37,100 bases of DNA, from positions 1 to 37,100 of the forward strand of contig JAHDPQ010000157.1 of assembly GCA_018434245.1 (NCBI GenBank). The letters run 5' to 3'. Origin of the DNA: Oscillospiraceae bacterium (lineage in GTDB: Bacteria; Bacillota; Clostridia; Oscillospirales; Ruminococcaceae). Under the pieces are notes generated by a model. The model was given only the letters and a program-made list of their open reading frames with translations, did not search any database and was not told the DNA's origin. The translations under genes and the position numbers were made by a program. Positions 1 to 37,100 of this stretch are shown piece after piece; the first letter of the stretch is position 1, and each line of letters begins with the position of its first letter.

Positions 1-52
1 AATGATGATTGCCTTCATACAAATACCCCCATAACAGTCGAAGGGTTTTGGA

Positions 53-946
53 TCAATTCTTTTCCCGCAGCCGCTGGAGCACCGCCTGAGTGATCCGCTG
101 GATGTCCTCCTCCCCTACATCGACCGTCTGGAGAGAGAGCCCCTCCGCCTTGGGTTGATTGGGCCGATAGGTGTGGAGTTGAGGCTGCGGGCTCTCACAA
201 GAACAGGGAGACAGGGGCGTGTGGGTGGCCACCACATCCTTGAGGTTGGAGGCTCTGGGGGCACAGGCGGGAACTCCACCGCCTGTAATGCCCATATTGC
301 TGCGAATTTCCAGCAGCTCCTCCACCTGTTCGCAGCTGAGCACGTTGGCCTTTCCCAAAATGTTGCCGGTATACATCAGCACCATGGCGTAATGCTCCAT
401 GGCCTCCAGCCGGTAGAAGGCCTCCATCAGGGATTTGCCCCAGGACACGGCTCCGTGATTGCCCAGCAGCAGGGCGTTGTAGTCCCGACAGTAGGGAGCG
501 ATGGAATCGGGGATGTCCTGAGAGCCGGGGGTGGCATAGTGAACACAAGGGACTACCCCCAGATTGACCAGTGCCTCGGGATAAATGGCCCGGTCCAGAC
601 TCAGGCCGGCAATGGCAAAGGAGGTGCAGAGGGGGGGATGAGCGTGGGTGACTCCCATCACCTCTGGGTTTTCTAAATAGATACGGATATGCATCTTTAC
701 CTCAGAGGAGGGTTTGCGGGAACCGGAAGAGAGCACCGTTCCGTCCAGCTTCATCTTGACCAGCATATCCTCCGTCATAAATCCCTTAGAAACACCGGTG
801 GGGGTGGTCCAGATGATGTCGGGAGCCACCTTGCAGCTGATGTTGCCGTCGTTTGCGGCCACAAAGTTCTTCATGTACATCCTGCGGCCTATATCCAATA
901 TGGTCTGTTTTGCGGTGTGATCGGTTGGAAAGTGAGTGCCGGACAC
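53..946 (-). CDS. Class II aldolase (fuculose-phosphate-aldolase-like) with C-terminal encapsulation-peptide-like tail
   Basis: Zinc-dependent class II aldolase/adducin family, predicted to cleave a ketose 1-phosphate (fuculose- or rhamnulose-phosphate type) into DHAP and an aldehyde. Visible family residues are Glu82 in the SSEVKMH motif, the zinc-ligand pair His101/His103 in HAHPP, and His164 in LGNHGAV. The catalytic domain ends near residue 222. A Pro/Ser/Cys-rich linker of about 50 residues follows, then a predicted amphipathic helix (GEEDIQRITQAVLQRLRE) at the very C terminus, so the protein is about 80 residues longer than FucA. Linker plus terminal helix is the known layout of microcompartment encapsulation peptides, and aldolases of this family are core enzymes of fucose/rhamnose microcompartments; cargo status here is inferred because no shell gene is in the window. 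The start is GTG at 946, preceded by GAGGTG at good spacing. A consensus promoter lies about 90 bases upstream. The exact substrate is not determined. Confidence 0.85.
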   Translation of the reverse strand: MSGTHFPTDHTAKQTILDIGRRMYMKNFVAANDGNISCKVAPDIIWTTPTGVSKGFMTEDMLVKMKLDGTVLSSGSRKPSSEVKMHIRIYLENPEVMGVTHAHPPLCTSFAIAGLSLDRAIYPEALVNLGVVPCVHYATPGSQDIPDSIAPYCRDYNALLLGNHGAVSWGKSLMEAFYRLEAMEHYAMVLMYTGNILGKANVLSCEQVEELLEIRSNMGITGGGVPACAPRASNLKDVVATHTPLSPCSCESPQPQLHTYRPNQPKAEGLSLQTVDVGEEDIQRITQAVLQRLREKN

Positions 947-1043
947 TTTTTATCACCTCTGTTGCAGCTATTTAATGTTGTTTACTTAATGTTTTATTAA
1001 ATATCATTTAGTGTATTTAAGTCATTTTTCTTTTTGTACCGTC

Positions 1044-1072
1044 ATTATAAACAATATAAATTCCAATGTCAA
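1044..1072 (-). promoter_or_regulatory. Sigma-A promoter of the aldolase gene
   Basis: On the minus strand TTGACA (1067-1072) and TATAAT (1044-1049) are separated by exactly 17 bases, a perfect consensus housekeeping promoter. Transcription should start near 1037, giving a leader of about 90 bases before the GTG start at 946. Confidence 0.85.
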
Positions 1073-1109
1073 TTAAAATTCATTGTGTTTAGTAAAATTG
1101 TTGCATAAA

Positions 1110-1150
1110 AATTTCCAATATAGTTTTACGTTTTAACTATATTGGAAATT
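1110..1150. repeat. Perfect 16-bp inverted repeat upstream of the aldolase promoter
   Basis: AATTTCCAATATAGTT (1110-1125) and its exact reverse complement (1135-1150) flank a 9-base spacer. It sits about 70-115 bases upstream of the predicted transcription start in very AT-rich DNA, and no T-run follows either arm. A regulator-binding site is more likely than a terminator; this is an inference from position and symmetry. Nearby copies of a TTTAGTAAA-like motif (around 1087 and 1217) may belong to the same control region. Confidence 0.6.
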
Positions 1151-1613
1151 ATGTCATCATTTAGCTGCCAAAAGTATCTAAACTATTAATTATTTTTAGT
1201 TGTGTTTATCAAATTAGTTTAGTAAATGTTTTGTTAGACCCTCCAATTGGCTTATCCGCCTTGTAAAAAGGACGAATTTCGGCAGAATCGTTACAAAAAT
1301 CCGCAACGCTTCCCCCTTACATGCAATAAAACTGCCCCGCCGACTTTTGTCAGCGGGGCGGTTGCAAAGAAAGCCATTCCGTATTGCCAAAGCACAGGCC
1401 GGGCGCATTTGATATCCCTTTCATCTGACGGCAGCGGCTCCACAACAACCTCTACGTCAACTTCAGCGAAAAGAAGGCGGAGAAAATTATTCGCACAAGT
1501 CAAAAATGCCATGTTCGGGCTCTTTTCCCCTAGGAGGGCTTTGCAAAGAGCCGGGCGGGAAAGCGACGAGACGTTTCTTCCCGGAAGGTATCATACTCTG
1601 TTTTGTCCGAACG
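1151..1613. other. Gene-free stretch between the aldolase control region and the carD terminator
   Basis: No open frame here has a ribosome-binding site or a recognisable product. The first 100 bases are AT-rich. The remainder is of ordinary composition and holds one hairpin terminator (1334-1359). Confidence 0.5.
1334..1359 (-). terminator. Hairpin terminator, minus strand
   Basis: An 11-bp stem with one mismatch (GCCCCGCCGAC against GTCAGCGGGGC) and a TTTT/AAAA loop is followed on the minus strand by AGTTTTATT. No gene is recognised directly upstream of it, so it may be a backup for carD. Confidence 0.55.
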
Positions 1614-1657
1614 AAAAGCCCGGCCCTTCCCCAAAAAGGAGAAAGAGCCGGGCTTTT
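1614..1657. terminator. Bidirectional terminator after carD
   Basis: AAAAGCCCGGC (1614-1624) pairs with GCCGGGCTTTT (1647-1657). The A/T ends give a T-tail on both strands. It begins 14 bases past the carD stop. Confidence 0.75.
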
Positions 1658-1670
1658 ACACATCCCGATA

Positions 1671-2204
1671 TTATGAAACGTCTAGCTGCAGAGCCTCGTT
1701 CATTTGGCCCGAAGCCTGTTCCAGATTAATGTCCTTGGCCAGAGCAATGACAGAGAGCAACTTCTTCTGTGCGTTTTGCAGCAGAATCCTGTCGCCCTGA
1801 TTGAGGGATACTCGCTGAGCCTGCAGCATCAGCTCCTTAATCATCCGGGCAACATCGTTAAAGCTGCCCTCCTTGAGAATAGCGGCGTATTCCAGCTTGC
1901 GTTTGGCGTTTTCCTTAATCCAGCCGGTCTCGACATCGGCGGCGTAGGCCAAAATTTCATCTGCCTGTTCTGCCGATATAATGTCCTGAAGGCCAATTTT
2001 TTGGATGCCCTCCACCGGATCCAAAATGGTGGTGTTGGGATCGGATTTGGGCACCAGTACATAATACCGCCTGGTTTTTCCGCCAATTTCCCGTGTGCTA
2101 ACCCCCTTGATCACGCAGCCGCCGTGGTTGGGGTGCACTACCTTATCTCCGGACTGATAGATAACCGGTCGCCCCTTTCTATATGTTTTTGTCGTTGTGA
2201 CCAT
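1671..2204 (-). CDS. CarD/CdnL-TRCF-interaction family transcription regulator
   Basis: A 177-residue protein whose N-terminal CarD/TRCF RNA-polymerase-interacting domain starts at about residue 17 (YQSGDKVVHPNHGGCVI, then YYVLVPKSDPNTTILDP). It is followed by an all-helical C-terminal DNA-binding region. In this family the N-terminal domain binds the beta subunit of RNA polymerase and the helical domain contacts promoter DNA, stabilising open complexes. The first 16 residues are a short basic extension compared with typical members, and the ribosome-binding site is weak (GGAAG), so the start is less certain than the family call. A promoter lies 165 bases upstream, with an intrinsic terminator between promoter and gene. 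Confidence 0.88.
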   Translation of the reverse strand: MVTTTKTYRKGRPVIYQSGDKVVHPNHGGCVIKGVSTREIGGKTRRYYVLVPKSDPNTTILDPVEGIQKIGLQDIISAEQADEILAYAADVETGWIKENAKRKLEYAAILKEGSFNDVARMIKELMLQAQRVSLNQGDRILLQNAQKKLLSVIALAKDINLEQASGQMNEALQLDVS

Positions 2205-2218
2205 ACTTCCATCATCTT

Positions 2219-2252
2219 AAAAAAAGCGGCAGCCGCCCCTTAGGCGGTCCGC
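2219..2252 (-). terminator. Leader terminator (possible attenuator) directly upstream of carD
   Basis: On the minus strand a GC-rich hairpin (GCGG-A-CCGCC paired with GGCGG-CT-GCCGC) is followed by seven T residues at 2225-2219. It ends only 15 bases before the carD start codon and lies downstream of the 2377-2405 promoter. It would either end a roughly 150-nt leader RNA or act as a regulated attenuator. No known riboswitch or T-box core was recognised. Confidence 0.6.
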
Positions 2253-2376
2253 CGTTTCAGCTTTAACCGTACCACTGATACTCTCTTGACAAAACACAGA
2301 TTGTAGGATAAGAATGGGTACGCCGATTCGGACAAAGCGCGACAATAGATGACGCGATGCACTCTAGGCTGATACT

Positions 2377-2405
2377 ATTGTATCACATTTTCTCGATTTT
2401 ATCAA
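2377..2405 (-). promoter_or_regulatory. Sigma-A promoter of the carD leader
   Basis: TTGATA (2400-2405) and TACAAT (2377-2382) lie 17 bases apart on the minus strand. Transcription would start near 2370. Confidence 0.8.
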
Positions 2406-2495
2406 GTTTTTCAAGTCTTGCCCCAAAACCCTACCTTTATGGAAAGGCCGGGGACAGACCCTTTGGACCGGTTTTGCCCCAAGCTGCCAAAGAAT

Positions 2496-2521
2496 AAAGG
2501 GGAGGCTGCGCCTCCCCTTTT
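2496..2521 (-). terminator. hflX terminator overlapping its stop codon
   Basis: AAAGGGGAGGC, loop TGC, GCCTCCCCTTT: an 11-bp perfect stem whose flank shares bases with the hflX TAA stop. A T-containing tail follows on the minus strand. Confidence 0.7.
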
Positions 2522-3779
2522 ACAATACATAGGGCTGGACTTTATGCAGCAGCTTGATGCTCACCAAAGCGTCCAGCCGGGTGCCCCCGGCCTCAAATTC
2601 CTCCGAGAAGATTTTGCCCTCCTCCCGAATTTCCGCCACCAACCCGCCCTGATCGTAAGGAACCAACAGCTGCAGGCGGCGGCTGGCTGCTGGCAGCAGA
2701 GCGGCTATTTTTTGCAGCAGCCCATCCAGCCCCTCCCCGGTGGCGGCGGAGATGATGGCAGTGTGGCCCCCCATGGTTTCGGGGGGGCGGTCTAGCTTAT
2801 CGCTTTTGTTGAGGACGGTGAGGATGGGGGTATCACCCACCTGCAAATCTTTGAGAAGGTCCATGGTCACCTGTACCTGATCCGCCGCTTCCGGGCTGGA
2901 AATATCGCAGACATTGAGGATCAAGTCTGCATAGGTGGCCTCCTCCAAGGTGGAGCGGAAGGCCTCCACCAGATGGTGGGGCAACCGGCGCACAAGGCCC
3001 ACCGTATCCACCAGCAGGACAGTGCGGCCATCGGGCAAAGTCAGAGCCCGGGCCGACGGGTCCAGAGTGGCAAACAGCTTGTCTTCCGCCAAAACCCCTG
3101 CCCCCGTCAGAGCGTTGAGCAGGGTGGACTTGCCCACGTTGGTGTAGCCCACAATGGCCACCGTGGTCACCTCGTCCTTTTTACGGCGCAGGCGCATCTG
3201 TCCTCGCCGGGCGGTCAAATCCCGAAGCTGCTCCTCTAGGGCGGTGATTCTGCGGCGCAGATGCCGCCGGTCCAGCTCCAGCTTGGTTTCGCCCTTGCCC
3301 CGCCGGGCTCCCGCTCCCGCTCCGCCTCCGCCGCCGCCCAACCGGGACAGAGCGGTGCCGATGCCGGTCAGCCGGGGCAGCAGATACCGGTTGCGGGCCA
3401 GCTCCACCTGAAGCTGACCCTCGTGGGAACGGGCCCGGGACGCAAAAATCTCCAAAATCAACATGGTTCGGTCCATCACCGGAACCCCGCAGGCCTCCTC
3501 GATGTTCCGCAGCTGCACCGCCGTCAGCTCGTGGTCAAACAGCACAAGGCCAGCCCCGGTGTTTTGTATATAAAGGGAGACTTCCGCCAGTTTTCCCCCA
3601 CCAATGGCAGTGGCCCTGTCCAGGCTGTCCCGCTTTTGCACCAGCTCCGCCACCGGTTCAATGTCGGCGGTGGATGCCAGCTCGGCCAGCTCGGCCAAGG
3701 AAATCTCCACATCATATTCCCCTAAATCCACCGCCACCAAAACGGCTGTGGTGGTTTCTTCCGTTTGATTTTCGTACAC
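2520..3779 (-). CDS. hflX: GTPase HflX
   Basis: Ribosome-associated GTPase that splits or rescues stalled 70S ribosomes. The N-terminal HflX subdomain covers about residues 12-150. It is followed by a Gly-rich linker (GGGGGGAGAGARRGKGETKLELDRR) and a basic coiled coil to about 200. The G domain has Walker A GYTNVGKS at 211-218, DTVG at 259-262 and NKSD at 325-328. At 419 residues it has the usual length. Translation starts at GTG 3779 with AAAGGAG seven bases upstream. Neighbouring genes have their own signals, so it is probably monocistronic. Confidence 0.95.
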   Translation of the reverse strand: MYENQTEETTTAVLVAVDLGEYDVEISLAELAELASTADIEPVAELVQKRDSLDRATAIGGGKLAEVSLYIQNTGAGLVLFDHELTAVQLRNIEEACGVPVMDRTMLILEIFASRARSHEGQLQVELARNRYLLPRLTGIGTALSRLGGGGGGAGAGARRGKGETKLELDRRHLRRRITALEEQLRDLTARRGQMRLRRKKDEVTTVAIVGYTNVGKSTLLNALTGAGVLAEDKLFATLDPSARALTLPDGRTVLLVDTVGLVRRLPHHLVEAFRSTLEEATYADLILNVCDISSPEAADQVQVTMDLLKDLQVGDTPILTVLNKSDKLDRPPETMGGHTAIISAATGEGLDGLLQKIAALLPAASRRLQLLVPYDQGGLVAEIREEGKIFSEEFEAGGTRLDALVSIKLLHKVQPYVL

Positions 3780-3849
3780 AGTCTGTCTCCTTTGCCATCA
3801 AAGTGCCTCCCGCGCCGGGAGGGGAGAGGTAAAGACACCATACATACAC

Positions 3850-3873
3850 AAAAGGGCCGCCAAACGGCGGCCC
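3850..3873 (-). terminator. Intrinsic terminator upstream of hflX
   Basis: GGGCCGCC, loop, GGCGGCCC followed by TTTT on the minus strand. It would end a minus-strand transcript coming from the 3880-4230 region, supporting the idea that this gap holds a noncoding RNA gene. Confidence 0.7.
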
Positions 3874-4034
3874 GGTCCGGCAGATACCGGCGATTCCCAA
3901 TGAGGAACACAGGCGAAGCAACGGCCAGCCTTCCGCCTGAAAGGCTGTCGGCTTTCCAGCATGATTCGCCTCATTCAAAACGGTACGGGGGGATTGCACC
4001 CCCCATACAGTAGCGGCCTTTTGCCGCGCTCTTA

Positions 4035-4174
4035 CAATAGGCCCCGCTGCGCCGTATGTTACCAGTTAAAAACCCGTCATAGACAGGTGGATGCCCTCCT
4101 GAGGGGTTCATGCTCCCTTCGTCCGGCAAGCCGGGAGGTCTGCAATCGTAGCCTCAGAGGTCGGGCTTCCTTTT
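4035..4174 (-). ncRNA. Structured noncoding RNA candidate, possibly 6S RNA
   Basis: The 460-base gap between DUF1292 and hflX has no credible ORF, but the minus strand is rich in local helices and ends at a terminator near 3850. The 3' half (blocks such as GGAGGGCATCCACCTG, GGGTTTTTAACTGG and CATACGGCGCAGCGGGGC) looks to me like the 3' half of Firmicute 6S RNAs. Short end-to-end pairing (AGG/CCT and CCCG/CGGG) could close the rod. This is recognition from memory without a covariance-model search. The ends are approximate, and another structured RNA is possible. Confidence 0.42.
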
Positions 4175-4237
4175 AACTTAAGTGTTGGATTTATATACGG
4201 CAACAGATACACGAACACAGCAGGGTAACAGGCTTTG

Positions 4238-4543
4238 TTATTCCTCGAAGTCGAAGGTGTCTTTGAGGCGCTCCATAAAGAAGGCCCCCACCCGGTCGAA
4301 CTCCTCGTCATCTTCGATGGGCTCTAGGAATTCTTCTCCGTCTTCTTCCACAACTTTGAGAAGAATCAGTTCGCCGCTGTCGTCCAGCAGGTCCTCTCCC
4401 GATTCAAACACCGGGACCAGAGCCGCATAGCTGACGCCTTCCAGTTCAGCAGTATCTACCAGTTCAAATTCATGCTCTTTTCCGTCTTCATCCACCAAGG
4501 TCAGAAGATCAGCACCGATGTCCATCTCTTTTTCGTGGTCCAT
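4238..4543 (-). CDS. DUF1292 family protein
   Basis: A small, strongly acidic protein of 101 residues (LVDEDGKEHEFELVDTAELEG, then YAALVPV and VVEEDGEEFLEPIEDDEEFDRV) matching the DUF1292 family, which is widespread in Firmicutes with no settled function. The start at 4543 is preceded by GGGAGGA. A longer frame upstream lacks a ribosome site and overlaps the promoter. It is divergent from spoIIQ. Confidence 0.85.
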   Translation of the reverse strand: MDHEKEMDIGADLLTLVDEDGKEHEFELVDTAELEGVSYAALVPVFESGEDLLDDSGELILLKVVEEDGEEFLEPIEDDEEFDRVGAFFMERLKDTFDFEE

Positions 4544-4598
4544 AATGTCCTCCCGTTGGCGGCAGGCCCGCCTTGCCGTTGTCACTTGTAGTATTGTC

Positions 4599-4627
4599 AT
4601 TGTATCTGATTTTACCCAATTAGTCAA
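4599..4627 (-). promoter_or_regulatory. Sigma-A promoter of the DUF1292 gene
   Basis: TTGACT (4622-4627) and TACAAT (4599-4604) with a 17-base spacer on the minus strand, about 55 bases ahead of the start codon. Confidence 0.8.
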
Positions 4628-4784
4628 TGGATATGAATGCGCCTTTAATCATAAAAAACCGTTTGATTCTGCCATTTTTGGTAAATGGACAGGGACTTCT
4701 CAAAATTTTCTAAACTTTTTGGAAAATTGCGGCATAATTGCGGGAATGCCGGTTCAAACTATGTATCGGAGGTGTAACACAATT

Positions 4785-5564
4785 ATGAGCAAACTGAATT
4801 TTTCAAAAAGTAAATTCTCCCGCTTTATATCGTCCAAAGGCTTTTATGTGGCTCTGGTCGTGTGTTTGGTGGGGGCCAGCGCAGCCACCTGGCTGGCGGT
4901 AGACCGCACCATCACCGGAATTGAGCGGGGCAACAGCGAAATGCTGCAAAACAAGCAGGTATTCGAGAACCCCCCTTTGCTGGAAGAGGTAGAAACAAAA
5001 CAGCCAAGCATTCCTCAGGAGCCCGTCAGACCAAAGCAAGAGTCGTCGGCCTCGCAGCCCTCCTCATCGACCTCTTCCTCCTTGTCCGAGGAGCCGTCCA
5101 AACCCGCCGTGCAATCCAAAACGTCGGAGCCGCAGCAAACATCGCCCAAGCTTACCTACGCATTACCCATTAAGGGCGACATCATCAAGCAATATTCCGA
5201 CGGCGAGCTGGTCAAAAACATCACTCTGGGCGACTGGCGTACCCACGACGGAATGGATATTTACGCCGAAAAGGGCTCCGACATCTGCGCCGCTGCCGAC
5301 GGCACTGTGGTAGAAGTAAAGGACGATCCCCTTTGGGGTACCATTGTGATCATTGACCACGCCGACGGAGTTCAAACCCATTACTGCGGCCTGCACAAAA
5401 ATGTTGCCGTTGCCGTTGGGGATACCGTTCTGGTCAAGCAGGCCATCGGCAAGCTGGACGGCGTGCCCTGCGAGATTTCCGATAAGAGTCATCTTCACTT
5501 TGCCATGCGCAGGGACGGTGTCTGGATCAATCCCATGGAGATTTTTGCCCCCGGGCAATCTTGA
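4785..5564 (+). CDS. spoIIQ: SpoIIQ-like LytM/M23 peptidase
   Basis: A 259-residue membrane-anchored protein: short basic N terminus, one transmembrane helix at about 19-38, a Ser/Pro/Gln-rich linker at 65-122, and a C-terminal LytM (M23) domain from about 124. The metal-binding motifs are intact (His154-x3-Asp158 in WRTHDGMDI and HLH at 236-238), as in clostridial SpoIIQ and unlike the degenerate Bacillus protein. SpoIIQ sits in the forespore membrane and pairs with SpoIIIAH across the intermembrane space during engulfment. Translation starts at ATG 4785 with GGAGGTG upstream; the longer frame to 4518 has no ribosome site. It could be a different M23 protein, but the TLGDWRTHDG context, length and single anchor favour SpoIIQ. 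Confidence 0.78.
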   Translation: MSKLNFSKSKFSRFISSKGFYVALVVCLVGASAATWLAVDRTITGIERGNSEMLQNKQVFENPPLLEEVETKQPSIPQEPVRPKQESSASQPSSSTSSSLSEEPSKPAVQSKTSEPQQTSPKLTYALPIKGDIIKQYSDGELVKNITLGDWRTHDGMDIYAEKGSDICAAADGTVVEVKDDPLWGTIVIIDHADGVQTHYCGLHKNVAVAVGDTVLVKQAIGKLDGVPCEISDKSHLHFAMRRDGVWINPMEIFAPGQS

Positions 5565-5656
5565 AGGGAAGACGACGTCTACCTCCTGTTTCGCGACATC
5601 CTCCAAAATCCATGAGAAATCCCTCTTTCTCATGGGATTCACCCCCTCTTCTTTTG

Positions 5657-5694
5657 GAAAAGCCCTTTGTCTTGCCACAGACAAAGGGCTTTTC
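5657..5694 (+). terminator. spoIIQ terminator
   Basis: A perfect 16-bp stem (GAAAAGCCCTTTGTCT and its complement) around a 6-base loop, with a T-rich tail on the plus strand. It lies 93 bases after the spoIIQ stop. Confidence 0.85.
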
Positions 5695-5896
5695 TTTGCG
5701 AAAAAAATTCTTCTTTGTCCAAAGATGAACCTGTGGAAAGCAAACGGGCATCCTTTTTGAATAAATCCCATGTTTTCCGATGAAACCGCCATTTTGGGGC
5801 CGTAACCTTCTCTTTGCCGCGCGCATACAAATGACTGAGCAAAGCCCTCGAATCTGGTTGGACTTTGCAATATTGGAATACAAAGGAGATACGCGT

Positions 5897-6607
5897 ATGA
5901 GCTCAAATTACGACGGATACGATAATTGCGGTTATTCCGGCGATCAGAGACAATACAACCAGGGGCAAAACTATCACTGCCAGGGCCAGGAGCATGATCA
6001 TGGCCAAGGCTACTACGACGGCGATCAGGGCTGCGACCATGGCCATGGCAAGGACAACTGCGACCACGGCAACAATTGCAATTGCAATTGTGACTGGTAT
6101 TCTTGTTGTTATGTAAGCCTCAGAGGCCCTAGGGGATGTCCCGGCCCAAGGGGTCCAATGGGATGCCCCGGCACAAGGGGTCCAAGGGGATGCCCCGGCC
6201 CAAGGGGATGCCCTGGCCCAAGGGGTCCAAGGGGATGCCCCGGCTCAAGGGGCCCAATGGGATGCCCCGGCCCAAGAGGCCCAAGGGGATGCCCTGGCCC
6301 GATGGGACCAATGGGATGCCCTGGGCCAAAAGGCCCTCCCGGACCAATAGGATGCCCCGGTCCCAGAGGATGTCCTGGTCCGATGGGTCCTGCCGGCCCT
6401 GCTGGCCCTGCCGGCCCCGCTGGTGCTGATGGTCCTGCTGGCCCTACCGGTCCTGCTGGCCCTACCGGCCCTGCTGGCCCTACCGGCCCTGCTGGTGCTG
6501 ATGGTCCTGCTGGCCCTACCGGTCCTGCTGGCCCTACCGGCCCTGCTGGTGCTGATGGCCCTGCCGGCCCTGCTGGCGTCAAGACAGGACTAAAAAATAT
6601 TTGTTAA
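5897..6607 (+). CDS. Collagen-like Gly-X-Y protein, 5' part, interrupted
   Basis: The start at ATG 5897 has AAAGGAG seven bases upstream. The N-terminal 75 residues are rich in Gly, His, Asp, Gln and Cys (motifs such as CDHGHGKD and NCNCNCDW), suggesting metal binding or disulfide cross-linking. From residue 77 the protein is an uninterrupted Gly-X-Y repeat, first of the GPRGCPG/GPMGCPG type with regular Cys, then [15 protein letters not shown]. The repeat breaks after the Gly codon at 6575-6577, and a short unrelated tail (VKTGLKNIC) ends at 6607. The same repeat type resumes at 29037, so this is read as the 5' part of a gene interrupted by a mobile element. Clostridial and Bacillus collagen-like proteins (BclA type) are spore-surface filaments; a CATACAAAT sequence near 5824 resembles a mother-cell sigma-E/K -10 element but is weak evidence. 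Confidence 0.75.
6569..6593. other. Left attachment junction (attL-like)
   Basis: The proposed crossover dinucleotide CC is at 6569-6570, followed by a 23-base element arm ending in GGACTAA (6587-6593). Joined to the right junction it gives a symmetric site. The first seven bases of the arm (TGCTGGC) also match the collagen repeat, so the exact crossover is uncertain by several bases. Confidence 0.45.
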
Positions 6608-6710
6608 GAATATCAGTTTGAATAGTCCTAGAAGGGTTTAATACTTGCCAGTGTCTCAAGATGCACTGAAAATTCTTCCGCTTGCATCACTACCCCATAG
6701 CTAAGGCCGC

Positions 6711-6992
6711 TGAAAAAGTATCATGGCAAAAACTTGGGACACCATGCCGCAAAACATCCGGGATATTTATTATGACAAACTCAATCCGTCCCTTGAATTT
6801 ATGGACAACATGATTAAAAATTCCAATAAGCTGGAGATTGTGGCTAAAGCCATTGTCAAAGCCCTGAACGCTAAGAAAATGAAAATACGGTATATCGCTG
6901 GGGTGGATGTGAAATATCTGCCATTTTTGCAACGCTTTCTTGGTGAAAACAGATTTGAATGGTTTATCCTGAAGATGCAGAAATTGATTTGA
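6711..6992 (+). pseudogene. C-terminal remnant of a short-chain dehydrogenase/reductase
   Basis: About 90 residues match the C-terminal end of SDR oxidoreductases of the retinol-dehydrogenase type (KSIMAKTWDTMPQ, then VAKAIVKALNAKKMK and RYIAGVDVKYLPFLQRFLG). The Rossmann domain and the YxxxK active site are absent. The frame is closed by a stop at 6711, and the internal ATG at 6723 has no good ribosome site. It is therefore a 5'-truncated relic near the left end of the insertion. Confidence 0.65.
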
Positions 6993-7123
6993 CCAAGCGC
7001 TCAAAAATGAAAGAAATTATTCTTGCATAAGATAGCCGTAAATAAAAATGAATTCACTAGAATGGTTTCACGAGGAAACATATAATGATGTACCTAATAC
7101 AGCTTTGCCCCGCTGCCAGCTAA

Positions 7124-7375
7124 TTAACTCCAGAAAGCAGCGGAGCTTTTTTCTTTATCTTCTATACTATATAATGTTTTAGACGGTGGGCAATCTGCCC
7201 ATGTTGTCAACTCAATTCTTGTACCAACAGGATACTTTTTTCTAATTTGCTCCATATGATGAGACTTCATGAATCCTTGCATTCTGATTGGCAAAGTAGA
7301 TAAGTTCATCACGCTGTGCTTCTATAGTGCCATGTTCGTTATTACCAACTCTACAATATATTCAGACGCTCCTCG
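7124..7375 (-). pseudogene. Decayed fragment with a DUF4314-like start
   Basis: The motif IRKKYPVGTRIEL resembles the N terminus of small DUF4314 proteins common on clostridial mobile elements. The frame then degenerates and ends after about 20 further unrelated residues. Another frame just upstream (NEHGTIEAQRDELIYFANQ) also looks protein-like but is out of frame. I read this as a rearranged relic. Confidence 0.35.
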
Positions 7376-7389
7376 AAACACCATTTTTA

Positions 7390-9003
7390 TTACCTGTTTT
7401 CATTTGCGTATACTCCTTTTTCGACACACTGAACAAGCCTTATATACTCATCCATATGGTGCCAAACAATTTCAATTTTTTCGCTTCCATAGATATAGAT
7501 GCTGTCAATCAGTTCATCAACCATTTCTTTTGAAAGCTCCGCAAATCCCTCATATCGTTTGAAGCTCTCAATTATGGAACATGGTTGACTATTCTGATAG
7601 CTGCTTTGCAGTGCTATTTCATGTTCTTCGATTCGGGCATCCGTTTCCGCAATCTGCTTGCTAACATCAGCCTTTAGGTTTGTGTAGCTGTCCCGGTCTA
7701 AGGTTCCATCCTTGTATTTTTCATACGTCTTAACTTTGGATGCTTTTAGCTTGGAGAGGACGGCTTGGAGCTGCCTGATTTGCTCTGTCAGAATGGTTAT
7801 ATCATTATGACTTCTCGTTTTCACTCTGTCAAAAATCCGTTTCATATCAAGTATGGCCGCTATTTGCGTATGTAACACGGATAAGACCGTCTGTACCAGG
7901 CTGCTTTCGGAAACCCTGTCCTTTGGACAGTTGCTATCAGATAAATACTGGTGGCTATCGCAATAATAATCTGCTTTCTCTGGAGTGCTATTGCTTCTTC
8001 TCATCGTGTGCCGACAAACTCCACATTTGACTTTGCCCCGCAGGGGCCTGACCTCGGCATGCTTTTTTATTCTTTGAGGGGCAGAAAAACAATCCTGAAC
8101 CGATGCAAACAGTTCTTCTGAAATAATAGCCTCATGGGTATTCGGAACGATAATCCACTGATCTTTCGGAACCCGTTTCCCATGCTTACTCCCAACAGCA
8201 GGGGTACGGTTTTTCCCATTTACCATTTTTCCCGTGTAGCGTTCGTCACGGATAATGGTCAGGACGGTGGTATTTAGCCAGTAGTTTCTATCCCCGACCA
8301 CGTTGTATTTACGGTCACAGCCCATAAGACGCTTATAGGCATACGGCGTCGGGATACTCTCTGCATTCAGAGCAGTAGCAATCTGGACTGCGTTTTTGCC
8401 CTCGTCCGCCATGGCAAAGATACGCCTGACAATGGCGGCGGCCTTTTCATCAATTACAAGTTTCTTGCGGTTTTCCGATGATTTTGCATAGCCATAAGGC
8501 GCATGGCCGCTGATAAATTCCCCCTTTTCCATTCGGGTTTTCTTTGCGCTCCGCACCTTCTGCGAAAGGTCTTTGCTGTAAAGTGAGTAAATCAAATTCC
8601 TGAAACCCACATCAAGCCCGCCGGTCGTACCGTCAAAATCATTGCTATCAAAGCGATCATTGACGGAGATAAAGCGCACCCCTAAAAAGGGAAATATCTG
8701 CTCCAAATAATCTCCAATGTCAATGTAATTTCTTCCGAATCGGGATAAGTCCTTCACAATGATGCAGCGTATGTTTCCCGCACGTACTTCTTCAAGCAAG
8801 GCTTTTACGCCCGGACGGTCAAAATTTGTGCCGCTGTAACCGTCATCGCAAAATTCAACCACTTCATACTGTGAAAGGTCGGGTGAGCTTTCGACAAAGG
8901 ATTTGAGAAGATCCCTCTGGTTTATGATGCTGTTGCTTTCGCCTTCGTTTTCGTCCTCCTGAGACAGCCGGATATAACGGGCGAGGATATTGTTGATACT
9001 CAT
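7390..9003 (-). CDS. Large serine recombinase, third gene of a tandem trio
   Basis: A 537-residue protein with an N-terminal resolvase domain (catalytic serine in ARYIRLSQED; VKDLSRFGRNY), a central Recombinase domain, a zinc ribbon (CGVCRHTMRR, then YYCDSH and NCPKDR) and a C-terminal coiled coil. Large serine recombinases integrate and excise phages and conjugative elements at short att sites. The ATG overlaps the stop of the preceding recombinase (ATGA at 9000-9003), so the genes are translationally coupled. It is the copy nearest the left junction. Confidence 0.93.
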   Translation of the reverse strand: MSINNILARYIRLSQEDENEGESNSIINQRDLLKSFVESSPDLSQYEVVEFCDDGYSGTNFDRPGVKALLEEVRAGNIRCIIVKDLSRFGRNYIDIGDYLEQIFPFLGVRFISVNDRFDSNDFDGTTGGLDVGFRNLIYSLYSKDLSQKVRSAKKTRMEKGEFISGHAPYGYAKSSENRKKLVIDEKAAAIVRRIFAMADEGKNAVQIATALNAESIPTPYAYKRLMGCDRKYNVVGDRNYWLNTTVLTIIRDERYTGKMVNGKNRTPAVGSKHGKRVPKDQWIIVPNTHEAIISEELFASVQDCFSAPQRIKKHAEVRPLRGKVKCGVCRHTMRRSNSTPEKADYYCDSHQYLSDSNCPKDRVSESSLVQTVLSVLHTQIAAILDMKRIFDRVKTRSHNDITILTEQIRQLQAVLSKLKASKVKTYEKYKDGTLDRDSYTNLKADVSKQIAETDARIEEHEIALQSSYQNSQPCSIIESFKRYEGFAELSKEMVDELIDSIYIYGSEKIEIVWHHMDEYIRLVQCVEKGVYANENR

Positions 9004-10676
9004 GAAACCCCCGCCTTTCCGTCCGCCTCAATATAGCAAAGCAGACTTTCAAACTCACCCTTGTACCTGAAGCAGACGGATACTGTTTGATCGCTAAATA
9101 TTTCCACCCGCTCTATCAACTGGTCAATCATTTCCCCCGTTATGACTTTGTTCTTCCGCCATTTCTTCAAAGCCGTAAGCCATGAATTTTGAGGTGTCAG
9201 CATGGTATCAAGCCGGTGCTTTTGACTGAATAGCTCATCAAGTTGGCTCCGCAAAAGGGTAACATCTTTCTCGTACTTTGCTTTTGTAAAAAGATACTTC
9301 GCTTCGTCAAGGAGCTTTTCCTGATAGTCCTCATACAAGGAGCTTCTGAGCATGGATAATCTGGACAACTTCCTCTCGGTTTCGGCTATCTCTGCGTTAA
9401 GTTCACTTTGATGTTGCTTGAAGCTTTGCTTTGCACCCAACTTTGATACCATTTGATCCATGTCAATGGCAAGATCAATCTGCTTGCGAATAGCCGTATA
9501 GAGAACGTCTAACAGTTCCGGTTCATCCATCCGCTTTTTGGTACAATCGTTTTTGGAAATATCCTCGTATGTGACACAGCTAAAGTAATATAGTGTCATA
9601 CCGTTTGCCTTGGGCATTTTGCGACGTTTCATACTCCGCTTGCAATCACCGCAGAAAACACGCCCTTTCAGGATGTTTTCTGTTTGCGCCTCTACTTCTT
9701 TTCTCTCAATGGACTCCCGTTCCTGCTTGATTTGCCTCACCGCAAAAAAGGTTTCTTCGCCAACCAGCGGTTCGTGAGTATTTTTGATTTCCACCCACTG
9801 CTCCCGTGGCAGTTCCACGCAGCCGCCCTTGCCCCATAGATCGGTTTTTGTTTTGCCCTGAACCATATGTCCGAGATAAACCGGGTTGGTTAAAATCCTG
9901 CGGACGGCGCTTTTATACCAATATCGCATATCGGCATAACGTTCATTTTTTAAGATTCCCTTTGTATAGCGATATTGGCTTGGAGAGGGAATCCCCAGCC
10001 CGTTGAGCCTTTGCACAATACGCATATCGCCCATACCGTCACTTGCCCATTTGAAAATATTCCTGACAACAGGGGCAGTTTCCTCGTCGACTACCAGCCT
10101 GCCGTTATCCGCTTTCAGGTAGCCGTAGGCTGCGACACAGCCGGTAAATTCCCCTTTGCTTCTCATAACCGCAAGCCCAGATTTTGTCTTTATAGATATA
10201 TCTCTGGCATACACATCATGAATCAGGTTTTTCAAAGGAACAACATATCCTTCATCCTGGTGATTAGGGTTCAGGCTGTCATAACCATCGTTCACGGAGA
10301 TGAAGCGGACGTTGAAGAATGGCAGTATTTTTTCAAGAAAGGTTCCGGTTTCAATGTAGTTTCTGCCAAAGCGGGAAAGGTCTTTGACCACAATGCAGTT
10401 GATTTTTCCACCTTTTATGGCATCCATCATATCATTGAAGCCGGGGCGTTCGAAGTTCGTTCCGGTCTGATTCATGTCCTTAAAAACAGAGGTGAGCTTT
10501 AAGTATGGCCTTTCCCCAATATAGCGTTCCAACATGGCAATTTGATTGCCAATGGAATCGCTTTCTTTTTTTCGGTCATCTTCAAAAGACAGCCGCCCGT
10601 AAATACAGGTATTCCATATCTGCTCATGAATGGTCTGGACAGGAGGTTTTATCATCTTTCTACTCGTTCTTGCCAT
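9000..10676 (-). CDS. Large serine recombinase, second gene of a tandem trio
   Basis: A 558-residue protein. Its resolvase domain starts unusually far in, at about residue 20 (IYGRLSFEDDRKKESDS), after a basic N-terminal extension (MARTSRKMIKPP). The Recombinase domain, zinc ribbon (CGDCKRSMKRR, then YYFSC and NDCTKKR) and coiled coil follow. The start at 10676 lies one base after the TAA stop of the upstream recombinase and is preceded by AGGGGGTGG; the longer frame to 10814 runs inside the upstream gene and is rejected. Divergence from its neighbours argues against recent duplication. Confidence 0.92.
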   Translation of the reverse strand: MARTSRKMIKPPVQTIHEQIWNTCIYGRLSFEDDRKKESDSIGNQIAMLERYIGERPYLKLTSVFKDMNQTGTNFERPGFNDMMDAIKGGKINCIVVKDLSRFGRNYIETGTFLEKILPFFNVRFISVNDGYDSLNPNHQDEGYVVPLKNLIHDVYARDISIKTKSGLAVMRSKGEFTGCVAAYGYLKADNGRLVVDEETAPVVRNIFKWASDGMGDMRIVQRLNGLGIPSPSQYRYTKGILKNERYADMRYWYKSAVRRILTNPVYLGHMVQGKTKTDLWGKGGCVELPREQWVEIKNTHEPLVGEETFFAVRQIKQERESIERKEVEAQTENILKGRVFCGDCKRSMKRRKMPKANGMTLYYFSCVTYEDISKNDCTKKRMDEPELLDVLYTAIRKQIDLAIDMDQMVSKLGAKQSFKQHQSELNAEIAETERKLSRLSMLRSSLYEDYQEKLLDEAKYLFTKAKYEKDVTLLRSQLDELFSQKHRLDTMLTPQNSWLTALKKWRKNKVITGEMIDQLIERVEIFSDQTVSVCFRYKGEFESLLCYIEADGKAGVS

Positions 10677-10677
10677 C

Positions 10678-12339
10678 TTACACCACCCCCTGCCTTGGAG
10701 GTTCTGCTGCCAGCTCTTTAGCACTCCCGGCAAAGAGCAGCGCCCGTTCATATTCATAGTGATAGCGGAATCGGATCTCCATGCTGCTTCCGGAATAGAT
10801 ATTGACCCACTCAATCAGATAAATAATCACCTTTCGGGACAGCTTGGTGATGTTCCGGTGCTTTTTGAAGGCTTCCATCCAAATGCTGTTTGCTCCCTCA
10901 CCCGCAAGAATCAGGGTCATATCCTGTTTCAGCCGTCCCGCAGCCTTTTCCGCTTCCTCGACCCTTTTCCCGTATATTTCTTTGAACTCCCTGTACTCAT
11001 CCGCATCAATCATACCGCTTTTCAAGTCTTCATAAATAGATACTTTAAGGGTTTTATATTTTTCGATTTCCTCCTGCTTCATCAGCAGTTGGGTATCCAT
11101 TTTTCGGATTTCCTCCTGTTGCATGGGAAGTGTGTCGATATAACGGAGAATCCGTTCAATATCCAGAATCGAAGCGATATGATTTTGAAGTGCTTGCAGG
11201 ACCGCCTTTTCCAGCATCTTTTCACTGATGCAGTGGGTGGTGCAGCCGTCCCCAGCCTTATTCTTGGAGCAATAATAATAGGCGTACTTTTTACCGCCTG
11301 CGGGTACGGTCTTTCGTACCATGCCGCTCTTGCAGTCTGCGCAGAAAATCAGGCCGGAGAATGGGTAGACCGTTTCCTCGTCCGGTGCGATACGGGTATC
11401 CTGTGCAAGCACACGGTTCACCGTATCAAACACTTCCTGCGAAATAATCGGCTCATGGGTGTTTTCCACCCGAATCCATTTATCTTCCGGTTTCATAAAC
11501 CGTTGTTTGATTTTGTAGTTGGGGGTGCTTTCCTTGCCCTGCACAAGATGCCCCGCATAGATGGGGTTTTTCAGGATGCGGCCGATTGCCACGGCAGTCC
11601 ATTTTGCCTTGGGGTTTACCTGAAAGCTGGTAGCAAAGTTAAGCCCTAAAAATCGCTTGTATTCCATGGGGGACGGTTCGCTGATTTCATTGAGCCTATC
11701 GGCTATCCCTTGCTGACTTAGCCCCTCCAGCTTCCATGCAAAAATATCCCGCACAATCTTTGCGGCATAGGGGTCTATAACCAGTTGATTTTTATTTTCT
11801 TCCGACTTCAAATAACCGTATACGGCAAAGGAGCCAATGAATTCACCTTTTTTACGCTTTATATCAAGTTGACTCCTGATTTTAACGGAAATGTCTCTGC
11901 AATACGCATCATTGACAAGGTTCTTGAAAGGAATGATAATATCGTCTGACGGTGATTTTTCCTTTGCACTGTCGTAACCGTCGTTGATGGCAATGAAACG
12001 CACACCTAAAAACGGAAAAATCCGTTCAATGTATCGTCCTGCTTCGATGTAGTTTCTGCCGAAACGGGACAGGTCTTTGACTATGATACAGTTGATCCGC
12101 CCAGCTCTTACATCCTCCATCATCAAATTAAAGGCAGGACGATTAAAGTCAACACCACTAAATCCATCATCTATTCTTTCCGAACAGAGGCGGATTTCGG
12201 GCATTGACTTCACAAAATTGGTTATTAAATCTCTTTGATTGGCAATGCTGTCGCTTTCTGCTTTATCGCCATCTTCTTTAGACAGGCGCAAATAGTCCAC
12301 AGCATTGTATACGATTGTATCCTTATTATCAAATGGCAT
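10678..12339 (-). CDS. Large serine recombinase, first gene of a tandem trio
   Basis: A 553-residue protein with resolvase catalytic region (VDYLRLSKEDGDKAESDS; VKDLSRFGRNY), Recombinase domain, zinc ribbon (CADCKSGMVRK, then YYYCSKN and GCTTHC) and coiled coil. The start at ATG 12339 has GGGAGGT six bases upstream; a TTG fifteen bases earlier lacks a ribosome site. It heads an operon of three recombinases with one-base or four-base junctions. Triple serine-integrase modules are reported on some Firmicute conjugative elements and may act together. Confidence 0.93.
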   Translation of the reverse strand: MPFDNKDTIVYNAVDYLRLSKEDGDKAESDSIANQRDLITNFVKSMPEIRLCSERIDDGFSGVDFNRPAFNLMMEDVRAGRINCIIVKDLSRFGRNYIEAGRYIERIFPFLGVRFIAINDGYDSAKEKSPSDDIIIPFKNLVNDAYCRDISVKIRSQLDIKRKKGEFIGSFAVYGYLKSEENKNQLVIDPYAAKIVRDIFAWKLEGLSQQGIADRLNEISEPSPMEYKRFLGLNFATSFQVNPKAKWTAVAIGRILKNPIYAGHLVQGKESTPNYKIKQRFMKPEDKWIRVENTHEPIISQEVFDTVNRVLAQDTRIAPDEETVYPFSGLIFCADCKSGMVRKTVPAGGKKYAYYYCSKNKAGDGCTTHCISEKMLEKAVLQALQNHIASILDIERILRYIDTLPMQQEEIRKMDTQLLMKQEEIEKYKTLKVSIYEDLKSGMIDADEYREFKEIYGKRVEEAEKAAGRLKQDMTLILAGEGANSIWMEAFKKHRNITKLSRKVIIYLIEWVNIYSGSSMEIRFRYHYEYERALLFAGSAKELAAEPPRQGVV

Positions 12340-12509
12340 AACGAAACCTCCCAATTGAAAAAGTCAAGAAGCAAAACCTGACTGAATCAATGGGCGTTCG
12401 CTAATATTAGTCCGCTATTATTATAGCACCCCTATCAGGGCGCGTCCAGACAAAACAGCAGCTTTTCCGAACCCACATGGTCAGGCTCCGCCCAAAAAAA
12501 TCATCCATC

Positions 12510-12773
12510 TCACATCATCCTCAATAAACTTTCCATTCTGTCCTCCAGCGTGGCGCCGGTATCGTTAAAGCTGATTTTGACAACCACCTTGCCGCACCGG
12601 TAGCAATATGGATTTCCTATTTGCCGGATAAAATCCAGTATCCGTTCTTCTTTGGGCAGCTTTGTATTGACCTTTATATCGTTAATGTCAACCAGCGTAT
12701 CCGGGTTGACCGTTCGCACATCCACCTGTTTTAATGCCGAAAAATCCATTTGGGAGAAATCAGAGTTTCCCAT
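12510..12773 (-). CDS. Small mobile-element protein (DUF6870-like)
   Basis: An 87-residue protein with core VDINDIKVNTKLPKEERI and IRQIGNPYCYRCGKVVVKI, followed by LEDRMESLL. It is clearly paralogous to the product of 31190-31450, which also lies just upstream of a large serine recombinase. I associate it with the DUF6870 family from memory. Function is unknown; the CxxC-like YCYRCG motif may bind metal. ATG 12773 is preceded by GGGAGGG. Confidence 0.7.
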   Translation of the reverse strand: MGNSDFSQMDFSALKQVDVRTVNPDTLVDINDIKVNTKLPKEERILDFIRQIGNPYCYRCGKVVVKISFNDTGATLEDRMESLLRMM

Positions 12774-12836
12774 GGCCTACCCTCCCATCTATAAAAATGA
12801 CGCTCATATAGGAATATATGAAATCTGCCGATTGTC

Positions 12837-12980
12837 CTATTCAAAGTATGCGCCCGCCTTCTTTGACCGGATAAAACGGCTAACGTCCGAAAGCCGATCA
12901 GTCACCGGCATATCGGGCAGAGCCGCCAGTATATCATTTTTATAGCGGCGGCCTGCGCGGCTGTCCAGAATGGAGAACAC
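12837..12980 (-). pseudogene. Unidentified gene remnant, 3' end only
   Basis: A minus-strand frame without start (NRVFSILDSRAGRRYKND, then LAALPDMPVTDRLSDVSRFI and ending GAYFE, stop 12837-12839) has protein-like composition and lies 64 bases upstream of the DUF6870-like gene. It is closed by a stop on its 5' side. I do not recognise the family. Confidence 0.35.
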
Positions 12981-13166
12981 GCGATTTGAAAATCATAATC
13001 CAGCGACAATGCACTGCGGATAAAACTGCAATACCGGCAAATCACGCAAGCGGCAGCAGATACGATTGTGCATTGGAGGTAAACTACTTACCAATAACAG
13101 GCCTCACCAGCTAGAAAAGGGAAAAACTGTTCTGGAGGCGGCTGGATAATCATATAACATTAAAGA

Positions 13167-13225
13167 TAACAGATAACAAGCGGCGGATTTGATTTAGATT
13201 CAAATCCGCCGCTTGTTATCTGTTA
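13167..13225. repeat. Perfect 26-bp inverted repeat (long hairpin)
   Basis: The arms 13167-13192 and 13200-13225 are exact reverse complements around a 7-base loop, with GC-rich core AAGCGGCGGATTTGA. There is no clear T-run on either side. It lies between recombinase-module debris and IS256 debris. It could be a strong terminator, the foot of a small palindromic element or a transposase target. Confidence 0.75.
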
Positions 13226-13363
13226 GAGCGCAAATTACTTTATTTTGCATATGCGCACGGCTGTGGGGTTCCACAAATCCTTGCAGGTTTCGTGGGAGAT
13301 ACCTATCCACGAAATGAGTCATGGGATCATGCAGCTCTCATCTGTGAACAGGTAGAGTGTACT

Positions 13364-13399
13364 CTTTCGTCTGCAGTTTATGGCTACTGCAGACGAAAG
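13364..13399. repeat. Perfect 14-bp inverted repeat
   Basis: CTTTCGTCTGCAGT (13364-13377) and its complement (13386-13399) around an 8-base loop, just ahead of the IS256-family relic. It may be left over from the lost insertion sequence. Confidence 0.6.
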
Positions 13400-13429
13400 A
13401 TAATAATTCGCTTCCGCTGCCACCGGTAG

Positions 13430-13705
13430 AATTGTTAGCAGCCCGCCCAAGCTCAAATGAAAGGTGGCATATTATATTACAATCAAAATTTGATCGCCAC
13501 ATCAGGAGATTCCACTCTGAATTGCCCCGCTTGAAAGGCATACCCATTGCAACAGCAATTATCGAACAATACTGTCATCGGGAAAGCTTTTGGAAGGAAG
13601 CGCTGAGTGGAGGATATCACCGAAACGCTGCGGAGCAGCAAAGTATCCCCCCACCATCAGCGAGCTAAATGAGAAAGGTATCCATACCGATCAAGAATTA
13701 GCGTA
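13430..13705 (+). pseudogene. Decayed IS256/Mutator-family transposase fragment
   Basis: One frame reads LPRLKGIP then IIEQYCHRESFWKEAL. A second continues VEDITETLRSSKVSP, and a third TISELNEKG. Together they follow the familiar IS256-family order (LPxLKGxP, IERYxRRESSVEEAL, RVEDITEALW, VSPSTISELNxK). At least two frameshifts and the absence of both ends and of the DDE catalytic residues mark it as dead. Confidence 0.65.
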
Positions 13706-13979
13706 ACCGCCCTCTAGGGGGTGGGAGATACCTCCATGTTTATGTGGATGGCATCTCCTACAAAACAAATGAACCATCTCATGACGCAGGCAACCATAAC
13801 ATTTTTAATGAGCCTGCCTAAGCAATCGGCACATAAATTAAATTTTCTATTTATCTGCATTTTTTTAATATTTTCCGTCCAAATCATCTGGGCAAAATGA
13901 CCATATGTGTTTGGTGTATCTAGCATTTTCACGAAAGAAAGCCGTAATCCGAATATCAATATTCAGGCTGCGTCTCCGT
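13706..13979. other. Gap without recognised gene
   Basis: A stem-loop around 13725-13757 (GGAGAT to ATCTCC) repeats a GGGAGATACC motif also seen near 13290, so it may be more insertion-sequence debris. An 81-residue minus-strand frame has no ribosome site and no recognisable motif. Confidence 0.4.
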
Positions 13980-14579
13980 TTAAAATTCCTTGGCAAAAAA
14001 AGGTTCGAGTACCATGGTGCATATGTAGCAACAACCGCCCGGGAGCAGCAACAGACAGGCCGGGAAGCGCAGCACCAGCCAGCCAGCGATGAATAGCAGC
14101 AAAAAGCAGGTGAGCGATGTGAACAGGTGCCGCAACGCCAGCATCAGCCCCAGCTTTGCGCAGTGAAAACCTCCCAGCATGCAATGCTCAAAGGCCGGGA
14201 ATATGAAGCTGCCTACAACACCCATAATAATAAGCATGCCTGTGTATACGTAGCTCAAAAACATCCATGTTTGCGAGGAGGCAGCGAGTATATTGGCAAA
14301 ACGTATGCAGAATACAAGCGCGACCACCAGCAGCAGGTAAAGGGTACCGACCGGCGCACTACGCTTAAAATTGGCCTTGAAAGAAACAAAGAATACCGAA
14401 AAAAACTTGCCCTCACCCTGCCGCGCCGATTTGAGAATGGCATGGTACATGGCGACGGTGGCGGGGCCGAAGGGGACGATCAGCGCGCTTAAGAGTACCC
14501 ACAGCACGCTTACGCCGACAATACGCAAAAAGTTAAGGCTTCGTTCCAAGCGCTTGAGGGATTTATCATTTTCCGTCAA
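13980..14579 (-). CDS. DUF624 (YesL-like) membrane protein
   Basis: A 199-residue protein with about five hydrophobic helices and the family start pattern (LERSLNFLRIVGVSVLWVL, then PFGPATVAMYHAI). DUF624/YesL proteins are routinely encoded next to carbohydrate ABC transporters in Firmicutes; their role is unproven. Translation starts at TTG 14579, with the strong site AAGGAGG nine bases upstream. It is divergent from the lacI-type gene and probably transcribed from the 15061-15089 promoter, which has an operator-like site just downstream. Confidence 0.82.
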   Translation of the reverse strand: MTENDKSLKRLERSLNFLRIVGVSVLWVLLSALIVPFGPATVAMYHAILKSARQGEGKFFSVFFVSFKANFKRSAPVGTLYLLLVVALVFCIRFANILAASSQTWMFLSYVYTGMLIIMGVVGSFIFPAFEHCMLGGFHCAKLGLMLALRHLFTSLTCFLLLFIAGWLVLRFPACLLLLPGGCCYICTMVLEPFFAKEF

Positions 14580-15020
14580 GTTCGTTTACCTCCTTGAAAT
14601 TTGTACTTTTCTTCCTGCTGCGCGCTTAGGTTTTGCAAGCGGGAAGGGTTAAGAAAACAAGAGCGTGTCGCCAATGCACTCACAGGGTACCTGCCCTTGG
14701 CGATTTTGCCGGCGCCCACAGGTTAAAGTAAAGCGAATTTCTGCTGCAATCTGGTAGGTGCAAAATTCCCACGCGGCGAAGGAATCCCGGCAGGCGTTTC
14801 TCCTGAATGCAGACGGCCAATATTCAAAGCACTTCAGCGCATCCTTTCGGAGTGCGGGTACAGTGGCTTCCAGCAAAGCTCTCACGCCGGCAGTATTGCA
14901 AACGGGATACCCCGTAAGGCGGACGGGTGCGGGGATGCTGCTTTGTATGCTCTCCGCCGCGCCGTGCTTGTTTTAGCGATTTTGATGCTCATAAAGCTTT
15001 CCCCGGCGAATGAAATAAGA
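14580..15020. other. Long leader or decayed region upstream of the DUF624 gene
   Basis: The predicted promoter for DUF624 lies about 480 bases upstream of its start. A 78-residue minus-strand frame (14649-14885, GTG start) has no recognisable family, and I do not call it a gene. Either a long untranslated leader or a lost small gene would fit. Confidence 0.4.
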
Positions 15021-15026
15021 CCATTT

Positions 15027-15040
15027 TGAAAACGTTTACT
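15027..15040. promoter_or_regulatory. LacI-type operator, DUF624 side
   Basis: TGAAAACGTTTACT, an imperfect palindrome centred on CG that matches the perfect 16394-16411 palindrome in its core (GAAAACGTTT). It lies about 15-27 bases downstream of the predicted start of the minus-strand transcript, a position suited to repression. Confidence 0.6.
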
Positions 15041-15060
15041 TTACAATCTTAAATAAATAC

Positions 15061-15089
15061 AGTATATACAAAATAAGATCAGATCGCAA
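15061..15089 (-). promoter_or_regulatory. Predicted promoter for the DUF624 transcript
   Basis: On the minus strand TTGCGA (15084-15089) and TATACT (15061-15066) are 17 bases apart. Confidence 0.55.
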
Positions 15090-15168
15090 GCCATTAAAGT
15101 TATTTTAATCAGCAGTAATGTACAAGGTTTGCAAAAATATTTTGTGAAACAATTTATTTGCGTGCATA

Positions 15169-15197
15169 TTGACAGACTTTAAAACTATTGTTATGAT
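15169..15197 (+). promoter_or_regulatory. Sigma-A promoter of the lacI-type gene
   Basis: TTGACA (15169-15174), a 17-base spacer and TATGAT (15192-15197). The predicted start near 15204 falls inside an operator-like sequence. Confidence 0.85.
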
Positions 15198-15198
15198 T

Positions 15199-15214
15199 AA
15201 GAAAACGGTTTCAA
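15199..15214. promoter_or_regulatory. LacI-type operator overlapping the lacI promoter start
   Basis: AAGAAAACGGTTTCAA is an imperfect palindrome related to the 16394-16411 site. It covers the transcription start, as expected for autorepression. Confidence 0.65.
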
Positions 15215-15226
15215 GGAGGCAGTGAC

Positions 15227-16258
15227 ATGAACGTCACCATCCGGGACGTAGCTCATCGTGCCGGGGTATCGATTTCTACCGTATCGCGTGTGCTCAACGA
15301 GAAGAGCATTGTCGCTCCCGAGAAGGAACGGCGCGTACTCGAGGCCGTGGAAGAACTCCAATTTGTTCCCAGCGCGATTGCGCAATCGTTAAAACAGCGT
15401 AAAACCAAGACGATCGGCCTTCTGGCCTCCGATTTCAGCGTTTCATTTTTTACCGGTGTGCTCCGCGTACTTGAAAACGGTATCACACTTGACGGTTATC
15501 AGATATTGAGCGCAAACATCTACGACAGCGGCGAAACCGAAGCGCGCCTGATTGAAAATATGAAGCGAAGCAGAGTGGATGCTTTGATCGTGAATTCTAC
15601 CGGAGAAAACGATGAAAAGCTTGCGGAGCTGCAAAGCGCAGGGCTTCCGATCCTCTGCTACGACCGCCATCCGAAAAACCGCGAGTTCCCTGCGGTCTAC
15701 GTGGATAAAAAACAGGGCATTTACGACCTCCTTGTTTATTTCCACAACCTCGGGCATCGTAGGATCTGCTTCATCTCCGGCCCGAGCAGCCTTTCCACCA
15801 ACGTGGATCGACAGTTGGGGATCGACAAATTCATCAAGGATTACAACATCCCTTTGGGGGATATCACCTGCTACTATTCGCAGTTTTCCGAGGATTTCGG
15901 CTATCAGGTTTTACAGGAGACCATCTACGGGGAAAACGCCCCCACTGCCTACATCACCGGAAGCATTGCCCTCGCGGAAGGTATCATGCTTTATTGCAGC
16001 GCGCAGAGCATCAGCATCCCGCGCGATATTTCTCTTGCATCGTTCGGCACGTTCCGCCACGCAAACCTTATCAGGCCCACCCTCGTCCATGTGGACGACG
16101 AATACCACGCCATTGGCGAGCAACTCCTCAATTGGATACGCGTGATTACCGACGGCAAAAAGTCCCTCCCCCATTCCAGTGAAAAGGTCATTCCCGCCCG
16201 CCTCATTTTGGGCGAATCCAGCGGCGTCCCGCGTAGTGGCCCCTTACAAAGAAACTGA
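15227..16258 (+). CDS. LacI/GalR-family transcriptional repressor
   Basis: A 343-residue protein with an N-terminal helix-turn-helix and hinge (VTIRDVAHRAGVSISTVSRV at 3-22, hinge to about 60) and a periplasmic-binding-protein-like effector domain (TIGLLASDFS, then YDRHP, RRICFISGP and SLASFG). Family members bind palindromic CG-centred operators and release DNA on binding a sugar or phosphosugar. Three such palindromes lie at its own promoter, in front of the divergent DUF624 gene and in front of the transporter operon. The start at ATG 15227 has AAGGAGG upstream. Confidence 0.93.
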   Translation: MNVTIRDVAHRAGVSISTVSRVLNEKSIVAPEKERRVLEAVEELQFVPSAIAQSLKQRKTKTIGLLASDFSVSFFTGVLRVLENGITLDGYQILSANIYDSGETEARLIENMKRSRVDALIVNSTGENDEKLAELQSAGLPILCYDRHPKNREFPAVYVDKKQGIYDLLVYFHNLGHRRICFISGPSSLSTNVDRQLGIDKFIKDYNIPLGDITCYYSQFSEDFGYQVLQETIYGENAPTAYITGSIALAEGIMLYCSAQSISIPRDISLASFGTFRHANLIRPTLVHVDDEYHAIGEQLLNWIRVITDGKKSLPHSSEKVIPARLILGESSGVPRSGPLQRN

Positions 16259-16393
16259 TATTTGGACATTCCATCCGGTTTCGCCATTTCTACCTCTATA
16301 ACATCCGACGCAAAACGAAACAAAACCGTAAAACAGGTACATTTTTTTTAATTAAAATAGCGCAAAATAAGTGAAAAGATTTATTGTTCATAG

Positions 16394-16411
16394 TTTGAAA
16401 ACGTTTTCAAA
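16394..16411. promoter_or_regulatory. Perfect LacI-type operator upstream of the ABC transporter operon
   Basis: TTTGAAAACGTTTTCAAA is a perfect 18-bp palindrome centred on CG, 117 bases before the binding-protein start. It also fits the CcpA cre pattern, so dual control is possible. Confidence 0.8.
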
Positions 16412-16527
16412 AGAACTTTCGCCGCACGCATATGCCGCTTCCCCAGGCGGACGTGCTCCACAAGGTATCCGCGGGCGTTGGCCCGATATATCCCAAGTAC
16501 CAAACAAAATTAAGGAGGAACAGAAAC

Positions 16528-17892
16528 ATGAAGAAGCTGGTAGCACTGCTGCTTGCGTTGGCGATAGCGTTTACGATGGTCGCCTGCGCCACGCAGACCG
16601 ATCCCAATGGCACCGCTAAACCCTCCAACCCAACAACCCCATCTGCTGCCGGGGCAACGGAGGATCCGGCAGCCGCGGCGAAACCCTTTGAAGGCACGAC
16701 GATCACGGTCGTAACGACGTCTTCCGGCCCGGTACTTGCCGCACAGAAGTACCTCTCCGAGTTCGAGGCCGAGACCGGCATCAAGGTCAATATGGAGCTT
16801 TACGAGTTCCAGGAAACCATTGATAAGATCAACATCAACGCGGGCGCGGGCGGCTCGGACATCGATGTGATTTGTTACCGTCCCATTCAAGAGACTGCCG
16901 CTTGGTACAACAACGGCTACTTCAAGCCACTTAACGACTACATCGCAGCTTCCGGCGCGGACTACGACTATGAAGACTTCTTCCCCTCGGCACGCGAGGT
17001 TACCACCGTCAACAACGACATCATAGGCATCCCCTACCTTGTCGAGGGCGAAATGCTTTGGTACAACACGGAGCTGTTAGAAAGGTACGGTGCGACCGTT
17101 CCGACCAACTTTGATGAGCTTCTCGAGACTTGTAAGAAGCTTTACGACCCAGCCAACAACGTGTACGCCATCTCGCTTCGCGGCGAGGGCAACGGTGCCG
17201 TTACGCAGTTCTCCGGCTTCCTCTACGGCTTTGGCGGCGACTTCTTCGATGAAAACCTGAACGCTACCATGAATACGCCGGAGGCACTGGCGGCTCTCGA
17301 GTATTATGCGGAGCTCGTCAAGTACGGCCCGGACGGCATGGCTGCCGGCAGCACCAACGACAGCATCAACTGGTTCAGCAACGGCATCACCGCCATGCGT
17401 ATCGACGCCTATGCGCAGACCTTTAACCATACCGACCCCGACACCTCTGTGATCTACGACAAACTTGGCTTTGCCCGTTTCCCGATGGGCACCATCGGTG
17501 CCTACACGCCGTATAACATCGTTGCTTGGGCATGGGGCATCAGCAGCACTTCCAAAAATCAGGACGCCGCATGGGAGTTTATCAAGTGGGCCAGCGGTAA
17601 GGAAATGGACGTGCAGGGTATGATCGAGACCGGTTTCTCCGCCCGTACCTCCACCTGGGGTGACGATCGCGTAGCAGCTGTCGTGGACCCTGCGCTCATG
17701 CAGGTCGTCCAGCAGACCGGCGACGACGGCTACCCCTATGACCGTCCACACAACGCCAACGCCTCGGAGGTCCGCGCGCTCGTCGGTAAAATGATCGATC
17801 TCGCCAATACCGGTCTTCGCGGCGCTGATCTTGCAGCGGCGATAGAGCCGTTCAACCAGCAGATTCAGACCATTCTCGACGGTGAGAAATAA
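16528..17892 (+). CDS. Carbohydrate ABC transporter substrate-binding lipoprotein
   Basis: A 454-residue family 1 solute-binding protein. A lipoprotein signal peptide (MKKLVALLLALAIAFTMVAC) places the lipidated cysteine at residue 20. A Thr/Pro/Ala-rich tether follows, then the mature fold from about residue 52 (GTTITVVTTSSGPV). It delivers an oligosaccharide or sugar derivative to the permeases that follow. The start at ATG 16528 has AAGGAGGAA upstream; the longer frame has no ribosome site. An intercistronic hairpin after it probably favours high binding-protein levels. No ATPase is encoded nearby, so a shared MsmX-type ATPase is presumably used. Confidence 0.93.
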   Translation: MKKLVALLLALAIAFTMVACATQTDPNGTAKPSNPTTPSAAGATEDPAAAAKPFEGTTITVVTTSSGPVLAAQKYLSEFEAETGIKVNMELYEFQETIDKININAGAGGSDIDVICYRPIQETAAWYNNGYFKPLNDYIAASGADYDYEDFFPSAREVTTVNNDIIGIPYLVEGEMLWYNTELLERYGATVPTNFDELLETCKKLYDPANNVYAISLRGEGNGAVTQFSGFLYGFGGDFFDENLNATMNTPEALAALEYYAELVKYGPDGMAAGSTNDSINWFSNGITAMRIDAYAQTFNHTDPDTSVIYDKLGFARFPMGTIGAYTPYNIVAWAWGISSTSKNQDAAWEFIKWASGKEMDVQGMIETGFSARTSTWGDDRVAAVVDPALMQVVQQTGDDGYPYDRPHNANASEVRALVGKMIDLANTGLRGADLAAAIEPFNQQIQTILDGEK

Positions 17893-17914
17893 TATTAACT
17901 TAAATAACGGCCAA

Positions 17915-17967
17915 CCGGCGCAGAACGACGCTCCTGCTCTCCCTCTTTTACCTGCGTTCTGCGCCGG
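17915..17967 (+). promoter_or_regulatory. Intercistronic hairpin between binding protein and permeases
   Basis: CCGGCGCAGAACG (17915-17927) pairs perfectly with CGTTCTGCGCCGG (17955-17967). There is no T-tail. Hairpins in this position usually protect the upstream mRNA or reduce downstream expression. Confidence 0.65.
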
Positions 17968-17992
17968 CCGTATGTACACAAGGAGGTCTAAC

Positions 17993-18871
17993 ATGCGCGC
18001 GTGGTTGAACAAGAGCACCAAATGGCTGTTCACATTGCCGACGTCTGCGTTTGTCGTGATCTGCATCGGGTACCCGATGTGCTACGCGCTGTATATGAGC
18101 CTGCATTTCTGGCGCATGTCGCTCGTAGATAAGCCGGTTTATGTGGGGCTACAAAATTACATCGATCTGCTCACCGATCAACGCACGCTGAACGCAATTG
18201 GTTTTACGTTCAAATACTTTTTTATCGCATCGATCTTCGAGGTAACCCTCGGGGTGGCGCTTGCGCTAATGCTCTCCAAGATCAAAAAAGCTCAGGGGTT
18301 GATCCGCACCGGTTTTTTGTTCCCAATGGTGGCTACCCCCATCGCCATGGGTTATGTTTGGAAGGTGATGTTTGATTCTTCCACAGGCCTTATCAACGGC
18401 ATGCTTCGCTTTTTGGGATGGAATACAGTGAACTGGTTTGCCGGCGAGACAGTGTTCAAGTCCCTGATGATTATGGAGGTATGGGGCGGGACGCCGCTGA
18501 TCATTCTGATCACGCTGGCAGGTATTGCGGGTCTCAGCACGGATATTTATGAATCCGCCCGCATCGACGGTGCAAACTCGCTGCAAATAATGTTCAAGAT
18601 CACCCTGCCGCTTCTTTCGCCCACGATCATCATGGCGTTTCTGCTTCGCGGCATTGAGCTTTTGAAGGTGTACGATCTGATCCTGGCCATGACGGACGGC
18701 GGGCCCAACCAGATGACGGAGAACCTGAATCTTCTGGTTTATACCTATGCGTTCGATTACATGCAAATGGGCCGGGCCTGCGCGCTGATGATCATCTTCT
18801 TCATCATCGTTATGGCGTTTGCGCTGATCAGCATGAGCCTTAAAAAACGGATCGAAGCGAGGTACATATGA
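17993..18871 (+). CDS. Sugar ABC transporter permease, MalF/UgpA type
   Basis: A 292-residue protein with six predicted membrane helices and the EAA loop (YESARIDGANSLQIMFKITL) that docks the ATPase. The start at ATG 17993 has AAGGAGG upstream; a longer frame begins inside the hairpin region. Its TGA stop overlaps the next permease start (ATGA). Confidence 0.93.
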   Translation: MRAWLNKSTKWLFTLPTSAFVVICIGYPMCYALYMSLHFWRMSLVDKPVYVGLQNYIDLLTDQRTLNAIGFTFKYFFIASIFEVTLGVALALMLSKIKKAQGLIRTGFLFPMVATPIAMGYVWKVMFDSSTGLINGMLRFLGWNTVNWFAGETVFKSLMIMEVWGGTPLIILITLAGIAGLSTDIYESARIDGANSLQIMFKITLPLLSPTIIMAFLLRGIELLKVYDLILAMTDGGPNQMTENLNLLVYTYAFDYMQMGRACALMIIFFIIVMAFALISMSLKKRIEARYI

Positions 18872-19698
18872 TGAGCAGGCAAACGGTAAAAAAAATCATA
18901 CTAAAAGTATTGTTTTGGCTGGTGGTTATCGTAACGCTGCTGCTTCTTTTAACGCCGATCTACTACATGATCTCCTCTTCATTCAAAACGCAGGCGCAGA
19001 TGATGGATATGCGGCAGCTTTTCAGCTTCGAGCCGACGAATAAGAATTACGTTAAGGTATTTACAAGGTTCGATATCATCCAGCCGATGATTAACAGTCT
19101 TATCATAAGCACCGGCGCGACGGGGCTCGCCTGTATTCTCGGCCTGCCTGCGGCCTACGCCATTGCACGGCATAACATGCATAAGCTTTCCGCCATGATC
19201 CTCTGCGTGCGCATCGTGCCCGCGGTCACGTTCCTTGTACCGTGGTACATGATCCTGAGCAAGATCGGCATGATCGGCACACGCGGCGCACTGATTCTGG
19301 CAAACCTGCTGGTGCTTCTGCCGCTCATGATATGGATCGTATCGCCGTATTTTGCCTCGATCTCCAAGGAGCTCGAGGAGGCTGCGTTCATCGACGGCTG
19401 CTCCGAGGCCAAATCCTTTATCCTCATTATGGTACCGCTTTCTACACCGGGCATTATCACGGCAGCGATCCTGAGCTTCATTCAGTCGTGGAACAATTAC
19501 ATGTTTGCCTATGTGCTCGGCGGCAGCAATGCCAAAACATTGCCCGTCATGCTTAAGCTCTTCATCGGTTATCAGGCGGTAGATTACGGCAGCCTGATGA
19601 CTGCGGCCGTGATCGTGGCGATGCCGGTCGTTATTGTATCGATCTTACTGCAAAAATACGTGGTGGGCGGACTTACGGCAGGTGCCGTAAAAGGTTGA
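18868..19698 (+). CDS. Sugar ABC transporter permease, MalG/UgpE type
   Basis: A 276-residue partner permease with six predicted helices. The PIYYMISSSFKT motif after the first helix is typical of the family, and an EAA-type loop is present (KELEEAAFIDGCSEAKSF). It overlaps the preceding gene by four bases and is translationally coupled. Tandem ATG codons at 18868 and 18871 make the exact start ambiguous by one residue. Confidence 0.93.
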   Translation: MMSRQTVKKIILKVLFWLVVIVTLLLLLTPIYYMISSSFKTQAQMMDMRQLFSFEPTNKNYVKVFTRFDIIQPMINSLIISTGATGLACILGLPAAYAIARHNMHKLSAMILCVRIVPAVTFLVPWYMILSKIGMIGTRGALILANLLVLLPLMIWIVSPYFASISKELEEAAFIDGCSEAKSFILIMVPLSTPGIITAAILSFIQSWNNYMFAYVLGGSNAKTLPVMLKLFIGYQAVDYGSLMTAAVIVAMPVVIVSILLQKYVVGGLTAGAVKG

Positions 19699-19739
19699 GA
19701 AATACTTTGCGTCATATGACGTTGGATTAGGAGAAAACA

Positions 19740-20651
19740 ATGAAAAAACTGTTTGGTATCACCCCCGCAATGACAACGCCGTTTTCCGATAACGGCGACG
19801 TAGACTTAGATTCCATAGCCACGCAAACGGAGATGCTGGTGCAAAAGGGCGTAAACTGCCTGTACCCTAGCGGCACCACCGGCGAAATGTTGCGTCTGAG
19901 CATGGAGGAGCGCAAGCAGGTGATGGAGACCGTTGTGAAGACGGCAGCGGGGAGGCTTCCTGTTTATATCCATTGCGGCGCCATGGCGGAGAATGATACT
20001 ATCGCGCTTGCCAGGCACGCGCAAAAGATCGGCGCGGATGGCATCGGTGTGGTAACCCCACAGTTCTTTGGGCTCAACCCACGCGAGATGGAGGAATTCT
20101 ACGTTCGTGTCGCGGGGAGCGTCGCACCCGATTTCCCCGTTTATCTTTATAACATCCCACAATGCGCTGCCAACGACATTTTGCCCGAGGTTGCGCAGAG
20201 GATTGCGGACCGTGCAAAAAACGTGATCGGTATCAAGTACAGCTTTTCGGATATCAACCGCACGATGGATTACCTCAAGATTAATAACTGGACATTCTCC
20301 GTCATGCACGGCAACGACCGTGTATACGTGGGCTTTCGCGCGCTGGGCTGCACGGGCACGGTCTCCGGCATTGCCGGCGTGTTCCCCGAGCCTTTCGTAG
20401 AAGTGCAGCGCGCTATCGATGCGGGCGACTGGGAAAAGGCCAAGGTATGGCAGCGCCAATGCGCGCGCATTACAGATATCCTAAAGGCAGGCAGCAATAT
20501 GTCTTATTTTAAGGAAGCGCTGACCCTGCGTGGTCTGCGCGGCGGCCATATGCGCAGGCCCCAGCTCGATATCGTTCCCGCGGAAATTACCAAGCTGAAC
20601 GCCGAACTCGAGGAGTTCTGCACCGATAACGGCATATCGCTCAAAATCTGA
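19740..20651 (+). CDS. DapA/NanA-family class I aldolase (probable 2-keto-3-deoxy acid aldolase)
   Basis: A 303-residue TIM-barrel lyase. The GTTGE carboxylate-binding motif is at 45-49, Tyr137 is in YLYNIP, and the Schiff-base lysine is Lys166 in GIKYS. The family includes dihydrodipicolinate synthase, N-acetylneuraminate lyase and keto-deoxy-sugar-acid aldolases, all reversible pyruvate aldolases. The neighbouring IlvD/Edd dehydratase, kinase and transporter favour cleavage of a 2-keto-3-deoxy sugar acid to pyruvate plus an aldehyde; this is inference. It starts 42 bases after the permease, preceded by AGGAG. Confidence 0.88.
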   Translation: MKKLFGITPAMTTPFSDNGDVDLDSIATQTEMLVQKGVNCLYPSGTTGEMLRLSMEERKQVMETVVKTAAGRLPVYIHCGAMAENDTIALARHAQKIGADGIGVVTPQFFGLNPREMEEFYVRVAGSVAPDFPVYLYNIPQCAANDILPEVAQRIADRAKNVIGIKYSFSDINRTMDYLKINNWTFSVMHGNDRVYVGFRALGCTGTVSGIAGVFPEPFVEVQRAIDAGDWEKAKVWQRQCARITDILKAGSNMSYFKEALTLRGLRGGHMRRPQLDIVPAEITKLNAELEEFCTDNGISLKI

Positions 20652-20665
20652 GGAGGCGAGATCAA

Positions 20666-21625
20666 GTGGGCAAGGTATTGGTCACATCCTCGCACTTTGA
20701 AACACTTTGCCTTCCGGCAAAGAAGCTTCTCGAAGACGCGGGGCACGAGGTGGTCGTCTACAAGGGCGAGCTGCCGTATATGAGCTATAAGCAGATCGCG
20801 GCGGTCATAGGCGATATTGACGGCGCCATTATCGGCTTGGACGATTGGACGAACGAGGTGTTCAACATCGCGCCTAAGCTCAAGGTTGTCGCGAAATTCG
20901 GCGCCGGTACAGATAACATCGATAAGGAAAGCGCCAAAAGGCACGGTATCAAGGTTATCAACGCGCCGGGCATCAACTCCAACGCCGTTGCAGAGCTGAC
21001 GATCAGCTTGATCATCGACATGCTCCGCGATATAACGTTCCTGCATATGGCGCTGTGCGAGGGCGAGTGGCGGCGCAGCCTTGGCAACGAGCTGGAGGGC
21101 CGCACGGTGGGCTTGATGGGCTTTGGCGCCATTGCCCGCCTCGTGGCCAAGAAGCTTCAGGGCTTCGACGTACGCGTGCTGGCCTACGACCTGTATCCGG
21201 ATCATGAAGCGGCCAAGAGATACGGCGTGGAGCTCGTTTCGGCGGAGCAGATCATACGGGAAAGCGATATCGTAAGCGTTCATGTGCCGAGCACGAAGGA
21301 AACCTTTCACATGTTTGACGACGCAACCTTTGTAAAAATGAAGCAGGGCTCCTACCTTATCAACGCCGCGCGCGGCGCGGTGGTGGATACGCAAGCACTC
21401 TTGCGTGCGCTCGATTCGGGCAGGCTTGCGGGCGCGGCGCTTGACGCGTTCGAGCATGAACCTTTGGGACAGAACCATCCGCTCCTGACGAGCGGCAAGG
21501 TCATATGCACGCCCCATACGGGCGCCGAAACGCGCGAGGCCTACCACAAGGTAAGCATGTGCGTCGCACAGGGCGTCACCGACGTTCTCGCCGGCAGGGA
21601 TCCAATCTACTGGGTCAACCGCTGA
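20666..21625 (+). CDS. D-2-hydroxyacid dehydrogenase (SerA-like)
   Basis: A 319-residue NAD-dependent dehydrogenase with a split catalytic domain and a Rossmann domain at about 100-285 (GRTVGLMGFGAIARLVAKKL; the usual final Gly of GxGxxG is Ala). It also carries the NAARGAVVD arginine motif, the AALDAFEHEPL glutamate and the TPHTGAET histidine. It lacks the ACT domain of biosynthetic SerA, so a catabolic role on a sugar-derived 2-hydroxy or 2-keto acid is more likely. Translation starts at GTG 20666 with AGGAGG nine bases upstream. Confidence 0.88.
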   Translation: MGKVLVTSSHFETLCLPAKKLLEDAGHEVVVYKGELPYMSYKQIAAVIGDIDGAIIGLDDWTNEVFNIAPKLKVVAKFGAGTDNIDKESAKRHGIKVINAPGINSNAVAELTISLIIDMLRDITFLHMALCEGEWRRSLGNELEGRTVGLMGFGAIARLVAKKLQGFDVRVLAYDLYPDHEAAKRYGVELVSAEQIIRESDIVSVHVPSTKETFHMFDDATFVKMKQGSYLINAARGAVVDTQALLRALDSGRLAGAALDAFEHEPLGQNHPLLTSGKVICTPHTGAETREAYHKVSMCVAQGVTDVLAGRDPIYWVNR

Positions 21626-21659
21626 AAGGAAGCCTGTTTTGGTGATCCTGTGGTTCAAG

Positions 21660-22420
21660 GCCAAATCCGAATGTAAAAATATAAATCGGATGTCGTTGCC
21701 CTTCTGCCGGCGCCGACCATAGAGAATATAAAAAAACTGCCGGGCTACGGGCTTTACCGTGGTAGCAGAAAGTGTAAACGCTGTATTTCTGCCATGGTAT
21801 CACGGGCGATCACTTGGACGGGATCCGCTTCTCGCACAATAACAACTGCGTGCAGGACCATATGCTCGCCCCAGTGATGCCCTTTGGTACAGAACAGCTC
21901 CTTTCCTAACATCTCTGGGAGCTGCGCCTATTACAACTATGTGTTCTGCAAAAAGCCACCGCCATGAACTGGATGTTCCCCCTCTCGTGCAAACGCAAAA
22001 ACACGTTCATCGCGGGGCTGAGCATGGGCGGCAGCGGCGTGTTTAAGGGCCCCGAAAGGTTTGGAGCCGTGGCCTGATCCCTTGGGGCGCTTTCCAACCG
22101 CCCCAAGGGATCAGGCAGGATCGCAGCTGCCTGTATGCGGTGGCCTGTGGACACAACAAAAAGCCCATGGGCATCATCGAGGATCTCTACCGGCAATCAT
22201 CCGAGGTTATCAGCCGCGGGGCCGACTCACCCAAGCTCTTCCTCTGCTGCGGCATGCAGGGCGATATCTGCTACGAAAGCAGCGCAAATTTCAGAGCATA
22301 GGTAGACTATATCGGCCTGAAGCATACCGGCCGCGAACAGCCCGGTGGGTGCGATCGGGATTTCTGGGACGATTGAGATCAAGCGCGTGCTGACATGGCT
22401 GTCACTCAAAACGATTTTAT
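21660..22420 (+). pseudogene. Decayed esterase (tributyrin-esterase/esterase D family)
   Basis: Pieces in different frames follow the order of a putative esterase: LYFCHGITGDHLDGIRFSHN then MLAPVMPFG (from 21781), NTFIAGLSMGGSGVFK with the GxSxG nucleophile (about 22000-22040), YIGLKHTGREQPGG then FWDD, and in another frame EIKRVLTWLSLK near the end. Several stops and frameshifts interrupt it. The neighbouring genes are intact, so this is the only dead member of the operon. It may once have removed an acyl or ester group from the imported sugar. Confidence 0.65.
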
Positions 22421-22456
22421 AGACGGGGGAGAGCTTCCCCCAGATAAGGAGCCAAT

Positions 22457-23452
22457 ATGCAATCCAAGCCGAAAATTTTAGTTGTTGGAAGCTTTGTAAT
22501 GGATCAGATCGCGGAAACGCCGGTTTTCCCCCGGCAGGGGCAGACCGTCCTCGGCGGCAGATTTACCAAGGCGCCCGGCGGCAAAGGGGCCAACCAGGCC
22601 GTACAGGCGGCGCGCCTTGGCGCGGATGTGACGATGGTGGGCAAGCTTGGCCGCGATGCCAACTGCGAGGAAATGCTCGCCGCCTGCAAGCGTGACGGCA
22701 TACGTACCGAGCATGTGCTGTACGACCCCAAGGAGCCGTCCGGCTGCTCGGTGATCATTTTAGAAAAGGGCGGCGACGGGCAGACACTCAACCGCATTAT
22801 CGTGCTATCGGGCTCGAACATGACGATCACGACGGAGGAGGTCGCATTTCTTGAGGAGCTTCTTCCCGCGTACGACCTTGTGATGTTGCAGCTGGAAATA
22901 CCCATGGAAGTCAACGAATTTGTGGCGGAAATGGCGTACCGCAAGGGCGTTAAGGTGATGCTCAATTCTGCACCCAGCGCGCCGCTTTCGGACAAGTTCC
23001 TGTCCCACCTCACCTATATATCGCCCAACGAGCATGAGGCGTACGACTTAACCGGTATCGAAATACGCCACGAAGGGAAGCGTGTGGAGCTTGCCGACGC
23101 TCGCGCTGCGGCGCAGGCGCTTAGAAACAAGGGTGTCCAGAACGTGCTCATCACCCTGGGAGACGCAGGTGCGGTGCTGGATACGGAAAGGGGTTTCCAT
23201 TACGGCCCAGGCGTGGAGGGTGTCGTAGCTGTGGACCCCACGGCGGCGGGTGATTCCTTTGTGGGTGCGTTTTGCGTGGGGAGCTGCCTGAACTGGCAGG
23301 AAGAGGAGCTTTTGCGCTTCGCCAATCATACCGCAGCACTCACCGTATCCAAAATGGGTGCCATGCCTTCGCTGCCCGTTCTTTCCCAGGTGGAGGCCTA
23401 CCTTGCGCAAAAGGGTGTAGAGTGGCCCGACACCTCCGTATTGAAAGCTTAG
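22457..23452 (+). CDS. PfkB-family carbohydrate kinase (ribokinase-like)
   Basis: A 331-residue kinase. The N-terminal PfkB signature GGKGANQAVQAARLGADV is at about 42-59, and the C-terminal signature DPTAAGDSFVGAF (catalytic Asp in AAGD) near 257-269. Overall similarity is to RbsK. The RbsD/FucU mutarotase nearby supports a ribokinase-like role, but a 2-keto-3-deoxygluconate kinase role would fit the dehydratase and aldolase better. The substrate is unresolved. AAGGAG precedes the start. Confidence 0.9.
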   Translation: MQSKPKILVVGSFVMDQIAETPVFPRQGQTVLGGRFTKAPGGKGANQAVQAARLGADVTMVGKLGRDANCEEMLAACKRDGIRTEHVLYDPKEPSGCSVIILEKGGDGQTLNRIIVLSGSNMTITTEEVAFLEELLPAYDLVMLQLEIPMEVNEFVAEMAYRKGVKVMLNSAPSAPLSDKFLSHLTYISPNEHEAYDLTGIEIRHEGKRVELADARAAAQALRNKGVQNVLITLGDAGAVLDTERGFHYGPGVEGVVAVDPTAAGDSFVGAFCVGSCLNWQEEELLRFANHTAALTVSKMGAMPSLPVLSQVEAYLAQKGVEWPDTSVLKA

Positions 23453-23462
23453 GAGTGTTTTT

Positions 23463-24071
23463 ATGAAAGAAAGATGCAAACAGGCCTACACTTCCTTTAC
23501 CAAGCACATGGTCGATCAATGTGAAAAGACGATACGCAGTATGGATTACGCGGCGCTGGAGCAGGCTGCATATATCATCCTCGAAGCGGAAAGCAAGGGC
23601 GGCCGCGTGCATGTTTCCGGTATCGGCAAGCCTGCGCATATCGCGGGCTACGCCGCGTCACTTTTATCCTCCACGGGTACGCCCACGAGCTTTTTGCACG
23701 GCACGGAGGCCGTGCACGGCTCCTGTGGGCAAACGCGCCCGGGCGATGTGGCGATCTTCATCTCCAACAGTGGGGAAACGGTGGAAATGCGCGCCACCGT
23801 AAGGGCGCTTAAAAACAACGGCTGCCGCATTATTGGCATAAGTGGCAATGTGGGCTCGTGGCTCGCCAAGGAAAGCGAACTACATCTGTTTGCGGGCGTA
23901 GAGTGCGAGGGCGGCCCCCTCAACCGCGCGCCGCGTTTATCGATTCTTGCGGAAACGGCCTTGCTGCAGGCGCTCAGCGTCATATTGCAGGCGCATCACG
24001 ATATCACGCCGCAGCAGTATGTATGTTGGCACCCCGGCGGGGCGCTGGGCAAGCTCAGGGAAGGGGAATAG
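23463..24071 (+). CDS. SIS-domain sugar-phosphate isomerase (KdsD/KpsF-like, no CBS domains)
   Basis: A 202-residue protein made of a single SIS domain: GKPAHIAGYAASLLSSTGTP, then FLHGTEAVHGSCGQ, the phosphosugar-binding ISNSGET loop, and the C-terminal CWHPGGALGK helix. The pattern matches arabinose-5-phosphate isomerase but the tandem CBS domains are missing, as in catabolic stand-alone versions. It probably interconverts a keto- and an aldo-pentose or hexose phosphate. It lies ten bases after the kinase gene and overlaps nothing. Confidence 0.88.
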   Translation: MKERCKQAYTSFTKHMVDQCEKTIRSMDYAALEQAAYIILEAESKGGRVHVSGIGKPAHIAGYAASLLSSTGTPTSFLHGTEAVHGSCGQTRPGDVAIFISNSGETVEMRATVRALKNNGCRIIGISGNVGSWLAKESELHLFAGVECEGGPLNRAPRLSILAETALLQALSVILQAHHDITPQQYVCWHPGGALGKLREGE

Positions 24072-24072
24072 C

Positions 24073-24483
24073 ATGAACAGGCAAGGTTGCATCCATCCGG
24101 AAATACTCTCGGTATTATCACGCTGCGGCCATGGCGACCGCATTTTGATCGCGGACGGCAACTATCCCATCGCCAGCCGCTGCCCGCAGGCGGCGCACGT
24201 CTATCTGGGTGTTACAGCGGGCATCCCGGGCGTTCCTCAGGTGCTGGACGCGATCCTCGCCGAGATTAACGTGGAAGAAGCCGTTGTTATGACCCCCGGC
24301 AGCGGTACCGAGCCGGCGATATTTGAGGAATTTAGCAAGCGGCTTCCCGGTATAGAGCTTAGCGATCTTGGCCGCTTCGAGTTCTACGCGGCGGCAACCG
24401 AGCCGAACGTTCGGCTTGCCATCTCCACGGGCGAGGGTCGAACCTTCGCCAATATTCTACTGACTGTCGGCGTTGCGGGCTAA
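24073..24483 (+). CDS. RbsD/FucU-family sugar mutarotase
   Basis: A 136-residue protein with the family motifs HPEILSVLSRCGHGDRILIADG (His and Asp of the active site) and the C-terminal GEGRTFANILL. It catalyses anomer interconversion of a free sugar before phosphorylation. ATG 24073 follows the SIS stop by one base, with AAGGGGAA as ribosome site; the longer frame inside the SIS gene is rejected. Confidence 0.92.
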   Translation: MNRQGCIHPEILSVLSRCGHGDRILIADGNYPIASRCPQAAHVYLGVTAGIPGVPQVLDAILAEINVEEAVVMTPGSGTEPAIFEEFSKRLPGIELSDLGRFEFYAAATEPNVRLAISTGEGRTFANILLTVGVAG

Positions 24484-24527
24484 AATGCATAATACTGCGG
24501 CCGGAGGGCCAGAAGGGAACGGTAACA

Positions 24528-26198
24528 ATGAAAAAGCTACGCAGCCAAACCTATTTGAAACGGCCGATATGGTCCAATATCCGCGCTCTGTACAAAGGGG
24601 TAGGGTTCAGCGAATATGACCTTGAAAGGCCAATGATTGGCATAGCAAACTCGTGGAACACCGCCAACCCCGGGCATAGTGGCCTTAACGCCGTTGCAGA
24701 GGCCGTGCGGCAGGGCATCTGGCAGGCGGGCGGCACACCGGTCACATTCGGTATCATAGGGCCCTGCGACGGCATGGGCTGCGGAAACGACGGCATGCGC
24801 TACATCCTCCCTGCCCGCGGTTTAATTGCGGACGAGGTGCAGAGCATGGCGGAGATCAACCACCTTGACGGCCTAGTGCTTTTAGGCTCCTGCGACAAAG
24901 TGATACCCGGGCTTTTGATGGCGGCGGCGCGGCTTGATCTGCCCGCACTCCTCGTCAACGGGGGGCCATCGCTTGCGGGTGTACCGTTTGACGGACGGCA
25001 ATCGGATAATTCCAGCGTCACAGAGGCGCTGGCAATGCTCAACGACGGCAAGATCACGCAAGAGGAATACCTGCGTGTGGAAAACGGCTCCAGCCTCTGC
25101 TGGGGCTCCTGCTCCTTCCTTGGCACGGCCAATACGATGTGCGCCGTTGCGGAGGCGCTGGGCATGATGCTTCCCGGCAGCTCCATGATTCCCTCGGTCT
25201 ATGCGGAGCGCTTGCGCGCTGCGCAGGCATCCGGGCGGAGAATTGTCAGTATGGTGCACGAAGGGCTTAACGCTCGCAAGGTCATCAACTGCCACGGGCT
25301 TAGAAACGCGGCCCGCCTCGGCATGGCAATCGGCGGCTCCACCAATATGGCGCTGCATTTTCCAGCTATCGCTTACGAGGCAGAGTGCGCCTTTACCATG
25401 GAAGATATCGATACTATCGCCCGCTCCACGCCGCATATTGCCAAAATATACCCCAACGGCCCGCTCACCGTGCCCGATTTTTACAATGCGGGCGGTGTAC
25501 CCGCGGTTATGAAGCACCTTTTGCCCATGCTGGATAAGGAGGCGCTTTTGTGTACGGGGGAAACTTGGGCAGAAATGCTCAAGTGCATACCGGCCGTAGA
25601 AAATGACGTCATCCACGCGCTCGAGAACGCGTGGCATACACGGGGAAGCCTCGCGGTGCTGCGTGGCAACCTCGCACCGGATTCGGCTATCACCAAGCCC
25701 ACCGCGATCGATCCCGGTATGCAACGCTTCAGCGGCGTTGCCCGCTGCTTCGATTCGGAGGAGGAGGCCTCCGGGGCCGTACTTGCGGGCGGCATTCGCC
25801 CGGGCGACGTGCTCGTGATACGCTATGAGGGGCCTCGGGGTGGCCCGGGCATGCGCGAAATGGCACGCGTCATGAAGATGCTCTACGGGCAGGGGCTTGC
25901 GCTCTCCACAGCCATCGTAACGGACGGGCGCTTTTCGGGCACGAACAACGGCTGTTTTGTGGGGCATGTATCGCCAGAGGCATCCGCGGGCGGTCCCATC
26001 GCCGCGGTGCGCGACGGCGATCGTATTTCCATTGATATTCCCGCAGGCACGCTAACGCTGGAGATCCCCGAGGAAGCGCTTCGGGAACGCCTCAAGAACC
26101 TTACACCGCCTATGAAAAAGAAAGCGGTTGGCTGCTTGAACATTTACGCAAGGTTGGCGGAGTCCGCCGATAAAGGCGGCATCATCCCAAACAGGTAA
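24528..26198 (+). CDS. IlvD/Edd-family dehydratase (probable sugar-acid dehydratase)
   Basis: A 556-residue Fe-S dehydratase of the size of DHAD. Candidate cluster cysteines are Cys80 (GPCDGMG), Cys122 (GSCDK) and Cys194 (WGSCSFLGTANTM). The C-terminal substrate region contains VTDGRFSGTNNG and GHVSPEA. The family dehydrates dihydroxy acids or aldonates to 2-keto acids. Biosynthetic ilvD is not expected beside a sugar transporter, so an aldonate dehydratase feeding the DapA-type aldolase is the better reading. It ends the operon. Confidence 0.88.
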   Translation: MKKLRSQTYLKRPIWSNIRALYKGVGFSEYDLERPMIGIANSWNTANPGHSGLNAVAEAVRQGIWQAGGTPVTFGIIGPCDGMGCGNDGMRYILPARGLIADEVQSMAEINHLDGLVLLGSCDKVIPGLLMAAARLDLPALLVNGGPSLAGVPFDGRQSDNSSVTEALAMLNDGKITQEEYLRVENGSSLCWGSCSFLGTANTMCAVAEALGMMLPGSSMIPSVYAERLRAAQASGRRIVSMVHEGLNARKVINCHGLRNAARLGMAIGGSTNMALHFPAIAYEAECAFTMEDIDTIARSTPHIAKIYPNGPLTVPDFYNAGGVPAVMKHLLPMLDKEALLCTGETWAEMLKCIPAVENDVIHALENAWHTRGSLAVLRGNLAPDSAITKPTAIDPGMQRFSGVARCFDSEEEASGAVLAGGIRPGDVLVIRYEGPRGGPGMREMARVMKMLYGQGLALSTAIVTDGRFSGTNNGCFVGHVSPEASAGGPIAAVRDGDRISIDIPAGTLTLEIPEEALRERLKNLTPPMKKKAVGCLNIYARLAESADKGGIIPNR

Positions 26199-26404
26199 CC
26201 CCCCTTGGCGCCGTACGGATCCGGCAGGCACAGCGTCAATAATTCCGATTAAAACGATACTCTTCATGGTATCAGGACTTGTTTATTGGAACCAACCTCT
26301 CTGCTATCCCGCAGCGGTAGATGGCTTGATTAGGCTTCAAGATCGAACAGCTCCGCAGCCAATGTAAGTTTTTCAAGATGAGAAAATCTTTTATGATAAG
26401 TGAG
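26199..26404. other. Intergenic stretch after the sugar-acid operon
   Basis: No gene or clear hairpin directly follows the dehydratase stop. The next terminator on either strand is at 26405-26449. Confidence 0.5.
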
Positions 26405-26449
26405 AAAAACAACGGCCATCGGGCAACTTCACCGACGGCTATTGTTTTT
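26405..26449. terminator. Bidirectional terminator between the sugar-acid operon and the Xre gene
   Basis: AAAAACAACGGCCATCGGG pairs with CCGACGGCTATTGTTTTT with few mismatches. The poly-A/poly-T ends serve both strands. Confidence 0.75.
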
Positions 26450-26478
26450 GCATAATAATTCAGAAGTACATCAAAAAC

Positions 26479-26733
26479 CTATTGCAAAGAAAACTGGTTT
26501 TTAACGTGATTTACCTTCCCGGTTAACTTTTGGAATAGGATTTTTGTGCGGGTAAGAAGCTGATCCAACTCACAATCAAAAGCTTCACAGATGCGGTCTA
26601 GATAATCGAGAGTGATTCTTACAGGCACACCGTGATAAAGGTTGTTGATCGTGTTAGATCGGATTCCTGTTATTCGGGAAAGTTCGGCCTGGGACATATG
26701 CCGTTCTTCTAGTAAGCGGGAAAGGTAAATCAA
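26479..26733 (-). CDS. Xre-family helix-turn-helix regulator
   Basis: An 84-residue protein with an N-terminal HTH (YLSRLLEERHMSQAELSRIT, then IRSNTINNLYHG and LDYLDRICEAFDCELDQLL). The first in-frame start is TTG 26733 with no good ribosome site, so the start is uncertain. It is divergent from the Abi-alpha gene with 24 bases between, a layout typical of a regulator controlling an adjacent defence gene. Confidence 0.78.
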   Translation of the reverse strand: MIYLSRLLEERHMSQAELSRITGIRSNTINNLYHGVPVRITLDYLDRICEAFDCELDQLLTRTKILFQKLTGKVNHVKNQFSLQ

Positions 26734-26757
26734 AAGATGTAAGGGGGCAAAGGAATC

Positions 26758-27702
26758 GTGCTCGATAAAATCGCGGAATCATTAATACCTTCATTTTTGA
26801 AAAAGGTAGCTGAATCTCCGTCTGAGGAATTGGGAAGCCGCATAGCTGATGTGATCAATTTGATTTTCACCCCTATTTTAATGCTAAAAATAAAACAGGA
26901 ACACCACTTAAAGAATTTCGCAAAGGAACTCGATAGTGATTTGTCTGAAATTCCTACAGAACGCCTGTGTGAACCTCCATTGCATTTATTAGGGCCAGCT
27001 CTAGAAGCAAGCAAATATTATTATGAGAATGAAGACTTGAGAAGAATGTTTTCTCAGCTGATCGCATCGTCATGTGATTTTAAAAAGCTTCCTTTTGTAC
27101 AGCCATCTTTTGTTGAAGTGTTGAAACAATTGTCAATGGTGGATGCTCAAATCTTAACTCTTTTTAGAAAAGAGGACACAATTACTGTATCTACCTCACT
27201 AACAATTAATGATCAAGAACCCATTCCGTCTGATCCTCAGCCAATATCTAAAAGCTATGTTGAAGTGATATATCCCATCGTAGAAATGCACTTAAAAGAC
27301 AATCAAGGATATACATTGTTGCAAAATGATGTATTTGTAGAAACAGATATTGAGGACATGGCAACGGTGGCTTCAGCAATTGGAAATTTAACTCGCCTTG
27401 GGCTTATAACCGTTGATTATACAAAAAAGCTGAGCGAAGACCAGTACAACAAGTTTTATAACCACCCATTTTATAAAGACACTCAAAAAAAATATATTGT
27501 CGGTCAAGATGATCCCATTCCAAATGGGGTAAGTCTCAGCTTTGTAAATATTCGTGGGCATATCTGTATGGGAAATAGTTTTGAGCAAATTGAACTACGC
27601 AAAGGGCTTACCCGTTTGACTCAGTATGGATATGATTTTTCTAAAGTATGTATTGTGTCCGATGACATCAAGCCCATTGTTCACGCATCTTCTGTTAACT
27701 GA
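26758..27702 (+). CDS. Abi-alpha (DUF4393) family protein, putative phage defence
   Basis: A 314-residue protein. The conserved DUF4393 core is at about 65-120 (LCEPPLHLLGPALEASKYYYENEDLRRMFSQLIASS, then QPSFVEVLKQLS). Family members are annotated as abortive-infection alpha proteins; the mechanism is not established. The C-terminal half (YVEVIYPIVEMHLK, then ASAIGNLTRLGLI) resembles a winged-helix-like sensor region. It starts at GTG 26758 with AAAGGA very close upstream. Codon use is AT-rich compared with the sugar-acid island, suggesting separate acquisition. Confidence 0.8.
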   Translation: MLDKIAESLIPSFLKKVAESPSEELGSRIADVINLIFTPILMLKIKQEHHLKNFAKELDSDLSEIPTERLCEPPLHLLGPALEASKYYYENEDLRRMFSQLIASSCDFKKLPFVQPSFVEVLKQLSMVDAQILTLFRKEDTITVSTSLTINDQEPIPSDPQPISKSYVEVIYPIVEMHLKDNQGYTLLQNDVFVETDIEDMATVASAIGNLTRLGLITVDYTKKLSEDQYNKFYNHPFYKDTQKKYIVGQDDPIPNGVSLSFVNIRGHICMGNSFEQIELRKGLTRLTQYGYDFSKVCIVSDDIKPIVHASSVN

Positions 27703-27703
27703 T

Positions 27704-27799
27704 CTACTCGATTTGCCATATGGATAGCATGTCCACAGCAGTAGCCAAAGCTTCGGCATCTTTCAGGTAGGTGGATATTTCGGCGGTTCCCGCTATCAT
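27704..27799 (-). CDS. Small ORF at the end of the phage tail-chaperone relic
   Basis: A 31-residue frame (MIAGTAEISTYLKDAEALAT, then AVDMLSIWQIE) begins in an ATGA overlap with the stop of the preceding fragment. Helical composition and coupling suggest a former phage tail gene piece. No function can be assigned. Confidence 0.35.
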   Translation of the reverse strand: MIAGTAEISTYLKDAEALATAVDMLSIWQIE

Positions 27800-27935
27800 A
27801 CTTGGGCATTAGGCTGATCTCGGGTACGTTTTTGGATTGACGCGATGACAAATGCTTTTTCATGGGGGGAAAGGAAGAGATACTCGGAGGGCTTCCAATG
27901 AAATTTATGCAACGCATATTGGCATACATTGCATC
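27796..27935 (-). pseudogene. Phage tail-assembly chaperone extension, frameshifted
   Basis: The frame FHWKPSEYLFLSPHEKAFVI then ASIQKRTRDQ matches the small helical protein that follows XkdN-type chaperones in tail operons. Its N-terminal part (EGDADAMYANMRC) lies in a different frame, so it is broken near 27895. Confidence 0.55.
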
Positions 27936-27949
27936 GGCATCACCCTCCG

Positions 27950-28347
27950 CTAGGAGTTTTTTGTTTCTTCCACCAAATCGTCCATAGATTCGTCAAACCC
28001 GGAAAGCTGTATGATGGCCTGCATCGACGCTCAGCTTCCCCGGCCTTCAATGCGGCGTTCAGGTATTGCTCCGGCTTCAAAAAACCGCCCTCTTTTAGGG
28101 CAGCCGTGTCCTTAAAAGATGGATCCCAAGTGTGGTTGATAATCACCAAACTCTGATATTTAGCCGCAGAAAAGCTGGCATCTTTTTTCTTGACATTAAA
28201 GCTTGACGCCTGATTCCGATAGTCGTTGCACTGCTCCAAGGCCATGGAGGAAATTTTGAATTTGATAGGATTTCCATTTTCGTCGGTCAATCGGGAGGAT
28301 ATAACTACCTCATCCATCCAAGTTTCGGCAAACTGCAAAAGATTCAT
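27950..28347 (-). pseudogene. XkdN-like phage tail-assembly chaperone with frameshift
   Basis: From ATG 28347 (GGAGC upstream) the frame reads MNLLQFAETWMDEVVISSRL, then GNPIKFKISSM and LKPEQYLNAALKAGE, the pattern of XkdN-like tail chaperones. At about 28025 the natural C-terminal sequence (MQAIIQLSGFDESMDDLVEE, then TKNS and stop at 27950) continues in another frame, while the original frame runs on into nonsense. One indel has therefore inactivated or altered it. In related phages a programmed frameshift occurs near this gene, but farther downstream. Confidence 0.6.
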
Positions 28348-28374
28348 ATTCGGGCTCCTTTCAATTTAGGTATG

Positions 28375-28530
28375 TTAAAAATCGGAGAAGGAGCGCTGGC
28401 GCAGATTGGTTTCCGTAACGATTAAAACAGCATCCTCCTCATAGGTCAGGTTTTCACGGATAATAACGGGGCCTCAATCCCGCAAGCTGGGCGGCATTTT
28501 TACGGTTGTGTCCGCTTAGAATGATTACCG
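28375..28530 (-). pseudogene. ParB-domain remnant
   Basis: Two frames give IILSGHNRKNAAQLAGL and then VIIRENLTYEEDAVLIVTET with NLRQRSFSDF and a stop at 28375. This is the core of the ParB nuclease-like domain (GHNRxNAAxLAG, TETNLxQRSFSD). The N-terminal part and the C-terminal HTH are gone. Confidence 0.65.
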
Positions 28531-28539
28531 CCCGTCCTG

Positions 28540-28909
28540 GTTATGCCAAAGGATATGGTATCAACGTATCGTGTCAGGATATGTTCACGGAAATCTACAT
28601 TGCAGGGATTTCGATCAAGGGTAAAAAGCTGAGTGTTGGAGAGGATCAAGTCAACCCCACACTTGGTTTTGAATATGTAGCTAGGGGCAATGGCTCGTCC
28701 TCAACCAGCCTGCGTATTAGCGTATTGATTGTCACCTCCAGCTTGTTGGTGTTCTTCACACCGGAAATAATGCTTGAATGTCCCTGACCGTCAAAGTCAA
28801 TCAGGGCAGTACAGTTTCCTCTCTTGGACAAAAGATAGGCAAGCGTGGTTGCCGTGGCTGTTTTTCCCACTCCACCCTTTCCATTAATAATCGCAATGAT
28901 TTTTGCCAT
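28540..28909 (-). pseudogene. ParA-family ATPase remnant, frameshifted and truncated
   Basis: ATG 28909 opens a ParA N terminus with deviant Walker A ([20 protein letters not shown]) and the FDGQGHSS switch. After SKPSVG the frame fails, and the true continuation ([18 protein letters not shown], then CNVDFREHIL) is in another frame. It then runs directly into ParB sequence, so an internal deletion has removed the ParA C-terminal half. The start lies 128 bases from the right junction, the usual place for partition genes at the end of such elements. Confidence 0.7.
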
Positions 28910-29013
28910 CGGCGTGCTCCTTTCTTGGGTAAAAGATTTGGGTAATGGGTAAATAGGGTAAAAAAGTGGACTAAGATTAGCGAAAAATCCTTTGGTATAG
29001 CGGTTTTCCTTGC

Positions 29014-29038
29014 TTAGTCCAATTATAACAGAGTCACC
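29014..29038. other. Right attachment junction (attR-like)
   Basis: TTAGTCC (29014-29020) is the outer arm; 16 bases follow, then the proposed crossover CC at 29037-29038, and collagen repeat from there. It is the mirror partner of the left junction. Confidence 0.45.
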
Positions 29039-29267
29039 TACCGGCCCCGCTGGTGCTGATGGTCCTGCTGGCCCTACCGGCCCTGCTGGTGCTGATGGCC
29101 CTGCCGGCCCTGCTGGCCCTACCGGCCCTGCTGGTGCTGATGGCCCTGCCGGCCCTGCTGGCCCTACTGGCCCCGCTGGTGCTGATGGCCCTGCTGGCCC
29201 TGCTGGTGCTGATGGCCCCGCTGGCCCTGCTGGCCCCGCTGGTGCTGATGGTCCTGCTGGCCCTACT
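29037..29267 (+). pseudogene. Collagen-repeat fragment continuing the interrupted gene
   Basis: 231 bases encode only Gly-Pro-Ala/Thr and Gly-Ala-Asp triplets, using the same codons as the end of the 5897-6607 gene. The Gly-X-Y register breaks at 29268 (PTAPLIYAQ). There is no start signal and no C-terminal domain. It lies between two mobile regions. Confidence 0.7.
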
Positions 29268-29302
29268 GCTCCGCTTATTTATGCACAACTTTTGCGGAAG
29301 CG

Positions 29303-31054
29303 TTACGATACAGCTCCCTGCCCTACGAGGGTAAGGTCATTGCGGTTATTTTCGATGAAGTCAACCACCCGCTTAAACTCGTCGGCAAAGGTGAAATCTA
29401 TGGTGAGCTGCCCATCTGCATGGACATAGATGGTATCAATCAGCTCCACCACAATCCCGCGACTGAGCTCCTTGATGTTTTGGTGCTTCAAGAAGGCAGT
29501 GAGATAGGGATCCTCTGCATTCACACCATTTGCCAAGGTGCTGATTTCGTCTTTAATGTTCTCCACCGCCGCCTTCAGCATGGCTGATTTTTCATCAAAC
29601 TCCGCCTTCATGTTGCGGTAATCCTCTTTGGTGATATCGCCGCTCTTCCAGTCCATATACAAGCTGCTGATGGCCTTGACGACCTGATCCAACTCCTCCT
29701 GACGGAGCTTAAGCATCGCATCCAGTCGATTGGATTGGGTTTTTACAACGGGGCGTTCATGAATGGTATCCAGCGTGTTGCTCAAGGACTGAACCAGATC
29801 AATCTGCAAGTGAATGGCATCGTAAACTGCCTTTGCGATTTTGTCCTCACGAATAGAGCGCTTGATGCAAGTTCCCGCCCCCTTGTCAACGACCGTTCTG
29901 CAATGGTAGTAGACAAACTGCTTGGAGGTCTTGCGCCGCATGGCTTTTTTGCAGTCAGAGCAGCGCAGCATACCAGAAAAGAGATAGTTTTTCGTTTTGC
30001 CCGGCGCAGTCCGCGTATCGCGGGAATGAAGCGATTGTGCTTGCAGGAATAATTCCTCGCTGATTATGGCCTCATGGGTATTTGGCACAACGTACCATTC
30101 ACTCTCATCTGTCTTGATCTGTGTATGAACCTTATAGCTGATGACCCGTTGCCGCCCCTGCACCATGTTGCCGATGTACATTTCGTTTTTCAGAATGCCC
30201 AGCACATTGTTTGCGGACCACAGACCGTCATTGACCTTCGAGTTGGGATTTTGATACTTGAGCCTTTGCACCTTCTGCTTATAGGCGGTCGGGTTTGGAG
30301 TCCCCAGCTCATTGAGCTTGACGGCGATGCCCCGCTTGCTCATGCCATCCACCACAAACCAGTGAAAAATATCCCGAACGATTCCGGCCACCGCTTCATC
30401 CACCAACAGGCTGTTTTTATCCTGTGGATCTTTGATGTACCCATAAGGGGCAAATGCGCCGATGAACTCGCCGCGTCTGCGCTTGGCGTCAAAGGTTCTG
30501 CGGATATCTGCCGAGGTTTTGGCGGCAAAGCGGTCATTCATCAGGCCGTTGATGGGGATTTCCATCCCCCCCGTAATGGCATCCGGATCATGATAGCTAT
30601 CCACAAAGGGATTGCCACTGGAGATAAAGCGCACGCCCAAGCGGGGAAAGATCTGCTCCAAATACCGCCCTTGGTCGGCGTAGTTGCGGAATGCTCTGGA
30701 CAACGTCTTGACCACAATGCAGTTAATTCTGCCGTCTTGAGCAAACTCCATCATCCGCTGAAAATCGTCCCGGGTGTCGTCGGTGCCGGTTAATCCATCG
30801 TCCGTAAAATATTCGACGACGGTGTAATGCTCTTCGCGGAAGTAATCCTCCACCCACTCAGTCAGAATTTTGTCCTGCTCCACAATGCTTCCGCTGGAAT
30901 CGTTGGCGACGTTTTGCGGACTTTTCCGCTTGCCGCGCCGGTTGCCCGTCTGTTCTTCTTCCTTTTCTTTATCCTCCCGCGAAAGCCGGATGTAAATACC
31001 CACGTTCCAATGCTTTGCGGTTTCCGTGCGAGTCGATTTGCGTACCCTTGCCAT
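29303..31054 (-). CDS. Large serine recombinase next to the second collagen junction
   Basis: A 583-residue protein with an N-terminal basic segment, resolvase domain ([28 protein letters not shown]) with an inserted Lys/Arg-rich loop at about 40-60 ([12 protein letters not shown]), Recombinase domain, zinc ribbon ([11 protein letters not shown], then YYHCRTV and GTCIKR) and coiled coil. The start at ATG 31054 has AAGGAGG upstream; a TTG at 31072 is less likely. Its stop is only 35 bases from the point where the collagen repeats end, so it is the natural candidate for the insertion at that junction. Confidence 0.92.
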
Positions 31055-31189
31055 GCGCCCTCCTTCCCCCAATGATCACAGCTTCATGTTACCGTCATTC
31101 CCATGGTTTTACAACTCCAATGTCGAAAAAACCATGGGGCAAAGGGTAGAAATTCTGCCTCATGGATTGTTGATTTTTATTGTTAAACC

Positions 31190-31450
31190 CTACCTTTGCT
31201 TTAGCTGAGAAAAGTAGCTGACCAAGGAGTCGGACAGGGTTCTCCCTTCATTCAGGAAGCGTGTGCGAACTGGCGTATCCCCGCTCATAAAGCAGTAAGG
31301 ATTTCCTATTTGTTCCATCACCGAAAGTAACTTTTGCTCATGAGGCAGTTTTGGGGAAATGGAAACCGTACCCACATCGACCAAAGTTCCCGGATTTATT
31401 GTTGTGATATCCACCTGACTCATACCCAAAAGCGTTTGACTGCTGATCAT
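31190..31450 (-). CDS. Small mobile-element protein (DUF6870-like), second copy
   Basis: An 86-residue paralogue of the 12510-12773 product: VDITTINPGTLVDVGTVSIS, LPHEQKLLSVMEQIGNPYCF, then TLSDSLVSYFS. The YCYRCG cysteine pair of the other copy is reduced to one cysteine (YCFMSG). It lies 135 bases upstream of a large serine recombinase, like the first copy. ATG 31450 is preceded by GGGAGGGG. Function unknown. Confidence 0.68.
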   Translation of the reverse strand: MISSQTLLGMSQVDITTINPGTLVDVGTVSISPKLPHEQKLLSVMEQIGNPYCFMSGDTPVRTRFLNEGRTLSDSLVSYFSQLKQR

Positions 31451-31559
31451 TCACACCCCTCCCTGCTAAATGCATATGTTATGCCGCTTGTACAGAATGC
31501 CGCGAACAAGCCAAATTTCGCAAACCGGTGTAAAGGCACACGCTCTGTGTGTATCAAGA

Positions 31560-31591
31560 AGCAGCCCGCCTACGAGAAGTAAGCGGGCTGC
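31560..31591. repeat. Left copy of a 32-bp target duplication (hairpin)
   Basis: Identical to 33089-33120. It folds as GCAGCCCGC / GCGGGCTGC with an inner TAC/GTA pair. Confidence 0.8.
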
Positions 31592-31592
31592 A

Positions 31593-31607
31593 CAGCCTGT
31601 CAAAGAA
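31593..31607 (+). repeat. Left terminal inverted repeat of the IS
   Basis: CAGCCTGTCAAAGAA, matching the right end CAGAGTGTCAAAAAA in 12 of 15 positions. Confidence 0.65.
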
Positions 31608-31637
31608 CCCCTGATTTCTTCCATGAAATCAGGGGTT
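31606..31637 (-). terminator. Hairpin after the transposase gene
   Basis: A perfect 13-bp stem (AACCCCTGATTTC and complement) with a 6-base loop, 43 bases past the transposase stop. The T-tail is weak (CTTTG). It may also block outside transcription from entering the element. Confidence 0.55.
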
Positions 31638-31679
31638 CAGCTTGTAAAGCGCGTGGAAAGCACAAGAAAAAGGGCGTAT

Positions 31680-33044
31680 TTACGCCCACATTGCCAGCTT
31701 TTTGAGGTTCATGGCAGCAAATTTAAGCCTGACCCAGTTCCTTACCCGGTCAAGCCCTTTATGTAGCGTGTAACGCATGCCATGCTTTTCTTTCGCATCG
31801 GCAAACACGCGCTCAATTGTCCGGCTTCGCAAACAGTAGCTTTCCCGCCCGGCCGGACTGTGGCGGAAATCTTCAGCAGCGTCGATGTGATGCGCCCAAA
31901 TGTGCTTTGTCACCACCTTCTGGTGATTGGCACTCTCGGTACAGCGGCTTAATTGCGGGCAAGCGGCACAAATTTTGGGATTGCTCTTAAATTCCCGATA
32001 ATCCCCACGATTGGTCGTGGAATAACTCAGAACCTGATTGTTCGTGCAAATCACGCAGTTGTAGTATTCATCGTAGACATATTCATAACTGTGGAAAAAT
32101 CCCCTTTTGCTCATCGGACGCTTGTATGGGGTGGAAAGATTTCGCCCGCTCTCCTGCACCTTTTTGCAAATCCACGGTGTCTTGTATCCAGCGTCTACTG
32201 CTACAGTTCTCACTTCTTCAAATCGATCCATCACTACATCATACACACGGTCAAAAACCATGCTGTCATGCACATTCCCCGGTGTCACCTCACAGTCGAG
32301 GATAAAGTTGTTTTTATCGCAGGCGACATGGGCGGTGTACGCAAACTCCACCTTGTGTTCGCCCTTGTGAAACAGACCACTTTCAGGGTCGGTTGTGGAC
32401 ACGCTGATTTCTCTCGTTTCACCCGAAGTCGTGTTGTTATCGTCATCCTTGTCGCGCAGCGGCTTCTTTCCATGGGATGCTCTGTCTGCATTGATCTCTT
32501 CCCGAAGCTGCTCGTCATACACACGCGCTGCCTTTACCGCCAACTCTTCGCGGTGCTTTTTCAGGTTGGCGTTGGCTTTGATGTGGGTTGCGTCAATGAA
32601 GATCATCTCCGCCTTCACAAGGCCCCTTTTTACCGCCGCCTCCAGGACCCACGCAAAGATTTCCTCAAACACTTCGCTGGGAAACCGACTGGCGAACGCA
32701 TAGCTGACAGTGGCAAAATGCGGCACCGGCGTGTCGATGTCGTAGCCGATGAACCAACGGTAGGCGATATTCATGTCTACTTCTTTCACCGTCTGCCGCA
32801 GCGATTTGATTCCATACAAATGCTGGAGCAAGACGATCTTCACCAGCACCACCGGGTCAACAGCGGGGCGACCGTTATCTTCGCAGTAGAGGTGCTCCAC
32901 TATCCCGTAAATTTTGCCAAAGTCAATCACCTTTTCGATCTTTCGCAGAAGGTGCCCCTTGGGAACCAGACTGTCCAGACACGCGAATTTTGTTATGTAG
33001 CGTAAATCTTCGCTTCGTTTCAGCATCTTCATCACCACATCCAT
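31680..33044 (-). CDS. IS1182-family transposase
   Basis: A 454-residue DDE transposase. The N-terminal DUF772-type domain (DNGRPAVDPVVLVKIVLLQH; YRWFIGYDIDTPVPHFATVS) is followed by catalytic-region motifs FIDATHIKANAN, VAVDAGYKT and RSRTIERVFADAKEKHGMRY, plus a Cys-rich finger (CAACPQLSRC). It looks intact. No strong ribosome site precedes the ATG at 33044, as is common for transposases; internal ATGs a few codons in are possible. Confidence 0.88.
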   Translation of the reverse strand: MDVVMKMLKRSEDLRYITKFACLDSLVPKGHLLRKIEKVIDFGKIYGIVEHLYCEDNGRPAVDPVVLVKIVLLQHLYGIKSLRQTVKEVDMNIAYRWFIGYDIDTPVPHFATVSYAFASRFPSEVFEEIFAWVLEAAVKRGLVKAEMIFIDATHIKANANLKKHREELAVKAARVYDEQLREEINADRASHGKKPLRDKDDDNNTTSGETREISVSTTDPESGLFHKGEHKVEFAYTAHVACDKNNFILDCEVTPGNVHDSMVFDRVYDVVMDRFEEVRTVAVDAGYKTPWICKKVQESGRNLSTPYKRPMSKRGFFHSYEYVYDEYYNCVICTNNQVLSYSTTNRGDYREFKSNPKICAACPQLSRCTESANHQKVVTKHIWAHHIDAAEDFRHSPAGRESYCLRSRTIERVFADAKEKHGMRYTLHKGLDRVRNWVRLKFAAMNLKKLAMWA

Positions 33045-33073
33045 TCTATCAAAAAAGGCCGCTCACCGCGACC

Positions 33074-33088
33074 TTTTTTGACACTCTG
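33074..33088 (-). repeat. Right terminal inverted repeat of the IS
   Basis: Read inward on the minus strand: CAGAGTGTCAAAAAA. It is the partner of 31593-31607. Confidence 0.65.
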
Positions 33089-33120
33089 AGCAGCCCGCCT
33101 ACGAGAAGTAAGCGGGCTGC
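33089..33120. repeat. Right copy of the 32-bp target duplication; terminator hairpin over the helicase stop
   Basis: Same sequence as 31560-31591. On the plus strand a T-run follows directly. On the minus strand it encodes the last codons and the TAG stop of the helicase relic (PAYFS stop). Confidence 0.8.
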
Positions 33121-34078
33121 TTTTTGAGTTGTAGAAACTTCTCCACAGCGGCCATGTCGGATGTGACCCGGCAAGGCGGCAACGCGGTCAGAGTGCAGTT
33201 GTGATAGGCGGCATCTTCTCGCGCACGGGAATCCAGAATGGCGCAAACGCCGGCATCGGTCTCAGAGCGGATCAGCCGCCCAAATCCTTGTTTTAGCTTG
33301 ATCAGCATTTCCGGTACCAGTACCCGCACCTTGTACGCACCCATATCTTCATACAGCGTCTGCTGATACGCGGAGATGGGGTCAGGCGCAGCGAAGGGCA
33401 GATTTACAATGATGAGCATACTCAATGCGTCTCCGGGGATGTCGATGCCCTCCCAAAAGGAACCGGAAGCGAACAGGACCCCATTGCCGCTTGCTTTGAA
33501 TTTCTCCAGCGCGACGGTATCCCGGCGGCCCATCTGGAAGATGGGATAGGAGAGTTTTCGCACTTACAGCTCCGCCGCAAGGCCTAACCGCCACAGGGTT
33601 TTGCTTTTCCTCTCCTTATGAGTTGGCTGAACATCGCTGTCGGCACAGACTTCGGCAATGTCGGCGGCGATGCCGTTGATATTCCTGAGATGCCGGGCCG
33701 TCTCGCTGTCAAAGATGGCAGGAAACCGATCCGCATCGCCGTAGGAATTCGGTTCCGGAATATTGGCGTTCAACCGCTGGAACAGCTTTGCGCTCTGTTC
33801 CTCCAGCTTTTTAGCAAGTCTGTGAACATTGACACCGCCGGTCGGATTGTCAGCGGTAAAGGCGTGGATCTCCTTGGCCAGTTTCGGCAGTTCTGTGCTG
33901 GTCAGTTCCAGACCGTACATGGAGCGGGCGGCATCGAGAAATTTATGTGCTTCGTCGATGATGACAAGCTGGTAATGGGGCAGGAGGGGTCGCCTTCCGC
34001 CGGCTCGGTGCAAAACATCGGCGAGAAAATAGTTGTGGTTGGTGATCTGAAAGTCAACAGTGTAAACACTTCCCAGCT
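33099..34078 (-). pseudogene. DinG-type (XPD-like) DNA helicase, truncated relic
   Basis: The upstream piece (33564-34078) reads VYTVDFQITNHNYFLADVL, then YQLVIIDEAHKF, the DEAH box of DinG-type superfamily 2 helicases. The downstream piece (33099-33563) reads LSYPIFQMGRRDTVALEKF, then VLFASGSFWEGIDIPGD and KLKQGFGRLIRSETD (motif VI). The N-terminal Walker A region is missing. A stop at 33564 separates the pieces, and about 200 residues expected between them are absent, so the gene has lost both its start and its middle. The C terminus is natural and overlaps the hairpin used as target by the IS. Confidence 0.75.
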
Positions 34079-34141
34079 TTCAAAACCATAATCCAAACCG
34101 GAGCAGCAGATTTCCATCCAAACCATTCGGCCCCAAAATGA

Positions 34142-34182
34142 AATCCATCCGATGCTCCTCCTGCCGGAGCATCGGATGGATT
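34142..34182 (-). terminator. Terminator of the Ldh_2-family gene
   Basis: A perfect 17-bp stem (AATCCATCCGATGCTCC and complement) with a 7-base loop, followed on the minus strand by TTTCATTTT-like sequence, 60 bases after the dehydrogenase stop. Confidence 0.75.
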
Positions 34183-34242
34183 CAGCACTCCACTCCTTGG
34201 GAAGCTGCAGAGTTTCCTTGGCACAGTCCCTTTTCCTTCCTC

Positions 34243-35370
34243 CTAATAATTGCCTCTAAAAATCTTTTCCGACTGCGGTGGCAGATAGTCTCCGAAATAG
34301 GCAGAAAAGTCCAGTTTCAGATACTGGCAAAGATCCAGTAGCTCTGTCATCGTGTTTCGATCCACCGGGATGCCGTTTTGCCTGCGGTTCTTCACTGCCT
34401 CCACTTCCTTTTCACCATGGGTGTAGATCCTCTTCTGACCCTCCACTTTGGGAGCCTTACGAAGTCGGGAAAGATAGGCGGAGAAATGATGTTTTATCCC
34501 TTCAGAACTTCCAAAAATGTTCGGGTTGATTGCCCCAAAGCCATGACAGATGCCGCCCTTGGTTCCCTGCATGCATTGATCGCTAGTCATTCCTTGAGAG
34601 AGAATGGAGGAGAATATCTCACACAGCATCCCAAATCCGTAGCCCTTATGGCTGCCCAACTGCTCTTCGCTGCCGCCCAGAGGCATGATGCCACCACCCT
34701 TTTTGGCCACGATGTTTCCCAGCACATCCGGCGCATTTACGCTGGGGTGGCCATCTTTGTCCAGAGCCCAGCCTGCCGGCAGCGGCTTTTTTGCTTTATT
34801 GTATATTTCCAGTTTGCCCCGGGTGACCACCGTGGTGGAAGCATCGAACAAAAAGTCATAGGGTTCGGCCGGCATGGCAACGGCAATGGGATTAGAACCC
34901 AGCATGGCCATCCTGCCGAAGGTCGGCACCATAATGGCCTCGGAGTTGGTACAGCTAACACCGATCAGCCCTACGTCGCTGGCCAGCTTGGCATAGTAGC
35001 CTGCAATGCCGTAGTGGTTGGAGTTGCGGACCGTAACAATGCCAATGCCGCTTGCTTGTGCCTTTTGAATGGCCATTTCCATGGCCGTCTTGCCAATGAG
35101 CTGGCCCATGCCGTGATTGCCATCCAGAACAGCGGATACCGGCGTCTCAAAGACTACCTCCGGTTTGGACTCCACTTTGATCAAGCCTCTTTCAATGCCC
35201 TTATGGTAGCGAACCATCCGCTGCATCCCGTGGCTCTCGATGCCAAACAGATCGGATTGAAGCAGCACATCCGAAATCGTTTGTGCCTCCTGCGTGGAAA
35301 ACCCAAAGCCGATGAATACATCCCGGCAAAATCGCTCCAAAAGCTCATGACTCCAATTGACATTTCCCAT
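34243..35370 (-). CDS. Malate/L-lactate dehydrogenase family (Ldh_2) oxidoreductase
   Basis: A 375-residue NAD(P)-dependent dehydrogenase of the Ldh_2 (non-Rossmann) family: GIESHGMQRM, then LDGNHGMGQ, NSNHYGIAGYY, SNPIAVAMPAE and GSHKGYGFGML. Members reduce 2-keto acids such as pyruvate, oxaloacetate, ureidoglycolate products or 2,3-diketogulonate. The start is taken as ATG 35370 because GGAGG lies ten bases upstream; the frame extends eight codons to 35394 without a ribosome site. It probably belongs to the same catabolic theme as iolB and etfA but has its own terminator. Confidence 0.9.
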   Translation of the reverse strand: MGNVNWSHELLERFCRDVFIGFGFSTQEAQTISDVLLQSDLFGIESHGMQRMVRYHKGIERGLIKVESKPEVVFETPVSAVLDGNHGMGQLIGKTAMEMAIQKAQASGIGIVTVRNSNHYGIAGYYAKLASDVGLIGVSCTNSEAIMVPTFGRMAMLGSNPIAVAMPAEPYDFLFDASTTVVTRGKLEIYNKAKKPLPAGWALDKDGHPSVNAPDVLGNIVAKKGGGIMPLGGSEEQLGSHKGYGFGMLCEIFSSILSQGMTSDQCMQGTKGGICHGFGAINPNIFGSSEGIKHHFSAYLSRLRKAPKVEGQKRIYTHGEKEVEAVKNRRQNGIPVDRNTMTELLDLCQYLKLDFSAYFGDYLPPQSEKIFRGNY

Positions 35371-35709
35371 AATATCTAAGTCCTCCTCATCCATTTTGAC
35401 CTAAATGTTGTAGTTGTTGTGCTTCTATGGATCAGCTTTAAAACCATCACAATCGGCTATGTCGGAGCACTTCCCACAATTTTCATGCAAAATCTATGGT
35501 AAAAAACAAACCCAGAAAATCTGAGAAACGTGGTAGATTTGTGATGGGAACGTCGATTTCAGAGCGCCCAAAGAAAGCAGAGATGCCTTTGGCCATTGGG
35601 AATTTGACAGCATGGTAATCTACATTCGGGGGATTGGCTTCATTCTTTACACCTTACAACTGCATTCGTACATAACCCTGAATTTCAGGTCAAGGATGGA
35701 TTGAGGAGA
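35371..35709. other. Intergenic region between iolB and the Ldh_2-family gene
   Basis: No gene is seen. It holds a 13-bp palindrome CCTGAATTTCAGG at 35677-35689 and, overlapping it on the minus strand, a TTGACC that could be a -35 element. A regulated promoter for the dehydrogenase is plausible. Confidence 0.4.
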
Positions 35710-36525
35710 TTAGCGGTTTTTCTTGATCAGGTTTTCCACCGCGGACACCCAGTCGTGGTCGGGATCGTTGATGCGGTAGAAGCCCTGATGCTCCCCGGTC
35801 ATCAGCCAGAGGAAATAGGTGTTATAGCCGGGGGCCCCCACCGTGGTGTGGTATCCCTTGGGGAACTCCACCAGATCATCCTGCTCAACGGTGTAGGTTT
35901 TGTCGATCTCCCCGTCCTTGGTGTACATGCGCTGGATGGCAAAGCCTTGCTCCGGCTGGAACAGGAAGTAGTAGATTTCCTCCAGCACGCCCTCGGCAGG
36001 CATGGCGTCTGTGTCGTGCTTGTGGGGCGGAAAGCCCGCCCAGTTGCCGGGGGTGACAAAGGCTTCGCCAATGGTGAGGCGTTTTGCGTTGCTGCGCCCA
36101 TCTACAATAAAGTGGGTCTCCCGCTCCCAGGGCTGGACGCCCAGCATGCTGACATTGACCTGATCGGGGTTGAGGATCTGGGGCTGGGTGTCCTCATCCA
36201 GGGGGGTGCCACAGACGGCGATCTTGACATGTTCCTTGGTGGAGATGGTAACCTGGGTGTGGCGGGGCAGATAGACGCTGTGGGCCTTGCCCTCGAACAC
36301 GCTGCGCCGCCCGCCCACATTTTCCCAGACCGTTTCGCCAAAGGCAAAGGTGGCATGCCCGCCCAGGATGATAAAGGCGGTCTCGTTTTCGCCGGTGTTC
36401 AGCTGGGTGCTGTCTCCGGCCCACAGCTCCACCATACCAAACTCCAGTATCTTGAGGGAGCTTTCTCCAATTTTGCTGATGGACGTGTACCCTTTAGCTG
36501 GCCGATAGGTTTTTTTGTACTCCAT
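35710..36525 (-). CDS. iolB: 5-deoxy-glucuronate isomerase
   Basis: A 271-residue bicupin of the KduI/IolB family that isomerises 5-deoxy-D-glucuronate to 2-deoxy-5-keto-D-gluconate in myo-inositol degradation. The C-terminal cupin metal motif is visible (FPPHKHDTD with His168/His170, Glu in VLEEIYYF, and FPKGYHTTVGAPGYNTYFLW). The N-terminal family pattern VELWAGDSTQLNTGENE is also present. The start at ATG 36525 has AAGGAGAG upstream, the site overlapping the end of etfA, so the two are co-transcribed. Confidence 0.93.
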   Translation of the reverse strand: MEYKKTYRPAKGYTSISKIGESSLKILEFGMVELWAGDSTQLNTGENETAFIILGGHATFAFGETVWENVGGRRSVFEGKAHSVYLPRHTQVTISTKEHVKIAVCGTPLDEDTQPQILNPDQVNVSMLGVQPWERETHFIVDGRSNAKRLTIGEAFVTPGNWAGFPPHKHDTDAMPAEGVLEEIYYFLFQPEQGFAIQRMYTKDGEIDKTYTVEQDDLVEFPKGYHTTVGAPGYNTYFLWLMTGEHQGFYRINDPDHDWVSAVENLIKKNR

Positions 36526-36542
36526 GCCACAACTCTCCTTCG

Positions 36543-37100
36543 TCAGATTTTTTTCAGTAGGGTTTCCAGCGCCACACGCCAGTCGCCCACAAAGCCGTAG
36601 TCGGCATAATGAAAGATGGGGGCGCGGCGGTCGCTATTAATGGCGATGACGGTCTCGGCCCCGTTCATGCCGGCCAGATGCTGTACCGCACCGCTGATCG
36701 CCACCGCCACATAAATTTTTGGCCGCACCGCAATGCCTGTTTGGCCGATCTGCCATTGATAGGGGGCGTAGCCCGCATTGACAGCGGCCCGGGTTGCACC
36801 GACGCAGCCGTCGGTTTGCCGGGCCAGGCGGCGCAATGTTTCAAAGGCCTCCCGGCTGCCGAGTCCCGCGCCGCCGGAAAAGATGATCGCTGCGTCGCCC
36901 AGGGCCTGTTCTCTTTGCCGGGGGGAAAAGGATCTGCGCCAAACCCGGGACTGGGTTTGGGCCGGTCGACTCACAATGCTTCCCTTGCGGGGGGAGGAGG
37001 GGGCGGGGGGGAATATGCCCGGTCGCACCGTTGCCATCTGGGGGCGGGTGCGGCAGGTGATGCGGGCCATGATGTGATTGCCCAGAGCAGGGCGGGTCTG
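36543..37100 (-). CDS. etfA: Electron transfer flavoprotein alpha subunit, C-terminal part (runs off the window)
   Basis: The frame stays open to the window edge (LGNHIMARITCRTRPQMATV), so the 5' part lies beyond 37100; the internal Met at 37070 is not a start. It covers the FAD-binding domain of EtfA: ATVRPGIF, then GGAGLGSREAFETL, GATRAAVNAGYAP, QIGQTGIAVRPKIYVAVAIS, QHLAGM and ADYGFVGDW. EtfAB carries electrons between acyl-CoA or other dehydrogenases and partner enzymes, including bifurcating complexes. Only 17 bases separate its stop from iolB, an unusual pairing that suggests a flavin-linked step in the same pathway. Confidence 0.92.
   Translation of the reverse strand, partial: QTRPALGNHIMARITCRTRPQMATVRPGIFPPAPSSPRKGSIVSRPAQTQSRVWRRSFSPRQREQALGDAAIIFSGGAGLGSREAFETLRRLARQTDGCVGATRAAVNAGYAPYQWQIGQTGIAVRPKIYVAVAISGAVQHLAGMNGAETVIAINSDRRAPIFHYADYGFVGDWRVALETLLKKI

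Follow-up and report, generated by a model that had tools for sequence, protein, structure and literature searches.

Several described systems resemble the locus reported here. The gin element of Bacillus cereus ATCC10987 is a 28.6 kb non-phage element located in gerE and carrying three serine recombinase genes (PMC5595907). Tn4451/Tn4453, with the large resolvase TnpX, are serine-recombinase elements with a 2-base target site (PMC3158075). For ICEclc and ICEKp1, element genes are described as expressed through the joined ends, with a promoter near one end (PMC13023037). Durrant et al. 2022 describe site-specific and multi-targeting large serine recombinases; one recombinase cluster may enter several genes, and DUF4368 is common in the multi-targeting clade (PMC10083194).

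The window, a stretch of 37,100 nucleotides from a contig of an Oscillospiraceae bacterium, contains a collagen-like gene that is split twice, by an element of 22.5 kb (element 1) and, 230 bases further along the same gene, by the start of a second (element 2). With a probability of about 0.87, two different large-serine-recombinase elements have used this gene for integration. The first two gene pieces and the features of element 1 are arranged as follows.

5897..6570, plus: 5' piece of the collagen-like gene (N-terminal part and Gly-X-Y repeats; PF01391, E 7.9e-23)
6569..6570, plus: core dinucleotide CC at the rec3-side junction (GG on the minus strand), the same core as in homologues
6571..29036, no strand: element 1, from direct reading and a script
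6571..6593, minus: rec3-side 23-base attP arm, carrying TTGACG (6577-6582, minus strand)
7390..9003, minus: rec3, large serine recombinase
9000..10814, minus: rec2, large serine recombinase
10678..12354, minus: rec1, large serine recombinase, grouping with the rec4 clade in the tree
12399..12448, minus: promoter-like region of the recombinase operon (TGGACG 12443-12448, 17 bases, TATAAT 12420-12425), role assigned by eye
12399-12413, minus: operator-like GGACTAATATTAGCG after the TATAAT, within that region, role likewise assigned by eye
12510..12773, minus: DUF6870 protein upstream of rec1
15227..26198, plus: sugar-acid cargo (LacI-type regulator, ABC binding protein and two permeases, DHDPS-type protein, 2-hydroxyacid dehydrogenase, PfkB kinase, SIS protein, RbsD/FucU, ILVD/EDD dehydratase)
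26479..27702: HTH protein (minus) and Abi_alpha protein (plus)
28646..28909, minus: ParA-like fragment of 87 aa (270 aa in the Anaerocolumna counterpart), the first recognised gene inside the far end
28956..29022, minus: hairpin and then a T run, immediately after the -10 box (z -3.6)
29014..29036, minus: far 23-base attP arm, carrying TATAAT (29022-29027, minus strand)
29037..29266, plus: middle piece of the collagen-like gene, bounded by CC at 29037-29038 (element 1) and AC at 29265-29266 (element 2)

Read directly from the sequence, in-frame collagen triplets extend from the ATG at 5897 to 6577 and appear again from 29037. The first-pass annotation had described a 22.5-kb large-serine-recombinase element splitting this gene, with the crossover at the two CC dinucleotides, a symmetric attP and a frame restored by joining the flanks, and each of these points is borne out. 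Joining 5897-6570 to 29039 onward yields an unbroken Gly-X-Y frame as far as element 2, and a script reproduces both CCs, the 23-base arms, the mirrored TTAGTCC/GGACTAA and the mirror matches at 13 of 23 positions. Homologous elements adjoining collagen-like DNA also carry the rec3-side arm TTAGTCCTGNCTTGACNCCAGC and the far arm TGMCTCTGTTATAATTGGACTAA, with the GG/CC core kept, and both arms are nearly unchanged in Anaerocolumna, Lacrimispora and one IMG/VR record. Carriers include Anaerocolumna sp. AGMB13025 and Lacrimispora amygdalina. Copies with both ends comprise the window, an 84.9-kb element in the complete chromosome of Anaerocolumna, Lacrimispora (ends on two contigs, pairing inferred) and IMG/VR 3300017589_000168; the core is identical at both ends and flanked by 23-base arms in 4/4, with 13 or 14 mirror matches of 23. 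Upon removal of element 1, the joined gene is open over 3,379 codons in Anaerocolumna, and it is also open in Lacrimispora.

Two doubts raised earlier about the junctions are settled. The collagen repeat shares seven bases with the left arm, but CCAGCA (TGCTGG) is kept in homologues whose adjoining collagen DNA differs, and therefore belongs to the element. A shared GTCA, a word also seen in the arms of homologues except the Lacrimispora far arm, is rejected as the core: the constant element sequence continues past GTCA to GG, where the collagen sequences start to differ, and a join at GTCA would leave the gene out of frame. Conservative serine recombination restores a frame automatically, so the restored frame supports the crossover, not a regulatory role.

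Resolvase, recombinase and zinc-ribbon domains are present in rec1, rec2 and rec3, all full length, and in rec4 of element 2; rec3 additionally has a below-cut-off match to DUF4368, the domain common in the multi-targeting clade of Durrant et al. From its position in the tree, rec1 would be the likeliest integrase of element 1, and the DUF6870 protein is a candidate recombination directionality factor. Among the scanned window proteins, a set that excludes some short frames, no transfer genes (relaxase, TraG-type ATPase and related) are recognised, whereas the Anaerocolumna relative carries MobL relaxase, TraG P-loop, T2SSE ATPase, ParA and ParB_N. The window copy is therefore called ICE-derived rather than an ICE; it is a reduced relative of a conjugative-type element, with sugar-acid genes. 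Element 1 and gin are alike in size, in having three serine recombinases, in splitting a host gene of a sporulating species and in rebuilding that gene upon excision. They differ in target, a short sporulation-regulator gene for gin and a repeat array here, and in layout, the third recombinase of gin lying apart from the other two whereas the element 1 trio is in tandem. The rearrangement of gin in sporulation has been demonstrated, whereas developmental excision of element 1 is hypothetical; element 1 also has a relative with conjugation-type genes.

Element 2 enters the collagen-like gene at 29265-29266 with the core AC (AC/GT), an interruption absent from the first-pass annotation. Its features in the window are these.

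29267..37100: part of element 2 presumed to lie in the window contig, including transposase, helicase C-terminal piece, Ldh_2 and KduI proteins
29267..29289, minus: rec4-side 23-base attP arm, beginning GTTGTGCATAAATA
29303..31072, minus: rec4, large serine recombinase
31190..31450, minus: DUF6870 protein

The far end is found in the same genome on contig C94, with the arm word at 89944-89958; the two ends thus lie on different contigs and their pairing is inferred. The resulting attP has a 23+2+23 layout with 20/23 mirror matches, counted by eye, and rec4 would be the integrase. Both ends of element 2 type lie within Gly-X-Y DNA in three further genomes. The arm has no exact match in IMG/VR. 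Four matches to the arm pattern were set aside, three (L117, L119, L120) as chance, not adjoining Gly-X-Y DNA, and one (L116) that adjoins such DNA but is part of another insertion.

Contig C94 also holds the 3' part of the collagen-like gene, and the three pieces joined give 472 open codons. Every collagen match above the family cut-off in this genome belongs to this one doubly split gene, whose C-terminal domain has no match in Pfam or NCBIfam. In a genome of the same genus (G006), a collagen-like gene related in its C-terminal domain (31% identity) is uninterrupted and adjoins a closely similar aldolase-like gene, but the N-terminal query of the split gene finds no match there; no empty allele from the same species was seen.

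Across homologues, collagen-like repeats appear to act as the target for two recombinase clades and look like a favoured landing site. Eight close copies of element 1, window included, are available; six retain an end, and a Gly-X-Y gene lies at 6/6. IMG/VR 3300034683_000466 and C. sporosphaeroides provide one further element 1 end each, the latter lacking a rec3-side arm even with 4 mismatches allowed. Neither of two IMG/VR homologues (L076, L079) has an arm in the stretch examined. The rec3-side flank of the two-ended IMG/VR copy has only about three Gly-X-Y triplets. In other genera, relatives of element 1 occupy different collagen-like genes. In the rec4 clade, 9/9 copies (two of the nine recombinases identical) adjoin Gly-X-Y DNA, taken as at least 4 triplets no more than 300 bases from the recombinase stop. 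Among control recombinase genes the figure is 0/49, and requiring 5 or 6 triplets leaves 8/9 and 7/9 for the rec4 clade. The same test gives 0/18 for rec1-rec3 of six element 1 copies, where the junction is further away. At least 6 triplets occur at 0/40 control loci over up to 6 kb per side, clipped at contig ends, these loci being a non-random, hand-made choice among the matches listed that leaves out own-genome places, short contigs, the G459 rec4 homologue and others. A control with flanks of about 1.5 kb, too short for the rec3 geometry, gives 0/30, and none of 16 other recombinase loci (6 in the own genome, 10 IMG/VR rec4 relatives at 28-35% identity) has 6 triplets. Candidate scoring in the rec4 survey covered at most 3 per genome. 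The distant trio elements L180 and L181 and the sister recombinases L157 and L171 have no adjoining Gly-X-Y DNA in the stretches examined, so the lineage as a whole does not show this preference.

A class-wide arm search of 391 genomes returned, besides the own genome, one match (G422, 3 mismatches), whose flank lacks Gly-X-Y; by a rough estimate, about one such chance match is expected over this set. A further candidate end (G000:C64:1193, 3 mismatches), with no Gly-X-Y, was also taken as chance. At up to 2 mismatches, TATAATTGGACTAA gives many chance matches, for example 74 and 60 in Anaerocolumna (reversed control 140 and 132), and only exact matches beside Gly-X-Y DNA were counted. No circle of element 1 was seen: the exact attP pattern is absent from IMG/VR, the 57-base attP has no match among plasmids and phages, and the rec3 protein has only matches under 60% there.

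Circle junctions are said to control transcription in other elements: a Tn4451/Tn4453-type circle reportedly forms a promoter (attributed to Lyras and Rood 2000), and transcription of Tn916 reportedly depends on the circular junction. The rebuilt attP of element 1 assembles TTGACR-17-TATAAT, with the spacing of 17 in 4/4 copies, the -35 hexamer coming from the rec3-side arm and the -10 from the far arm. Integration splits the two, and the hexamer then at the -35 place matches 1, 0, 0 and 0 of 6 positions across the four copies. In this family, circularisation would thereby give the excised circle a promoter, presumably a working one, reading into the ParA/ParB/transfer end, and integration into collagen-like DNA would remove its -35. 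The hairpin and T run just after the -10 (z -6.5 and -6.9 in two relatives) could stop the transcript. Tn4451/Tn4453 share with element 1 the serine recombinase, the 2-base target site and the circle promoter; their promoter, however, serves the recombinase gene whereas that of element 1 points away from it, and their target is not the same. In ICEclc and ICEKp1, as far as described, the promoter is near one end, while element 1 has its two hexamers on opposite ends.

We propose that each element would enter by conservative recombination at a dinucleotide within Gly-X-Y DNA, GG/CC for element 1 and AC/GT for element 2, carrying the inverted 23-base arms with it. Similar targets would occur many times over in the repeats, in both orientations, and this would account for elements lying in either direction and for two in one gene. 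Excision would restore the open frame exactly, the interruption being reversible in principle; excising element 1 alone would not restore the gene, because element 2 follows 230 bases later. The junctions, arms, cores, frame restoration and target preference on which this proposal draws are shown by the sequences.

Collagen-like proteins are often spore-surface proteins, and the two insertions might instead be developmental gene-intervening elements like skin, SPbeta/spsM and gin, whose excision in the mother cell would rebuild such a gene. The genome has a SpoIVA match and probably sporulates, a frame resembling the end of SpoVAD comes after the sister recombinase L157, and excision would restore the frame once both elements were out. 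A precedent exists in gin, non-phage and with three serine recombinases, whose rearrangement is sporulation-specific (PMC5595907). The recombinase-operon promoter, however, looks vegetative by eye, the collagen-like genes occupied by relatives differ, one relative has conjugation-type genes, and two elements must both leave one gene; this explanation is accordingly doubtful. From the earlier suggestion of a regulated, reversible spore-gene interruption, exact frame restoration and probable sporulation stand, but regulation and a spore role are not supported so far.

Collagen-like genes could also be hit only as dispensable, G+C-rich genes by recombinases without repeat recognition, and serine-recombinase mobilisable elements are reported to disrupt dispensable genes (PMC5704250). 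The contrast of 9/9 copies of one clade with 0/49 controls makes this improbable, as does the entry of both elements into the one gene that holds all above-cut-off collagen matches of the genome. An assembly join across identical collagen repeats is conceivable in a draft genome of 185 contigs, with repeats on both sides and element 2 spanning a contig break, but the chance is very slight: the same arms and core occur at the same junction type in a complete chromosome and other records, and a 23+2+23 anatomy with frame is hardly a misassembly product.

With integration of two elements into the repeats as the preferred reading, what looks new is the double split and the use of a repeat array as target, while the mechanism is of a known kind. 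Several target genes are likewise known for the recombinases of Durrant et al., but the targets here have Gly-X-Y repeat DNA in common, and the main text of PMC10083194 does not contain the word "collagen". A literature search of titles and abstracts, with most subscription journals outside it, found no paper on collagen-like genes as such a target. As a tentative extension, unlikely in its full form, clostridial collagen-like spore-surface genes might be standing landing arrays for several lineages of serine-recombinase elements, with many equal attB sites in both directions. A gene needed only in the doomed mother cell could take repeated splits, much as genes hold introns, and be rebuilt there, and the junction promoter of the circle would drive the transfer operon.

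With a repeat-coding sequence as attB, elements would not depend on one conserved gene to enter many species. Such a target could also account for the broken appearance of collagen-like genes in genomes, and it would be a source of recombinases for G+C-rich triplet-repeat DNA. The split promoter would be a switch coupling excision to transfer genes, and the doubly split gene is well suited to the question of whether the mother cell rebuilds spore-surface genes.

The window is the complete 37,100-base contig C58 of a 3.11-Mb draft genome in 185 contigs, whose organism probably sporulates, given its strong SpoIVA match (E 7.5e-118). The collagen-like gene on this contig is interrupted by two inserts, and the Gly-X-Y pattern read from the window sequence is lost after 6577 and returns at 29037. 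The main features are as follows.

5897, ATG of the collagen-like gene, leading into Gly-X-Y triplets (PF01391, E 7.9e-23)
6569-6570 and 29037-29038, CC at which element 1, the 22.5-kb insert, is crossed over
15227-26198 (ILVD/EDD, PfkB, RbsD) and 34243-36525 (KduI, Ldh_2), sugar-acid/uronate-metabolism-like genes, present in both elements
26758-27702, Abi_alpha protein of element 1, possibly a phage-defence gene
29265-29266, second break of the Gly-X-Y pattern, 36 bases ahead of the stop codon of rec4, the large serine recombinase of element 2
31561-31591 and 33090-33120, hairpin-like 31-base stretch (GCAGCCCGCCTACGAGAAGTAAGCGGGCTGC) flanking a transposase at 31680-33044
33099-34013, helicase C-terminal piece (PF13307) next to a frame lacking any Pfam match; a 753-aa relative adjoins the recombinases in the Anaerocolumna element

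The first-pass annotation placed the element 1 crossover at this CC, and joining the flanks there does restore the collagen-like frame. Its description of the two 23-base arms also holds on recomputation, with 13 of 23 mirrored positions matching and outer ends of TTAGTCC/GGACTAA. From sequence comparison, the crossover is fixed by homologues. Searches with rec3, the recombinase at the left end of element 1, find homologues of 75-83% identity in three bacterial genomes, those of Lacrimispora amygdalina, Clostridium sporosphaeroides and Anaerocolumna sp. AGMB13025; six IMG/VR loci also match, of which four share 83-85%. The rec3-side arm TTAGTCCTGNCTTGACNCCAGC recurs with zero mismatches in the window, Lacrimispora, Anaerocolumna and one IMG/VR record, and is not found in C. 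sporosphaeroides. Gly-X-Y coding DNA lies directly beyond it in all four copies, amounting to only about three triplets in the IMG/VR record. The far arm, located via TATAATTGGACTAA, is exact in Anaerocolumna 84.9 kb away, on a separate contig in Lacrimispora and close to the start of the 87,470-base IMG/VR record, in each case standing after Gly-X-Y DNA. Two more copies keep one arm beside such DNA, IMG/VR 3300034683_000466 the one on the rec3 side and C. sporosphaeroides the far one. Of the eight close copies, the window counted among them, six thus retain an end, each within a collagen-like gene; the DNA examined around the other two (L076, L079) contains no arm. The window and C. sporosphaeroides copies lie, relative to the collagen-like gene, in the orientation opposite to the other four, the core reading CC within a Pro codon for the window and GG within a Gly codon for copies of the other orientation. 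Once joined, the gene of Anaerocolumna comprises 3,379 codons, and that of Lacrimispora has an open frame. The 87,470-base 'virus' record, IMGVR_UViG_3300017589_000168 (L028, L046, L075, L077), holds both element 1-family ends with collagen-like DNA outside, and on that account resembles an integrative element more than a virus.

The remainder of the gene lies beyond element 2. A collagen-family search of the same genome gives a below-cut-off match on contig C94, where the arm GTTGTGCATATATTAGCGTAGCA is followed by the repeat unit of the window gene, a C-terminal domain and a stop. The element 2 arms, 23 bases each around AC, mirror each other at 20 of 23 positions by eye count, and the three joined gene pieces form an open frame of 472 codons whose triplet array is unbroken. 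A further arm of this type adjoins Gly-X-Y DNA at L116 (G624:C50:261-275), and two rec4-clade copies (L112, L113) have the core AG, not AC.

Element 1 encodes three tandem, full-length large serine recombinases (rec1, rec2, rec3) preceded by a DUF6870 protein gene, a sugar-acid transport and catabolism block, an HTH protein, the Abi_alpha protein, a phage-tail-chaperone-like protein and a short ParA-like piece. The operator-like GGACTAAKATTAGCG occurs twice, once by the recombinase promoter (12399-12413) and once near the far end (28968-28982), which suggests a single regulator for both.

The preference for Gly-X-Y DNA is specific. Among 394 genomes of the order, nine, including this one, pass E 1e-150 with rec4, two of the nine recombinases being sequence-identical. 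In the 300-base stretch downstream of the recombinase stop codon, 9/9 have four or more Gly-X-Y triplets, 8/9 five and 7/9 six; four or more occur at none of 49 control recombinase genes, and six at none of 40 control loci covering up to 6 kb on each side. Three rec4-clade elements mapped at both ends (about 38.6, 13.9 and 39.8 kb) adjoin Gly-X-Y DNA at their ends, as do both ends of element 2. In a tree of 79 recombinases, rec1, rec2, rec3 and the rec4 clade each form one group; rec1 joins the rec4 clade (support 96/91) in a group that also takes in four further rows, whose examined stretches contain no adjoining Gly-X-Y DNA. A DUF6870-like gene accompanies 5/5 further element 1 copies examined, 8/8 further rec4-clade loci and 3/40 control loci, all three with rec1- or rec4-type recombinases. 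The probable integrases are rec1 and rec4, with DUF6870 as their putative partner. At L157 (G468:C74:22288-31237), a rec4-clade sister recombinase is directly followed by a frame resembling the C-terminal part of SpoVAD, then SpoVAE, which may mark a further element that splits a sporulation gene. A more distant recombinase at L171 (G477:C6:44310-56645) adjoins a frame that resembles a ClpP/TepA-type protease.

In the circle, the joined ends bring together, on one strand, TTGACR-17 bases-TATAAT, with the GG core within the spacer, in all four two-ended element 1 copies. After integration, the hexamer in the -35 position shares 1, 0, 0 and 0 of its 6 bases with TTGACA. The predicted circle promoter would drive transcription into ParA, ParB and transfer-type genes, and nearly all long frames of the Anaerocolumna element lie on the strand it reads. 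The -10 is followed by a hairpin with a T run (z -3.6, -6.5, -6.9), which may attenuate this transcript or block read-through from the collagen-like gene. Promoter formation by the circle is already known for Tn4451/Tn4453, as the title of a paper cited in PMC13023037 indicates.

G006, the sole match among ten other genomes of the genus, has an uninterrupted collagen-like gene whose C-terminal domain is related (31% identity); it adjoins a gene closely similar to the aldolase-like neighbour of the C94 piece. The N-terminal query finds no match in G006. Among the genomes searched, one per species, no empty allele of the same species is found, nor is an excised circle in IMG/VR, plasmid or phage searches.

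In build, element 1 is like a serine-recombinase integrative element. No transfer gene is recognised in the window copy, which therefore does not class as an ICE. In the literature searched, collagen-like repeats are nowhere described as an integration target. Gin, a non-phage element in gerE of B. cereus (PMC5595907), has three serine recombinases, and element 1 likewise carries three. As regards the interrupted gene, element 1 could work like gin.
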